NCBI GenBank assembly: GCA_017449025.1
Contig: JAFSKJ010000087.1
Location: forward strand, 1-54,110
Length of the DNA: 54,110 nt
DNA from: Prevotella sp.
Lineage (GTDB): Bacteria; Bacteroidota; Bacteroidia; Bacteroidales; Bacteroidaceae
Direction: 5' to 3'
Part shown: positions 1-54,110 of the stretch, in pieces
How positions within the stretch are numbered: position 1 is the stretch's first letter
Layout of the letters: every line of letters begins with the position of its first letter
Translations under genes and position numbers: made by a program
The notes under the pieces: model-generated
Databases searched by the model: none
Seen by the model: only the letters and a program-made list of their open reading frames with translations
Told to the model about the DNA's origin: nothing

Positions 1-2
1 AA

Positions 3-97
3 CCGCAGCGTCCGAAGGACCTGCGGAAGTAGGAACACTACGAATGCACTCTGAAAGAGTGCCCCAGCAGCAGTATAGGGCGACCCCTTCTGGGTCG
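3..97. repeat. Cluster of three short hairpins, unidentified
   Basis: Three successive perfect stem-loops can be read: CCGCAG (3-8) with CTGCGG (21-26) around an inner GTCC/GGAC pair, GCACTCT (46-52) with AGAGTGC (56-62), and CGACCC (81-86) with GGGTCG (92-97). No open reading frame explains the stretch. It could be the 3' end of a structured RNA or another small repeat, and I do not recognise it as a known RNA family. Confidence 0.4.
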
Positions 98-122
98 TTG
101 TCCTCCCCTCTGCTTCTCCGGG

Positions 123-380
123 GGTGCTTCGCACCGCCCGGTTATTGAGAGGTGACCGCGTTGCGGTCATACTGCTGTTCAACCGCACAGGTCGTAATTT
201 TTCATAAAAATGGCGTGAACATCGAGGCCTCTTCCGTAGAGTGGCACTCTACGGAGCTAAAGTGGCACTTTTTTGAAATTAAGTGCCACTTTACGGCCGT
301 AAAGTGCCACTTTACGGATGAGGCATGTTTCACGCCTTTTTATGAAGGAATCTACGTGTCAGAGGTGTCAGTGATTTTTG
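123..380 (+). repeat. GTGCCAC palindromic element, copy A
   Basis: The element has an outer segment (123-190) and a 148-base core (233-380). Both recur in reverse complement at 53905-53970 and 53702-53849. Around the core, 201-222 and 325-346 are imperfect inverted repeats (TTCATAAAAATGGCGTGAAC against a GTTTCACGCCTTTTTATGAA-like arm). Inside lie four words of the AGTGGCACT/AGTGCCACT type (about 239-313) in opposing orientations, so the whole unit could fold into a long branched hairpin. The core ends with CGTGTCAGAGGTGTCAGTGA. The short ORFs across it look like chance frames. Confidence 0.8.
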
Positions 381-405
381 CTTATTTCTTAGGCGTGCTC
401 GAAGG

Positions 406-441
406 AGTAGGTTCGGTAGGTTTGGTAGGTTCGGTTGGTTT
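406..441 (+). repeat. 9-bp tandem repeat, about four units
   Basis: Units AGTAGGTTC, GGTAGGTTT, GGTAGGTTC and GGTTGGTTT follow without gaps. They lie between repeat copy A and the susC promoter, about 125 bases upstream of its -7 box. Short tandem repeats of this kind can vary in copy number by slippage. No function can be read from the sequence. Confidence 0.7.
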
Positions 442-564
442 ATTATGGCAGGATATTGGGGCTGCATGGCGAGGGCGGCTTACGCAGTGGTATGATGCAA
501 TCGTTTGCGCGTATATAATATAAGTATTTATAACAAAAAGAGAACAACGAAAGCAAAAGAAAGC

Positions 565-572
565 TAACTTTG
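565..572 (+). promoter_or_regulatory. Probable susC promoter -7 box
   Basis: TAACTTTG matches the Bacteroidetes -7 consensus TAnnTTTG exactly and lies 48 bases upstream of the susC start. The AT-rich stretch before it has no clear TTTG -33 box. Confidence 0.6.
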
Positions 573-619
573 CACATTGAAAGACTATCAAAACTATAAA
601 TTAACTCTAATTCAATGTA

Positions 620-3600
620 ATGATGAAGCAGGTAAACAAGAAAATCCCGTTCAGAATGCTGGCCCTTATTGTGGGCTTGCTGCTGACGGCGAGTGCCTTT
701 GCACAGCAGATAACTGTGAAGGGACACGTGAAAGATGCCACTGGTGAGCCCGTCATCGGAGCAACAGTAAAGGTGGCCGGCACACAGACCGGCACCGTGA
801 GCGACTTCGACGGCAACTTCACCATCAAGGCAAATGCGGGCGCAACGCTCAACGTTACTTATGTAGGCTATCAGTCGGCCTCGGTGAAAGCAGCGCCGAG
901 CGTTGAAGTCACACTTCAAGACGACGCCAAGGTGCTGGAAAATGTGGTGGTCATAGGCTATGGCCGCGCCAAGAAGAGCGACTTGACCGGCTCTGTGACG
1001 GCCATCAAGCCCGACGAGATGAACCACGGCCTGATTACCAGTGCGCAGGATGCCCTTCAGGGCAAGGTGGCCGGTGTCAACATCACCAACTCCGGTGGTG
1101 CTCCGGGTGCCAGTGCAACCATCCGCATCCGCGGCGGCTCGTCGCTTAATGCCTCCAACGACCCTCTGATTGTGATCGACGGTCTGGCCATGGACAACTA
1201 CGGCATGCAGGGAGCCTCGAACCCCCTGTCGTTGGTCAACCCGAACGACATCGAGTCGTTCACCGTGTTGAAGGATGCCTCGGCCACGGCCATTTACGGT
1301 AGCCGCGCCTCCAACGGTGTGATTATCATCACCACCAAGAAGGGGCAGAAGAACCAGAAGGCCCACTTCAGCTACAACGGCAACGTGTCGGTGAGCACCG
1401 TCAGGAACAAGATGGACGTGATGGATGCCTCCGAGTACATGGGCTACGTAAAGAACCTGGTGATGAAAACCCGCGGCTATAGCGAGGAGCAGTACTTTGC
1501 CAGCCAGGAGTATGCCAACCTGGGCTATCTCGACGCAAGCGGCAAGCAGCAGTTTGCCGACACCGACTGGCAGGACCAGATTTACCAGTCGGCCTTCTCC
1601 GTCGACCACAACCTGACCGTGAGCGGCGGCCTGAAGAACATGCCCTACCGCGTGAGCTTAGGCTACACCGGCCAGGAGGGTATTATCAAGACCAGCGACT
1701 ACCAGCGCTATACGGCGAGCATCAACCTTTCGCCGACGCTTCTCAACGACCACCTTACCTTTAATATCAATGGTAAGGGAATGTACTCGAAGACCACCTA
1801 CGCCAACCAGGGCGACGCCATCAGCGGTGCACTCTTCATGGACCCCACGAAGCCCGTCTACGACCCGCGCGCCAGCTACAACAGCGGCTACCGCCAGTAC
1901 TGGCAGTGGCCCGGCAGCGCCGACTGGAACGACACGTTCTGGACCACCAACTACAACTCATTGGCTCCGAAGAACCCCGTGGCCGCCCTCTACAACTACT
2001 CTAACAAGGGTAAGTCGAAGGCCTTTGTGGGCAACATCGAGGCCGACTACAAGATCCACGGCTTTGAGGACCTGCACATACACATGAACGCCGGCATGGA
2101 CTACACCACCGGCAAGAGCAACGTAAGGCACTCGCCCTACAGCTACAACGGCAACTACTATTTCGGCAACAACGGATGGAGCAAGCAGGACACGTACAAC
2201 CTGTCGTTCAACATCTACGGGCAGTACATGAAGGACCTGGCCGACACCCACCACTTCGACGTGATGGCCGGTTATGAGTGGCAGCACTTCCACAAGAAGA
2301 GCGACTACTACTATGCCGGACTCTACCCGCAGACCTCACTCCGCGTAGACGACAACGGCAAGAAGCTGGCTGGCACGGAATACCTGCCATCGGAGAACAC
2401 GCTCTACAAGTCAGAGAACTATCTGGTATCGTTCTTCGGCCGCTTCAACTACTCGCTTCTCGACCGCTACATGCTCACCGCCACGGTACGTGCCGACGGT
2501 TCGTCGCGCTTCAACTGGCTCGACACCGGCGACAACCAGCAGTGGGGCATCTTCCCGTCGGTAGCCTTGGCATGGAAGATCAACGAGGAGCCGTTCCTGA
2601 AGAACGCCACATGGCTCTCCGACCTGAAGCTGCGCGCCGGATGGGGTATTACCGGTCAGCAAGAGGGCATTGGCGACTATACCTATATCCCCACCTACAC
2701 ACCTAACTCACAGGGTGCCTACTACTATCTGTTCGGCGACGGACGCACCTATCGCCCCGACGCTTACAACAACGCCCTGACGTGGGAAAAGACCACCACT
2801 TGGAATGCCGGCCTGGACTTCGGCATCATCAACAACCGCCTGACGTTCAACCTCGACTTCTACCACCGCAAGACCAAGGACCTTATCAACACGGTGGTGA
2901 TTCCCGTGGGCACCAACTTCTCCAACAAGGTTACTCAGAACATCGGCTCGCTCCACAACACGGGTGTTGAGTTCGCTGCCAACTGGCGCGCCATACAGAC
3001 CAACGACTGGAACTGGCAGTTGGGCTATAACGTAACCTGGAACAAGAACGAGATTGACGAGCTTGTGGCCAGCACCGGCGAGGACTACAAGATTGTTCAC
3101 GGCGGACTCGCCATCGGCGACTCCGGCAGCGACGGCATCAAGTCGTGGCACGTGGGCAAGCCCGTGGAGGCCTACTACACCTACCAGCAAGTCTACAACG
3201 CCGACGGACAGCCAGTCTACGGACAGTTTGTAGACCGCAACGCCGACGGCATTATCAACGACCTGGACCGCTACTACTACAAGAAGTCTACGCCCGACGT
3301 GACCATGGGCTTCACCTCGAAGCTCACCTACAAGAGCTGGGACCTCGGCTTCTCAATGCGCGCCAGCCTGAACAACTACGTCTACAACGCCATAGAGGCC
3401 GGCAATTCCAACCTCGGACTGAGCAGCGTATACTCCGGCTCTGCCTGGCACAACATCCTGAACATGGCTGTAGACAAAGGCTGGACAGCATCTGAGTCTC
3501 GCGACGCACTGAGCGACTACTACATCCAGAACGCATCGTTCCTGAAGATGGACAACATCACTCTGGGCTACTCGTTCAAGACCTTCGACGACTACCTCTC

Positions 3601-3742
3601 CGGCCGTGTCTACCTGACCGCGCAGAACGTGTTCACCATCACCAAGTACAAGGGCCTCGACCCCGAAATCGATGGTGGCTATGACAGCGTTATCTATCCG
3701 CGACCCTTCGTGGGAATCCTCGGTGTGAACCTGAATTTCTAA
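620..3742 (+). CDS. susC: SusC/RagA-family TonB-linked outer membrane transporter
   Basis: This protein imports oligosaccharides across the outer membrane using TonB energy, with a SusD lipoprotein as lid. It has a signal peptide (about residues 1-28), a carboxypeptidase-regulatory-like domain starting ITVKGHVKDATGEPVIGATV (about 30-115), a plug domain containing the family hallmark SSLNASNDPLIVIDG (about 175-190), and a 22-strand barrel ending in an aromatic-terminated VNLNF. The length of 1040 residues is normal for the family. Two adjacent ATG codons (620 and 623) could start it; the protein is the same apart from one Met. The susD gene follows after 57 bases. The sequence supports the family firmly, but the substrate must be inferred from neighbours, which point to starch (SusE/F, GH13) or galactan (GH53). 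Confidence 0.96.
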   Translation: MMKQVNKKIPFRMLALIVGLLLTASAFAQQITVKGHVKDATGEPVIGATVKVAGTQTGTVSDFDGNFTIKANAGATLNVTYVGYQSASVKAAPSVEVTLQDDAKVLENVVVIGYGRAKKSDLTGSVTAIKPDEMNHGLITSAQDALQGKVAGVNITNSGGAPGASATIRIRGGSSLNASNDPLIVIDGLAMDNYGMQGASNPLSLVNPNDIESFTVLKDASATAIYGSRASNGVIIITTKKGQKNQKAHFSYNGNVSVSTVRNKMDVMDASEYMGYVKNLVMKTRGYSEEQYFASQEYANLGYLDASGKQQFADTDWQDQIYQSAFSVDHNLTVSGGLKNMPYRVSLGYTGQEGIIKTSDYQRYTASINLSPTLLNDHLTFNINGKGMYSKTTYANQGDAISGALFMDPTKPVYDPRASYNSGYRQYWQWPGSADWNDTFWTTNYNSLAPKNPVAALYNYSNKGKSKAFVGNIEADYKIHGFEDLHIHMNAGMDYTTGKSNVRHSPYSYNGNYYFGNNGWSKQDTYNLSFNIYGQYMKDLADTHHFDVMAGYEWQHFHKKSDYYYAGLYPQTSLRVDDNGKKLAGTEYLPSENTLYKSENYLVSFFGRFNYSLLDRYMLTATVRADGSSRFNWLDTGDNQQWGIFPSVALAWKINEEPFLKNATWLSDLKLRAGWGITGQQEGIGDYTYIPTYTPNSQGAYYYLFGDGRTYRPDAYNNALTWEKTTTWNAGLDFGIINNRLTFNLDFYHRKTKDLINTVVIPVGTNFSNKVTQNIGSLHNTGVEFAANWRAIQTNDWNWQLGYNVTWNKNEIDELVASTGEDYKIVHGGLAIGDSGSDGIKSWHVGKPVEAYYTYQQVYNADGQPVYGQFVDRNADGIINDLDRYYYKKSTPDVTMGFTSKLTYKSWDLGFSMRASLNNYVYNAIEAGNSNLGLSSVYSGSAWHNILNMAVDKGWTASESRDALSDYYIQNASFLKMDNITLGYSFKTFDDYLSGRVYLTAQNVFTITKYKGLDPEIDGGYDSVIYPRPFVGILGVNLNF

Positions 3743-3799
3743 GAAGAGCCATGAGAGATTACCGACAGAGAATTTAGCATAAAGAAAGGAAACAATCGT

Positions 3800-5449
3800 A
3801 TGAAACTACATAGAATTAAATCAGTGATTCCCGCAGCAGCACTCATGCTGTCGATGGGACTGACAACGGCATGCGTCAACGACCTGCATGTGGACAACAT
3901 CAATCCCCAGCAGACCAGCGACTTCAACGCCGACGCATTGCTCAACAAGATCTACGCCAGCTTCGTGCTTACCGGACAGAAAGGCCCTGACGGCAACGGC
4001 GACATTGCCGACTTCGACGAGGGCCGCTCGGAGTTCTACCGCATGAACTGGGAGATGAACGAGTTCACCACCGACGAGGCTCACTGGGAGTGGCTCAACG
4101 ATGCCGGCGTGCCCGACATAATCCACAACACCTACGGCTCTGACAACCCCCGCACCCAGGGACTCTACTACCGTCTGTTCTTTACCATCACGCTCTGTAA
4201 CTACTACTTGGAGCAGACCGCCGGCGACAACTCTGCCGAGACAGCCCTGAAGCGTGCCGAGGCCCGCTTCATCCGCGCCCTCGACTACTACTACGTGATG
4301 GATCTCTACGGCAACGCCACCTTTGTAGAAAAGGTGAGTCTGGAACCCGGCATACGCTATACCCGCGAACAGTATTTCAGCTACATCGAGAACGAGCTGA
4401 AAGAGCTGGAAAACCTGCTGGCAGCCCCCGGACAGAACAAGTACGGCCGCGTGGACAAGGTGGCAGCACAGCTGCTGCTGGCACGCCTCTACCTGAATGC
4501 AGAGGTCTACACCGGCAATGCCCGCTGGCAGGATGCCAAGGACTATGCCGAGAAGGTGATTAACAACGGATACTACCACCTCTGCGAGACGGGAGCCACA
4601 AACCCGTCGACAGGCGAGCAGTATTCACCCTACCAGATGCTGTTCCTGGCCGACAACGACACCAACGGAGCACAGTATGAGAACGTCTTCCCCGTGCTGC
4701 ACGACGGCATCAACACCACGTCGCACGGAGCCATGAACTTCCTCGTGCTGGCCAGCTATGCCAAGCCCAGCACCGACAACCAGGACATCACCGTGCCTTC
4801 GGGCACCGACTGCTCATGGGGCAAGTGCCTGCGCGTGCGCAGCAGCCTCATCGACACCTTCTTCGGAAATGTTGAGCTGCCCGAGGAGACAGAGTCGGTG
4901 AAGCAGATCACCGATATTGCCGGCGACGACCGCGCATTGTTCTACACCGGCGACGCCAAGGCCAAGTACACCCGCACTATCACCGACGAGAGCGACCAGT
5001 CAATGGGCTACAGCTGCATAAAGTTCCGCAACGTGCGCTCCGACGGCAAGCCCGCCAGCTCGCTGGCCAAGGTAGACACCGACCTGCCGCTGATGCGTAT
5101 TGCAGAGGCCTACCTCACCTTTGCCGAGGCTGAGACACGCCTGAACGGTGCTACTGCCGCCGCCAAGGAGAAGATCGACGCCCTGCGCAGCCGCGCACAT
5201 GCTATCACGCAAGCTGAATATTCGCTCAGCGACATCCTCTCCGAGTGGTCGAAGGAGTACTGGTTCGAAGGCCGCCGCCGCGTCGACCTGGTGCGCTTCG
5301 GACTCTTCGGCGGGCAGAACAAGTACACTTGGGAGTGGATGGGCAACAACCTGAACGGTACACAGTTCCCTGCCTTCCGCAACATCTTCCCCCTGCCGAA
5401 GAACGACCTGACCAACAATCCCAACCTCATACAGAACGAGGGATATTAG
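3800..5449 (+). CDS. susD: SusD/RagB-family nutrient-binding outer membrane lipoprotein
   Basis: This is the lid and glycan-binding partner of the upstream SusC. The N-terminus is a lipoprotein signal ending LTTAC, with the acylated cysteine at residue 25. The body has the alpha-helical TPR-type architecture of the family, with conserved segments such as ARFIRALDYYYVMDLYGN (SusD-like N-terminal domain) and a C-terminal SKEYWFEGRRRVDLVRFG motif that is nearly diagnostic. At 549 residues it has the usual length. The ATG at 3800 is directly followed by the signal peptide, so the start is clear. It lies in the same operon as susC and the two following lipoproteins. Confidence 0.96.
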   Translation: MKLHRIKSVIPAAALMLSMGLTTACVNDLHVDNINPQQTSDFNADALLNKIYASFVLTGQKGPDGNGDIADFDEGRSEFYRMNWEMNEFTTDEAHWEWLNDAGVPDIIHNTYGSDNPRTQGLYYRLFFTITLCNYYLEQTAGDNSAETALKRAEARFIRALDYYYVMDLYGNATFVEKVSLEPGIRYTREQYFSYIENELKELENLLAAPGQNKYGRVDKVAAQLLLARLYLNAEVYTGNARWQDAKDYAEKVINNGYYHLCETGATNPSTGEQYSPYQMLFLADNDTNGAQYENVFPVLHDGINTTSHGAMNFLVLASYAKPSTDNQDITVPSGTDCSWGKCLRVRSSLIDTFFGNVELPEETESVKQITDIAGDDRALFYTGDAKAKYTRTITDESDQSMGYSCIKFRNVRSDGKPASSLAKVDTDLPLMRIAEAYLTFAEAETRLNGATAAAKEKIDALRSRAHAITQAEYSLSDILSEWSKEYWFEGRRRVDLVRFGLFGGQNKYTWEWMGNNLNGTQFPAFRNIFPLPKNDLTNNPNLIQNEGY

Positions 5450-5485
5450 AAATTGATAATTAATAATTGATAATTGAGGATTATT

Positions 5486-6631
5486 ATGAAAAAGATATTA
5501 AATAGCATGCTCCTACTGATTGTTGCAGCCGTGCCCTTGCTCACCTCATGTGAGGACGACAACGACAGCAACCCCACGCTGAGCATTCCCCAGAGCTTTG
5601 TGCTCAACACTCCGGGACTGGCTGCAGGCAATGTCTACGACCTTCCAAACGGAACGGTCAACCTGACCACCAACCAGCCCGACTACGGCGGCTGGCCCGC
5701 AGCAGTGACCTACGCCGTGCAGGCCTCCCTGACCGGAGCCGACGGCACGTGGACAGAACTGCCCACCACCTACACCTCTACACGCCTGAGCGTCAACGGC
5801 GACGAGCTTAACACCGCCCTGCTAGACCAGTACAAGGCAGCCAACGACGACAACCTGCCCGAAGGCCCCATCAGCGCATACTTGCGCCTGCGCGCCTTCC
5901 TGGCAGACACCGGCGTGGACTTCGGACAGGTGTTCTCCAACCCCATCACCATCAAGGCCTATGCCTACGAGCCTCCCGTGCAGCTGGCCCTGCCCACGGC
6001 TGTCTACGTCTGTGGCAACTCTATAGGCACCGCCTGGACCACATGGAAGCCTCTGGCTCCCGTCTACGGCAAGGAGGGCAAGTTCTACACCATGATATAT
6101 AATGGTGGCGACGGCTTCAAGTGGGGCAACAAGCCCAACGACTGGTTCGGCTACGACAAGATAAGCGAGTTCGACAACCATGTCGACGGTCTGGAGATTT
6201 CCACCGACAACGACGGCAACATAGTCTTCAGCAAGGCCGGCTGGTATGTTCTCAAGTTTACAGCCAGCATAGAGGGCAAGAAGGTGAAATACATCCTCGG
6301 CGTCTACGACGGCCACGCATACATCATCGGCAGTGGTGCCGGTGGCAACTGGGACGACTCCAACCCTGAATGGGAGATGCAGCCCAACAGCGACAACATC
6401 TGGGTGTCGCCCGAATTTGCTGGCAGCGGTGAGCTGCGCGCCTACATCTCCGTTCCGGGCGAAGACTGGTGGCGCACAGAGTTTACACTCTTCGGCGGCG
6501 AGCTTTACTTCCGCGTGGTTGACATTCCTCACAACTGGGCCGAGGACGTTGGCGAGGAGTATTCTGTCAGCGTCAGCACAGGCAGCAAGCTCTACGTCGA
6601 CTTCAACAACAATACGGGTGAAGTTAAATAG
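5486..6631 (+). CDS. SusE-domain outer membrane lipoprotein
   Basis: This is a probable surface glycan-binding protein. The start is the ATG at 5486, preceded by an AGGAT sequence; an in-frame TTG at 5474 would only add four residues before the signal. The signal MKKILNSM...PLLTSC ends at Cys22. Residues about 25-155 match the SusE N-terminal domain (opening TLSIPQSFVLNTPG, then a beta-sandwich with alternating DGTWTELPTTY strands). The rest contains two beta-rich segments (LPTAVYVCGNSIGTAWTTWK, then HAYIIGSGAGGNWDD) resembling the starch-binding SusF/SusE modules. It follows susD by 36 bases. Classical SusE binds starch helices, but the specificity here is inferred. Confidence 0.85.
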   Translation: MKKILNSMLLLIVAAVPLLTSCEDDNDSNPTLSIPQSFVLNTPGLAAGNVYDLPNGTVNLTTNQPDYGGWPAAVTYAVQASLTGADGTWTELPTTYTSTRLSVNGDELNTALLDQYKAANDDNLPEGPISAYLRLRAFLADTGVDFGQVFSNPITIKAYAYEPPVQLALPTAVYVCGNSIGTAWTTWKPLAPVYGKEGKFYTMIYNGGDGFKWGNKPNDWFGYDKISEFDNHVDGLEISTDNDGNIVFSKAGWYVLKFTASIEGKKVKYILGVYDGHAYIIGSGAGGNWDDSNPEWEMQPNSDNIWVSPEFAGSGELRAYISVPGEDWWRTEFTLFGGELYFRVVDIPHNWAEDVGEEYSVSVSTGSKLYVDFNNNTGEVK

Positions 6632-6656
6632 TAAACACTAAAAACCAACAAGTAAT

Positions 6657-8483
6657 ATGAAAAAGATAGCATTATATATGTCACTCGCACTGGCAGGCCT
6701 GTTCACCACGGCCTGCAACGAGGATTTCGGCGACTGGGCAGCACCCCAGACCAATGGCGCGGAGAATGCCATCACCATTCCCGGCTTCACGGCCTCGGCC
6801 GTGGCAGCACAGAACCTGGCCACAGCAGGCGACGAGGTTCCCATGTTCACACTGAACATGCCAGCCCTTCCCGACGGCTACCAGGTTGCCAATGCCCGCG
6901 TAGAGCTGACGCCGCAGGGCATCGACGAGCCGTCGATGACCCTTATCAACACCACTGTCGACGGCAAGGGACCTAAGGAGACGCTTCAAGAGCTGATTGT
7001 CAGCACCTATGGCAAGCGCCCCGACGTGCGCACGTTCAGTGCCCGCGTGCTTGTCAACGCCGTCAAGGATGGTCAGGCTGTCTTCATCGATGCCGGCAAC
7101 GTAGAGGTTAACATTGCCCCTGAGGCTCCGCACATCGCCCCTGCCTACTATGTGGTGGGCGGCACCAAGGACTGGGCAGGCTCTGCCGCGTCGAAAGAGC
7201 AGAAGTTCTCGCACAGCGACCAGGATGTCTACGACGACCCGATATTCACCATAGTCATCGATGCCGTTGCCGACGGCGACACATGGTTTGCCATTGGCGA
7301 CGACGAGGCTTGTGACGCCATAGGCCAGAACGACTGGTCGAAGCTGTTGGGCATTGTGGGCGGCGAGAACAAGGCTACCACTGGCTCGCTCGACTACCGC
7401 TACAACATGGGCGCCGACAACTCGTTCTGTGTTCCCGCTGGCTCGAAGAAAATCAAGATTACCATCGACATGATGGAGTACACCTTCTCCGTACAGCCAG
7501 TCAACATCTCCGACAACTACTATCTCATAGGAGGTCCCGGTGATTGGAGTGCCGACGCTGCATTGACCATGCCGTTCTCCCACAGCGACAAAGACGTGTT
7601 CGACGACCCCGTCTTCACCTATGTCTTTGAGGGCAGCGGCAGCGACATGTGGTTCGCATTTGGCGACACCGATGCCATCAACGCCGTGGCTGCCGGCGAC
7701 TGGAAACAACTCTTCGGCACCACCGGCGCCAGCGAGGATCTCAGCGGAACGTTCGACCGCCGCAACAACCTCGACGGCGACCACTCCTTCCACATCGACG
7801 GCAAGGCCAAGTACTACCGCTTCAGCGTCAACATGGCCGAGATGACCTATGAGATCACCCCGCTCAACTTCACCGAATACATCTATGAGGCAGGCGTCAA
7901 CAATGAGTGGGGCAGCATTGAGCAACCGCTGTACTGCGCTAACCAAGATGGAGTGTACACGGGCTTCTTCTATGCCCAGGATGCAGACTGGTCGGGCGGC
8001 ATGGGTGCCTTCAAGTTCCAAGGCTCATACAACTCGTGGGACAACGGCAACTACGGTGCCGGCACCTGCTCAGATACGGGCGGAACGATGGTCAACGACG
8101 GTAGCTCGGGCAACCTGCTGGCTACGCCCGGCTTCTACCGCGCCGACGTCGACCTGGCCAACATGACCTACACGCTGACACGCATCAACAGCATCTTCGT
8201 GGTAGGCAGTGCCGTGAACAACGACTGGGATAACGGAGTTGAGATGACCTACAACCTCGGTGAGCGCTGCTGGGAATGCATCGCCACCCTCAACGAAGGT
8301 CAGATCAAGTTCAAGGGCAACGGTACCTGGGACAATCAGGACGGCAACTGGGGCGGATCGCTGCAGAACGTTGTCAATGGCTCTAACGACAACATCGACG
8401 TTCCCGTCATCGGCAAGGTGCAGATTAAATTCTTCCCTCGCTGCGATACGAAGTCGTATGCTACAATTACCGCTGTTGATTAA
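6657..8483 (+). CDS. SusF-like multimodular glycan-binding lipoprotein
   Basis: The lipoprotein signal ends LFTTAC (Cys20). An N-terminal Ig-like region (about 25-160) is followed by four tandem beta-sandwich modules. The first two are near duplicates: YYVVGGTKDWAGS and YYLIGGPGDWSAD each lead to a KFSHSDQDVYDDPIFT or PFSHSDKDVFDDPVFT segment. The last two are shorter and start YIYEAGVNNEWGS and IFVVGSAVNNDWDN. This arrangement of repeated modules behind a lipid anchor is that of SusF. The gene lies 25 bases after the SusE-like gene and is followed directly by a strong hairpin. Length is 608 residues. Starch binding is the likely role; duplication of modules one and two may increase avidity. 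Confidence 0.85.
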   Translation: MKKIALYMSLALAGLFTTACNEDFGDWAAPQTNGAENAITIPGFTASAVAAQNLATAGDEVPMFTLNMPALPDGYQVANARVELTPQGIDEPSMTLINTTVDGKGPKETLQELIVSTYGKRPDVRTFSARVLVNAVKDGQAVFIDAGNVEVNIAPEAPHIAPAYYVVGGTKDWAGSAASKEQKFSHSDQDVYDDPIFTIVIDAVADGDTWFAIGDDEACDAIGQNDWSKLLGIVGGENKATTGSLDYRYNMGADNSFCVPAGSKKIKITIDMMEYTFSVQPVNISDNYYLIGGPGDWSADAALTMPFSHSDKDVFDDPVFTYVFEGSGSDMWFAFGDTDAINAVAAGDWKQLFGTTGASEDLSGTFDRRNNLDGDHSFHIDGKAKYYRFSVNMAEMTYEITPLNFTEYIYEAGVNNEWGSIEQPLYCANQDGVYTGFFYAQDADWSGGMGAFKFQGSYNSWDNGNYGAGTCSDTGGTMVNDGSSGNLLATPGFYRADVDLANMTYTLTRINSIFVVGSAVNNDWDNGVEMTYNLGERCWECIATLNEGQIKFKGNGTWDNQDGNWGGSLQNVVNGSNDNIDVPVIGKVQIKFFPRCDTKSYATITAVD

Positions 8484-8499
8484 TAACAACTCATATTAG

Positions 8500-8537
8500 G
8501 AAAAAGCGCAGGATCGCTACGGGTCTTGCGCTTTTTC
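8500..8537 (+). terminator. Hairpin between susF-like and GH53 genes
   Basis: GAAAAAGCGCA (8500-8510) pairs perfectly with TGCGCTTTTTC (8527-8537) around a 16-base loop. It has the form of an intrinsic terminator 16 bases after the susF-like stop. It also ends only 15 bases before the GH53 start, so it may attenuate rather than fully separate the genes. Confidence 0.75.
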
Positions 8538-8552
8538 TTCACCTTGAACAGC

Positions 8553-9692
8553 ATGAGAAAAACACTTGTCATCCTTGCACTGGCGTGCATTTACCTGCCT
8601 GCCGCCGCCCAACAGCGGCTGCTTGGTGGCGACATATCGCTGCTCCCCTCCTACGAGGAACAAGGAACGGTGTACCGCGACATGGATGGACAGCCCGTGA
8701 AGCTGTTGCACTTCCTCAGACAGCAAGGTTGGAACGCCATACGCATCCGGCTGTTCGTAGACCCCGAGCATTCTCCCCAGAAGCATAAGGAGGAGGGCGT
8801 CTGTCAGGACTTTGACTATGTGCTGAAGCTCAGCCGCCGTATCCAGAGGGCCGGTTTCCAGTTGCTGCTTGACTTCCACTACAGCGATTACTGGGCCGAT
8901 CCGGGTAAGCAGACCATGCCCCAACGGTGGCAGAATACCGGCAGGGAAGCCCTTCCCGACTCTGTCTATCAGTATACCCGCAACACCCTGATGGCCTTGA
9001 AGCAGCGGGGCGTAGTGCCCGAACTCATACAGGTGGGTAACGAGACGACCAACGGCATGCTATGGCCGTTGGGGAAGATTGCCTGGGCTGGCTCCAAGGA
9101 CAACCCGACCGGCGAGGAGGCCTTAGCACGCGAACAGGCCAGTTGGGACTACCTCTGCCGACTTTATCAGGCTGGCAGCCGAGCCTGCCGTGAAGCGTGT
9201 CCGCAGTCGAAGATCATCATCCATACAGAAAAGGCCGGCTCATGGGACATTACCCGGAAATACTACCAGCAGATGCGCCGCCACCAAGTAGACTACGACA
9301 TCATCGGACTATCTTATTACCCCATGTGGCATGGCACCATCAGTAACCTTGGCCAGAACCTCGACCGGATGGCATGGCTCTTCCCAGAAAAGGAAGTGAT
9401 GATTGTCGAGACCGCAGCCTACTATTCGCACGAGAATGATCTCTGGGCCACGCCCGACAAGTACAGCGAATTCTATCCTATCACCGTAGACGGACAGCTG
9501 ACCTTTACCCGTGAGCTGGTAGAAGAGCTGCGCCGCCATTGGAACGTGAAAGGTCTATTCTGGTGGTTTCCCGAAGAGAATGCCAGTAGCAGCGAGGTAA
9601 CCAAGGGTTGGCTCAACCGCGGACTTTTCGACAATTACACCGGCCGAGCGCTTCCAGCGTTCAAAGCCTTCAGCCAATTCATAGACAAATAA
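8553..9692 (+). CDS. GH53 endo-beta-1,4-galactanase, secreted
   Basis: This enzyme would cleave beta-1,4-galactan, the side chain of pectic arabinogalactan I. The start is the ATG at 8553, which begins a signal peptide (MRKTLVILALACIYLPAAAQ); a TTG at 8526 would lie inside the terminator hairpin and is unlikely. Family hallmarks are GGDISLLPSYE, WNAIRIRLFVDP, LDFHYSDYWADPGKQ, QVGNETTNGMLWP (acid/base Glu164) and VMIVETAAYY (nucleophile Glu286). The length of 379 residues is usual. A C-terminal WNRGLFDNYTGRALPAF-like segment closes the barrel. It sits between starch-type lipoprotein genes and an amylase, an unexpected pairing. No lipobox is visible, so it is periplasmic or released. Confidence 0.92.
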   Translation: MRKTLVILALACIYLPAAAQQRLLGGDISLLPSYEEQGTVYRDMDGQPVKLLHFLRQQGWNAIRIRLFVDPEHSPQKHKEEGVCQDFDYVLKLSRRIQRAGFQLLLDFHYSDYWADPGKQTMPQRWQNTGREALPDSVYQYTRNTLMALKQRGVVPELIQVGNETTNGMLWPLGKIAWAGSKDNPTGEEALAREQASWDYLCRLYQAGSRACREACPQSKIIIHTEKAGSWDITRKYYQQMRRHQVDYDIIGLSYYPMWHGTISNLGQNLDRMAWLFPEKEVMIVETAAYYSHENDLWATPDKYSEFYPITVDGQLTFTRELVEELRRHWNVKGLFWWFPEENASSSEVTKGWLNRGLFDNYTGRALPAFKAFSQFIDK

Positions 9693-9713
9693 GTATTACT
9701 AATTGAGAATGAC

Positions 9714-11561
9714 ATGAAACACCGCAATTCTAAACGAAGACTAACGCTGATTGGTTCGTCCCTTTTCATCTTTCTGTTATCATTTAGCAAAACGCATGCA
9801 CAGGGCTGGCCAGCGGACTATGGCGGCGTGATGCTGCAGGGCTTCTACTGGGATTCCTACGCCGACACCAACTGGCAGAACCTTGAGAGCCAGGCCGACG
9901 AACTATCCAAGTACTTCGACCTGATCTGGGTGCCCAACTCAGCCTATGCCAACGCCATGACGATGAACATGGGCTACCACCCCGTCTACTGGTTTGACCA
10001 CAAGAGCGCCTTCGGTACCGAGGCACAGCTGCGCTCCATGATCAAGGCATTCAAGGATCGTGGCACCGGCCTCATTGAGGATGTGGTCATTAACCACCGT
10101 GCCAGCGTCGACGGCGACTGGCTGCACTTCCCCGCCGAGACTTACAAGGGCGTGACCTACCAGCTGACGGCAACCGACATCTGCCAGGACGACGAGTCGA
10201 AGGACAGCGGCTACAAGCCCACCGGCGCCAAGGACACCGGCGAGGGATGGGGCGGCGCACGCGACCTGGATCACAGCGGCACCAATGTGCAGAAGAACGT
10301 CATGGCCTACGAGGACTTCCTGCTCAACGACCTGGGCTACGTGGGCTTCCGCTATGACTTCGTGAAGGGCTTTGCCGCCAAGTATGTAGGAAAGTATAAC
10401 AAGGCCGCCAACGTGACCTATTCTGTTGGTGAGTGCTGGGACGGCAACAAATCCGTGGTCACCAACTGGATCAACGGCACCAAGGTTGACGGCGTCATAC
10501 AGTCGGCCGCCTTCGACTTCCCGATGAAATACTACATTAATTCGGCATTCAGCAACAACGGCAGCAACTGGGCCGACCTGAACAAGGCGGCACTCTCCAC
10601 CGACCCCGCATACGCCCGCTATGCCGTCACTTTCGTCGACAACCACGACACCGGGCGCTCCACAAGCGAGGGCGGTGCACCGCTCTATGCCAACGTGGAG
10701 GCGGCCAACGCCTTCATCCTCACCCTGCCCGGCACGCCCTGCATCTTCCTTAAGCACTGGCAGCAGAACAAGCAGGCCATAAAGAAGCTCATCGCCGTGC
10801 GCAAGGCTGCGGGCATCACCAACGAGAGCAAAATCCTGTCCATACTGCCAGAGCAGACAGGGTGCACCGTCATCGTGCAGGGCAGCAAGGGGAATGTGGT
10901 TCTGCTATTAGGACAGGTAAACACTGGCGGCAACAATTCTTCCGACAATTACAAGATGGCCGTTAAAGGCACCAATTACATGCTCTTCGTCAGCGGCAAT
11001 GTAGACCTCTCGACTGTCGAGGCCATAGACAGCGAGGTAAGCACCTTCACCGCTCCCGACTTCTGCACCGTTACCGACGGCGAGGTGTGCGCCTTTTTCG
11101 AGGCTCCCAAGTCGTGGACCACCGTCAAGTGCTGGGCGTGGGACAGCGCCGGCAACTATACCGGCGGCACATGGCCCGGAGCTTCCTGCACCCGCGTGGG
11201 CACCACCGCCGACGGCCTCAGCGTGTGGAAATGGACGTGGAACAACGCCTACACAGGAGCACACGCCACCATGCCAGCCAACATAATCTTCAACAACAAT
11301 AACAACGGGCAGCAGACTGCCGACCTCGATTTCGTGAACACCGGCTACTACAGCCAGTCCGGTTCCTTGCTGGGAGCCGTCAACGGCAGCAGCGGCATCG
11401 ACGACCTACGCTTCAGCGATGCACGCGACAATGGCGGCAGCCGCCATGTCTACGACCTGTCAGGCCGTCGGGCAGATGCAAGCACTCACGGACTGCTCAT
11501 TGTTGGTGGGAAGAAGGTTGTACGGACTGTCAATACTCAACGTATGGCTCAAGGCGACTGA
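9714..11561 (+). CDS. GH13 alpha-amylase with C-terminal starch-binding module
   Basis: This is a secreted alpha-1,4-glucan hydrolase. After a signal peptide (about 1-30) comes a GH13 barrel with conserved regions DVVINH, GFRYDF (nucleophile Asp215), GECWDG (acid/base Glu240) and FVDNHDT (Asp312). Residues about 458-560 (AFFEAPKSWTTVKCWAWD, then TWPGASCTR and WKWTWN) look like a CBM26-type starch-binding module. The tail HVYDLSGRRADAS...GKKVVR resembles the C-terminal signal shared by several secreted proteins in this window, but it runs ten residues further than usual, so that the gene overlaps the convergent comEA-like gene by 32 bases. It lies 21 bases after the GH53 gene. Confidence 0.93.
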   Translation: MKHRNSKRRLTLIGSSLFIFLLSFSKTHAQGWPADYGGVMLQGFYWDSYADTNWQNLESQADELSKYFDLIWVPNSAYANAMTMNMGYHPVYWFDHKSAFGTEAQLRSMIKAFKDRGTGLIEDVVINHRASVDGDWLHFPAETYKGVTYQLTATDICQDDESKDSGYKPTGAKDTGEGWGGARDLDHSGTNVQKNVMAYEDFLLNDLGYVGFRYDFVKGFAAKYVGKYNKAANVTYSVGECWDGNKSVVTNWINGTKVDGVIQSAAFDFPMKYYINSAFSNNGSNWADLNKAALSTDPAYARYAVTFVDNHDTGRSTSEGGAPLYANVEAANAFILTLPGTPCIFLKHWQQNKQAIKKLIAVRKAAGITNESKILSILPEQTGCTVIVQGSKGNVVLLLGQVNTGGNNSSDNYKMAVKGTNYMLFVSGNVDLSTVEAIDSEVSTFTAPDFCTVTDGEVCAFFEAPKSWTTVKCWAWDSAGNYTGGTWPGASCTRVGTTADGLSVWKWTWNNAYTGAHATMPANIIFNNNNNGQQTADLDFVNTGYYSQSGSLLGAVNGSSGIDDLRFSDARDNGGSRHVYDLSGRRADASTHGLLIVGGKKVVRTVNTQRMAQGD

Positions 11562-12465
11562 TTACCTCTGGCGTGAACGCCGGACTGAGCTGAAGCTGGC
11601 TGAGACTGTTGATGCGGCCGTGCAGACGGCGATACTCCACAATGGCCTTGGCCTGATGGTAGCCCATATAAGGATGGCGGCGCAGCTGGCTGAAGGTAAG
11701 ACGGTTGACGTTCAGCTTTTCAGGCTGGGCATTCCTTACAACAAAGTACTTCTTCGCTTCTTTAGGAAAGAAGTCTATCTCGTCGAGCTGGTCTACGCTG
11801 ACGTAGCCGCCAAGCAATCGCCCGTGGGAGATAATCTCGCGGGCGAAGTGTATTCCTATGCCAGGCACAGAGCGCAGCGTGGCGGAGTCGGCAGTGTTGA
11901 GCACCACCTGTTCGCCTGCCGCAATCTTCTTCGGGTATACTGCCGTGTCTTTCTCTATGCCGAAGGGATGCTGCCTGTCGGCAGCCTCCACCTCGGGCAG
12001 CTTTGCCGCAGGCTGATAGTCTGCCGATATGCGTATATAAGGTTTCAGCCGCCGATACTCTCCTGCCGTCAGCCCGTAGAGGCGCCCGAAGTCCTCAGGG
12101 CGTCGGTAGACGCCCCCTGCCGCCCGGTACTTGTAGATGTTGCGCACCTGCCAGGGCTGCAGTCCGAGTGCAAGCAGCTGTGTGCTGTCGGCGCTGTTCG
12201 GGTCGAAGGCAAAGAGCTGCGTCTTGCGCCCGTCAACGGCATAGCTGACTTGCCTGCCGCTACTGTGGCGGCTGTCGTAGGCAGCTTCTCTCCCGTCGCT
12301 CGTTGCTGTATCTATGCTGTCAGCGCCATTGGTGGTGAGGGCAGCGTTGTCGTTGCCAGTAAAAAATACCCCCCCCAATGCCACCGCCGCCACGGCCAGC
12401 AGGGTGAGTATCACCTTGCGGTCGGACTGCTGCAGGTAGAAGAACTCCTTCAGGAAGCTGAACAT
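11530..12465 (-). CDS. ComEA-like helix-hairpin-helix protein
   Basis: The 311-residue protein has one N-terminal membrane segment (about 18-36) and three helix-hairpin-helix units: DSTQLLALGLQPWQVRNI (about 93-145), LNTADSATLRSVPGIGIHFA (about 190-230) and LNVNRLTFSQLRRHPYMGY (about 248-308). Such proteins bind DNA without sequence specificity and, as ComEA, receive incoming DNA at the membrane. A comEC homologue lies 3 kb away on the other strand, which fits a DNA-uptake role, although HhH proteins in Bacteroidetes are not proven competence factors. It is the last gene of a minus-strand group with the two NSS transporters (31-base gap). Confidence 0.8.
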   Translation of the reverse strand: MFSFLKEFFYLQQSDRKVILTLLAVAAVALGGVFFTGNDNAALTTNGADSIDTATSDGREAAYDSRHSSGRQVSYAVDGRKTQLFAFDPNSADSTQLLALGLQPWQVRNIYKYRAAGGVYRRPEDFGRLYGLTAGEYRRLKPYIRISADYQPAAKLPEVEAADRQHPFGIEKDTAVYPKKIAAGEQVVLNTADSATLRSVPGIGIHFAREIISHGRLLGGYVSVDQLDEIDFFPKEAKKYFVVRNAQPEKLNVNRLTFSQLRRHPYMGYHQAKAIVEYRRLHGRINSLSQLQLSPAFTPEVISRLEPYVEY

Positions 12466-12496
12466 TGCGCTAAAACCTTATTGTCAAAAGAACAGA

Positions 12497-13849
12497 TTAT
12501 ATCACTCCCGCCTGATGCAGGAATATGAGCAGTATGCAGACGGGCACCACATATCTGGTGCAGAAGAGGTAGGTGTGGAAGAAGTGGCCGCGCAGTGTGC
12601 CGTTGTTGGTGTATTCGTCGCTCACCAGCTTGCGATTGGCAAACCACCCCACGAGCAGGCTGGTAAGGAAGGCTCCGGCAGGCAGCATCACCTGGGCCGT
12701 GACATAGTCGCACCAGTCCATGAGCGACCTGCCCCACATCACGAAAGCCTCACGTCCGCCCACCGATAGCGAGCAGCCAATGGCTATTGCGCTGCAGATG
12801 ACGGTCAGGATGACGGCGGCCTTGTTGCGCGAGAGCTTCAGCTCTTCGTGGAAGAAGGCTGTGCCTATCTCGTGCATGGAAATGGTAGAGGTGAGGGCGG
12901 CAAACACCAGCAGCACGTAGAACATCACTGAGATGGCGTAGCCCACGACGGGCATGGCCGCAAAGGCTTCGCTGAACACATTGGGCAGGGTGATGAAGAT
13001 GAGCGAGGGACCGCTGTCGGGCTGTATGCCCACAGAGAAGGCCGCCGGGAAAATCATCAGGCCGGCAAGGATGGCTATCAGCGAGTCGAGCAGTGCTATC
13101 TGTACTGCCGAGCGTGCCAGGTTGGTGGTCTTCGAGAAGTAGCTGGCGTAGGTGCAGAGGCATGCCGTGCCAAGGCTGAGCGAGAAGAACGCCTGTCCGA
13201 GGGCTTCGAGCAGCACACTGCTGCTAAGCTTGCTGAAGTCGGGCTTCAGCAGAAACTCTATGCCGGCGCCCGCCCCGGGCAGCATGCACGAGGCCACCAC
13301 AATTACCACCAGCAGCACCAGGAGCACCGGCATGAGCAGCTTCGAGGCGCGTTCAATGCCCGAGCTTATGCCGCGCACCACCACCATGTGGGTGAGCAGC
13401 AGGAATGCCACAGCCCACAGGCAGGGCTTCACGGGATGGGAGGAAAACTGCTGGAAATAGTCCACCACATACTGGCTGTCGCCACGCAGATTACCGCTGA
13501 CAGAGGCCATCAGGTATTGCAGGCACCAGCCGGCCACCACGGCGTAGAATCCAAGGATGATGGTTGAGGTGACTATGCCGAGATAGCCCACACCTTTCCA
13601 CCACCTGCTGTGGCCTATGCCTCCGTAGGCGGCAGCGGCGTTGGCCTGCGAGTGGCGCCCCACTATGAATTCGCTCACCATGCCGGGCAGGCCTAACAGC
13701 AGCACACACACCAGATACACCAGAATGAAGGCTGCACCTCCGTTGTGGCCCGTCATGAACGGGAAGCGCCACACGTTGCCCAAGCCCACGGCAGAGCCTG
13801 CCGTGGCCAGGACAATGCCCAGTTTTGTTCCGAAGTTTCCTCTGCTCAT
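12497..13849 (-). CDS. Sodium-dependent amino-acid transporter, NSS (SNF) family, copy 1
   Basis: This is a 450-residue membrane protein with about 12 helices that would couple sodium to uptake of an amino acid or related amine. The first helix carries the NSS signature GSAVGLGNVWRFP followed by NGGAAF. Other conserved segments are FFSLSLGTACLCTYASYF (about helix 6) and AALTSTISMHEI (helix 8). It is clearly a tandem paralogue of the next gene, with the same motif order and a very similar C-terminus (GTLRGHFFHTYLF, then FLHQAGVI). Only 17 bases separate the two genes, so they are probably co-transcribed. Substrate cannot be told from the sequence. Confidence 0.92.
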   Translation of the reverse strand: MSRGNFGTKLGIVLATAGSAVGLGNVWRFPFMTGHNGGAAFILVYLVCVLLLGLPGMVSEFIVGRHSQANAAAAYGGIGHSRWWKGVGYLGIVTSTIILGFYAVVAGWCLQYLMASVSGNLRGDSQYVVDYFQQFSSHPVKPCLWAVAFLLLTHMVVVRGISSGIERASKLLMPVLLVLLVVIVVASCMLPGAGAGIEFLLKPDFSKLSSSVLLEALGQAFFSLSLGTACLCTYASYFSKTTNLARSAVQIALLDSLIAILAGLMIFPAAFSVGIQPDSGPSLIFITLPNVFSEAFAAMPVVGYAISVMFYVLLVFAALTSTISMHEIGTAFFHEELKLSRNKAAVILTVICSAIAIGCSLSVGGREAFVMWGRSLMDWCDYVTAQVMLPAGAFLTSLLVGWFANRKLVSDEYTNNGTLRGHFFHTYLFCTRYVVPVCILLIFLHQAGVI

Positions 13850-13866
13850 GCTTTCCTTGTATTAGT

Positions 13867-15228
13867 CTAAATCAGTCCGAACTGATGCAGGAAGATGAAG
13901 ATGATGCAGATGGGGCAGACATACTTCACGAGGAAGATGTAGAAGTGGAAGTAGCGGCCACGCAGCGTGCCCCAGTTGGTGAACTCGTCGTGCACTGTCT
14001 TGTGGGGCACGAACCACCCTATGAAGATGCAGGTGAGGAAGCCAACGACGGGCAGGAATATCTGTCCGGTTACGAAGTCGAACCATTCGAACATGGTACG
14101 CCCTGCTATGCCGAGGAAGTCGACGGCTCCCAGCGACAGCGAGCAGAATGCGCCTATGATGCACGTTACCACGGTCACGCTCATGGCAGCCCTCTTGCGG
14201 GTGATGACCATCTCCTCTTGCAGGAAGGCCGTGCTCACCTCGTGGAGTGAGATGAGCGAGGTGAGGGCCGCCAAGGAGAGCAGCGCGTAGAAGAGCAGCG
14301 AAATGATGTATCCCACAATGGGCATGCTGGCGAAAGCCTGCTGGAACACGTTGGGCAGGGTGATGAAAATCAGCGACGGGCCGCTGTCGGGACTTACACC
14401 CACCGAGAAGGCGGCGGGGAAAATCATCAGTCCGGCAAGTATGGCCACTAAGCAGTCGATGATGCCTATCTGCAGCGCCGAGTTGGTGAGGTTGGTGCTC
14501 TTCGAGAAGTAGCTGGCGTAGGTGCAGATGCAGCCCATGGCTATCGACAGCGAGTAGAACGACTGGCCGAGGGCACCGAGGAACACATCGCTGTTGATGG
14601 CCGAGAAGTCGGGCTTCAGCAGAAACTCTATGCCCTCCTTGGCTCCAGGAAGCATGCACGAGGCCACCACAATGACCAACAGCAGGATGAAGAGCGTGGG
14701 CATGAGCACCTTCGATGCCCGCTCAATGCCGTCGCGAACGCCCTTGGCAATGACAAGGTAGGTGGTGAGCAGGATGACGACAGTCCAGAAGATAGGCCTC
14801 ACGGGGTCGCTGCTGAAGTCGGCGAAATACTGCTTAAAGTATTCGGGGTTGCCCTGCAGGTGACCCACCAACGATGCCCAGACATACTGCAGGCACCAGC
14901 CCGACACCACGGCATAGTAGCCTGTGATGAGGAATCCTGTGAGCACGCCCATGTAGCCTATTGCCGACCATGCCGTGCCTCCCGACATCTTCCTGAAGGC
15001 ACGGGCGGTGTTCGACTGCGCATGCCGCCCAACTATGAACTCGCTGATCATGCAGGGCATGCCCAACAGCAGCACGCACAGCAGATAGATGATGATGAAC
15101 ACGGCGCCGCCGTTCTGCCCCGTCATATACGGGAAGCGCCACACGTTGCCTAAGCCCACGGCAGAGCCTGCCGTGGCCAGAATAACCCCCAGCTTGCTGC
15201 CGAAACTGGCTCTTTCAAGTTTTGCCAT
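13867..15228 (-). CDS. Sodium-dependent amino-acid transporter, NSS (SNF) family, copy 2
   Basis: This is the upstream member of the NSS pair, about 453 residues from the ATG at 15228 (MAKLERASFGSKLG). A longer reading to 15294 would run through the promoter and is rejected. The hallmarks are GSAVGLGNVWRFPYMTG, NGGAVF, SIAMGCICTYASYFSKSTNL and AALTSLISLHEVSTAF. The two copies differ enough to suggest an old duplication with possibly separate substrates. The gene is divergently transcribed from the vanZ-like gene, and each has its own -7 box in the 73-base gap. Confidence 0.93.
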   Translation of the reverse strand: MAKLERASFGSKLGVILATAGSAVGLGNVWRFPYMTGQNGGAVFIIIYLLCVLLLGMPCMISEFIVGRHAQSNTARAFRKMSGGTAWSAIGYMGVLTGFLITGYYAVVSGWCLQYVWASLVGHLQGNPEYFKQYFADFSSDPVRPIFWTVVILLTTYLVIAKGVRDGIERASKVLMPTLFILLLVIVVASCMLPGAKEGIEFLLKPDFSAINSDVFLGALGQSFYSLSIAMGCICTYASYFSKSTNLTNSALQIGIIDCLVAILAGLMIFPAAFSVGVSPDSGPSLIFITLPNVFQQAFASMPIVGYIISLLFYALLSLAALTSLISLHEVSTAFLQEEMVITRKRAAMSVTVVTCIIGAFCSLSLGAVDFLGIAGRTMFEWFDFVTGQIFLPVVGFLTCIFIGWFVPHKTVHDEFTNWGTLRGRYFHFYIFLVKYVCPICIIFIFLHQFGLI

Positions 15229-15253
15229 TTCCACTTTCTTTGCGTTTTGCTTG

Positions 15254-15281
15254 CAAAAGTATAAAAAATTCTCTACTTTTG
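15254..15281. promoter_or_regulatory. Back-to-back divergent promoters
   Basis: CAAAAGTA at 15254-15261 is TACTTTTG on the minus strand, facing the NSS gene. TACTTTTG at 15274-15281 on the plus strand faces the vanZ-like gene. Both match TAnnTTTG perfectly and share the AT-rich 12 bases between them, so the two polymerases would occupy overlapping DNA. Confidence 0.6.
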
Positions 15282-15301
15282 CAACCAAAAACAACGCAAA
15301 T

Positions 15302-15697
15302 ATGAAATATTTGTCACATTTACTGGTCAGCTACCCCTACACTGTGGCTCTTTTCGCCGTTGTCTGGTATCTCTCGTTAGGCTTCATACCCGAGCACATG
15401 CCGTTAAACGACGTGAAATTCATCGACAAGTGGACACACATAGTCATGTATGGCGGCACGTGTACCGTGCTGTGGTGGGAATACTGGCGGCGGCATAAGC
15501 ATGGCAACGCCCGCCGCCTGCTGCTCTTGGCGTGGGCGGCGCCCATAGCCATGAGCGGGCTGCTCGAACTGCTACAGGAGTACTGCACTGGCGGACGCCG
15601 CTCGGGCGAGTGGCTCGACCTTGCCGCCAACGCCACCGGAGTGACCCTTGCCGCCGCCATCGGAGCCCTGCTGCTGAGCAGGTGGGCGCGCCGATGA
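15302..15697 (+). CDS. VanZ-like family membrane protein
   Basis: This is a 131-residue protein with about four membrane segments. It has the VanZ-like features: LSLGFIPEHMP near the N-terminus, the conserved DKWTHIVMYGGTC in the second segment, and SGLLELLQEYCTGGRRSGEWLDLAANATG near the end. The family name comes from a teicoplanin-resistance protein, but small chromosomal members such as this have no established role. The ATG at 15302 follows its promoter by 20 bases. The stop codon overlaps the comEC start (ATGA). Confidence 0.85.
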   Translation: MKYLSHLLVSYPYTVALFAVVWYLSLGFIPEHMPLNDVKFIDKWTHIVMYGGTCTVLWWEYWRRHKHGNARRLLLLAWAAPIAMSGLLELLQEYCTGGRRSGEWLDLAANATGVTLAAAIGALLLSRWARR

Positions 15698-17175
15698 GAA
15701 GGTGGCGGTCGCTGCTCTACGCACCGCTGCTGAAGCTTGCCGTCTGCCTCTCGGGAGGCATTGTGGTGGGGCGGCAGACGGAGGCCGGAGGCATGCTCTG
15801 GCTGTCGCTACTTGCCGTGGCCATCGTCGTGGGACTGCTCTTCTGGCGCAAGCCGCGACTGCAGTCGGCGGTGATAGCATTGTGCTGCATGCTGCTCGGC
15901 GTGGTGCTCTCAGCAAGGCAGAGGCAGGCCGTTGTCGTAGACTGGCCCGCGGAGGCTCTCACCGTAGAGACCGTGGTCACCGCCGAGCCTGTGGCCAAGC
16001 CCAAGACCGTGGTCCTCGACCTGCTGCTTACGGGCAGCGGACGCCGCGTGAAGGCCTACTTGCAGGCCGACAGTCTGAGCCGCGCCGTCAAGGTTGGCGA
16101 CGGACTGGTGCTCACTGCCGCCTTCAGCCGAGGCAGCGACTGGAGCAGCGGCAACTTCAGCTACCGCGACTACTTGGAAACCCACGGCTTCTCAGGCACG
16201 GCCTTCGTACGCAGCGGGCAGTGGCACCGGCAGCAGCTCTCACTCGCCGCCATACCGCTATTGGAGCGCACACGTCTGCGCTTCATGGTGTGGCGCCATC
16301 AGCTTACCATCCGTCTGCGCCATGCCGGCCTCAGCAACGAGCAGTTTGCAGTGGTGGCTGCAATGGTGCTCGGCGACAAGTCGGCGCTCACCCGCGAGCT
16401 GAAAGACACCTACAGCATCAGCGGTGCCTCTCATGTGCTGGCACTCAGCGGCCTGCATCTCGGCATCATCTATGGTTTGCTGTCGCTATTCTTCTCACGC
16501 CGCCGGCGCCGAGTCATACCCGTGACACTGTCGGTGCTGGCACTCTGGGCTTTCGTGCTCTTGGTGGGCATGCCGCCGAGTGTCGTCAGGGCTGCCGTCA
16601 TGCTCAGCATCTACATGCTCTTCTCCCTGGCCGGGCGCAACCGCACACCCGTCAACGTGCTTGCCTTCACGGCCATCGTAATGCTCTGCTACAGCCCTTG
16701 GGCACTGTTCGACGTGGGCTTCCAGCTGTCGTTTGCGGCCATGCTCGCCATACTGGTGCTGACGCCGCTATTCAACAGTCTGCTGGCCGTTGGCATGCTC
16801 ACGCGCCACCGGTGGCTGCGCACGCTGTGGTCGCTGCTCAGCGTGTCGGCAGCGGCGCAGGTTGGGTCGGCACCGCTTGTGGCCTACTACTTCGGCCGCT
16901 TCTCCACCTATTTCCTGCTTACCAATGTGCTTGTCATTCCCGTCGCCACCTTAGTTGTCTATCTATCTCTTCTCACGCTGGCCGTGCCTGCCTGTGGCGT
17001 CATGCTTACAGGCATGGTGCAGTGGCTCAACGCCGCTCTCACCCGCATTGCCGCCCTTCCATACGCCAGCATCGAAGGCCTTCACCCAACAGCCCTGCAG
17101 ACAGTGTCCGCATACGTGGTCATTGTCGCCGTACTGGCTGCAATGGCAAAGTGGAGAGGAAATGAAATTATTTAG
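15694..17175 (+). CDS. comEC: ComEC/Rec2-family membrane channel protein
   Basis: This 493-residue polytopic membrane protein probably forms the inner-membrane channel through which single-stranded DNA enters during competence. The start ATG at 15694 overlaps the vanZ-like stop, giving strong translational coupling. The order is two or three N-terminal helices, a DUF4131-type OB-like region (about 55-190), and the Competence domain with GDKSALTRELKDTYSISGASHVLALSGLHLG and PPSVVRAAVMLSIYMLF. The C-terminal metallo-beta-lactamase domain of full-length Gram-positive ComEC is absent, as is common in Bacteroidetes. A long open frame also exists in another phase here, but it is an artefact of the GC-rich codons. 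Confidence 0.92.
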   Translation: MRRWRSLLYAPLLKLAVCLSGGIVVGRQTEAGGMLWLSLLAVAIVVGLLFWRKPRLQSAVIALCCMLLGVVLSARQRQAVVVDWPAEALTVETVVTAEPVAKPKTVVLDLLLTGSGRRVKAYLQADSLSRAVKVGDGLVLTAAFSRGSDWSSGNFSYRDYLETHGFSGTAFVRSGQWHRQQLSLAAIPLLERTRLRFMVWRHQLTIRLRHAGLSNEQFAVVAAMVLGDKSALTRELKDTYSISGASHVLALSGLHLGIIYGLLSLFFSRRRRRVIPVTLSVLALWAFVLLVGMPPSVVRAAVMLSIYMLFSLAGRNRTPVNVLAFTAIVMLCYSPWALFDVGFQLSFAAMLAILVLTPLFNSLLAVGMLTRHRWLRTLWSLLSVSAAAQVGSAPLVAYYFGRFSTYFLLTNVLVIPVATLVVYLSLLTLAVPACGVMLTGMVQWLNAALTRIAALPYASIEGLHPTALQTVSAYVVIVAVLAAMAKWRGNEII

Positions 17176-17189
17176 CGCGCACGTACAAG

Positions 17190-17370
17190 ATGGCACTTTC
17201 TTACTGACACCTCTGACACGTATATTTTTCACAAAAACGGCGTGAAACATTGGGGGGCATCCGTAGAGTGGCACTTTACGACCGTAAAGTGGCACTTTTT
17301 TGTCGTAAAGTGGCACTTTAGCTCCGTAAAGTGCCACTCTACGGTTGAGCCTCTATGTTTCACGGTTGAA
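17190..17370 (-). repeat. GTGCCAC palindromic element, copy B
   Basis: The order is CTGACACCTCTGACACG (17204-17220), GGCGTGAAACAT, then CCGTAGAGTGGCACTTTACG (17261-17280), which is a perfect 20-base inverted repeat of 17325-17344. Two further GTGGCAC words lie inside, and ATGTTTCAC (about 17354-17362) pairs with GTGAAACAT on the other side. The orientation is that of copy E, opposite to copy A. It lies just after comEC. Confidence 0.8.
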
Positions 17371-17596
17371 AAGTGTAAAACAATTCGGAGAATCATTGAC
17401 ATTTGGCTCAAGAAAAAGGGAAGAACAGGTGTGTTTTCGGTTGGGTTTTTTGAGTTAATAACACCCCATGCAACCCCTTTTGCTGATATATGGGAAGACG
17501 ATGCCGTAGGCATCGGATAGGGGTAGCCAGCCATGCAGCCGTGACGTGGTCGCAATGCGGGAAAGGCTACTAAAGGGCAAGAAGTCGTATTGATTG

Positions 17597-17630
17597 TGTC
17601 ATATTGTCACCCGTTACTGTCAATATGACA
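17597..17630. promoter_or_regulatory. 10-bp inverted repeat upstream of hsp20
   Basis: TGTCATATTG (17597-17606) and CAATATGACA (17621-17630) are perfect reverse complements separated by 14 bases. The site is centred about 45 bases upstream of the -12 element of the sigma-54-like promoter. It is a candidate activator or repressor site. It does not resemble the CIRCE operator. Confidence 0.6.
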
Positions 17631-17643
17631 TAATATTGTACGC

Positions 17644-17658
17644 TGGCATGCTTGTTGC
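17644..17658 (+). promoter_or_regulatory. Sigma-54-type -24/-12 promoter of hsp20
   Basis: TGGCATGCTTGTTGC matches the RpoN consensus TGGCAyr-N4-TTGCw, with invariant GG at 17645-17646 and GC at 17657-17658 at the correct 12-base spacing. No TAnnTTTG box is visible between here and the gene. The 5' untranslated leader would be about 105 bases. Confidence 0.7.
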
Positions 17659-17776
17659 CTAAAGGGTAGGTGAGCAGCGCAACCACCAGCTGAGAATGAG
17701 AGCTGGCAAGCAAAGCTCGGAGAACAACAAAACAACATGTATAACAAATAAAAACAAACATTAGGAGGACAAAACT

Positions 17777-18202
17777 ATGATGCCGACAATGAGAACAAAC
17801 AACTGGATTCCCGCTGTGTTCAACGATCTTTTCAACAGCGATTTCATGCCGCGGGCTAATGCCACCGCACCGGCAATCAACGTAAAGGAGTCGGACAAGG
17901 CCTACACTGTGGAGCTGGCCGCTCCAGGAATGAAAAAGGAGGACTTCAACGTACACATCAACGACGAGGGCAACCTCATTATCAAGATGGAGCAGAAGCA
18001 GGAGAAGAAGGAGGAGGACAAGAACGCCCGCTACCTGCGCCGTGAGTTCAGCTACTCTAAGTTCGAGCAGACTCTGATACTGCCCGACGATGTGGAGAAG
18101 GATAAGATTGCCGCCCGCGTAGAGCACGGCGTGCTCACCGTGGAGCTGCCGAAGGTGGTTGAAGAGAAAGTGAAGGTGTCAAGACAGATTGAAATCTGCT
18201 AA
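17777..18202 (+). CDS. Small heat-shock protein, Hsp20/alpha-crystallin family
   Basis: This is a cytoplasmic holdase chaperone of 141 residues, the usual size. The N-terminal arm (1-32) includes WIPAVFNDLFNSDF. The alpha-crystallin domain spans about 35-125 with PAINVKESDKAYTVELAAPGMKKEDF, and the conserved G-V-L motif is in EHGVLTVELPK, followed by a short tail. A true Shine-Dalgarno AGGAGG at 17763-17768, rare among genes of this window, stands nine bases before the ATG and suggests strong translation. The gene is monocistronic, with a sigma-54-like promoter, an inverted repeat upstream and a strong terminator downstream. Confidence 0.94.
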   Translation: MMPTMRTNNWIPAVFNDLFNSDFMPRANATAPAINVKESDKAYTVELAAPGMKKEDFNVHINDEGNLIIKMEQKQEKKEEDKNARYLRREFSYSKFEQTLILPDDVEKDKIAARVEHGVLTVELPKVVEEKVKVSRQIEIC

Positions 18203-18241
18203 GGCAGTACAAGAGATGTCTCACACAGAGCTGATAAGCAA

Positions 18242-18269
18242 GAGGGTGTGCCAGTTTTGGCACACCCTC
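18242..18269. terminator. Bidirectional terminator between hsp20 and trpB2
   Basis: GAGGGTGTGCCA (18242-18253) pairs perfectly with TGGCACACCCTC (18258-18269) around a GTTT loop, a 12-base stem between convergent genes. Confidence 0.85.
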
Positions 18270-18298
18270 CTGCTTTATGTGTAGTTCTTACGGTTTTT

Positions 18299-19660
18299 CT
18301 ACTGCTTGTCGAGTTCAGCAAGGTTCTCGGCAATCATCTCGTCGGTAACGGTATAGTTCTGCAGGTCGCCCTTGATGTAGGCTTCGTACGACGGCATGTC
18401 GATGAGTCCGTGGCCGGAGAGGTTGAACAGTATGACTTTCTCCTCGCCCGTCTCCTTGCACTTCAGGGCCTCGCGGATGGTGGCAGCTATGGCGTGTGTG
18501 CTCTCAGGGGCGGGTATGATGCCCTCGGTGCGCGCGAAGAGCATGCCGGCTTCGAAGGTCTCCAACTGCGGGATGTCTACACCGTGCATATAGCCGTCCT
18601 TGATGAGCTGGGAGATAATCATGCCTGCACCGTGGTAGCGCAGGCCGCCAGCGTGGATGTTGCTCGGCTTGAAGTTGTGGCCCAGCGTGTACATGGGCAG
18701 CAGCGGTGTGTAGCCGGCCTCGTCGCCGAAGTCGTAGCGGAACTGACCGCGAGTGAGTTTCGGGCAGCTGTCAGGCTCAGCGGCGATGAACTCCGTGTGG
18801 CGCTCACCACTCAGGTTGTGGCGCATGAAGGGGAAGGCTATGCCGCCGAAGTTGGAGCCTCCGCCGAAGCAGGCTATCACCATGTCGGGATATTCGCCAG
18901 CCATGGCCATTTGCTTCTCGGCCTCAAGGCCGATGATGGTCTGGTGAAGTCCTACGTGGTTGAGCACGGAGCCAAGGGTGTATTTACAGTTGGGGGTGGT
19001 GGTTGCCAGCTCTACAGCCTCGGAGATGGCGGTGCCTAATGACCCTGAGTGGGTGGGGTCCTTGGTCAGGATGTCCTTACCGGCACGGGTAGACATTGAG
19101 GGAGAGCCCTCGACAACGGCGCCAAAGGTGCGCATGATGCTGGAGCGGTAGGGCTTCTGCTGCATGGTAATCTTCACCTGGTAGACGGCACAGTCGAGGC
19201 CGTAGATCTTGGCGGCATACGACAGGGCTGCGCCCCACTGTCCGGCGCCGGTCTCCGTGGTGACATTGGTTGTGCCTTCCTGCTTGGCATAGTAGCACTG
19301 AGGCAGTGCGGAATTGATCTTATGAGAACCTAAGGGATTGGTGCTCTCGTTCTTGAAATAGATGTGGGCAGGTGTACCGAGAGCCTCTTCGAGGGCATAG
19401 GCGCGCACCAGCGGAGTGCTGCGATAGTATTTGTACTTGTCGAGCACATCCTCGGGTATGTCTATCCAGCGATGCTCAGTGTCAAGCTCCTGCACACAGC
19501 ACTCGCGCGGGAAGATGTGTGCCAGGTCGTCGACGCCGAGGGGTTGCTTCGTTGCCGGATGGATTGGCGGCATGGGCTTGTTAGGCATGTCGGCCTGAAT
19601 GTTATACCACTGTGTAGGAATCTCATTCTCCTGAAGGATAAATTTTTTCTGTCTATTCAT
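18299..19660 (-). CDS. Tryptophan synthase beta-like protein (TrpB2 type)
   Basis: This is a PLP enzyme of 453 residues that makes tryptophan from indole and serine. It is of the TrpB2 branch, which is longer than classical TrpB and starts with an extended region (about 1-75, with IPTQWYNIQADMP). The PLP lysine is Lys114 in NPLGSHKINSA, and the phosphate-binding loop is CFGGGSNFGGIAF. No trpA lies nearby, which fits reports that TrpB2 acts apart from TrpA, for instance as indole salvage. The gene follows the outer-membrane barrel gene by 22 bases and may be read with it. Confidence 0.92.
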   Translation of the reverse strand: MNRQKKFILQENEIPTQWYNIQADMPNKPMPPIHPATKQPLGVDDLAHIFPRECCVQELDTEHRWIDIPEDVLDKYKYYRSTPLVRAYALEEALGTPAHIYFKNESTNPLGSHKINSALPQCYYAKQEGTTNVTTETGAGQWGAALSYAAKIYGLDCAVYQVKITMQQKPYRSSIMRTFGAVVEGSPSMSTRAGKDILTKDPTHSGSLGTAISEAVELATTTPNCKYTLGSVLNHVGLHQTIIGLEAEKQMAMAGEYPDMVIACFGGGSNFGGIAFPFMRHNLSGERHTEFIAAEPDSCPKLTRGQFRYDFGDEAGYTPLLPMYTLGHNFKPSNIHAGGLRYHGAGMIISQLIKDGYMHGVDIPQLETFEAGMLFARTEGIIPAPESTHAIAATIREALKCKETGEEKVILFNLSGHGLIDMPSYEAYIKGDLQNYTVTDEMIAENLAELDKQ

Positions 19661-19682
19661 AATAATTTTTGTGTTAAGTGTA

Positions 19683-20327
19683 TTAGAAGTCTAAGCCTAT
19701 GCCAAGGAACAGGGAGAGATGGTAGGCATCCCTAACCCAGGCTCCCGTGTCGTCGTTGTTTACGTCCTGTCCTACGAGGCCAAGATTGACACCTAAGTTG
19801 ACATGCAGATGGCCAAAGGAGCATCCGAAACCTTCGCGCAGGCCGAAGTCCATAGCCTTGGCATCGAAGCCGTAGGAGCCGAAGAAGCCTGTAAACGGCT
19901 GTAAGGTAATGTTGTCGGAAGCATAAAAGCGATAGGTAGCCACGAGGGGAACCATGAGCGAATGGTTGTTAACCTTATATTTCTCATAACTACGCGTAGA
20001 GGATTCGTGGCTTGAGGAGCTATAGCCGTTGTAGTACTTGCCCGACCAACGGTTTTCAAACTTCGACCCCATGTTTTGGTAGTATGCTCCCGTCTCAAGG
20101 TAGAGAGGTATTCTGGCAACCCTGAAGCCCAGAGCCACTCCGCCAAGGGGAGTGGCGAGAGCTATGGGATCCTCTAAATTATAATAGGTGGTAACTCCTG
20201 CGCCTGCGCGAAGACCTGCGTAGAATCGTGGTGCATCTTTCTTGGCAGCATCGAAGCGTGCACTTGCAGACACAGTTGCCAAGAGCATGATTGCTGTCAC
20301 GGACAGCCTGAATAGTCTCTTCTTCAT
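19683..20327 (-). CDS. Outer membrane beta-barrel protein, function unknown
   Basis: This 214-residue protein from the ATG at 20327 has a signal peptide ending around ATVSASA. The mature part alternates polar and hydrophobic residues, for example RFYAGLRAGAGVTTYYN, ALGFRVARIPLYLETGAYYQNMGS and HVNLGVNLGLVG, and ends in the aromatic LGIGLDF typical of outer-membrane barrels. It belongs to the broad porin-family or PorT-like group of 8-strand barrels. No transport substrate can be proposed. Confidence 0.75.
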   Translation of the reverse strand: MKKRLFRLSVTAIMLLATVSASARFDAAKKDAPRFYAGLRAGAGVTTYYNLEDPIALATPLGGVALGFRVARIPLYLETGAYYQNMGSKFENRWSGKYYNGYSSSSHESSTRSYEKYKVNNHSLMVPLVATYRFYASDNITLQPFTGFFGSYGFDAKAMDFGLREGFGCSFGHLHVNLGVNLGLVGQDVNNDDTGAWVRDAYHLSLFLGIGLDF

Positions 20328-20353
20328 GATTGTTGATTTTATTATTGATTCTG

Positions 20354-20361
20354 CAAAGTTA
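20354..20361 (-). promoter_or_regulatory. -7 box of the barrel gene
   Basis: CAAAGTTA is TAACTTTG on the minus strand, 27 bases before the start at 20327. Confidence 0.6.
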
Positions 20362-20425
20362 AGCCTTTTTTCCGATACGGCCAAGATTTATGGCGGAAAA
20401 TTATCGCCGTTTGCGTTTTTTTCCC

Positions 20426-20433
20426 TACCTTTG
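20426..20433 (+). promoter_or_regulatory. -7 box of the uracil-DNA-glycosylase-like gene
   Basis: TACCTTTG matches the Bacteroidetes consensus and stands 52 bases before the ATG at 20485. Confidence 0.55.
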
Positions 20434-20484
20434 CTGAACAAATGCGAGAAAGGCAACAGACAATGACTGAAGAATAACGTAGCT

Positions 20485-21141
20485 ATGACATCTTATCTGA
20501 ACACCGAGAATATAGCCCGCAGCAGGGACGGCGTTGAGTTCCACCCGCTCCGCCCATTCCTGCCCAGTAATGCACGTGTGCTGTTCTTAGGCAGCTTTCC
20601 GCCGCAGCGCAAGCGCTGGTGCATGGACTTCTACTACCCTAACTTCATCAACGACCACTGGCGCATCGAGGGAGAGGTGTTCTTCGGCAACAGGAACCAG
20701 TTTGTGGACGTGGAAGCCAAAAGCTTCAAGGCGGATGAGATTGTGACATTCTGCCGTGACACTGGGCTTGCCTTCTTCGACACCTCCACCGCCATACGCC
20801 GGTTGCAGGACAATGCCTCAGACAAGTTCTTGGAGGTGGTGGAGCCGACAGACATCCACGCCCTTCTGCTGCAACTGCCCCACTGCCGTGCCATTGTCAC
20901 CACTGGCGAGAAGGCCACGGAAACCATCTGCTGCTCGCTCCACATTCCTGTCATGCCAAAGGTAAACACCTGCGTTGACATACCTGAGGTCTTCAATAGC
21001 GAAGGAAAGCCCATAATGCTCTATCGCCTGCCCTCGTCGTCAAGGGCCTATCCCCTGGCTTTCGGGAAGAAGGTGGAGGCATATAGGAAGATGTTCGACA
21101 CCGTTCTCGGAGAGGTGCATTGCTGCGTGGCTCAGCCATGA
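20485..21141 (+). CDS. Uracil-DNA glycosylase-fold protein
   Basis: This is a 218-residue protein of the UDG superfamily, nearest to the Mug-like or unclassified group. The first motif is VLFLGSFPPQ (about residues 32-41), which corresponds to the water-activating loop of UDGs, and the second is LPSSSRAYP (about 183-191), the DNA-intercalation loop position. A central Rossmann-like segment, CRAIVTTGEKATE, also fits. Base-excision repair of mismatched uracil or a related lesion is the expected activity, but several clades of this fold lack it. It is a single-gene unit facing the speA operon. Confidence 0.8.
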   Translation: MTSYLNTENIARSRDGVEFHPLRPFLPSNARVLFLGSFPPQRKRWCMDFYYPNFINDHWRIEGEVFFGNRNQFVDVEAKSFKADEIVTFCRDTGLAFFDTSTAIRRLQDNASDKFLEVVEPTDIHALLLQLPHCRAIVTTGEKATETICCSLHIPVMPKVNTCVDIPEVFNSEGKPIMLYRLPSSSRAYPLAFGKKVEAYRKMFDTVLGEVHCCVAQP

Positions 21142-21201
21142 GCCTTTGTGCATTTTGTAAACGAGGCAGGGGCTGCTTGCCACCTCTTTGCAGCTCTTCT
21201 C

Positions 21202-23094
21202 TTATTCCAAATAGGTGTAGCCGTAGAGTCCTGAGCGATAGTTGCTGAGAAACTCCTTGCCCTCTTCGAGCGATATTTTGCCCTGCTTGACGCTCTTGGT
21301 GACCCACACCTCAAGCTGGCGGACAAGTTTCTTGGGGTTGTACTGCACATATTCGAGCACTTCCTCCACAGTCTCGCCGTCGATAATCTGGTCTATGTGG
21401 TAGTGATCTTCCTTCACTGAGATGTGCACGGCAGTGGTGTCGCCGAAGAGGTTGTGCATGTCGCCAAGAATCTCCTGGTATGCCCCCACGAGGAACACAC
21501 CGAGATAGTAGTCCTCGTTCTTCTTAAGTGCGTGTACGGGCAGGGAGTGAGTGTTATGGCGGTTGGTGGTGAAGTTGGCTATCTTGCCGTCAGAGTCGCA
21601 TGTTATGTCCTGCAAGGTGGCGTTGCGTGTGGGGCGCTCATTGAGGCGCTGTATTGGCACGATGGGGAACACCTGGTCGATGGCCCAAGAGTCGGAGAGG
21701 CTCTGAAACAGCGAGAAATTGCAGAAGTACTTGTCGGCGAGCAGCTTGTCAATCTTCATCAGCTCCTCTGGGATGTGCTTCAGGTTTTTGGCCAGCGCGT
21801 GGATTTCGTGGCACACGCTCCAGTACATGGCCTCTATCTCCGCCCTTGTCTTCAGGTCAACAATGCCGTGGGCGAAGAGGTCAAGCACCTCCTCGCGTAT
21901 CTGCTCGGCGTCGTGCCAGTCTTCGAGCACGTTGCGCGGCGACAGGTTATCCCATATCTCATAAAGGTCTTTAACCAACTGATGGGATTCCTCATCGGGT
22001 TCGAACTCCTCAGGCATCTCGGGCAGCGAGGCCGTCTCGAGCACGTTGATGACGAGCACCGAGTGGTGGGCTGCCAATGAGCGGCCGCTCTCGGTAATGA
22101 TGTTGGGATGGGGAATCTCGTTGCGGTTGGCTGCCTCGACGAAGGTATAGATACAGTCGTTGACGTACTCCTGGATGGAGTAGTTCACCGAGCTTTCCGA
22201 CGATGGAGAGCGCGTACCGTCGTAGTCCACGCCAAGTCCGCCTCCGCAGTCTACGAAGTCAACATTGTAGCCCATCTTGTGGAGCTGCACATAGAACTGC
22301 GAAGCCTCCCTGAGGGCGGTCTGTATGCGGCGTATCTTGGTTATTTGCGAGCCAATGTGGAAGTGTATGAGGCGGAGACAGTCGCGCATGTCCTTCTTGT
22401 CTAACAGTTCGAGAGCCTCAAGCAGCTCTGCGCTGGTGAGCCCGAACTTTGAGGCATCTCCGCCGCTCTCCTCCCACTTGCCGCTGCCCGACGATGCCAG
22501 CTTTATGCGTATGCCAATGTTGGGCCTGACGTTGAGCTGCTTGGCCACGCGGGCAATAATCTCCAGCTCGTTCATCTTCTCCACGACTATGAAGATATGC
22601 TTGCCCATCTTCTGCGCCAGAAGAGCCAGCTCTATGTACGACTGGTCCTTGTAGCCATTGCAGACAATGATGGAATCGCTCTGGCATTGCATGGCTATGA
22701 CGGCATGGAGTTCGGGCTTTGAGCCGGCTTCCAATCCGAGGTTGAACTTGCGGCCGTGGGATATGATCTCCTCTACCACAGGCTGCATCTGGTTCACCTT
22801 GATGGGGTAAACCACATAGTTCTCGCCCTTGTAGTCATACTCCTCCGATGCCTTCTTGAAGCAACTCCAAGTCTTCTCTATGCGGTTGTCGAGAATATCG
22901 GGGAAGCGCAGCAAGACGGGGGCCGTAACGTCGCGCAGCTGCAGTTCGTCCATAACCTCGCGCAAGTCTATCTGAACAGAGTCCTTGCATGGTGTCACAT
23001 AGACGTTGCCGGCATCGTTGATGCCGAAGTAACTGGTGCCCCAGCCGTTGATGTTGTACAGCTCGCGGGCGTCATCAATAGTCCATTTCTTCAT
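21202..23094 (-). CDS. speA: Biosynthetic arginine decarboxylase
   Basis: This enzyme converts arginine to agmatine plus CO2, the first step of polyamine synthesis by this route. The 630 residues match the SpeA family. The PLP lysine is Lys99 in VVYPIKVNQMQ. DCGGGLGVDYDGTRS binds the cofactor phosphate, and the C-terminal barrel carries the active-site segment SLFQSLSDSWAIDQVFPIVP. Its start overlaps the aroK stop by four bases, so translation is coupled. The gene is the third of a topA-aroK-speA operon. Confidence 0.95.
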   Translation of the reverse strand: MKKWTIDDARELYNINGWGTSYFGINDAGNVYVTPCKDSVQIDLREVMDELQLRDVTAPVLLRFPDILDNRIEKTWSCFKKASEEYDYKGENYVVYPIKVNQMQPVVEEIISHGRKFNLGLEAGSKPELHAVIAMQCQSDSIIVCNGYKDQSYIELALLAQKMGKHIFIVVEKMNELEIIARVAKQLNVRPNIGIRIKLASSGSGKWEESGGDASKFGLTSAELLEALELLDKKDMRDCLRLIHFHIGSQITKIRRIQTALREASQFYVQLHKMGYNVDFVDCGGGLGVDYDGTRSPSSESSVNYSIQEYVNDCIYTFVEAANRNEIPHPNIITESGRSLAAHHSVLVINVLETASLPEMPEEFEPDEESHQLVKDLYEIWDNLSPRNVLEDWHDAEQIREEVLDLFAHGIVDLKTRAEIEAMYWSVCHEIHALAKNLKHIPEELMKIDKLLADKYFCNFSLFQSLSDSWAIDQVFPIVPIQRLNERPTRNATLQDITCDSDGKIANFTTNRHNTHSLPVHALKKNEDYYLGVFLVGAYQEILGDMHNLFGDTTAVHISVKEDHYHIDQIIDGETVEEVLEYVQYNPKKLVRQLEVWVTKSVKQGKISLEEGKEFLSNYRSGLYGYTYLE

Positions 23095-23618
23095 AGCTCT
23101 AATAGTTGGCGGAGTTTTTCTATTGTTATCTTTATCTTGTCGAAGTTGTCCATCAGCGACACGTCGAGGGTATAGGTGGCCTTGGAGTAGAAAGGCTCAC
23201 GCCACTCTAACTGCTCTTGAATGAAGGCCAGCAGCTCGTCGGGGCTTTTGCCCTTGAGCAGCGGCCGGTCGCCCTTGCCCATCAGCAGATGCTTCCGCAG
23301 CACCTCCGGCTCACAGCGCAGCCACACCACTTGTGCCTGCTGGTTCAGGTATTCCATGTTGTCGAAGAAGCACGGCGTACCTCCACCGCAACTGATGACC
23401 ACGTTTTCGAACTCGGCCACCTCGTGCAGCATGTTGCGCTCTATCTGCCGGAAGCCATCTTCTCCACGCTCGGCGAAGATCTGGCTCACCTTCTTGCGCA
23501 TGCGGCTCTCGATGTACCAGTCGAGGTCGTAGAACGGCAACCCCAGCTCCTTGCCCAATGCCCGGCCCACAGTGGTCTTGCCCGACCCCATGTAGCCTAT
23601 CAGGACTATTCTCTTCAT
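23091..23618 (-). CDS. aroK: Shikimate kinase
   Basis: This enzyme phosphorylates shikimate at the 3-hydroxyl with ATP, in the pathway to chorismate. The 175-residue protein has a Walker A motif GYMGSGKTTVGR (about 8-19), a shikimate-binding DLDWYIESR, ERGEDGFRQIE, and the GGG of VISCGGGTPCF; the LID arginine lies in GKGDRPLLKG. The start overlaps the last base of the topA stop, and the stop overlaps speA, so all three genes are read as one unit although they belong to unrelated pathways. Confidence 0.95.
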   Translation of the reverse strand: MKRIVLIGYMGSGKTTVGRALGKELGLPFYDLDWYIESRMRKKVSQIFAERGEDGFRQIERNMLHEVAEFENVVISCGGGTPCFFDNMEYLNQQAQVVWLRCEPEVLRKHLLMGKGDRPLLKGKSPDELLAFIQEQLEWREPFYSKATYTLDVSLMDNFDKIKITIEKLRQLLEL

Positions 23619-25951
23619 CAGCCCTTATTGATTATTGCCATGCATTCCTCGTACTTAAGCTCCTTGGCACGCTCGTGCATAGCCTTCGGCAGGCGGTAGT
23701 TCTTGCCGTCGTAGGCCAAGTAGGGGCCGTAGCGGCCGTTGAGCACCTCAAGCTTGTCATCCTCGAGGAATATCTTCAGGTGCTTCTCGCTCTCCTGCTT
23801 GCGCTTGTCCTTCACCAGCTCTATGGCCTCCTCAAGTGTGACGGTCATGGGGTCGGCATCCTTTGGCAGCGACGTGTACTTCTTGTTGTGGAGCACGTAT
23901 GGCCCGAACCGTCCGGCTCCGATGGTGACGGGCAGCCCTTCGAACACTCCCACGGTGCGCGGCAACCTGAACAGTTCGAGAGCCTCGTCAAGGGTTATGG
24001 TGTTCATGCCCTTCTCCTTAGGCAGCTGTGCGAACAGCGGCTTGTCTTTGTCCTCGGCACTGCCTATCTGTATCACTGGGCCGAAACGGCCTATCTTCAC
24101 GTAGACAGGGCGATGGCTCTTGGGGTCTGTGCCCAACAGCCGCTCTCCTGCCTTGTGCTCGTCGCGGCTGTTCATGGCCTTGTCAACCGTAGGCTCGAAG
24201 CCTTTGTCGAAGCCCTTGAGCATGGCCGACCACTTCTCGCTGCCTTCGGCTATACGGTCGAAGTCCTGTTCCACCTTGGCGGTGAAGTTATAGTCCATGA
24301 TGTCAGCGAAGTTCTTCATCAGGAAGTCGTTGACAACAATGCCCACATCTGTTGGCAACAGCTTGCCTTTCTCGTTGCCGGTAAGCTCCGTGCGCGTCTT
24401 CTGCGTTATCTGTTTACCCTTAAGGGTGTCAATGGTGTATGTGCGCTCCTCGCCCTTCTTGTCGCCCTTCTGCACATATTCGCGCTGCTGAATGGTGGAG
24501 ATGGTCGGGGCGTATGTAGACGGGCGCCCGATGCCCAACTCTTCGAGCTTGTGGACAAGTGATGCTTCGGTGTACCTCTGCGGCCCTTGGCTGAAACGCT
24601 CTGTTGCCGATATCTCACGGCGTACAAGCTGCTGGCCCTCGCTCAGCGCCGGAAGCATGTGGGGTGCCTCGACATCGGCATTATCATCATCGTCTACCGA
24701 CTCGCGGTATACCTTCAGGAATCCGTCGAACTTGACCACCTCGCCCTGGGCGACGAATACGGGCTGGGGTGTGACGGCTGAAGGCTGAAGGATAGTGCCG
24801 TCAACGTTCAGGCGAATCTCTGCCGTGGTCTTCTCTATCTCTGCATCGGCCATCTGCGATGCGATGGTGCGCTTCCATATCAGCTCGTAGAGCTTGCGCT
24901 CCTGGGCGCTTCCCTCGATGGTTGTCTTCGACATGTATGTCGGACGGATGGCCTCATGAGCCTCCTGAGCGCCCTTCGAGCTGGTGTGGTACTGACGCGG
25001 CTTGGAATACTCGTCGCCGTATGCATTCTTAATTTCCTCCTTGGCAGCACCTAAGCAGAGTTTCGACAGGTTCACCGAGTCGGTACGCATGTATGTTATC
25101 TGTCCGTTCTCATAGAGGTGTTGCGCCACCATCATTGTCTGGCTGACAGTGAAGCCCAGCTTACGGGCTGCCTCCTGCTGCAGGGTGGATGTGGTGAAGG
25201 GGGGCGCAGGCATGCGCTTGAGCGGTTTCTTCTGTATAGTCTCTATGGTGAAAGTGGCATCCTTGCATGTCTCCAAGAACTGCTCCACCTCGTCGTGGGT
25301 CTTCAGGCGAGTGGCAAGGGTGGCCTTCACCTCCGACTGCGAGCCATCGGCATTGGTTACCGCGAAGATGCCATTGACGCTGTAGAAAGCCTCGCTCTTG
25401 AAGGACTGTATCTCGCGCTCGCGCTCAACAATGAGCCTCACGGCCACGCTCTGCACACGGCCTGCCGACAGCGACGGTTTCACCTTGCGCCAGAGCACCG
25501 GCGACACCTTGAAACCTACCAGGCGGTCGAGCACGCGACGTGCCTGCTGGGCATTCACAAGGTTCATGTCGAGTGTGCGCGGATGCTCTATGGCCTCAAG
25601 AATGGCGGGCTTGGTAATCTCGTGGAACACTATGCGCTTGGTCTTCTTTCCGTCGAGTCCCAACACTTCGCACAGGTGCCAAGAGATGGCCTCTCCCTCA
25701 CGGTCTTCATCGGAAGCTAACCACACCTGCTCGGCATCCTTGGCCTGTTTCTTAAGGTCGGCCACAAGTTTCTTCTTCTCTTCAGGGATTTCGTATTCTG
25801 GCTCAAGCGACTTCTCGTCAATGCTCAGCTCTTTCTTCTTCAAGTCGCGTATGTGGCCGTAGCTCGACATCACCTTGAAGTCTTTTCCCAAGAACTTCTC
25901 AATGGTCTTCGCCTTGGCTGGCGACTCCACTATTACAAGGTTTTTTTGCAT
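23618..25951 (-). CDS. topA: DNA topoisomerase I (type IA)
   Basis: This enzyme relaxes negative supercoils by single-strand passage. The start is taken as the ATG at 25951 (MQKNLVIVESPAKAKTIEKF), where the TOPRIM domain begins; an ATG at 25972 would add seven residues. The TOPRIM acidic motif is SDEDREGEA (about 80-88). The catalytic tyrosine is Tyr287 in GQITYMRTDSVNL. The end of the protein has three repeats of an RFGPYVLHNKKYTSLP-like unit in place of four-cysteine zinc ribbons, the usual form in Bacteroidetes. The length is 777 residues. Confidence 0.96.
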   Translation of the reverse strand: MQKNLVIVESPAKAKTIEKFLGKDFKVMSSYGHIRDLKKKELSIDEKSLEPEYEIPEEKKKLVADLKKQAKDAEQVWLASDEDREGEAISWHLCEVLGLDGKKTKRIVFHEITKPAILEAIEHPRTLDMNLVNAQQARRVLDRLVGFKVSPVLWRKVKPSLSAGRVQSVAVRLIVEREREIQSFKSEAFYSVNGIFAVTNADGSQSEVKATLATRLKTHDEVEQFLETCKDATFTIETIQKKPLKRMPAPPFTTSTLQQEAARKLGFTVSQTMMVAQHLYENGQITYMRTDSVNLSKLCLGAAKEEIKNAYGDEYSKPRQYHTSSKGAQEAHEAIRPTYMSKTTIEGSAQERKLYELIWKRTIASQMADAEIEKTTAEIRLNVDGTILQPSAVTPQPVFVAQGEVVKFDGFLKVYRESVDDDDNADVEAPHMLPALSEGQQLVRREISATERFSQGPQRYTEASLVHKLEELGIGRPSTYAPTISTIQQREYVQKGDKKGEERTYTIDTLKGKQITQKTRTELTGNEKGKLLPTDVGIVVNDFLMKNFADIMDYNFTAKVEQDFDRIAEGSEKWSAMLKGFDKGFEPTVDKAMNSRDEHKAGERLLGTDPKSHRPVYVKIGRFGPVIQIGSAEDKDKPLFAQLPKEKGMNTITLDEALELFRLPRTVGVFEGLPVTIGAGRFGPYVLHNKKYTSLPKDADPMTVTLEEAIELVKDKRKQESEKHLKIFLEDDKLEVLNGRYGPYLAYDGKNYRLPKAMHERAKELKYEECMAIINKG

Positions 25952-25982
25952 GCTTTCTGTTGCTTTTATCATCTTTGGGGCG

Positions 25983-25990
25983 CAAAAGTA
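25983..25990 (-). promoter_or_regulatory. -7 box of the topA operon
   Basis: CAAAAGTA is TACTTTTG on the minus strand, about 32 bases before the chosen topA start. Confidence 0.6.
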
Positions 25991-26098
25991 CTCAAATCTC
26001 CCCGTTATACCTTATTATATAATAAAGATTTTAGTTTTTTTAATATTCCTAATGGCCTAATTAACTACCAGCAAATGCCCGAAAAGAGTTTTTTTCCT

Positions 26099-26106
26099 TA
26101 ACTTTG
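26099..26106 (+). promoter_or_regulatory. -7 box of the GH51 gene
   Basis: TAACTTTG lies 36 bases before the ATG at 26143 and is preceded by a T-rich stretch. Confidence 0.6.
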
Positions 26107-26142
26107 CAACCAAAATTGCGCATTAACCCATACGATTGCATT

Positions 26143-28698
26143 ATGAGACAACTGATAGCAACAATAGCCTTGGCCGTCATGACAGGCAGCGTCAGCGCAC
26201 AGACAGCCGACGACGACGTGTACGACTTCACCACCCGCCAGATATTCATCTTCTCTCCCAACCCCCAAGGCGGACTTCACATAGCCCGCCGCGACAGCAC
26301 TCTATGGACAGACATGGGGCGCCTGTGCAGCTCCGACTATGGCACATGGGGGGCCGAGAAGCGCATGTACAAGCCGTCGGTAGCCCGCATGACCGACGGC
26401 ACGTGGCGCGCCGTGTGGCAGGTGAACGACCACTCGCCCACCTTTGCTGCCGCCTATAGCCGCGACCTCATAAACTGGCGCCCGCAGGACTTTCCGCGCA
26501 TGAGCACATCGCAGTGTTTAGAGCCGGTGGTGCTCGAGGCCGACAACTCTGCCGACATCTACTACAAGTCGCGTGAGGGGCGCCGCTACGTCAGTGCCTC
26601 GGCCGACTTCAGACACTTCACCGCCGACGAGCCAACCAACGTTGACGACGCCGTGTGGATAGTAGACACGGCAACAGTCGACGGCCACCTGTACGAAGGA
26701 AACATATTCTACATCACGCCCGATGAGCTGCTGGCGGTGGCACGCCACATGGATGCACAGGCTGAAGACTATCACATCAGCCTTGAGCGCATGCACGACG
26801 ACGCCACAAACCTGGCGAGCCTCAAGGCACCCGTGAAGGCGACACTCACCGTAGACAACAACCAGCGCAAGGCCATAAGCGACAAACTCATTGGCGTGTT
26901 CTTCGAGGACATAAGCTATGCCGCCGACGGCGGACTCTATGCAGAAATGGTGCAGAACCGCGACTTCGAGTACACAGAGAAAGACCACAACGGATGGAAC
27001 GCCACTACGGCATGGAGCATGACAGGGGGCCTGCGCATAGACACTGTACAGGCACTGAGCGCCGCCAACCCACATTACGTGCTGCTGCGCACCGACACAC
27101 TCTACAATGAGGGCTGGGACGGCATGGCCGTTGAAGCGGGCAAGACTTATAATTACACTATGTACGTGCGCCTGCGCGACATCGACAAGAAGCAATTTTC
27201 CGTGAGCATCATCAACCCGGAGGGCAAGGCCATTGCCTCGGCAAAGCTTAAGACGCATGGCAACGAGTGGGCACAATACTCGGCCACGCTCACCGCCAAG
27301 CAGACGGAAGCCAAGGCAAGGCTGGTGCTCGTGGGAATTAAGGACGGCGAGGCAGCCATAGACATGATTTCGCTGTTTCCACAGGAGACTTTCATGAACC
27401 GCGTAAACGGCCTGCGCAAGGATTTGGCACAGGTCATCGCCGACATGAAGCCGAAGTTCGTGAGGTTCCCCGGCGGATGCATGAGCCACGGACAGGGACT
27501 CGGCAACATCTACCACTGGAACGAGACAGTAGGGCCGCTGCAAGACCGCAAGCCCGACTTCAACATCTGGCACTACCACCAGACGCGCGGACTGGGATTC
27601 TTCGAGTACTTCCAGTTCTGCGAAGACATCGGGGCTGAGCCGCTGCCCGTACTGGCCGCCGGAGTGCCATGCCAGAACTCTGCCAACGATGCTTCGGGCT
27701 ATGGCGGGCAGCAGGGCGGCATTCCCATGGAGCAGATGCCGGCATACATACAGGAGCTGCTCGACCTGATAGACTGGGCCAACGGCGACCCGGAAACCTC
27801 GAAGTGGGCAAAGATGCGCGCCGACGCCGGACATCCCGAGCCGTTCAACCTGAAATACATCGGTATAGGCAACGAGGACATCATAAGCACCGTATTTGAG
27901 GAGCGTTACGAAATGATATGCAAGGCCATACGCGAGAAATACCCCTACATCAAGATCTGCGGCACCGCAGGGCCGTTCCACTCACCGTCGGCCGACTACC
28001 TCGAGGGCTGGGAGTTTGCAAGAAAGAACCCCGGCCTGCAGTACATGGTTGACGAGCACTACTATGAGTCCACCGGATGGTTCATGCACCACCGCGACTA
28101 TTATGACAGCTATCCGCGGACAATAAACCAAGATACTGTCAGCGTGCCTTCACCAAAGGTCTACCTTGGAGAGTATGCCGCATCGACAAAGGCAAAGCGC
28201 CCCAACGTAGAGACAGCACTCAGCGAGGCCATCTACCTTACCGACATTGAGCGCAACGGCGACATAGTGGAAATGACCAGCTACGCACCCATGCTCTGCA
28301 AGGACGGCCACTCAAACTGGAACCCCGACATGATATACTTTTCCAACACCGCCGTGCGTACCACGCCGGCCTACGACGTGCAGCGCCTGTTCTCAATAGG
28401 CGGTGGCAACGAGTATGTCTGCTCAAAAATCACAACCGACAATCCTCAGCTGAGCCACCGTGTGGCAGCAAGTGTGGTCAACAACACAGCTACAGGCCGA
28501 CGCTTCCTGAAGCTCGTCAACGCCCTGCCAGTGGAGCTGCAACTCACCCTTCAGGGCATAAGCATCCCCGAAGGGGCTGAGTATGAAGGCTTTGAAGGCA
28601 AGCCAGAAGACCAGCGCATAGACTGCCAACGTGCCATTATGCCGGCCGGCAACAATCTCACACTGCCGCCCTACTCGTTCAGGATGGTAGAGTTTTAG
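26143..28698 (+). CDS. GH51 alpha-L-arabinofuranosidase with GH43-like N-terminal segment
   Basis: This enzyme would release arabinose from arabinan or arabinoxylan. The ATG at 26143 opens a signal peptide (MRQLIATIALAVMTGSVSAQ); the upstream ATG at 26104 overlaps the promoter and is rejected. Residues about 25-215 resemble blades of a GH43-type propeller (WRAVWQVNDHSPTFAAAYSR, then DINWRPQ-like repeats) but are too short for a full domain. Residues about 245-430 hold a beta-sandwich of CBM4 type. The catalytic barrel follows with VRFPGGCMSHG, GIGNED (acid/base Glu578) and YLGEYA (nucleophile Glu677). The length is 851 residues. It stands alone with its own promoter. Confidence 0.92.
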   Translation: MRQLIATIALAVMTGSVSAQTADDDVYDFTTRQIFIFSPNPQGGLHIARRDSTLWTDMGRLCSSDYGTWGAEKRMYKPSVARMTDGTWRAVWQVNDHSPTFAAAYSRDLINWRPQDFPRMSTSQCLEPVVLEADNSADIYYKSREGRRYVSASADFRHFTADEPTNVDDAVWIVDTATVDGHLYEGNIFYITPDELLAVARHMDAQAEDYHISLERMHDDATNLASLKAPVKATLTVDNNQRKAISDKLIGVFFEDISYAADGGLYAEMVQNRDFEYTEKDHNGWNATTAWSMTGGLRIDTVQALSAANPHYVLLRTDTLYNEGWDGMAVEAGKTYNYTMYVRLRDIDKKQFSVSIINPEGKAIASAKLKTHGNEWAQYSATLTAKQTEAKARLVLVGIKDGEAAIDMISLFPQETFMNRVNGLRKDLAQVIADMKPKFVRFPGGCMSHGQGLGNIYHWNETVGPLQDRKPDFNIWHYHQTRGLGFFEYFQFCEDIGAEPLPVLAAGVPCQNSANDASGYGGQQGGIPMEQMPAYIQELLDLIDWANGDPETSKWAKMRADAGHPEPFNLKYIGIGNEDIISTVFEERYEMICKAIREKYPYIKICGTAGPFHSPSADYLEGWEFARKNPGLQYMVDEHYYESTGWFMHHRDYYDSYPRTINQDTVSVPSPKVYLGEYAASTKAKRPNVETALSEAIYLTDIERNGDIVEMTSYAPMLCKDGHSNWNPDMIYFSNTAVRTTPAYDVQRLFSIGGGNEYVCSKITTDNPQLSHRVAASVVNNTATGRRFLKLVNALPVELQLTLQGISIPEGAEYEGFEGKPEDQRIDCQRAIMPAGNNLTLPPYSFRMVEF

Positions 28699-28733
28699 CT
28701 GAACATGAAGAACGACGGAGCAATAGCTGGAAT

Positions 28734-29426
28734 ATGGAGATACACAGCTGTCCGGAACTGATGGACTACATTCAGGAAGTGGGATTCCTCCCGCTTCTCG
28801 ATAGTGGCATACGGGGCTACTCGGCAGAAGACATTGTCGATGAGGACTGCAGGTATGTGGTTTTCGACGACGGCGGGTGGGACTGGCCACTATGGAAGTG
28901 GAAAGGCCCCATAGTGACTGAGGGGCATTGCGTGTATGGCAAGTTCTTTGCCGGGAAAGCCGGCTTTGTAAGCCGTAAGTGGTGGCCAGACCTTTGCAAC
29001 TACCGCCGCAGCGCACATATTATTTCTCCTGAAAGACAAGAAGAAAACTTGTCATGGCCGGAAGCAGGAAGCATTGAAGAGGCCATACTGCTTACGCTTG
29101 CTGAGCACGGAAGCATGATCACTCGCGAGCTGCGTGCGGCCTGCGGCTTCAACGGCCCAAAGATGCGAAGCCGTTTCGACAACTACATAACCCGCCTGCA
29201 GATGGCTTGCCGAATAGTTACCGAGGACTTTGTCTATCCCCGCGACAAGCACAATCACGAATACGGCTGGGGGTGGGCACTGCTTACCACGCCAGAGGCA
29301 CTCTTGGGGCGTGATGCCTGTCGCTGCGAACGCACTCCACAGGAATCCTTCGGCAGAATGCTCGCCCACCTGAAGACAGTACTGCCTAAGGCTGACGACA
29401 AGCAAATCATTAAGCTCATAAAATAA
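28734..29426 (+). CDS. AlkZ-related winged-helix protein
   Basis: The 230-residue soluble protein has no signal peptide. A tryptophan-rich front part (FDDGGWDWPLWKWKGPIV, then GKAGFVSRKWWPD) is followed by a winged-helix-like segment (SIEEAILLTLAEHGSMITRELRAACGF) and NYITRLQMACRIVTEDFVYPRD. The order resembles Bacteroidetes proteins called AlkZ-related, which share part of the HTH_42 fold of a DNA glycosylase that unhooks crosslinks. The catalytic QxQ of true AlkZ was not found, so a glycosylase activity is doubtful. It follows GH51 by 35 bases and may be read with it; a terminator follows. Confidence 0.5.
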   Translation: MEIHSCPELMDYIQEVGFLPLLDSGIRGYSAEDIVDEDCRYVVFDDGGWDWPLWKWKGPIVTEGHCVYGKFFAGKAGFVSRKWWPDLCNYRRSAHIISPERQEENLSWPEAGSIEEAILLTLAEHGSMITRELRAACGFNGPKMRSRFDNYITRLQMACRIVTEDFVYPRDKHNHEYGWGWALLTTPEALLGRDACRCERTPQESFGRMLAHLKTVLPKADDKQIIKLIK

Positions 29427-29478
29427 ACTGAAGACTATTCAGGGCGTCTTTTGCCGAACTTGCGGATGCCTGAAATAT

Positions 29479-29510
29479 GAAAAAGCCCCGCTTCCCAGCG
29501 AGGCTTTTTC
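29479..29510 (+). terminator. Terminator after the AlkZ-related gene
   Basis: GAAAAAGCC (from 29479) pairs with GGCTTTTTC (to 29510) and the inner CGC with GCG, around a CCCA-type loop. It is followed by an A-rich tail and would work in either direction. Confidence 0.75.
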
Positions 29511-29614
29511 AATAAAAACTAAATTAATCAACCATAAACCTTAACCATTAAAATTCTTTCGTGTTGCAAAGGTAGACTATTATTTCGCAACCCATGTCGA
29601 ACATCCGCTTTTTT

Positions 29615-29671
29615 AGGTGGAAAATGCGTTAACTCACGTATTTTCTACCTAAATTAACGCTTTTTCCACCT
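29615..29671. promoter_or_regulatory. Triple inverted motif upstream of the hybrid regulator
   Basis: AGGTGGAAAATGCGTTAA (29615-29632) and TTAACGCTTTTTCCACCT (29654-29671) are reverse complements at 17 of 18 positions. Between them ATTTTCTACCTAA (29640-29652) repeats the same motif. The centre lies about 90 bases upstream of the -7 box. It is a candidate operator, possibly for autoregulation of the downstream AraC-type regulator. Confidence 0.6.
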
Positions 29672-29731
29672 TTTCCGGGCTCTTCTTGAACATTTCTTCC
29701 GTATTTCTTCGCCATTTTGAACAAAAAAACG

Positions 29732-29739
29732 TACCTTTG
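29732..29739 (+). promoter_or_regulatory. -7 box of the hybrid regulator gene
   Basis: TACCTTTG lies 22 bases before the ATG at 29761, giving a very short leader. Confidence 0.6.
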
Positions 29740-29760
29740 TGCGCGAAACCTTAACCATCG

Positions 29761-31485
29761 ATGACAGTTATTCAGGTTATAATTATCACGGCGGCAATAA
29801 TTGCGCTTGCTGTTTTAGGCTACCTCGGACGTATCCTATACAACCGTAGTGTGTCTATACGTAACCGTGCACAGATGAACGTCGTCTACACAAATATCAC
29901 CCACGAATTGCTCACCCCGCTGACCGTAATATCTGCATCGGTAGAGAGACTGCGGGCGCAAGAACCCAAATACTCCGGCGACTACGACCTGATGCAGCTC
30001 AACATTGAGCGAATGGTGAGGTTGCTGCAGCAGATACTGGAGACCAGCAAGTCGCAGTCGGGAGAGCTGAAACTGCTCGTGGCCCACGGCGACGTGATGC
30101 AGTACATACAGCGCACAGCCCTGTGCATAGAGCCGCTGATGAGCAAGCGCGGCCTGACGTTCACTATCGACTGCAACCCGGAGAGCATGATGGGATGGAT
30201 AGACACCGACAAGCTCGACAAGATTATCTACAACCTGCTCTCTAACGCAGCCAAATATACTGGCGAGAACGGCAGGGTGGCGCTGAAGGTGAACACAAAC
30301 AAGACCTACGACCACATAACAATAAAGGTGTCGGACAACGGCATCGGCATACCCGCCGACAAGATGAAGAGCCTGTTCAGGCGTTTCTACGACGGCGACT
30401 ACAGGCGCTTCCAGACCATGGGCACGGGCTTGGGCCTTGCTTTGACTCGCGAGCTGGTGTACCTTCACGGCGGAGACATATCCTGCGACAGCCAGGAGGG
30501 CAAGGGAACCACCTTCACCGTAAAGCTGCCCATAAGGAAAGAAGCATTCTCGCCATCGCAGATTGACGAGGCCAACAAGGTGGACATCAACATTGCTCAC
30601 AGCGCAATCCTCGACCTCTCTACTCACATGCGCGAGAAACAGGTGTCGGATGCTGCCGATACAGACGCAGACCTGTCAGACGAGGACTCCTACAAGGTGC
30701 TCGTCGTGGAGGACAACGTTGAACTGCTGATGCTGATGACGCAGCTGCTCAGCCATAAGTACAAGGTGAAGTCGGCCTCCAACGGACAGGAAGCCCTGAA
30801 CATCATTCTCCATAACGAGTTTGACCTTATTGTCTCCGACGTCATGATGCCCGTGATGGACGGTCACGAGCTTACACGCAGGATAAAGAACGACCCCAAC
30901 ATCAGCCATCTGCCAATAATACTGCTTACAGCCAAGACGCAGGATGAAGACCGCAAGGAGTCGCTTAAGATTGGAGCCGACGATTTCATCACCAAGCCGT
31001 TCAAGATGAGCGACCTGGAACTGCGCATCAACAATCTGGTGGAGAACCGCAAGCGCATACAGAACGAGTTCAGGCAGCAGACCGCCGAGGAGACGCAGGA
31101 GCGCATAGCGGCAGCTGCCGACAAGGCCAGCGAGCCTACTGCCGACGAGCTTTTCCTCAAGCGCGCCTTGGACTGCGTTTACAAGCACCTTGACGACGGC
31201 GAGTACGACCGCGATGCCTTTGCCGCCGACATGGGAGCCAGTGCCTCGACGCTCTACAACAAGTTGCGCTCGATGACGGGAATGAATGTCAGCAACTTTA
31301 TCCGCGACATACGCATGAAGGAGGCGCAGCGCATAGCCCGCCAGCAACCAGACATCCGCGTCAGCGACCTGGCCTACAGGGTGGGCTTCCGCGACCCCAA
31401 GTATTTCTCCACATGCTTCAAGAAGGAGTTTGGCCTTCAGCCAAGCGAATTCCTCGAGAACTTAGCCAAAGCCCAGCAAACGTAA
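29761..31485 (+). CDS. Hybrid histidine kinase/response regulator/AraC protein without periplasmic sensor
   Basis: The protein has one membrane helix (about 4-26), a HisKA domain with the phospho-accepting His48 in NITHELLTPL, a HATPase domain with NLLSNAAKYT, DNGIGIP and GTGLGLAL (about 157-228), a receiver domain with EDN, Asp360 in LIVSDVMMP and a lysine in ITKPF, and an AraC-type HTH domain (about 465-570). It is a one-protein two-component regulator like the Bacteroidetes HTCS family, but at 574 residues it lacks their large periplasmic sensor domain; the short outer N-terminus has only three residues. How it senses a signal is unknown; a partner protein or membrane state is possible. 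The gene end overlaps the convergent symporter by 68 bases. Confidence 0.93.
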   Translation: MTVIQVIIITAAIIALAVLGYLGRILYNRSVSIRNRAQMNVVYTNITHELLTPLTVISASVERLRAQEPKYSGDYDLMQLNIERMVRLLQQILETSKSQSGELKLLVAHGDVMQYIQRTALCIEPLMSKRGLTFTIDCNPESMMGWIDTDKLDKIIYNLLSNAAKYTGENGRVALKVNTNKTYDHITIKVSDNGIGIPADKMKSLFRRFYDGDYRRFQTMGTGLGLALTRELVYLHGGDISCDSQEGKGTTFTVKLPIRKEAFSPSQIDEANKVDINIAHSAILDLSTHMREKQVSDAADTDADLSDEDSYKVLVVEDNVELLMLMTQLLSHKYKVKSASNGQEALNIILHNEFDLIVSDVMMPVMDGHELTRRIKNDPNISHLPIILLTAKTQDEDRKESLKIGADDFITKPFKMSDLELRINNLVENRKRIQNEFRQQTAEETQERIAAAADKASEPTADELFLKRALDCVYKHLDDGEYDRDAFAADMGASASTLYNKLRSMTGMNVSNFIRDIRMKEAQRIARQQPDIRVSDLAYRVGFRDPKYFSTCFKKEFGLQPSEFLENLAKAQQT

Positions 31486-32848
31486 GCAAGCCGTTAAGCA
31501 TGAGCAGCTCGTAGCCGAAATGGTAGCCGAAGAGACGTGTCGCAACAGCATCGAGGGCGAAACATGACAGTGGCGAGGCTATGCAGATATACGGCACAAG
31601 GCGGTCGGCAACTTTGCGGCGAGTGAACAGCCCAAAAGCAAACAGGCCCAACAGCGGCCCGTAGGTGTAAGACACCATGACGTAGATGGCATCGATGAGC
31701 GAGGTGCTGTTTACGGCCTTGAACACCAGAATGAACACCACAAAGACAGCGCATACGGCCAAGTGGACGCGGCGGCGCAGCCGCTCGTCGTCCAGCCTTC
31801 GGCGTATGTCTACACAATAGCACGTGGTCATCGAGGTAACGGCAGAGTCGGCACTTGAGAACGACGCCGCCACTATTCCCAGCGTGAAGAGCACTGCGGT
31901 GCCCTCGCCCATGGTAGCCACGAAATGCGGCAGCAGCTCATCGCCCCCCACCCCACTCATCTCCGGCAGCATGGTCAGCAGAACCCCCAGCGACAAGAAC
32001 AGCAGGTTGGCTGGAAGGAAGGCAAGACCGTAGCTGCACATGTCTTTCTGCGCCTCGCGCAACGTGCGGCAGGTCAGGTTCTTCTGCATCATGTCCTGGT
32101 CCAGGCCCGTCATCACCACCACTATGAACACACCGCTCAGGAACTGCTTCCAGAAGAAGCTGGGCGACTGCCAGTCGTCGACGACGAAAATGCGGCTCAA
32201 GCTGCTGTCACGCACGGCGCGTACGGCCTCCGCCGGAGAAAGGTCAAGCTTTGCTGTCACCTGAAGAATAATCAGCACAAGAGCCGTGAACAGGCATAAC
32301 GTCTGCAGAGTGTCGGTAAACACCAATGTGCCTATGCCGCCACGGCGGGTGTACACCCAGATGAGCAGCACCAGCACAGAGGCGGTAACCACGAACGACA
32401 CCCCTATGGAGTCCATCACAAACTGCTGCAGTATGAGGCACACCACGTAGAACTTCACAGCCGAGCCTGCCATCTTCGACAGCAGGAAGAACCAGCTCCC
32501 CGACAGATACGACTTCCGCCCGAGGCGCTCGCCTAAGTATGAGTAGATGGTGGTAAGGTTAAGGCGGTAGTAGACGGGCAGCAGCACGAAAGCCACCGCC
32601 ACATAGCCAACTATGAATCCCAGGCACACCTGTAGATAGCTCATCTGCGATACCGTAACCATTCCCGGCACCGAGACGAACGTGACACCAGAGATGCTTG
32701 CACCCACCATTCCCAAGGCCACCATCGGCCACGGCGAACGGCGGTTGGCACGGAAAAAGGTATCGTTGGTGGCCCTACGGCTCGTCAGGCGGCTCACGGC
32801 ATAGAGCACCATGAAGTAAATCAGAACTGTCAGCAGTATCATTTCCAT
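31418..32848 (-). CDS. Sodium:solute symporter (SSS family)
   Basis: This is a membrane protein of about 476 residues with 13 or so helices that uses sodium to import a solute. The starts are ATG 32848 or 32842; a longer frame would run through tRNA-Cys and is rejected. Family features include FFRANRRSPWPMVALGMVGASISGVTFVSVPGMV (helices 1-2 region with the sodium-site GASISG), a GRKSYLSGSWFFLLSKM loop, and AASFSSADSAVTSMTTCY. Related Bacteroidetes proteins are annotated as sialic-acid or sugar transporters, but the substrate here cannot be named. The start lies directly behind the tRNA-Cys terminator. The end overlaps the hybrid regulator gene by 68 bases. Confidence 0.9.
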   Translation of the reverse strand: MEMILLTVLIYFMVLYAVSRLTSRRATNDTFFRANRRSPWPMVALGMVGASISGVTFVSVPGMVTVSQMSYLQVCLGFIVGYVAVAFVLLPVYYRLNLTTIYSYLGERLGRKSYLSGSWFFLLSKMAGSAVKFYVVCLILQQFVMDSIGVSFVVTASVLVLLIWVYTRRGGIGTLVFTDTLQTLCLFTALVLIILQVTAKLDLSPAEAVRAVRDSSLSRIFVVDDWQSPSFFWKQFLSGVFIVVVMTGLDQDMMQKNLTCRTLREAQKDMCSYGLAFLPANLLFLSLGVLLTMLPEMSGVGGDELLPHFVATMGEGTAVLFTLGIVAASFSSADSAVTSMTTCYCVDIRRRLDDERLRRRVHLAVCAVFVVFILVFKAVNSTSLIDAIYVMVSYTYGPLLGLFAFGLFTRRKVADRLVPYICIASPLSCFALDAVATRLFGYHFGYELLMLNGLLTFAGLWLSSRGIRLAEGQTPS

Positions 32849-32858
32849 AAAACAAAAG

Positions 32859-32890
32859 AGAGCGTCATCAGCCGCGGCATCAGACGCTCT
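32859..32890 (-). terminator. Terminator behind tRNA-Cys
   Basis: AGAGCGTC (32859-32866) pairs with GACGCTCT (32883-32890). The loop itself contains the palindrome GCCGCGGC. Read on the minus strand, TTTTGTTTT follows, and the symporter ATG comes within 11-17 bases of the stem. Confidence 0.75.
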
Positions 32891-32894
32891 ATCG

Positions 32895-32966
32895 AGGTGC
32901 CTAGCAGATTCGAACTGCTGTAGACGGTTTTGCAGACCGTTGACTAAGCCACTCATCCAAGGCACC
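32895..32966 (-). tRNA. tRNA-Cys (GCA)
   Basis: On the minus strand the cloverleaf is complete: acceptor GGTGCCT/AGGCACC with discriminator T, anticodon stem ACGGT/ACCGT with loop CTGCAAA (anticodon GCA), and T-loop GTTCGAATC. The CCA end is not encoded. A TAACTTTG box (32986-32993, minus) stands 20 bases upstream. Confidence 0.95.
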
Positions 32967-32985
32967 TTCTTGATGAATGCGGCTG

Positions 32986-32993
32986 CAAAGTTA
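32986..32993 (-). promoter_or_regulatory. -7 box of tRNA-Cys
   Basis: CAAAGTTA reads as TAACTTTG on the minus strand, just upstream of the tRNA. Confidence 0.6.
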
Positions 32994-33060
32994 CGAATAA
33001 ATAAGCAAACAACCAAGAAAAACCATCACTTTTTTCACAATTTGCATCAATTAACGTCCG

Positions 33061-33145
33061 GCGAGTGGCACTTTACGCCCGTAAAGTGCCACTTATTGGT
33101 CGGCAAGTGCCACTTAATGATCGGCAAGTGCCACTTATTGGTTGC
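33061..33145. repeat. GTGCCAC element, copy C: hairpin plus 21-bp tandem repeat
   Basis: AGTGGCACTTTACG (33064-33077) is a perfect inverted repeat of 33080-33093. From 33085 three units of 21 bases follow, of the form AGTGCCACTTATTGGTCGGC plus A (33085-33105, 33106-33126, partial 33127-33145). The stop codon of the FeoB-associated gene (33135-33137) lies inside the third unit. The outer parts seen in copies A, B and E are missing. Confidence 0.75.
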
Positions 33146-33299
33146 TCTTGTTGCCTTCGCAGTCAGAGCATTTGTCGCGGAGCGGGCAGCCCGTACACCC
33201 GCAACAGTAGTTGTCGTGACGGTGCAGCAAGCGGAAGACTCGCCATCCGGCATAGAGCACGGCAGCGGCCACAACTACTATAACAACCAGTGTCTGCAT
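33135..33299 (-). CDS. FeoB-associated Cys-rich membrane protein
   Basis: This small protein is 54 residues from the ATG at 33299 (MQTLVVIVVVAAAVLYAGWR). It has a single membrane helix, then a cysteine cluster YCCGCTGCPLRDKCSDC that could bind iron. Relatives are usually encoded next to the ferrous-iron transporter FeoB, but no feo gene is in this window. The last codons and stop run into repeat copy C, so the tail EGNKSNQ may have been rewritten by the repeat. It follows the lipid kinase gene by 28 bases on the same strand. Confidence 0.75.
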   Translation of the reverse strand: MQTLVVIVVVAAAVLYAGWRVFRLLHRHDNYCCGCTGCPLRDKCSDCEGNKSNQ

Positions 33300-33327
33300 A
33301 GTGATTCCTGTCGCAGCCTTCGACATG

Positions 33328-34368
33328 CTAAAGCTTGGAAAGCTTGCGAAGCATCAGCTTGTTGAGGGCATGTATGCGACGGCCTCCTTTCTCTATGTCC
33401 TCGCGTACATTATTTATATTATTAAAGAAATCGCTGAAGGCATTCAGCAGGAAGTTGGGCTGGGAGTTGTCTTCCAACACGTCGGGATTGGTAACGATGC
33501 GCAGGCCAAGATGCTCTATCGACACATCTATGTCGGTGCCGGTCATAACAGGGTCGCCGTCGTAGTGGATGGCTCCGGGCGAAAAGCGGTGTATGTGGAG
33601 CCTCTTTGTACGGAAGGTCTTGATCTTCGAGTTGCTGGTGATGGTCTTCATAAACAGGTCTGCTGCTATCTTGGGGGCGTCTAAGGCTGTAAACGGTTCC
33701 ATCACCACAACGTCCATCTCGCCGTCCTTCATTGTTGCGCCAGGAGCTATATAGGCGTTGTTGCCATATTGTGAGGCATTGGCACAGGCTATCAGGAACG
33801 CATTGTAGTTATGCGCACCCGAATCGTCGCTTACCTCGTAAACCTCCGGTTTGTATTTCAGCCCTTCCTTCAGCACATTCTCAACGTAAGTCACAGGGCC
33901 GCGCTTGCCTGCCTCGGCAAATTTCAACGAGATGAAAGCATCAAAGCCCAGGCCGCAGGTGCAGAAGAAGGGCAAGCCGTTGATAACGCCAAAGTCGAAA
34001 GCCTCAACATGGGCCTGGTCAATAACAGCCAGCGACTTGGCAATGTCCAAAGGCAGGCACAAGTGTCGCGCCAGCCCATTCCCAGAGCCACAGGGCACTA
34101 TGGCTAAGGCCGTAGACGTGTGTATCAGCGAGCGGGCCACCTCGTTCACCGTACCGTCGCCGCCCACGGCAGCCACGATGTCCGTTTCGTTCTTCACCTC
34201 GTCGGCTGCCAGCATCGAGGCATGTCCGGCATATTCGGTATACAGAATCTTGCAATCGAAATGGTCGGAGTCAAGTGTCTGCTCAACAAGCTTGGGCAGT
34301 TCGTCCTTACTCCGCGTACCCGAAATGGGGTTAACAATAAACGTTACCGATTTCCTTTTTTCACTCAT
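33328..34368 (-). CDS. Diacylglycerol-kinase-family lipid kinase
   Basis: This is a 346-residue cytoplasmic enzyme that would phosphorylate a membrane lipid or long-chain base with ATP. The catalytic domain begins VTFIVNPISGTRSKDEL and contains the nucleotide-binding GGDGTVNE (69-76) and the VPCGSGNGLARHLCLP loop. The C-terminal beta domain ends in PDVLEDNSQPNFL. The DAGK family includes bacterial DgkB, YegS and sphingosine kinases. The divergent neighbour is serine palmitoyltransferase, so a sphingoid-base or ceramide substrate is a reasonable guess but not shown by sequence. A TATCTTTG box (34376-34383, minus) precedes it. Confidence 0.88.
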   Translation of the reverse strand: MSEKRKSVTFIVNPISGTRSKDELPKLVEQTLDSDHFDCKILYTEYAGHASMLAADEVKNETDIVAAVGGDGTVNEVARSLIHTSTALAIVPCGSGNGLARHLCLPLDIAKSLAVIDQAHVEAFDFGVINGLPFFCTCGLGFDAFISLKFAEAGKRGPVTYVENVLKEGLKYKPEVYEVSDDSGAHNYNAFLIACANASQYGNNAYIAPGATMKDGEMDVVVMEPFTALDAPKIAADLFMKTITSNSKIKTFRTKRLHIHRFSPGAIHYDGDPVMTGTDIDVSIEHLGLRIVTNPDVLEDNSQPNFLLNAFSDFFNNINNVREDIEKGGRRIHALNKLMLRKLSKL

Positions 34369-34375
34369 TTTGGTG

Positions 34376-34383
34376 CAAAGATA
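34376..34383 (-). promoter_or_regulatory. -7 box of the lipid kinase gene
   Basis: CAAAGATA is TATCTTTG on the minus strand, eight bases before the ATG at 34368, so the transcript would have almost no leader. Confidence 0.5.
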
Positions 34384-34478
34384 CTAAAAAAAGCCATTCT
34401 TTCAACCGTTTGACAAAGTTTTTTTGCTCAAAAAACGTATTTATTACGAAAAAAATGCACTTTTTCATAAATAATGTG

Positions 34479-34486
34479 TAACTTTG
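34479..34486 (+). promoter_or_regulatory. -7 box of serine palmitoyltransferase
   Basis: TAACTTTG lies 45 bases before the ATG at 34531, behind an AT-rich stretch shared with the divergent lipid-kinase gene. Confidence 0.6.
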
Positions 34487-34530
34487 CAGCCTGTTAGAAA
34501 AAAAATAGTAGAAACTACACCTATATCGGA

Positions 34531-35718
34531 ATGGGACAGTTACAAGAAAGATACAAGCACTACCGAGAGCCGCAGAAGTTTATGGAGGCTGACGTATACC
34601 CCTATTTCCGCGCCATTGAGGGGAAACAGGGTACGGAAGTAGAGATGGGCGGACACAAAGTGCTGATGTTCGGCTCGAATGCCTATACGGGTCTTACTGG
34701 CGACCAGCGCATCATTGACGCCGCCAAGGCTGCACTCGACAAGTACGGATCTGGCTGCGCAGGAAGCCGCTTCCTCAACGGAACGCTCGACCTGCACATT
34801 CAGCTTGAAAAAGAGATTGCAGAGTTTATTGGAAAGGATGACTGCCTCTGCTTCTCCACGGGATTCTCTGTAAACCAAGGCGTGATCCCAGCCTTGCTCA
34901 GCAAAGACGACTACGTGATATGCGACGACCGCGACCACGCATCAATCGTCGACGGGCGCCGGCTGGCCTTTGCCAAGCAGTTGCACTACAAGCACAACGA
35001 CATGGACGACCTGGAGCGCGTGCTGCAGAAGCTGCCTTTGGAAGCCATCAAGCTGATAGTTGTCGACGGAGTGTTCTCAATGGAGGGCGACCTTGCCAAG
35101 CTGCCGGAGATTGTCAAGCTGAAGCACAAGTACAACTGCTCGATAATGGTGGACGAGGCTCACGGCATAGGCGTCTTTGGAAAGCAGGGGCGCGGAGTGT
35201 GCGACCACTTCGGACTTACCGATGAGATAGACCTAATCATGGGTACATTCTCAAAGTCGCTGGCATCCATAGGCGGATTCATAGCCTCAGACAGCGACAC
35301 CATCAACTGGCTGCGCCATACCTGCCGCACTTACATCTTTTCTGCCTCAAACACTCCCGCTGCCACCGCAGCAGCCATGACAGCCCTGCACATCATACAG
35401 CAGGAGCCCGAGCGGATACAGGCACTGTGGGACGTCACCAACTATGCATTGAAGCGTTTCCGCGAGGAGGGCTTCGAGATTGGCGACACAGAAAGCCCCA
35501 TCATCCCACTCTACGTCCGCGACGTGGAAAAGACATTCCTCGTGACGGCCCTCGCCTTTAAGGCCGGAGTATTCATCAACCCCGTCATCCCTCCTGCTTG
35601 CGCACCTCAGGACACACTGGTTCGCTATGCGCTTATGGCAACACATACCGAGGAGCAGGTGGAGCGCTCAGTCATTGCCCTAAAGAAAATATTCGTGGAA
35701 CAGGGAATAATCAAGTAA
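34531..35718 (+). CDS. spt: Serine palmitoyltransferase, sphingolipid synthesis
   Basis: This is a PLP enzyme of the alpha-oxoamine synthase family that condenses serine with a fatty acyl-CoA to 3-ketosphinganine, the first step of sphingolipid synthesis. The 395 residues show NAYTGLTGD near the substrate site, DDRDHASIVDG, DEAHGIG (Asp208 and His211 on the cofactor), GTFSKSLAS with PLP lysine Lys242, and PPACAPQDTLVRYALMATHT. The family also holds KBL and BioF, but the N-terminus (YKHYREPQKFMEADVYPYFR) is that of the Bacteroidetes SPT. A terminator follows. Confidence 0.9.
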   Translation: MGQLQERYKHYREPQKFMEADVYPYFRAIEGKQGTEVEMGGHKVLMFGSNAYTGLTGDQRIIDAAKAALDKYGSGCAGSRFLNGTLDLHIQLEKEIAEFIGKDDCLCFSTGFSVNQGVIPALLSKDDYVICDDRDHASIVDGRRLAFAKQLHYKHNDMDDLERVLQKLPLEAIKLIVVDGVFSMEGDLAKLPEIVKLKHKYNCSIMVDEAHGIGVFGKQGRGVCDHFGLTDEIDLIMGTFSKSLASIGGFIASDSDTINWLRHTCRTYIFSASNTPAATAAAMTALHIIQQEPERIQALWDVTNYALKRFREEGFEIGDTESPIIPLYVRDVEKTFLVTALAFKAGVFINPVIPPACAPQDTLVRYALMATHTEEQVERSVIALKKIFVEQGIIK

Positions 35719-35747
35719 GTAGCGAGTCCCTTAATGTATATCAGCAA

Positions 35748-35773
35748 AAAACCGCCTGTCTTCAGGCGGTTTT
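35748..35773 (+). terminator. Terminator after serine palmitoyltransferase
   Basis: AAAACCGCCTG-type arm ACCGCCTG (35751-35758) pairs with CAGGCGGT (35763-35770) around TCTT, with A/T extensions on both sides and TTTT after it. It can also stop tRNA-Pro transcription from the other side. Confidence 0.85.
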
Positions 35774-35783
35774 GCGTTTTGTG

Positions 35784-35856
35784 TCGAGGTGACAGGACTC
35801 GAACCTGCGACAGCCTGGTCCCAAACCAGGAACGCTACCAACTGCGCTACACCTCG
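35784..35856 (-). tRNA. tRNA-Pro (TGG)
   Basis: On the minus strand: acceptor CGAGGTG/CACCTCG with discriminator A, D-arm GCGC...GCGT, anticodon stem CCTGG/CCAGG with loop TTTGGGA (anticodon TGG), and T-arm GCAGGTTCGAGTCCTGT. CCA is not encoded. A TACCTTTG box lies at 35875-35882 (minus). Confidence 0.95.
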
Positions 35857-35975
35857 TTGCTATGAAAGCGGGTGCAAAGGTACAAAAAAAAGTGAAGAGT
35901 GGAAAGTGAAGAATAAAGAATTTACTGCCACACAACATATTTTAACAGTACAGCCCGCTTCTGTAACTACTTCAT

Positions 35976-36067
35976 CCGTAGAGTGGCCTCGATGTTTCAC
36001 GCCATTTTTATGATAAAAATTACGTGTCAGAGGTAACCGTGGTTTTTGCTTATCTCGTACGCGCGAG
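35976..36067 (+). repeat. GTGCCAC element, copy D (array deleted)
   Basis: CCGTAGAGTGGC (35976-35987) jumps directly to CTCGATGTTTCACGCC, then TTTTTATGATAAAAATTACG and GTGTCAGAGGTAACCGTG, followed by CTTATCTCGTACGCGCGAG. Compared with copy A, the internal array of GTGGCAC words is missing, while the right-hand part is kept. The orientation is that of copy A. Confidence 0.7.
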
Positions 36068-36084
36068 CATAAGGGGGGTGCAGC

Positions 36085-36159
36085 CCCTGCGGGAAAACCG
36101 CAGGGCACGGGACGTGTCATCTCGTGCGCGCGATAGGTGGGAATGCCCCAAAGGGGCAT
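36085..36159. repeat. REP-like short palindromes
   Basis: CCCTGCGG (36085-36092) pairs with CCGCAGGG (36098-36105), and ATGCCCC (36143-36149) with GGGGCAT (36153-36159) around AAA. Between them lies a CTCGTGCGCGCG stretch. The rest of the gap to 36313 holds no gene that I can support. Confidence 0.5.
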
Positions 36160-36313
36160 CCTATAGATGCTGAATACCACAACAATTGATCAAGTTTCCA
36201 CCCCAAGGAATGGAAGAGGGGTAGAAAATGAGCCCTAAATACCTGAGTACCAATCAATAACTTGTAGAACCAGTTTTCCACCCTGTTTCCTTGTGAACGT
36301 CTCAAAATGGAAG

Positions 36314-36321
36314 TACCTTTG
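36314..36321 (+). promoter_or_regulatory. -7 box of the leader ORF and MBOAT operon
   Basis: TACCTTTG lies 17 bases before the leader ORF ATG at 36338 and is the only clear promoter for the MBOAT operon. Confidence 0.55.
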
Positions 36322-36337
36322 CAGCGTCAAAACAAGA

Positions 36338-36445
36338 ATGAACATGAAAATGAAAACAATAGGAATCATCTTTGCAGCATTGGTGCCTGCCTTCGCTGAT
36401 GCATTTGAAACGAACAGTATGAGAACGTCCCAAATAATTGTTTAG
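36338..36445 (+). CDS. Leader-like small ORF, 35 codons, abutting the MBOAT start
   Basis: ATG AAC ATG AAA ATG AAA opens a 35-residue peptide with a signal-peptide-like core (KTIGIIFAALVPAFADAF). Its stop TAG is followed with no gap by the ATG of the MBOAT gene. It has its own promoter box. It may be the front end of a deleted secreted-protein gene left behind at a rearrangement, or a translated leader that feeds ribosomes to the next gene. The sequence alone does not decide. Confidence 0.45.
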   Translation: MNMKMKTIGIIFAALVPAFADAFETNSMRTSQIIV

Positions 36446-37876
36446 ATGCTTTTCAACTCCATCAGTTTCCTGCTGTTCTTCCCAATTGTCTGTCTGTGTT
36501 ACTTTGCCATCCCAGCAGAATGGCTGCGTGCCAGAAATGGATTGCTGCTTGGGGCAAGTTTCTATTTCTACATGAACTGGGAGCCTGCATACGCACTGCT
36601 TCTGCTGTTGTGTATAGTGATAACATGGGGCACTGCACTGGGGATTGGCCGGCATGATGCCCACGGCAGAGGAAAGCTGTTCAGGAAATGTTGGCTGGTG
36701 GTTGGCATAATGGTAAACCTGTCTGTATTATTCCTTTTCAAGTACTATAATTTCATAACGGCAGCCATTGCTGACATGATGCATTCGTTGGGCATGTCGG
36801 TCAGCATGGTCCGCTTCCAGCTGCTGTTACCCGTCGGCATTTCCTTCTACACCTTTCAGGCTTTGGGATATTCCATTGATGTGTACCGTGGTAAGTTAAG
36901 TGCCGAGCGCCACTTCCCTACGTATGCGCTCTATGTGTCATTTTTCCCCCAGTTAGTGGCAGGTCCTATAGAGCGTTCCACTCACCTGCTCCCTCAGTTT
37001 CGCGAGCGTCACGCTTTCAACTATGGGCAGGCAATGGAGGGCCTGCGGCTGATGATGTGGGGGTATTTCATGAAGTTAGTAGTGGCAGACCGCTGTGGGC
37101 TTTATGTCGATGCCGTGTTCAACAACATGCCGATGCATAACGGCGGCTCTTATCTGCTGGCCTCGCTGCTGTTCCCCTTCCAGATTTACGGCGACTTTGC
37201 GGGCTACTCACTGATAGCCATTGGTGCCAGCCGCGTGATGGGGTTCCGCTTGATGGACAACTTTCGGCGGCCTTATTTCTCAAGCTCGGTGGGCGAATTC
37301 TGGCACCGGTGGCACATCTCGCTCTCCACATGGTTCCGCGACTATGTGTACATACCGCTTGGCGGCAATCGCGTCTCTCGCTGTCGTAACTACCTGAACC
37401 TGATGGCGACGTTTACTCTGAGCGGCCTCTGGCATGGTGCCAACTGGACATTCCTTTTCTGGGGGATGTTTCACGGTGGGCTGCTCTGTATAGAGAAACG
37501 GCTCGGTATTGGCGGCCACGACTACCGGGGCATGAGCCGTCTGCTGCATTGCCTACTTACGTTTGTGCTCGTCAGCTTGGGCTGGGTGCTGTTCCGTGCC
37601 GGGAGTGTAGGTGAAGCCTGTACCGTATTGTCGGGCATTGTTATCCGCTTCGGTATGCCAGAGCTGAGTTTCGCCATGTTTACAGAAGTGACCACGGCGT
37701 TGGCAGCCATCGCCGTGCTGGTGAGCAGTGAATACGCAGCCGAGCATGGTTGGGCGTTGCGTCTTACGGGAGTGGGGCAGCAAGTGGCGGCCCATGCTGT
37801 CCTGTTGTTGCTGGCTGTTGCCATTCTGCTTTTCGGCGTTCTCGACGGTGGGCAGTTCATTTATTTCCAGTTCTGA
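36446..37876 (+). CDS. MBOAT-family O-acyltransferase (AlgI/DltB-like)
   Basis: This 476-residue inner-membrane protein has about 11 helices and would move an acyl (usually acetyl) group from the cytoplasm to an extracytoplasmic glycan or envelope polymer. Conserved segments are LLLPVGISFYTFQALGYSIDVYRG, FPQLVAGPIERSTHLLPQF, FRRPYFSSSVGEFWHRWHISLSTWFRDYVYIPLGGN, and the catalytic histidine region LSGLWHGANWTF. The substrate is unknown; neighbouring genes show no alginate or teichoic-acid pathway. The next gene encodes an SGNH-like partner four bases later, the normal pairing for this family. Codon use appears less GC-rich than in the sus genes, which may hint at separate origin. Confidence 0.92.
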   Translation: MLFNSISFLLFFPIVCLCYFAIPAEWLRARNGLLLGASFYFYMNWEPAYALLLLLCIVITWGTALGIGRHDAHGRGKLFRKCWLVVGIMVNLSVLFLFKYYNFITAAIADMMHSLGMSVSMVRFQLLLPVGISFYTFQALGYSIDVYRGKLSAERHFPTYALYVSFFPQLVAGPIERSTHLLPQFRERHAFNYGQAMEGLRLMMWGYFMKLVVADRCGLYVDAVFNNMPMHNGGSYLLASLLFPFQIYGDFAGYSLIAIGASRVMGFRLMDNFRRPYFSSSVGEFWHRWHISLSTWFRDYVYIPLGGNRVSRCRNYLNLMATFTLSGLWHGANWTFLFWGMFHGGLLCIEKRLGIGGHDYRGMSRLLHCLLTFVLVSLGWVLFRAGSVGEACTVLSGIVIRFGMPELSFAMFTEVTTALAAIAVLVSSEYAAEHGWALRLTGVGQQVAAHAVLLLLAVAILLFGVLDGGQFIYFQF

Positions 37877-37880
37877 TGTC

Positions 37881-38810
37881 ATGAAGAAGTTCTGTCTTAG
37901 TATCATTGTCCTGCTGTCTGCGTTGATGGCTGTCGACCGTGCTGTAGGAGGTGCAATGCAGTGGGTGGGTCAACATTCCCAAGATGTGCTGGCCCCTAAG
38001 TTGTGCTATGTCTCTCGTGGTGTACACGAGGATGTGGTTCTGATAGGGGCATCACGCTGCCATCACCACTATGTGCCGTCCATACTGAGTGACTCGTTGG
38101 AATTGTCAGTCTACAATGCAGGGGTTGGCGGGTCCAACAATATTTTCTCACATTTTTTCATGCTCTGCCAGATTCTGCGTCAGCATACCCCGCAGATGGT
38201 TTGTCTTGAGGTGATGCCTACAGACTTCAACAGGCAAGACGCCCCATTTTCAGCACTTGGTTTCTTTGCGCCGCTTATGGGTGGCAGCACTGCGGCAGAC
38301 TCCCTGTTCCGGCTGGCTGGCACCTATCGGCCCTACTGGCTGTCTATGCTCTATCGTTATAACAGGAAGGCATCGTCAAACTTGTGGGGACTCGTAATGA
38401 ACCGTCAGAAGGATGCCGACCACGGATACATCCCCTTGCCCAATTCGGGAGCTTTCCCAAAGAAGCTTGAAACCGAAGAGCCTTCCGTGCAGACGGATCC
38501 ACTGAAAATGTATTACCTCAGGCGTTTCATAAGTCTTTGCCAGCAACGGAACATCATGCTGGTCTTTATGGTGTCACCCAAGTTTACGCAGGTAAGTCCA
38601 GCGCACTATAAGGTGCTGAAGGTGCTGGCACGGCAGTACAACATTCCATTCCTTGACTACCATACGCCGGGGGTGTTTCATGACCATCCAGAATATTTCA
38701 AGGATGCAAGTCATCTGTGTGCAGATGGTGCACGCCGCTTTTCTGCGATTGTTGCAGGCGACTTGAAGGCTGGGCTGATGGGAAGCGCGGGCGCCACTAT
38801 CCATCGTTAG
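37881..38810 (+). CDS. SGNH-hydrolase-like partner of the MBOAT transferase
   Basis: This 309-residue protein from the ATG at 37881 (MKKFCLSIIVLLSALMAVD) is held by an N-terminal anchor and faces the periplasm. LIGASRCHHHYVPSI fits an SGNH block I with the serine in GAS, and FKDASHLCADGARRF matches block V (Asp-x-x-His). The middle (NAGVGGSNNIFSHFFML) holds the block II glycine. In AlgI/AlgJ- and DltB/DltD-type pairs such a protein completes transfer of the acyl group to the final acceptor. The gene has no visible promoter and is translated with the upstream one. Confidence 0.75.
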   Translation: MKKFCLSIIVLLSALMAVDRAVGGAMQWVGQHSQDVLAPKLCYVSRGVHEDVVLIGASRCHHHYVPSILSDSLELSVYNAGVGGSNNIFSHFFMLCQILRQHTPQMVCLEVMPTDFNRQDAPFSALGFFAPLMGGSTAADSLFRLAGTYRPYWLSMLYRYNRKASSNLWGLVMNRQKDADHGYIPLPNSGAFPKKLETEEPSVQTDPLKMYYLRRFISLCQQRNIMLVFMVSPKFTQVSPAHYKVLKVLARQYNIPFLDYHTPGVFHDHPEYFKDASHLCADGARRFSAIVAGDLKAGLMGSAGATIHR

Positions 38811-38910
38811 TGCTCAGCATGGGCATCTGGCCGCTGTAGTAGCTGTGGCAGGTCCGAAAGACAATTTAAAAGATTTTGGCCGAAAGTTTTGTGCTTCCGG
38901 CTTTTTTGTG

Positions 38911-38918
38911 TATTTTTG
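38911..38918 (+). promoter_or_regulatory. -7 box of the truncated ATPase gene
   Basis: TATTTTTG matches TAnnTTTG and lies 27 bases before the ATG at 38945. It may now serve the GH97 gene. Confidence 0.5.
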
Positions 38919-38944
38919 CAGTCACAACAGAAAAAAACGCAGAT

Positions 38945-39235
38945 ATGGCACAGGAAAAGAAGAAAAGGCGGGGCTACGCCGTGGGCGTGCAGGAATTCGA
39001 CTGGATTCGTGAGCGTGGTGCTGCGTTTGCAGACAAGACAGAGTATGTATGGAAGATGGTGACGACGGAGGCCAAGTACTTCTTCCTCAGCCGTCCGCGT
39101 CGCTTTGGCAAGTCACTGCTGGTGGACACGCTGCGCTGCTACTTCGAGGGGCGCAAGGAGCTTTTCGTGGGGCTGAACATCATCGAGGACCGCCGCACCA
39201 TCGACAGCTACAAGATTATCAACATACGAGGTTAA
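38945..39235 (+). pseudogene. Truncated AAA-ATPase-like gene
   Basis: The 96 codons encode the N-terminus of the Bacteroidetes AAA-ATPase-like/PD-(D/E)XK family: GYAVGVQEFDWIRERGAAFADKTEYVW, then the Walker A-like SRPRRFGKSLLVDTL. Full members have about 500 residues with a C-terminal nuclease-like domain. Here the frame ends after IIEDRRTIDSYKIINIRG, and no rest of the gene is seen in any frame before GH97 starts 24 bases later. The promoter and start are intact, so a 96-residue peptide may still be made. Confidence 0.8.
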
Positions 39236-39259
39236 GTGAGTACCAACCTATATGCATAT

Positions 39260-41164
39260 ATGAAAAGACTTATATTGACTATCATTTTATGTGGCATGAC
39301 GCTGGTGATGCACGCCTACGCATACACCTCCCCAAACAAGAAGATTGTGGCACAGACGATGCCAAAGGACAAGAAGCTCGTTGTCAGCTATACTGCGGAG
39401 AAGAATGCAAGACAGCAGAAGGTGCTGGAGCTGGCCGACATCCAGTTCGAAGAGCTGACGTTTGTAAGGAAGGTTTACGACGACTATCAGATGCTGGAGG
39501 GCAAACGCCTGCACTGTGTGAACGAAGCGAACGAATACGAGGCTTCGATAGGCAACAATGCGAAGATTGTTGTCAGGCTGTATAATGACGGCATGGCCTT
39601 CCGCTATGAATACTCCAACCTGCAAAACGAGAAGCACCCCGAGGAGCATACTGCCTACGTCATAGCTGAGGGCACCAAGCGCTGGATGCAGCAGTGGAGC
39701 GACGGCTACGAGGGGTTCTTCCCAATGACGACCACTGCTACGGTAAAGACCTTGGCAGGCTTCGGCGGGGCCATGGAAACCGACGAGATAAACACCCATT
39801 GGGGCTATCCTCTGCTGATGGAACCAGCCGACGGTGTGTTTGCACTCATAACAGAGGCGAACATCGAGCGGCGGCAGAGCGGTTCAAGCCTGTTTAACAA
39901 AGGCGAGGTGTTCAGCGTGGTACAAGACCAGAACGACCTGATGCTCAATGGCAACTGGCATACGCCGTGGCGTGTGGTAATCATAGGCAGGTTGGGCGAC
40001 ATCGTTGAGTCAACATTAGTGACTGATGTAAGCGAGCCATGCCAGTTGGAAAGCACCAGCTGGATTAAACCCGGCGTGGTATCGTGGATATACTGGGCAT
40101 ACAATCACGGTTCAAACGACTTCAACATAATAAAAAAATATGTGGACATGGCTGTCACGCTGAAGTTGCCATACGTGCTCATCGACGCCGAATGGGACGA
40201 GATGGACAAGGTGGCATCCAACGAGGGGAAGACCATTGAGGATGCCGTGGCATATGCCAACGCAAAGGGTGTGAAGCCGCTGATATGGTACAACTCTTCG
40301 ATAGGATGGGTTAACGGAGCTCCTGGTCCCAAGTTCCGTCTGAACAAGGCCGAGGACCGTGAGAAAGAGTTTGCATGGTGTGAGAGCATAGGCGTGGCTG
40401 GCGTGAAAATCGACTTCTTCAGTGGCGACAACCAGATGAACATGGACTACTGTCAGGACCTGTTGGAGAGTGCTGCCCGCCACCACCTGCTTGTCAACTT
40501 CCACGGTGCCCCCGTTCCCCGAGGCTGGCAGCGCACCTACCCTAACCTACTCTCTACAGAGGGTGTCTATGGCGCAGAGTGGTATAACAACGTGCCACAC
40601 TTCACAAAGAAAGCAGCCAGCCACAACGCCACCTTGCCTTTCACGCGCAATGTTGTCGGCCCTATGGACTACACTCCCTGTGCCTTCAGCGACTCGCAGC
40701 ATCCGCACATCACGAGCCATTGCCACGAGCTGGCACTTACGGTGCTGTTCGAAAGCGGCTTGCAGCATCTGGCAGACCGCCCAGAGAGTTTTCTGGCTCA
40801 GCCACAGGAGGTGCAGGCTTTCCTGGGACAGCTGCCGTCAGTCTGGGATGAGACGCGATTTGTGAGCGGTTATCCTGGCGAGAGTGCTGTGCTGGCTCGC
40901 CGCAGTGGTGACACTTGGTACGTGGCTGGCATCAACGGCACCGACGAGCCCAAGGCTCTCAGTGTGCCCCTTGGGTTTGTGAAAGGAAGAAAGCACAGGG
41001 CAACGCTCTTTGCGGATGGCGAGCTTGTGAGTGACAAGCAGAGAGCCACGCTGAAAACAACCGCCGAGCCGTGGGCCATCAGCACGGTGAACGAGATGCC
41101 GGCAGTGGTTCCATGCAAGCCCCGTGGCGGTTTCGTCCTGGTTTTGCGGACATACATAAATTAA
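39260..41164 (+). CDS. GH97 glycoside hydrolase, retaining alpha-galactosidase type
   Basis: The start is the ATG at 39260, which opens a signal peptide (MKRLILTIILCGMTLVMHAYA); a GTG at 39236 is less likely. The protein of 634 residues has an N-terminal beta-supersandwich, a central barrel (WIYWAYNHGSNDFNIIKKYV, LPYVLIDAEWDEM) and a C-terminal beta domain. In place of the second catalytic glutamate of SusB-like inverting alpha-glucosidases it has an aspartate, Asp385 in GVKIDFFSGD, as in retaining GH97 alpha-galactosidases; Glu434 in STEGVYGAEWYN is the likely acid/base. The substrate is therefore likely alpha-galactoside. A mutarotase-like gene follows after 34 bases. Confidence 0.85.
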   Translation: MKRLILTIILCGMTLVMHAYAYTSPNKKIVAQTMPKDKKLVVSYTAEKNARQQKVLELADIQFEELTFVRKVYDDYQMLEGKRLHCVNEANEYEASIGNNAKIVVRLYNDGMAFRYEYSNLQNEKHPEEHTAYVIAEGTKRWMQQWSDGYEGFFPMTTTATVKTLAGFGGAMETDEINTHWGYPLLMEPADGVFALITEANIERRQSGSSLFNKGEVFSVVQDQNDLMLNGNWHTPWRVVIIGRLGDIVESTLVTDVSEPCQLESTSWIKPGVVSWIYWAYNHGSNDFNIIKKYVDMAVTLKLPYVLIDAEWDEMDKVASNEGKTIEDAVAYANAKGVKPLIWYNSSIGWVNGAPGPKFRLNKAEDREKEFAWCESIGVAGVKIDFFSGDNQMNMDYCQDLLESAARHHLLVNFHGAPVPRGWQRTYPNLLSTEGVYGAEWYNNVPHFTKKAASHNATLPFTRNVVGPMDYTPCAFSDSQHPHITSHCHELALTVLFESGLQHLADRPESFLAQPQEVQAFLGQLPSVWDETRFVSGYPGESAVLARRSGDTWYVAGINGTDEPKALSVPLGFVKGRKHRATLFADGELVSDKQRATLKTTAEPWAISTVNEMPAVVPCKPRGGFVLVLRTYIN

Positions 41165-41198
41165 GCCCCTACGAACTCAAATAATATCAGACTTAACG

Positions 41199-41582
41199 AT
41201 GGACGGATACACACAGAAGACTTTTCCTGTCAAGACGAAGAGATATGTGCAGACGCTGGACTTACGCGATGACCCCGAAATGATTGCGGAGTACCGGAAG
41301 TGGCACTCAAAAGAATTCCAATGGAAGGAGATACGCGACGGGATCAAGGCCGTGGGCATCCTTGAGATGGAAATCTACATTCTTGGCACGCGCCTTGTGA
41401 TGATAGTCGACGCCCCGGAATCATTCGACTGGCAGACGGCAATGGACCGTCTTGCCACACTACCGCGACAGGCTGAGTGGGAGGCATTTGTGGCTAAGCT
41501 GCAAGGCTGTCGCGAGGATGCCCGCAGCGACGAGAAATGGCAGATGATGGAAAGAATGTTTTACTTATACGATGAGGCATGA
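41199..41582 (+). CDS. L-rhamnose mutarotase family protein
   Basis: This 127-residue cytoplasmic protein has the RhaM-type alpha/beta barrel: RYVQTLDLRDDPEMIAEYRKWHS, then GILEMEIYILGTRLVMIVDA and PRQAEWEAFVAKLQ, ending KWQMMERMFYLYDEA. The tyrosine and histidine of the N-terminal motif correspond to the sugar-binding site. Family members interconvert anomers of L-rhamnose or L-fucose. It directly follows GH97, so it may act on a sugar liberated from the same glycan, though GH97 itself would release galactose. Confidence 0.85.
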   Translation: MDGYTQKTFPVKTKRYVQTLDLRDDPEMIAEYRKWHSKEFQWKEIRDGIKAVGILEMEIYILGTRLVMIVDAPESFDWQTAMDRLATLPRQAEWEAFVAKLQGCREDARSDEKWQMMERMFYLYDEA

Positions 41583-41584
41583 AA

Positions 41585-41631
41585 GGCAGACTATGTTGTG
41601 TCGCGACAATCAGCATCAAGAGCAGTCTGCC
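41585..41631. terminator. Possible bidirectional terminator
   Basis: GGCAGACT (41585-41592) is inverted at AGTCTGCC (41624-41631). The loop holds a second palindrome, GTCGCGAC. It lies between two convergent genes, but no T-run is adjacent, so a termination role is uncertain. Confidence 0.4.
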
Positions 41632-41690
41632 AACAGCAACTCCTGACATCACCAACAAGAGATGAAATTGAGTTGAGGTGGGTGGAATGC

Positions 41691-42563
41691 TTACTTTTCT
41701 TTTGATGTCATGGTGGAGCGAATGCCTTTATAGCTCTTGAGAAATGCCTTGGCGGAGCCGAAGGAAAGGAACATGTCGAGGCGTACGGGTATGTGGTTCT
41801 GGTCGTCGGTGACGTAGAAGCGTATGAGTTCGTGGGTTTTGCCTTTCTCGCGCTCCATGAACGAGAAGACGAGGCAGCGGAACTTCTCCTTGGTGTCGTT
41901 CATCTTGAAGGTGTCTTTGCCACGGAACTGGAGCCAGCAGTCTGACAGCCGCAGAGCGTCGCTTATGGGCATGTCGAAGCGGTCGCCCTTCTTCATGCCC
42001 GTGGCGTCGAAGTTGCGTGCCCGGAGGAAGATGGACATCATGTCGTAGATGCACTCCTTATAGTCGAAGTGGCGGTAGAGGTGCTCGCCGCTGGAGGTGA
42101 TGGCATGTGTCTTGAGGTGGCACAGGTTCTTAGGGTATGTGTACCATATCTCATCTACGTAGTATCGTTTGCCTTCGCGTGCTCCTTTGCGGAAATACAA
42201 TGGTGTAAGGTCTTGTGCGCAATAGGAGAGTAGTGTGTCGCGCATGGTGAAGAATCGGTCGAGCTTGGAGTTGCCGCCTGTGACTAAGCTGGAGCGGTAG
42301 GCTTGCTGCCCCTGGAAGGTGGTGAGGTCGGTGTACATCTTTGCTGTGCCGACTTTCCACCAGACGAACTTCCAGTTAAAGTAGAGGTCGTAGTTGAGCC
42401 TCTCGCCGCCCTTGAAGGCAGTGTTTTCAATGCCGCAGCCCCCCTCCTGCCCCCCCTTGGGGGGATGATTTACTGAGGAGAAGCCCCTTCCTGCCACCCC
42501 TATGTGGGGGAGGAAGAGAAGGAGGAGGGAGAGGGTTATGAGTTTATGGATTTTTGTCTTCAT
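41691..42563 (-). CDS. DUF3108 domain protein, secreted
   Basis: This 290-residue protein has a signal peptide. DUF3108 features begin at GERLNYDLYFNWKFVWWKVGTAKM and continue to GKDTFKMNDTKEKFRCLVFSFMEREKG and DDQNHIPVRLDMFLSFGSAKAFL. It probably folds as a beta-barrel-like periplasmic protein; the function is unknown. Residues about 16-43, which link the signal and domain (HIGVAGRGF, NHPPKGGQEGG), are coded by a C/G-rich repeat element. The gene lies 36 bases after the large GH3/lipoprotein ORF on the same strand and is probably co-transcribed. Confidence 0.8.
   Translation of the reverse strand: MKTKIHKLITLSLLLLFLPHIGVAGRGFSSVNHPPKGGQEGGCGIENTAFKGGERLNYDLYFNWKFVWWKVGTAKMYTDLTTFQGQQAYRSSLVTGGNSKLDRFFTMRDTLLSYCAQDLTPLYFRKGAREGKRYYVDEIWYTYPKNLCHLKTHAITSSGEHLYRHFDYKECIYDMMSIFLRARNFDATGMKKGDRFDMPISDALRLSDCWLQFRGKDTFKMNDTKEKFRCLVFSFMEREKGKTHELIRFYVTDDQNHIPVRLDMFLSFGSAKAFLKSYKGIRSTMTSKEK
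42436..42518. repeat. C/G-rich repeat inside the DUF3108 gene
   Basis: The segment contains CCCCCCTTGGGGGG and CACCCCTATGTGGGGG-type palindromes, unlike the rest of the gene. It is similar in make-up to the hairpin at 53974-54049. The frame stays open through it, giving a proline- and glycine-rich stretch at the end of the signal peptide. Confidence 0.65.
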
Positions 42564-42599
42564 ATCATGAGTTTTTTGTAGGTGTGGCAGGTGGGAGTG

Positions 42600-44543
42600 T
42601 TAGAGGGTTACGCCAGTCTTGTTCTTAATGTACTCCTTGCCTAACTTCTTGGCTCTTTCGGCGTTGCGGCTTTTCTGTTTCTTTTGCTGTTCGGGTTTCT
42701 GCTTAACAAGCTCGGAGGGTTTTTGGCGGTAGAGGGGGTATGCGTTGACGTTCCAGCTTAGCTTGATGTCCCACTTTTGCTTGACCTCGGCAGCCTGAGG
42801 GTAGTAGTATACGGGTTCTGCCTGCAGCTGGCGGTCATAGTCGCCGGTATCCCAGATGTTGTTGCCGTTGTGGTCTACGAAGGCTCTCAGATAGAACTTG
42901 CCGGGCTTGAGATAGAAGAAGAATGCGGTATGGCCGTCGGAGGGTATGCGTGTCTGCTTGACCACGGCGTCGGAGGTTGACAGGAGCTGTACTACGATGC
43001 CTGTGTCGCGTATGCCGCTGAGTGTGACGGCGAGTGTTCCGTACTCATCCTCGCGCCCCACTCGCAAGCTGCTTTTGAGTAGGGTGGATGTGGTGCCATA
43101 GATGTCGCTGATGGCAGCAGAGTCTATTTGGAGGCTGTATTCATTGTCCAACTGCCAGTCTGCGAAGATGTCGTACTCTCGGTTGTTGCCTTCGCGAGGC
43201 TTAATGATGAATGGTGTGTCATTCCAGATGCTGTCCACCTTATTATATATGTGCACCTTGGAGTGGTCGAAGGGCATGAGTGGCGTGTCGCTACTCATGG
43301 TGATGACCTGTTCTGGCGTTATGGAGTTGCCGGCATTGAGTTTTAGGCTGAGGGTCTTACGCCGGTTGTAGATGGAGTCGTAGGGTTGTCCTTTCTTTTT
43401 CTTCTTCTCTTGTTCCTTCTGCCACTTTTCGATTTCTTTTTCCAGCTCTTTCTGTCTCTTGGCGTAGCTCATCTTTGGCACGAATTCCAGGGTGTCAGTC
43501 TTGCTGATGAGGAGTCCGGTGGTGTCAGTTGTAAGGTAGGTCATAGCCGTTCGCAGGGTGTCCTGGTTTATAAGGGCGGAGTCGCGTAGCCAGTAGTAAA
43601 CGGTGTCGCGCTTGGCTGTATATTCTGCCTGTAGCCCTTTGTCTGCGTCGTAGTTAAGCCCATTGAGTCGTGGCAGGCTGTCGGAGCCATAGCTGAAGTA
43701 GACGTCAACCCTGTTAGGCTGCTTGCGCTCTGTCTTGACAAGGTATCGGTCGTTCTGAGGAGCTGTGAACGCGAGCAGGGTGATGTCGTCGGGCAGGAAG
43801 TGGGTGTATGGCCGCGTTATGATGTTGGCAATGTGGAGGGAGTCGCGCCAGAGTGTGTCCTGCCTCGTGTCGGGTTTCCACGATGGCATGAAGCTGTCAG
43901 TGCTAAATGCCATCTGCTCGCTCTTCTGCCCGTAGAGAAAGTCTCCGTCGGCATCTTTCAAGGCGTATGCGCAGTATGTGCCCGCTGCCACACCCTTTAT
44001 CGAGAAGTGGCCGCGGCTGTCTGTACGTGAGATGCGCACCATAGGCTTGTGGCGCATTATGCTGTCGTTGTTGTCGCTGTGGAGGCCCACGAGTATTCCC
44101 TTTATGGGTTCCAGGTTGGAGGCGTCGAGCACGTAGCCTGCCACCTCGAGGGTGTCTATATGGTCGCCGGTGGAGAAGCTGAAGGTGTAGTTTCCCATGG
44201 GGTTGCCCTCATTGTTGTCCTCGATGGCGTCGCCAAAGTCAATGGTGTATGTGGTGTTTTCCTTGAGCGTGTCCTTCAGCTCCACCGTTATGCGCTTGCC
44301 GCCCTCCCTTATGTCCGGGGCCTCTAACTGTGGCGGCGACACTATCACCTTCGACTGTGCGTCGGTCAGCTTTATGAACTCGTCGAAATATATGGCTATG
44401 CGGTTCGCCTTGACGTGGGTAGCCTTGTCGACGGGCGATGAGTGTACCACACGGGGCGGGTCGTCGTCATACCATCCTCCGTCGGGGCTGCCCATGTTTG
44501 CGCAGGAGGTGAAAAGCAGGAGTATTAGTGAAAGCTTGCTCAC
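42600..44543 (-). other. Possible internal start for the Ig-like lipoprotein
   Basis: GTG at 44543 (minus strand, preceded in frame by TTG) begins SKLSLILLLFTSC, a short but normal lipoprotein signal, and would give a 647-residue protein. A lipid-anchored protein needs its signal at the N-terminus, so internal initiation is the simplest way for this half to reach the membrane. No Shine-Dalgarno stands before it, which is usual in this phylum. Confidence 0.6.
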
Positions 44544-46043
44544 CAAAGCGAGGAGCTGGTCTATATATTCCCGTGTGTTGCTGAGCCGTGGCACCTTGTT
44601 CTGCCCTCCCAACTTGCCTCGCAGGCGCATCCATTCATTAAACAGCCCCTTAGGCGCCTTGATGAGTTCAAGGGGCTGTAGGGTGATGTCCTTATAGCGC
44701 TTGGCCTCATAGTCGCTGTTCACCTTCTGAAGTTGCTTGTCGAGAAGGTTGGCGAAGCGCCCTACGTCGTCAGGCTCTTGTGAGAATTCCACAATCCACT
44801 GGTGGCGGCATCGTGCCTTGTTGTCCATGAAGACGGGGGCGGCAGTGTATTCCAGCACTTCGGCGCCCGTTTGCTGGCAGGCATATCTTAGTCCCTGCTC
44901 GGCGTTGTCTACAATCAGTTCCTCGCCGAAGGCGTTGATGAAGTGCTTGGTTCGCCCGGTAATGACAATCTTGTAGGGGTTGACGGAAGTGAACCTAACG
45001 GTGTCGCCGATGACGTATCTCCATAGTCCGCAGGCAGTGGTTATGACCATGGCATAATTTTTTCCTGTCTCCACGGCCCACAGGGGGACGGGAGTCTTGG
45101 AGATGTCGTCGCTGGATGTGATGTCGATGAACTCGTAGAAGACATCCCTGTCTAAAAGCAGCAGCATGGACTTGTCGTTAGGGTCGTCCTGAACGGCAAA
45201 GAATCCCTCGCTGGCATTGTATGTCTCCATATAGTGCATGGCAGGGTTTGTTATGAGGTGCTCGTACTGCTCCCTGTAGGGAGTGAATGCGACACCTCCG
45301 TGGAAAAAGACCTCAAGGTTTGGCCATACATCATTTAAGTGCTCCTTGCCGGTGAGTTCCATTACGCGCGTCAGCACTGACAACATCCACGATGGCACTC
45401 CTGAGATGTTGGTTACGTTCTTGCCGATGGCCTCTCGGGCTATGCGGTCGCGCTTGAGTTCAAAGTCGCTGAGCAGGGCCGTTTCTTTCTTAGGTATGCG
45501 TATAAGGTTCACCAACGGGTTTATGTTCTCGATGAGAATGGCGCTCAGGTCGCCCACTAAGGAGTTAGGCAGATTATAGTTGGGTGAATGGCTGCCGCCG
45601 AGAATGAGGCCGCGGCCGTCAAAAAAGCGGCTGTCGGGGTTGTTGCGCAGATATAAGGTGACAACATCGCTACCCCCGCCATAGTGGTTGCGCTTCAACC
45701 CCTCAGCGGTGACTGGAATGAACTTTGACTTGTCGTTGGTGGTGCCGCTCGACTTGGCATACCATTTGACGCGCCCCGGCCAGAGCACGTTGCTTTCGCC
45801 GTGTCGCATGCGGTCGATATATCCCTTCATTTCCTCGTAGCTGTTGACGGGGATATGACGGGCAAAATCCTCGTATCCTCTTATTCCGCCGAATGCGTGG
45901 GCACTGCCATACTCGGTGTCACGTCCTCTGCCTACAAGGTGTTGTAGTGTGGCTTGCTGGAGCTGCTCGCCCTGTGTGGTGTGTTTCTCCAGTTCACGCT
46001 GGCGTGGCACGAAGAGCTTGCTTACAATACTGGTTAAACTCAT
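42600..46043 (-). CDS. Fused ORF: GH3-type acyl-adenylating enzyme plus Ig-like lipoprotein
   Basis: One frame of 1147 codons holds two normally separate proteins. Residues 1-500 are a GH3 auxin-responsive-promoter family enzyme (not glycoside hydrolase 3), a cytoplasmic acyl-adenylate-forming amide synthase: YAKSSGTTNDKSKFIPVT is the ATP-binding loop, and YNASEGFFAVQ, TTACGLWRYVIGD and ITGRTKHFINAFGEEL follow. From 501 the sequence is a lipoprotein precursor: SKLSLILLLFTSC, then CANMGSPDGGWYDDDPPRVV and a Big_5 Ig-like domain (about 530-630), a K/E-rich coiled coil (EKEIEKWQKEQEKKKKKG) and a lysine-rich end. No stop separates them. A GTG at 44543 could start the lipoprotein separately. Confidence 0.85.
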   Translation of the reverse strand: MSLTSIVSKLFVPRQRELEKHTTQGEQLQQATLQHLVGRGRDTEYGSAHAFGGIRGYEDFARHIPVNSYEEMKGYIDRMRHGESNVLWPGRVKWYAKSSGTTNDKSKFIPVTAEGLKRNHYGGGSDVVTLYLRNNPDSRFFDGRGLILGGSHSPNYNLPNSLVGDLSAILIENINPLVNLIRIPKKETALLSDFELKRDRIAREAIGKNVTNISGVPSWMLSVLTRVMELTGKEHLNDVWPNLEVFFHGGVAFTPYREQYEHLITNPAMHYMETYNASEGFFAVQDDPNDKSMLLLLDRDVFYEFIDITSSDDISKTPVPLWAVETGKNYAMVITTACGLWRYVIGDTVRFTSVNPYKIVITGRTKHFINAFGEELIVDNAEQGLRYACQQTGAEVLEYTAAPVFMDNKARCRHQWIVEFSQEPDDVGRFANLLDKQLQKVNSDYEAKRYKDITLQPLELIKAPKGLFNEWMRLRGKLGGQNKVPRLSNTREYIDQLLALVSKLSLILLLFTSCANMGSPDGGWYDDDPPRVVHSSPVDKATHVKANRIAIYFDEFIKLTDAQSKVIVSPPQLEAPDIREGGKRITVELKDTLKENTTYTIDFGDAIEDNNEGNPMGNYTFSFSTGDHIDTLEVAGYVLDASNLEPIKGILVGLHSDNNDSIMRHKPMVRISRTDSRGHFSIKGVAAGTYCAYALKDADGDFLYGQKSEQMAFSTDSFMPSWKPDTRQDTLWRDSLHIANIITRPYTHFLPDDITLLAFTAPQNDRYLVKTERKQPNRVDVYFSYGSDSLPRLNGLNYDADKGLQAEYTAKRDTVYYWLRDSALINQDTLRTAMTYLTTDTTGLLISKTDTLEFVPKMSYAKRQKELEKEIEKWQKEQEKKKKKGQPYDSIYNRRKTLSLKLNAGNSITPEQVITMSSDTPLMPFDHSKVHIYNKVDSIWNDTPFIIKPREGNNREYDIFADWQLDNEYSLQIDSAAISDIYGTTSTLLKSSLRVGREDEYGTLAVTLSGIRDTGIVVQLLSTSDAVVKQTRIPSDGHTAFFFYLKPGKFYLRAFVDHNGNNIWDTGDYDRQLQAEPVYYYPQAAEVKQKWDIKLSWNVNAYPLYRQKPSELVKQKPEQQKKQKSRNAERAKKLGKEYIKNKTGVTL

Positions 46044-46063
46044 TGCATCTGTTTTTTGCGGTG

Positions 46064-46071
46064 CAAAATTA
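46064..46071 (-). promoter_or_regulatory. -7 box of the GH3/lipoprotein ORF
   Basis: CAAAATTA is TAATTTTG on the minus strand, 21 bases before the ATG at 46043. Confidence 0.55.
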
Positions 46072-46125
46072 GCCTAAACTTTTGTAACCGCCCAATATTT
46101 AAGCATTTTTTTTGCTGTTTTGTCT

Positions 46126-47877
46126 TTATTTTATTAAGACTTTCCTGCCATGTTGCACCACAACGCCGTGTGCATTGGCAGCATTCACGGGCTGTCCCTG
46201 CAGGCTGTAAGCCTTGAGGCCTTTGGTTTCATCCTGAAATACTGGTGCTATGGCGGCATTCTGGTCTGTGCACTTCAGGTCAATGTAGTCAATGTCTGGC
46301 ATCCAGTTAGCTGGGTTCGACAGGCGTATCTCGTTGCGACCTTTCTGGAGCTGTATGCTGATGGTCTTGGTGCCCACCTTCTGCCATCCACCAGAGTTGA
46401 CGCTAAGAGTGTTCACCTTGTTGCCGTTGACGCTGACTGTGATGTTGCGGTTCTCGCCGCAGATGAAGCCAACGGTAAGCTCATATTCGCCGCCAGTAGC
46501 AGAGAAAACGTCGCGCCACCGCAGGTCGTTCTTCTCGCTGTAGCCTAACCAGCCTGCTTTCAGGCCTGCCGAGCAGAAGGAGGCATACTCGTAGATGCCG
46601 GTCTTCTCATCTTGGTTGTTCTTCAGCTCCTGATAGTCGCTGATGTATGCAGTCTCGGCCTCATAGCGCGTGCGCTCCAAGCGCGTTTCTGCCTCAGCCA
46701 CATAGATGCGTGTTCCGTGGGCCGGGATGTTTGTCTCATACTGCTCTGTGAACTCGCCGAGGTCCTTCTGCTTGAACACGTCGCGCAGGTGTACCTTTCC
46801 TGTAAGGTCTATGGTGGTGAAGTTCACTTTCACCGACTTGGCTGTGTTGCCTGGGTTGTAGACGGCGAATGCCCGTTTCTTTCCGTTCAGCTTTTCAATG
46901 TCTTTCACCAGTATGTAGCAATCGTTCACGAGTGCCGCCACGTAAGCCTGCATGTAGAGTGTGTCTTGGTTGAGCGCTGTGAGTTCTGTGTTCTTCAGCA
47001 GGCTGAGTGTGGCAGACTTGATGTTTGCAAGGTCGCAGCCTATAAGCAGGGGAGAGTTCATGATGCACCACATTCCGAAGTGGGTCTTGTCCTCCTCGGC
47101 GTTCATTGAGCGCCCCACCTCAAGCATGTCCATGTCGTTGTAGTGACCCTTGCTGGAGTATGCCGACAGGTATAGGTTCTCGGCAATAATTCCTTTCACC
47201 GAGTCCCAGCCGTCATAGATGTCGCCCGTTGTGCGCCATGAGAATGCAGCTCCGTCAATCCACGTCCCTGGATAAGCCCAGCGGCAGGCGTTCATGCGCA
47301 CGTCGTCGCGCCCAGTGTTCTTGATGGCCTTGGCTATGGCGTTGTAGCGCTCCTTTTCGTCGAGCACCAAGTGGTCGTCGTTGTGGTAATATGAGCCTCC
47401 GCAGAAGTCCACCTTTATGAAGTCGAAGCCCAGCTCCTTGAAGAAGAGGTCGGCATCCTGCTGGTCGTGCTCGTAAAGTCCTACGCCACGGCCAATGATG
47501 TCGCCGTTGAACTTGCTGCCGCAGGTGTTGCGACCAGCATCGCTGTAGATTCCGGCCTTAAGCCCTCTGGAATGGATATGGTCTACCACGCCTTTAAGTC
47601 CGTTGGGGAAGCGCTGGGGATGTATCAGCAGGTGCCCGTCGCTCTTGTCGCGGCCGCCGAAGTAGCCGTCGTCTATGTTGATGTGGTCGAAGCCTGCCTT
47701 CTTAAGTCCTTTCGACACCATGGCGTCGGCCTGTCGCTTTATCAGCGCCTCGCTGATGTTAACCCCGTAGGTATTCCACGAGCTCCAGCCCATGGTAGGC
47801 CCGTCCTGTGCGGCAACGCTGCCCAGTGACACCGCGGCTATTGCTGTTGCAATAAAACATTTCTTGTTCATCCGCAT
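46126..47877 (-). CDS. GH27 alpha-galactosidase with C-terminal CBM
   Basis: This 583-residue secreted enzyme has a signal ending SVAAQ and a barrel with GPTMGWSSWNTYGVNISE, DDGYF, IKVDFCGG (nucleophile Asp157), WRTTGDIYDGW (acid/base Asp219) and the all-beta end. Residues about 405-545 form a CBM35/6-like sandwich (RTRYEAETAYIS, then SGGWQKVGTKTISIQLQKGRNEIRL). The tail AYSLQGQPVNAANAHGVVVQHGRKVLIK is the shared secretion-type C-terminus. GH27 enzymes remove alpha-galactose or, in some cases, beta-L-arabinopyranose, both found on complex xylans. Last gene of the xylanase operon, 6 bases after GH10. Confidence 0.92.
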   Translation of the reverse strand: MRMNKKCFIATAIAAVSLGSVAAQDGPTMGWSSWNTYGVNISEALIKRQADAMVSKGLKKAGFDHINIDDGYFGGRDKSDGHLLIHPQRFPNGLKGVVDHIHSRGLKAGIYSDAGRNTCGSKFNGDIIGRGVGLYEHDQQDADLFFKELGFDFIKVDFCGGSYYHNDDHLVLDEKERYNAIAKAIKNTGRDDVRMNACRWAYPGTWIDGAAFSWRTTGDIYDGWDSVKGIIAENLYLSAYSSKGHYNDMDMLEVGRSMNAEEDKTHFGMWCIMNSPLLIGCDLANIKSATLSLLKNTELTALNQDTLYMQAYVAALVNDCYILVKDIEKLNGKKRAFAVYNPGNTAKSVKVNFTTIDLTGKVHLRDVFKQKDLGEFTEQYETNIPAHGTRIYVAEAETRLERTRYEAETAYISDYQELKNNQDEKTGIYEYASFCSAGLKAGWLGYSEKNDLRWRDVFSATGGEYELTVGFICGENRNITVSVNGNKVNTLSVNSGGWQKVGTKTISIQLQKGRNEIRLSNPANWMPDIDYIDLKCTDQNAAIAPVFQDETKGLKAYSLQGQPVNAANAHGVVVQHGRKVLIK

Positions 47878-47883
47878 ATGTAT

Positions 47884-50520
47884 TTACTTTACAATCACTT
47901 TCCTGCCGTTGCGCACCACTATGCCCTTGTAGCCCTTGCCTACCTTCTGTCCTGAGAGGTTGAATGTGGGCCACTCCTCGCCGTAAGACTCAGCGGGCAC
48001 TACAATGTTTTCAATTCCGGCGGGGTTGGTGCATTTCAGCTCTATCTTGTCGATATTGCAGTTGGCGCCGGTGATGGTGATGCGCAAAATCTGCTCTCCC
48101 AACTCTAAGTCCTTGCTCAGCTCACCTGACACCACCTTGTAGGTGCCCCAGTCACTGTTGCCTGTCTGTGGAACGCTGACCTTGGCGAGTGTTGTCACCT
48201 TGCCGTTGACGTTCAGTCCGATGGAGAAACCGGAGCCGGTGGTGCCCGACGACACTGTTGCCTCGTAGGAGTAGGTACCGGCCTGCGTCACGTTGATGGT
48301 GTACTCCAGCCACTCGTTGGCAGCCGTGTAGCCGATGGCTGTGCCTCCATTGCCCTTAACGAAGTCCACTCCCTCGCTATCGGTGCGGTAGTTGGTGTCG
48401 CCCTCGCGATTGCTGTCAGAATCGTGGAAGCTCAGGCCCTCGCCGCCCTTGTCGAAGTTCTCGGCCTGGAAGGTGCCGGGAATGGTAATGGAACTGCCGC
48501 TGTAAGGAATGCGCTTGCCGTTGACCTTCAGCGTCTTCTTGGCAGAAACGTTTTCCTTGCCCTCGGCATCGGTGGCTATGGCGGTGATGGTATAGGTGCC
48601 TTTCTCCGTTGGCTCAAACTCCATGCTGTACGTGTTCTCTGCCTGAGGCTCTGTCAAAGTACCTATCAGCAGGTCGTTGGCATATACGTTGACACTGGCT
48701 ATGGCGCTGGTGCTGGGCTTCGCCTTCACGGTGATGGTAGTCTTGTCGCCAACGCTGATGGTAGTGGGGTTCACCGACGACACGCTGACGCTAATCTTCT
48801 TGTCCTGCTCATAGCGGCGGAAGGTTAGGTTCTTGATGTAGAAGCCGCCCTTGACCACGTTGAGGCAGATGGTGTGGCGCCCAGCAGTCAGAGGCGTGTT
48901 CATCAGGCAGTGCATTGTCTGGAAGTCCTTGGTGCCGCCGGTCTTGGGCACCTCAATGAAGTCGGTGAGGAAAGCAAGGTTGTCGAGGCCGTACTCCCTG
49001 AGGTTGAAGGTGCCGCCGGTCTTTGCCGATGCCACCTCGGCGTCAAACGAGTACAGCCCTTCTTCCTTCACGTCTACCGTGTACTCCATCCATCCGTCGT
49101 CTTGCGTGGCAGAAGTGGTGCTGCGCGATGCCTTGTTGTAAGTAACGTTCTGTGCGCCCTTGTCGTACTCGCCGGCAACGATGGTGCCTGGCAGTTCGGC
49201 CGGAGTGTCGTTGTAAGGAGTACGCTTCGTTGTCGAGCTGAGAATGTTGAAGCGGGCGAAGCGCTCATAGGTGGCGCCATCCTCAGTGGTGGCCACGGCC
49301 TTAAGGAACTTCCATCCAGCAGAGGCGTTTGACGGCACGGTGTACTCGGTATAGTATGGGGCCTCGGTCATGGTGGCTATCAGCTCCATGTTGGTCGACG
49401 ACGCTCCCATGTAGAGTTCAATCTTCTGTATGGTCTTCGTGGCCATAGAGGCGCGCACCTTGATGGGCAGCACGTCGCCCTTGGCCACGTTCAGGTCTTT
49501 GGGCCTCACGTAGATGGAAGCCTCTTTCTTCATACCGGGGAAGGGGCTGGGAGCATTCTTGGCCACCACTGAGTCCATGTATTCCCGCAGCCATTTCATG
49601 GCCGGGCGGTCTTTGCCGTCCTTGATGAGTCCTGAGTTGCCGTTGGTTGTCCACGTGGCTCCGTAGATGTAGCCCCAGAGGGTGATGCCGGCGCAGTACG
49701 GCTTCTCCCACATATAGGGTATCTGCTCCTTATAGCGCTGCAGCTGCAGGGCGTCGTCGTCGGTGCCTATGTCATACTCGGTGCTGTACATGGGCATCTT
49801 CAGCGAGTTCTGCAGCTTTGTCTCAGAGTTCTTGAACTTGTTGAAGTCGCAGTCGGTGAGGTCGTGCGACTGGCATCCATAGGCGTCGATGGGCGCGCCG
49901 GAGTCGCGCAGGTATCGCACCAGGTCAATGTACTCGTCGGTGTTCCACTGGAAGGTATTGAAGTCGTTGTAGATGAGTATGGCGTTCGGCCAGCGCTCGT
50001 AAGCCATCTCAAAGGCTTTGATGAGCCAGTCGTAGCCCGTCTTGCCGGCACCGCCGAGGGTTGCCTTCATCATCGGGTTTCCTGCCTGGTGGTTACCCAC
50101 GGCCTCGTTCACCACGTCGATCATCGGCAGGGTTGGGTACTTGTTCTTAACGGCATTGTACCACTTCAGCATGGCGTTGTAGCGCTCGTTGATTGAGAGA
50201 TTCTCGAGCCACCCTGGGTACTGCGACCCCCAGACGAGGGCGTGGAACTTGTAAGTGAAGTTATGGTTCTTGGCGTAGTTGAAGGCATTGTCGCAGCCCC
50301 AGTTATAGCTGTTTCGCGTACCCTCAACGGAGCCCCACTTCGACTCGTTCTCACACGTTATCTGGTTCCAGAGGGTAAAATACTTCTCCTTGCCGTAGTC
50401 CACCTGATAGCGGGTGGTGATGTTGCCCAGGAACTTGTCGGGATTGCTCGACAGCTGTGCACTGGCCTTTGCTCCAATGAGCATGGCAGCGAAGGCTAAG
50501 ATATAGGCTTTGGCTTTCAT
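47884..50520 (-). CDS. GH10 endo-xylanase with Ig-like and two CBM domains
   Basis: After a signal peptide (about 1-21) the GH10 barrel (25-335) contains HALVWGSQYPGW, DVVNEAVGN (acid/base Glu139) and YSTEYDIG (nucleophile Glu248). Residues about 345-425 form an Ig-like module (IKVRASMATKTIQKIELYMG). Two CBM6-type sandwiches follow (about 440-575 and 680-830, for example GTFQAENFDKGGEGLSFHDSD), with another Ig-like module (about 580-670) between them. The C-terminus is PTFNLSGQKVGKGYKGIVVRNGRKVIVK, a sorting-type tail. The length is 878 residues. Such enzymes bind and cut insoluble xylan. Confidence 0.93.
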   Translation of the reverse strand: MKAKAYILAFAAMLIGAKASAQLSSNPDKFLGNITTRYQVDYGKEKYFTLWNQITCENESKWGSVEGTRNSYNWGCDNAFNYAKNHNFTYKFHALVWGSQYPGWLENLSINERYNAMLKWYNAVKNKYPTLPMIDVVNEAVGNHQAGNPMMKATLGGAGKTGYDWLIKAFEMAYERWPNAILIYNDFNTFQWNTDEYIDLVRYLRDSGAPIDAYGCQSHDLTDCDFNKFKNSETKLQNSLKMPMYSTEYDIGTDDDALQLQRYKEQIPYMWEKPYCAGITLWGYIYGATWTTNGNSGLIKDGKDRPAMKWLREYMDSVVAKNAPSPFPGMKKEASIYVRPKDLNVAKGDVLPIKVRASMATKTIQKIELYMGASSTNMELIATMTEAPYYTEYTVPSNASAGWKFLKAVATTEDGATYERFARFNILSSTTKRTPYNDTPAELPGTIVAGEYDKGAQNVTYNKASRSTTSATQDDGWMEYTVDVKEEGLYSFDAEVASAKTGGTFNLREYGLDNLAFLTDFIEVPKTGGTKDFQTMHCLMNTPLTAGRHTICLNVVKGGFYIKNLTFRRYEQDKKISVSVSSVNPTTISVGDKTTITVKAKPSTSAIASVNVYANDLLIGTLTEPQAENTYSMEFEPTEKGTYTITAIATDAEGKENVSAKKTLKVNGKRIPYSGSSITIPGTFQAENFDKGGEGLSFHDSDSNREGDTNYRTDSEGVDFVKGNGGTAIGYTAANEWLEYTINVTQAGTYSYEATVSSGTTGSGFSIGLNVNGKVTTLAKVSVPQTGNSDWGTYKVVSGELSKDLELGEQILRITITGANCNIDKIELKCTNPAGIENIVVPAESYGEEWPTFNLSGQKVGKGYKGIVVRNGRKVIVK

Positions 50521-50572
50521 GTTGAAAATAGTTTGTTATGATTATTCGGTTATTATTCTCTTTCCGTGTTGC

Positions 50573-52408
50573 TTACTGGTAGCCGGCCAAACCGTCGGCA
50601 AAGCCCCTGTAGGCCTGCTTGCGGGCGGTCTTGGCTTCGTTCCACAGGCCTACGGGCTCGCCCGGCCTCCAGCCCCACTGGCTTTCGGCAGCGTCGCCCG
50701 CGCACCACTGACAGATGCCCCACTGCTGGCTTGGCGGCACAATGCTCAGATACTGGTCGACGATGTATTTGTAGAAGTCGGCCATCATCTTGTGCTGAGC
50801 CTCGGTAAGTTGGTTGGTCTTCAGGGTGTTGCCGCTGGCATCCTGCATGCCCATGTCAAGCTCCGACACTCTCACGTACTTGCCCGTGGCAGCCATCAGC
50901 TTGAACATGTTGGTGATGGCGCGCTTGCGGCTGGCCAGTGTCGAGGAGTTCATGGAGCAGCTGATGTGCATCTGCGTGCCTATGCCGTCGATGTATGTCA
51001 CGTCGTCGGCCTCCCACTTCTTTATCCAGTTGATGAGCGAGCGCAGCTTGCCGTTGTTGTCCCAGTCGCTCTCGAGGTTGTAGTCGTTGATGAAAAGCTT
51101 GACGCCTTCAGGGCCGTACTGGCGGGCTAAGCGGACAGCTGTGCGCACATATTCCAGGTCGCCCATGTGATCCTGCCAGAAAAAGTCGCTGCTGGTGTCG
51201 CTGCCATGCTGCAAGGGGTAGTTGCCATCGGCACCGCCGCCGGAGATGGCCTCGTTCACCACGTCCCAAGCCTTCACCTTGCCGTTGCAGGCAGTCATTA
51301 TTCCCTTTATCCACTTCTCCATGGCTCCTGTGAGTACCTCCAACTTCTGCTGCTGCGACATCGTCTCCGTGCGGCTGCCCGACAGCTTGACATCGTCAAA
51401 CCAGATGTTGCCTGCAAGGTTGCCAACGTTGAAGAGCACGCGCGTGGCGTTGCTGCCATTGACGGTGGTGGTCAGCGTGTACTGCTTCCACCCGGTGGTA
51501 AGGCTTATCTGCCCGAAGTCACCGCGGTTAGGATAGCCGGCATCGCTGTTAGGATACTGCAGGTTGGCTGATATGGTGGTGGCGGCACTTGCCTTGGCCC
51601 AGAATGTCAGCGTTACCGTCTCGTTGGCAGTCAAGGCTGGGCCGAAGTCGGCAGCCACCTGACTCTCCCATGAGTTCGCTTTCGAGGGGTTCACCACCTT
51701 CAGGCATTTTGAACCGTCGTGCGAACCTGTGACGATTGAGCGCTGCTGGTTGTTGCCCCAGCCGTTGAGCTGATTACCGTCGTCGAAGGTGTATGAGAAC
51801 ACCTCGCCCTGCACGGTTCCGGGGTTGCTCAAGGTGATGAGGCTGTTGAGGTAGGCGGGCTGCTGCTGTGAATGCCAGGCTAAACAGTGGCCGTAGACGC
51901 GCAGGCCGGCCTTCTCGGCGCGGTAGATGAAATTCCTGACGCTGGTGAAATTCATGCCGCCGCTGCTGTTGACGCACGAGCCGTACTTGAACTCGTTGCC
52001 AGCAACTATCTCGTCGAAGTTCTCACCGTAAAGAGGATTCTGCAAGTCGTTGACGTCGGTAGCAGCGCCTAAGGCGAAGTTGGGGTAAGCCTCACGGTTC
52101 ACGTAGCTTTTCAGGGGGCCGTAGTCGGACAGGTTGTCGGCCACCTGTGTGCCCTTCGTGCCAGCAAAGCCTATCTTCGAGACGTTGCAGACATAGTTGT
52201 CGGCGCTTCCGTTTACAAGGTTGACGGTCACAGTGCCTGTCTCTTTCTCAATATGAACGCTCTTCACCTCGTTGGCAGCATACTCAACCACCACGCCGTT
52301 GGTCTTGGTTATCTGGAGCTTCTCAGTGGCAGCCCCCTGTGCCATTGCCTGTGTGGCAGTAAGCATGGCGGCGGCCGCGAGTGTCAGTATCTTGTCGATT
52401 GTCTTCAT
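50573..52408 (-). CDS. GH10 endo-beta-1,4-xylanase with CBM inserted in the barrel
   Basis: This secreted enzyme is 611 residues. A signal peptide is followed by a short beta stretch (LQITKTNGVVVEYAANEVKS) common in Prevotella exoenzymes. The barrel starts with FALGAATDVNDL and GHCLAWHSQQQP, then is interrupted at about 199 by a CBM4/22-like sandwich (FSYTFDDGNQLNGWGNN ... NIWFDDVKLSG, to about 345). It resumes with AWDVVNEAISG (acid/base Glu386), LFINDYNLE and RVSELDMG (nucleophile Glu516). The insert sits between early strands of the barrel, an arrangement known for rumen and gut Bacteroidetes xylanases. The ATG overlaps the upstream stop (ATGA). There is no sorting-type tail. Confidence 0.94.
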   Translation of the reverse strand: MKTIDKILTLAAAAMLTATQAMAQGAATEKLQITKTNGVVVEYAANEVKSVHIEKETGTVTVNLVNGSADNYVCNVSKIGFAGTKGTQVADNLSDYGPLKSYVNREAYPNFALGAATDVNDLQNPLYGENFDEIVAGNEFKYGSCVNSSGGMNFTSVRNFIYRAEKAGLRVYGHCLAWHSQQQPAYLNSLITLSNPGTVQGEVFSYTFDDGNQLNGWGNNQQRSIVTGSHDGSKCLKVVNPSKANSWESQVAADFGPALTANETVTLTFWAKASAATTISANLQYPNSDAGYPNRGDFGQISLTTGWKQYTLTTTVNGSNATRVLFNVGNLAGNIWFDDVKLSGSRTETMSQQQKLEVLTGAMEKWIKGIMTACNGKVKAWDVVNEAISGGGADGNYPLQHGSDTSSDFFWQDHMGDLEYVRTAVRLARQYGPEGVKLFINDYNLESDWDNNGKLRSLINWIKKWEADDVTYIDGIGTQMHISCSMNSSTLASRKRAITNMFKLMAATGKYVRVSELDMGMQDASGNTLKTNQLTEAQHKMMADFYKYIVDQYLSIVPPSQQWGICQWCAGDAAESQWGWRPGEPVGLWNEAKTARKQAYRGFADGLAGYQ

Positions 52409-52794
52409 CTCACTATTCGCTTTTTGCCGTTAACAATATATATTCCCTTCTTCAGACTGCCGGAGGCTTCAGCCACTCGCCGACCCTGCAGGTCATATAC
52501 CTGCTCTGTTTCGGGTTCAGCCTCTCCTGCCCTCTCTTCCTCAACGTCAGAGATGCTCGTGGTCAGAGGGTCCTTGTAGGTCATGGCGATGCTTGTGCTC
52601 AGGAGGTTTACCGTGATGGTCTCTGACTGCTCTAACTTCAGAATCACTTTGTTTCCGTTAAGCACAATGTCGGTGACATAGTCTTTCGGTGCGGTGACGC
52701 TGGTCTTCACCGTCTGCTCCGTCTGGGCATAGGCTGTCGTTGCTGCTGACAGCAGGGCTATTGACGCGAGCAATTGCATGGTTTTCCTGTTCAT
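52405..52794 (-). CDS. Small secreted protein at head of xylanase operon, unknown
   Basis: This 129-residue protein starts at the ATG at 52794 (MNRKTMQLLASIALLSAATTAYAQ signal). The mature part is only about 105 residues: a short beta region (VTDIVLNGNKVILKLEQSETITVNL) and a tail QVYDLQGRRVAEASGSLKKGIYIVNGKKRIVR that equals the secretion-type C-terminus of the large enzymes. No catalytic or binding domain is left. It may be a remnant of a bigger enzyme that lost its centre or a real small surface protein. Its stop overlaps the GH10 start, and it carries the promoter (TACCTTTG, 52833-52840). Confidence 0.65.
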   Translation of the reverse strand: MNRKTMQLLASIALLSAATTAYAQTEQTVKTSVTAPKDYVTDIVLNGNKVILKLEQSETITVNLLSTSIAMTYKDPLTTSISDVEEERAGEAEPETEQVYDLQGRRVAEASGSLKKGIYIVNGKKRIVR

Positions 52795-52832
52795 GCGTTT
52801 CACTTGATTGTTAAAATAACTGCTTTGGCCTG

Positions 52833-52840
52833 CAAAGGTA
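52833..52840 (-). promoter_or_regulatory. -7 box of the xylanase operon
   Basis: CAAAGGTA is TACCTTTG on the minus strand, 39 bases before the ATG at 52794. Confidence 0.6.
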
Positions 52841-52905
52841 GTGATTATTTCCGACACCCACTTTTCTCCTTGTCTCATTTGTCTTTCTTTAAGTAGCTCT
52901 TTTCA

Positions 52906-52933
52906 TGTTACCGCTCAACTCAAATCGGTAACA
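52906..52933. promoter_or_regulatory. Inverted repeat upstream of the xylanase operon
   Basis: TGTTACCG (52906-52913) and CGGTAACA (52926-52933) are perfect reverse complements with a 12-base spacer. The centre lies about 80 bases upstream of the -7 box, a usual distance for an AraC/HTCS-type activator site. Confidence 0.55.
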
Positions 52934-52967
52934 GATCAACGACAACTATGACAACTTGGACAACAGC

Positions 52968-53310
52968 CTACGGCTTCACTATCAGCTTCACCGTCCTCTG
53001 TCCTACCTTTACGATGGCTTTGTCACCGTCGCACAGCGTTGTGCTAACCGTAGCTGTGCCGCCGCTGCCAACGGCATGGCCAACCTGTCGGCCGGCGAGG
53101 TCGTAGACGGCAACCATGGTGTCGTCATCGATGCCGCTCAATATGCAGTTGATAATCATGCCAACGTCGGTCACCGACACACTCTTGTCTCCATTCATGT
53201 CGGCGGCCTCAAAGATGAACACCGAGGGCACCTGCTCCAAGATGTAGTTGATGGCACAGCCCACGTCGGTCACTGAGACCGCCCGTCGCTGTTCACGTCG
53301 CCAGGCGTGC
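52968..53310 (-). pseudogene. Frameshifted dockerin-like tail of a lost secreted enzyme
   Basis: The conceptual frame reads VPGTPGDVNSDG, loses one base near 53279-53286, then continues VSVTDVGCAINYILEQ and a second unit DMNGDKSVSVTDVGMIINCIL. These two units are dockerin-like calcium-binding repeats. The tail (VAVYDLAGRQVGHAVG ... VKLIVKP) is the shared secretion-type C-terminus. Only the end of the gene remains, and its upstream part has been replaced by an unrelated ORF, so it is a pseudogene fragment. Confidence 0.75.
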
Positions 53311-53538
53311 CTGGAACATTTTTGCTACTCGGGCATCTATCTGAAGCTTTCTCTTTTTGCCCACTGACGTTGTATAATCTTCAGCACTGCTTGTGCGGCG
53401 GCGTGGTATACTCACTTGTGTTTTCAGCAACTCTATAACCTGTTGCTGGAGCCACAAATTAAAAGAGACTCCTGTAGGCAATTTAATTGTGGCCTGTGAC
53501 ACAAGTTGTTCATCAATGGTGATACTATAAGTACACAT
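53293..53538 (-). CDS. Antitoxin-like or unknown small protein
   Basis: This 81-residue ORF (MCTYSITIDEQLVSQATIKLP) has a front part like ribbon-helix-helix antitoxins: a beta strand followed by two helices (VSFNLWLQQQVIELLKTQV). The end (DARVAKMFQARLAT) runs into the dockerin-like remnant in another frame, so the original C-terminus may be lost. No toxin gene is visible next to it. The assignment is weak. Confidence 0.4.
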   Translation of the reverse strand: MCTYSITIDEQLVSQATIKLPTGVSFNLWLQQQVIELLKTQVSIPRRRTSSAEDYTTSVGKKRKLQIDARVAKMFQARLAT

Positions 53539-53701
53539 AGACTACTCGTATTTGTTTTATCAGGTGCAAATTTACGAAAAGTTTAGGAATAAGCAAAGAA
53601 ATCGGCAGAAAAAAAATTGCACGTTACAGAAACTACGAAAAGTTTGGGCAACCCTTGCCATTAGGTGCTGAGCTACATACTCACGCGCGTACAAAAAAAA
53701 T

Positions 53702-53970
53702 AAAAATCACTGACACCTCTGACACATAAAATTTCTCATAAAAAAAGGCGTGAAACATGCCTCATACGTTGAGTGGCACTTTACGACTGTAAAGTGGCAC
53801 TTAATTTCAAAAAAGTGCCACTTTAGCTCCGTAGAGTGCCACTCTACGGATTAAGCCCCGATTACATAACGAAAAAGTATAAATAATAATCAGAAAAATA
53901 CGTGCTGTGCGGTTGAACTGCAGTATGACCGCAAGCGGTCACCTCTCAATGTCGGGCGGTGCAAAGCACC
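53702..53970 (-). repeat. GTGCCAC palindromic element, copy E
   Basis: This is the reverse-orientation twin of copy A. The core 53702-53849 is the same length (148 bases) and nearly identical to 233-380, including the four GTGGCAC/GTGCCAC words and TGACACCTCTGACAC. The outer part 53905-53970 matches 123-190. The spacer between core and outer part differs (AT-rich here). Confidence 0.8.
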
Positions 53971-53973
53971 CCC

Positions 53974-54049
53974 AAGCCCCCTTGCCCCCTAAGGGGGGGG
54001 GAGTTCCTGCAGAGTCTGTAGTCCCCCCCCTTAGGGGGTTGGGGGGCTT
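53974..54049. repeat. Large GC-rich hairpin
   Basis: Two arms (53974-54002 and 54022-54049) pair almost fully: AAGCCCCC, CCCCCTAAGG and a run of eight or nine G, with a 19-base loop. It is attached to repeat copy E. Its runs of C and G resemble the segment inside the DUF3108 gene. Confidence 0.75.
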
Positions 54050-54069
54050 ATTAAAGACCATTGTCATAC

Positions 54070-54101
54070 CTGTCACCCTCCTGTCACCCTCTGTCACCCT
54101 C
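54070..54101 (+). repeat. Short tandem repeat CTGTCACCCTC, three units
   Basis: Units at 54070-54080, 54081-54090 and 54091-54101 follow each other at the end of the window. The continuation beyond the window is unknown. Confidence 0.7.
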
Positions 54102-54110
54102 AAACAGGGT

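Follow-up and report, generated by a model that had tools for sequence, protein, structure and literature searches.

What kind of element is the palindromic repeat scattered along a contig of Prevotella sp., and what could keep its form so regular? Dispersed repeats whose use is unknown are common in bacterial genomes. The stretch analysed here (the window) is 54,110 nt long (GCA_017449025.1, contig JAFSKJ010000087.1, positions 1 to 54,110, forward strand), and the original prediction had singled out five sites in it as a structured, non-coding and possibly mobile or regulatory family. With 95 sites in the parts of the genome read, the repeat is indeed a dispersed, non-coding, intergenic family, with phased palindromic boxes as its conserved core.

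A phased array of palindromic boxes

The core of the repeat is an array of 21-bp units, each centred on AGTGSCACT; the conserved form of the box is AAG-N5-CTT, which reads AAGTGSCACTT in the window's genome. There are 17 copies of the word AGTGGCACT/AGTGCCACT in the window where 0.72 would be expected, a count reached in none of 100 shuffles, and 16 of these copies make up four arrays with exact 21-bp spacing (sites 1, 2, 3 and 5; Table 1), the seventeenth (41299) being isolated within a called gene (41199-41582). When pitches of 14-33 were scanned, AAGn5CTT arrays of at least three units appeared in the window only at pitch 21. The predicted sharing of words among five sites thus holds for these four arrays but not for site 4 (about 35976-36067), which lacks an intact AGTGSCACT and reads CATCCGTAGAGTGG-CCTCGATGTTTCACGCC. 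Likewise, the shared flank GGCGTGAAACAT/ATGTTTCACGCC is found at sites 1, 2, 4 and 5 but is absent from site 3, and the segment TGTCAGAGGTGTCAG, assigned to four sites, is exact at three (1, 2 and 5), site 4 having only TGTCAGAGGT. Gene calls bear out the intergenic placement, the one exception being array 3, which runs over the stop codon of a 46-aa ORF at 33135-33272 (-). Sites 1 and 5 lie at the ends of the contig and so have just one flanking gene each, and both continue into a second repeat module. This module had been overlooked, as had the 21-bp pitch, the four-unit build and the nature of site 3 as an armless array.

Table 1. Positions of arrays, arms and remnant at the five sites of the window
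Feature	Positions	Strand	Description
Site 1 left arm	211..233	+	TGGCGTGAACATCGAGGCCTCTT
Site 1 array	234..317	+	four 21-bp units, orientation > > < <
Site 1 right arm	318..371	+	ATGAGGCATGTTTCACGCC ... TGTCAGAGGTGTCAG (357-371)
Site 2 left arm	17203..17260	+	with CTGACACCTCTGACAC and GGCGTGAAACAT (17239-17250)
Site 2 array	17261..17344	+	four 21-bp units, orientation > > > <
Site 2 right arm	17345..17366	+	...ATGTTTCACGG
Site 3 array	33058..33141	+	four 21-bp units, stand-alone, without arms
Site 4 remnant	35976..36036	+	unit 1 start joined to right arm, without array; ATGTTTCACGCC at 35992-36003, truncated TGTCAGAGGT
Site 5 arm	53710..53758	.	TGTCAGAGGTGTCAG 53710-53724 (-), GGCGTGAAACAT 53747-53758 (+)
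Site 5 array	53766..53849	-	four 21-bp units

The 95 sites comprise 87 arrays and 8 single boxes, and exactly four units are present in 68 of the 87 arrays. The distance from one unit to the next is 21 bp in all 251 cases, with chaining that allowed 20-22; an unrestricted count of exact-box distances up to 130 bp returned multiples of 21 and one each of 13, 98 and 119, and one locus (L154) carries a larger deletion that leaves boxes 13 bp apart. Across four-unit arrays, the consensus is far stronger in box columns (0.994) than in spacer columns (0.833). Sixty-seven of the 68 arrays off fragment edges have a called gene on either side, and every gene orientation is represented. A coding role is improbable, since arrays lie between called genes and one frame of the common unit is interrupted by a stop codon (the TAA of CCGTAAAG). 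The repeat does not fit a CRISPR array either: CRISPR spacers measure roughly 26-72 bp, whereas the gap between the 11-bp boxes is 10 or 11 bp.

Inverted arms and mobility

Many arrays in the window's species are flanked by imperfect inverted arms that recall miniature inverted-repeat elements (MITEs), and the repeat is, like these, short, non-coding and present in many copies. Arms of the form GTGAAACAT...GAGGCCTCAT are opposed in many copies, with varying extent and partner modules, and an all-against-all comparison of flanks revealed mosaic modules with no common ends. The inverted arms, the copy number and the lack of any array pair in two sampled near relatives (G371 and G305, also covered by the pitch search below) make mobility in the window's species plausible, as originally suggested. 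That suggestion did not gain a clean target-site duplication or clean ends for the array element in the flanks of the window's genome; the one AT-rich duplication that came to light flanks a second module, itself nested within the array element's arm. Nor was an empty site found for array 2: among the matches listed for a 4-kb query, those in relatives begin right of the array, and the two flanks never occur together. Arm words lying more than 250 bp from any array were listed for loci L033-L082.

The original prediction did not recognise the family as a described one; Rfam covariance models at gathering score matched only tRNAs in the window and eight array loci, and a 176-base query had no match at E 1e-5 in plasmid and phage collections; in IMG/VR, three stretches carry 21-bp pairs.

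Pitch across relatives

Relatives were searched as well, as the original prediction proposed. The family is not limited to a single species: boxes of this type, arrayed at a pitch of 21 or 22 bp, recur in further Prevotella and in a few more members of the Bacteroidales. A search over pitches 12-40 matched 34 of 398 genus genomes, with a listed pitch of 21 or 22 in 31, and its reversed control gave 0 in each of the 398 rows. By genome, the listed pairs were at 21 in 17 and at 22 in 14, the remaining three being single-pair genomes at 17, 27 or 30. Sixteen of the 31 genomes at pitch 21 or 22 are known from a single pair, and the 15 with at least two listed pairs are each uniform among the pairs listed. 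In a complete relative (G391, 400 kb read), 24 arrays were found at 22 bp and none at nine other pitches, exactly four units were present in 20 of the 24, and the core words were several but formed a small set. Uniformity has exceptions: one exact pair at 21 in G391; a mixed pitch in CAMGFM (26 at 21 and 13 at 22); one 21 next to two 22 at a locus of G056 (L086); and G057, whose listed pairs are at 21, yet whose distances at up to two mismatches are 22 in eight of nine cases. Because the genome-contig scan and the cross-lineage loci relied on a pattern of 21 bp, they do not prove the pitch independently. Two array regions of G300 (RGIG1522) match the window's genome (100% over 3017 bp and 99.8% over 1699 bp) and are therefore not independent, reflecting the same species or contamination. 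Single pairs also occur in Campylobacterales (L238) and Spirochaetaceae (L246); these two loci and L258 enter the cross-lineage locus counts and were left out of the unit-orientation count.

Box and two-turn pitch are common to all lineages seen and stay constant, whereas cores, spacers, unit orientation and the capacity for a long hairpin vary among them. This recurrence of differently worded arrays points to a shared function at the DNA level. On a one-gene tree, with G057 labelled 22 and five array-free genomes left out, pitch changes twice among 24 array-bearing genomes (one change being forced), and none of 500 shuffles was as low. Since pitch follows the tree, its uniformity may be an inheritance from tandem duplication.

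Possible readers of the array

Palindromes two turns apart, usually four, at nearly one pitch per lineage and despite varying intervening bases, form a regular geometry, and fixed geometry with variable spacers is expected of something that reads DNA geometry. We tentatively interpret the array, from its sequence pattern, as a phased DNA site that a protein would bind and that a MITE/REP-like repeat carries. A putative dimeric DNA-binding protein would occupy the boxes, usually four in number and spaced by 21 or 22 bp, along one helix face and assemble cooperatively, and phased A/T tracts may contribute curvature; the predicted bend, computed from wedge values, exceeds that of shuffles in the window's genome (50.5 versus 33.7 degrees) and in G391 (80.3 versus 41.0). 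In the window's species, the array within its inverted-repeat arms would have spread as a non-autonomous MITE-like element, and armless arrays (at site 3 and in low-copy relatives) would be the plainer form. Candidate roles for the complex are copying of the element, chromosome organisation and insulation of gene ends. Plasmid iterons and the ends of Tn7 and Mu also present multiple binding sites for a protein on one helix face, at intervals of about 22 bp; by their general description, such sites are asymmetric and belong to a replicon or transposon, whereas the present boxes are palindromic and dispersed in the genome. The clustering of pitch on the tree, with G057 at 22, weighs slightly against a phased protein site and in favour of plain ancestry. 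A wider proposal, which we regard as doubtful, is that box tetrads with a lineage-set pitch and a small alphabet of core words are an undescribed class of Bacteroidales chromosomal site, read by a co-evolving dimeric protein that would form a nucleoprotein complex at about 100 or more places per chromosome. The 84-bp array offers a direct bait for such a reader.

It seems unlikely that the repeat acts instead as a transcript, in which a long hairpin or row of hairpins would serve as a bidirectional terminator or protect mRNA 3' ends. Copies do fold, as their structured build had suggested: the consensus 84-mer RNA forms a hairpin-like stem of 34 pairs (-57.7 kcal/mol, z -13.2), and a 42-nt pair also folds far better than shuffles, but the site-3 array folds much more weakly (z -4.5). 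Where one unit meets the next, pairing exceeds that of shuffles in window-genome and low-copy arrays (0/300 shuffles as high), and neighbouring units are opposite in 30 of 40 cases in the low-copy group (orthologues not removed), whereas in Bacteroides E22 and RGIG8053 units mostly run in the same direction (35/38 and 25/28) and junctions pair below shuffles. The arms show no within-unit pairing above shuffles in any of five groups and no within-unit covariation.

Gene context is similarly divided. Low-copy arrays are often found at the 3' ends of genes: a hand-picked 21-bp set of 20 loci (without divergent loci L092, L099 and L270) comprised 10 convergent, 8 tandem, 0 divergent, 1 inside and 1 edge, and a 22-bp set of 12 loci comprised 4 convergent, 7 tandem, 0 divergent and 1 edge. 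The latter lies nearer stop codons than uniform placement (7/2000 simulations as close), but the former does not (993/2000). Collapsing 57 arrays to 31 independent loci (L091, L093 and L098 left out from L083-L112) gave 12 tandem, 11 convergent, 3 divergent and 5 inside called genes, several of these with mismatches and probably due to chance, and a convergent excess (p 0.004). Against this, window-genome arrays between divergent genes (24) nearly match those between tandem genes (27). A terminator scan lends no support, as terminator-like sites in 16900-36200 are not above chance (17 versus 18.1 expected; one touches an array), and an exact pitch of 21 or 22 bases has no obvious reason under an RNA role.

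A plain minisatellite inside a MITE, with units arising by tandem slippage and a pitch that is merely ancestral, is less probable still. It agrees with the clustering of pitch on the tree and with near-identical adjacent units in some arrays (L237 of RGIG8053; L008 and L166 of the window's genome), and a published Bacteroidales MITE, BrickBuilt, has an internal minisatellite (PMC4596501). The narrow unit number, the 251 window-genome spacers that lack a one-base change of pitch despite variable spacer columns, and a pitch common to arrays with different cores and spacers all argue against it.

Mobilisation as a REP/BIME/REPIN-type repeat by a RAYT tyrosine transposase is very improbable: the repeat is palindromic, intergenic and clustered, with neighbours often inverted and about 100 copies, but none of 13 Y1_Tnp matches in seven of nine genomes searched has a 21-bp pair in the flanks read, the array-rich, incomplete genomes G439 and G440 have no Y1_Tnp match at E 0.001, and among 344 units there is neither a constant GTAG tag (144 have G at position -5) nor any constant end tetranucleotide (position -10 holds C in 166, A in 123, T in 48 and G in 7).

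The phased structure is not described in the literature found, in a search that reached few subscription papers, and the closest described systems, PINSR, BrickBuilt and REP/BIME, are set apart by their descriptions. As described in the text consulted, REP/BIME palindromes are GTAG-/CGTC-tagged, short and extragenic, of high copy number, single or clustered and often dimers (PMC3733652); the present repeat resembles them in these respects apart from the tag, and differs also in its fixed two-turn pitch and in that no RAYT link was found. PINSR, in the portion consulted, is likewise a non-coding intergenic Prevotella repeat of high copy number (177 and 184 copies in two strains, about three quarters of sites common to both), with a unit of 188 bp, reported to be without terminal inverted repeats, and no known function or transposase (PMC4755523); compared by description rather than consensus sequence, that portion describes no phased palindromes. 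The present family may unite lineage-specific Prevotella repeats so far described singly. BrickBuilt, from Porphyromonas gingivalis, shares with it a Bacteroidales host, an intergenic position (19 copies) and a tandem array inside small inverted ends (PMC4596501). Its internal units, in a text from which the word stem 'palindrom' is absent, are 23-nt direct repeats in 1 to 22.8 copies with 0-6% indels (PMC4596501), whereas the present repeat has palindromic boxes at 21 or 22 bp, mostly four to an array.

A dispersed, phased repeat in the window and its genome

The original prediction of a dispersed palindromic GTGCCAC family is borne out by the box AGTGSCACT, which occurs 17 times in the window versus 0.72 expected (none of 100 shuffles reached 17). 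Of these copies, 16 lie in four arrays, rows of units built round a box, with a step (pitch) of exactly 21 bp. Words thought to be shared by all five sites correspond to the arrays at sites 1, 2, 3 and 5; site 4 is a remnant in which a single arm and the opening bases of one unit survive, with no array. Flank words had been placed correctly at sites 1, 2, 4 and 5, with none at site 3, and the segment TGTCAGAGGTGTCAG, said to occur in four sites, is exact at three only. A Cys-rich ORF beside site 3, which by eye we take to resemble a FeoB-associated protein, has its stop codon inside unit 4 of that array.

In the 3.5-Mb genome of origin, AAAGTGSCACTTTACGG with up to two mismatches gave 164 forward and 168 reverse matches, and its reversed control gave 0. 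The prediction had named an Rfam match or a lack of further copies as grounds against it; Rfam searches of the window and 8 array loci, and plasmid and phage searches with a 176-base query, returned nothing relevant to the repeat. Loci retrieved with patterns for the box, the flanks and the centre yielded 95 distinct sites, comprising 8 single boxes and 87 arrays. The repeat family is real and abundant, and it is non-coding.

Arrays in this genome hold four units in 68 cases, three in 12, two in 2, five in 4 and six in 1. Neighbouring units are 21 bp apart in 251 of 251 cases (chaining permitted 20-22), and exact boxes up to 130 bp apart, taken without a chaining limit, are separated by 21 (199), 42 (139), 63 (65) or 84 bp (3), with 13, 98 and 119 bp once each. 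The commonest unit orientation is > > < < (37), followed by > > > < (14), and the four-unit consensus reads CCGTAGAGTGGCACTTTACGG AGCTAAAGTGGCACTTTTTTG AAATTAAGTGCCACTTTACGG TCGTAAAGTGCCACTCTACGG. The box is nearly invariant across 344 oriented units, and consensus agreement, excluding the centre base, is 0.994 in box columns versus 0.833 in spacer columns. Among centre-typed copies, 49 of 52 are distinct (median pairwise identity 0.905). On eight contigs (C8, C17, C24, C25, C44, C49, C82 and C100) arrays come to within about 300 bases of the end; the assembly may therefore be interrupted by the repeat, and our count may fall short of the real number of copies.

Many of these arrays are bracketed by GTGAAACAT-(YGAG)GCCTCAT and ATGAGGC-ATGTTTCAC, words that run on into CTGACACCTCTGACACGTAAAATTTTTCATAAAAATGGC arms on one side or both; others adjoin GGGTGACAG-type repeats or, as at site 3, stand alone. 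BLAST over 170 flanks found no common flank end: the shared stretch was under 20 bp in 74 and up to 398 bp in the rest, forming a mosaic. A second dispersed module is nested within an array-element arm in loci L042 and L050, with an AT-rich duplication, AAAATT.

Locations of repeat features and associated elements (L, fetched loci; G, genomes)
Feature	Location	Details
Site 1	window 234-317 (array)	
Site 2	window 17261-17344 (array)	
Site 3	window 33058-33141 (array)	
Site 4	window 35976-36036 (remnant)	
Site 5	window 53766-53849 (array)	
Cys-rich ORF	window 33135-33272 (-)	46 aa
GGGTGACAG-type words flanking one subset of arrays	window ~54069-54110; L005, L012, L015, L023	CTGTCACCCTCCTGTCACCCTCTGTCACCCTC
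Second dispersed module	window 1-193, ~53906-53980; L042 ~1527-1765; L050 ~1528-1765	inverted ends like CGACCTGTGCGGTTGA/TCAACCGCACAGGTCG; several internal hairpins
Other-core phased 21/22-bp arrays	L316, L320, L323 (G583); L317 (G493); L314 (G290)	cores GTYNRAC; CTGAG/TTGAG; CTATG
Segment matching own locus L008	L258 247-3263	100% identity, 3017 bp

Array pitch in relatives

AGTGSCACT-N12-AGTGSCACT (up to one mismatch) matched 36 of 398 genus genomes, and AAGTGSCACTT-N{1,29}-AAGTGSCACTT, chosen to drop the pitch assumption, matched 34 of 398, with 0 reversed-control matches throughout. Among the matches listed for the latter, pitch was 21 in 17 genomes (own included), 22 in 14, and 17, 27 and 30 in three single-pair genomes; the 15 genomes with at least two listed pairs were each uniform in that list, and 16 of the 31 at pitch 21 or 22 rest on one pair. 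Exceptions were one exact 21 pair in G391; G057, 21 among the matches listed (one pair) yet 22 in 8 of 9 distances at up to two mismatches; and locus L086 (G056), with two 22 then one 21.

The genus also includes G391, whose genome is complete (2.73 Mb); we read 20 stretches of 20 kb from it, nine picked for listed matches. In these stretches AAAG-N5-CTTT (one mismatch allowed) revealed 24 arrays with three or more units, all at pitch 22; pitches 18-21, 23-26 and 30 gave none. Of the 24, 20 had four units, 4 had five and none had three. Half (12) came from the 11 stretches not picked for matches, about one per 18 kb. Their core mixture varies between arrays (GTGSCAC 36, GTTSAAC 29, GGGGAAC/complement 15, GGGCAAC 5, GTCCAAC 4, others rarer), and by eye their flanks are similar to one another and asymmetric.

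On a one-gene IQ-TREE phylogeny of 24 array-bearing genomes (G057 labelled 22), our genome and 12 further 21-bp genomes form one group (support 99/99), with G209 (21) outside. Pitch required two changes, and well-supported branches make one of them unavoidable; none of 500 shuffles was as low. Pitch is therefore passed down within lineages, with at least one change along the way.

The 21-bp pattern, run against 84,980 species genomes, gave at least 76 stretches, chiefly from Prevotella or Prevotellaceae MAGs; among the matches listed were also a Bacteroides MAG (20 stretches), a Mediterranea and a Bacteroidaceae MAG, with one match each in a MAG of Campylobacterales and one of Spirochaetaceae. 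Pitch was 21 in 38 of 38 distances in E22 (Bacteroides), 28 of 28 in RGIG8053 and 46 of 46 others, and mixed in CAMGFM (26 at 21, 13 at 22), weaker evidence because each seed pair was picked at 21. Triple boxes at 21/22 bp occurred in 4 of 393 genomes of the order: our own, G290 of the same genus, and G583 and G493 outside it, the latter three carrying other cores and G493 a run of about eleven units. The match between L258 (Prevotella sp. RGIG1522, goat abomasum) and our genome indicates either that this MAG and the window's species have DNA in common or that the MAG contains contamination from that species.

Affinity and possible role of the arrays

The family is of the MITE/REP kind, with a phased internal geometry of which we found no description in the literature searched, PMC8040213 and PMC5771137 included. 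The nearest described repeats are PINSR among Prevotella repeats (PMC4755523), BrickBuilt among Bacteroidales MITEs with an internal array (PMC4596501) and, more generally, REP repeats (PMC3733652). A RAYT link was not supported: of nine genomes searched, seven held 13 Y1_Tnp matches in all, none with a 21-bp pair in the flanks retrieved, and the array-rich, incomplete G439 and G440 gave no Y1_Tnp match at E 0.001.

Because the box and the two-helical-turn pitch are the features common to all groups, we favour a function in which the array would be a protein-bound DNA site, its boxes phased at two helical turns. A wedge model predicted greater bending than in shuffles (50.5 vs 33.7 degrees in our genome, 80.3 vs 41.0 in G391, 102.3 vs 36.6 in three G583 arrays), which lends weak support to a phased DNA site.

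A serious rival is an RNA role at gene ends. In folding, the consensus 84-mer RNA forms a single long hairpin (-57.7 kcal/mol, z -13.2), the 42-nt unit pair a 19-bp hairpin (z -9.0), and the site-3 array folds less well (z -4.5). Within-unit pairing was no better than in shuffled arms for the outer arms of our 344 units, nor above shuffles for the variable arms in any of five array groups. Junction pairing of adjacent units exceeded shuffles in our genome and in the low-copy arrays and fell below them in E22, RGIG8053 and CAMGFM; neighbouring units are opposite in 30 of 40 low-copy cases (orthologues included) and run in the same direction in 35 of 38, 25 of 28 and 31 of 39 cases in the other three.

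Genes were called with an in-house hexamer model, for which 23 long ORFs of the window served as training set. Our 87 arrays lay between tandem genes in 27 cases, divergent genes in 24 and convergent genes in 16, within a called ORF in 1 and too close to a fragment edge in 19; array-free neighbouring gene pairs at the same loci were tandem in 61, divergent in 5 and convergent in 12. Stop-codon closeness was not clearly above chance in our genome, G391, E22, RGIG8053 or CAMGFM. Of the 31 independent low-copy loci, 12 lay between tandem genes, 11 between convergent and 3 between divergent ones, and 5 fell within a called gene; in a stricter hand-picked set of 32, 29 were placed between tandem or convergent genes and 0 between divergent genes. 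Its 21-bp part was no closer to stop codons than chance (993 of 2000 simulations as close), and its 22-bp part lay a median of 25 bp from them (7 of 2000 as close).
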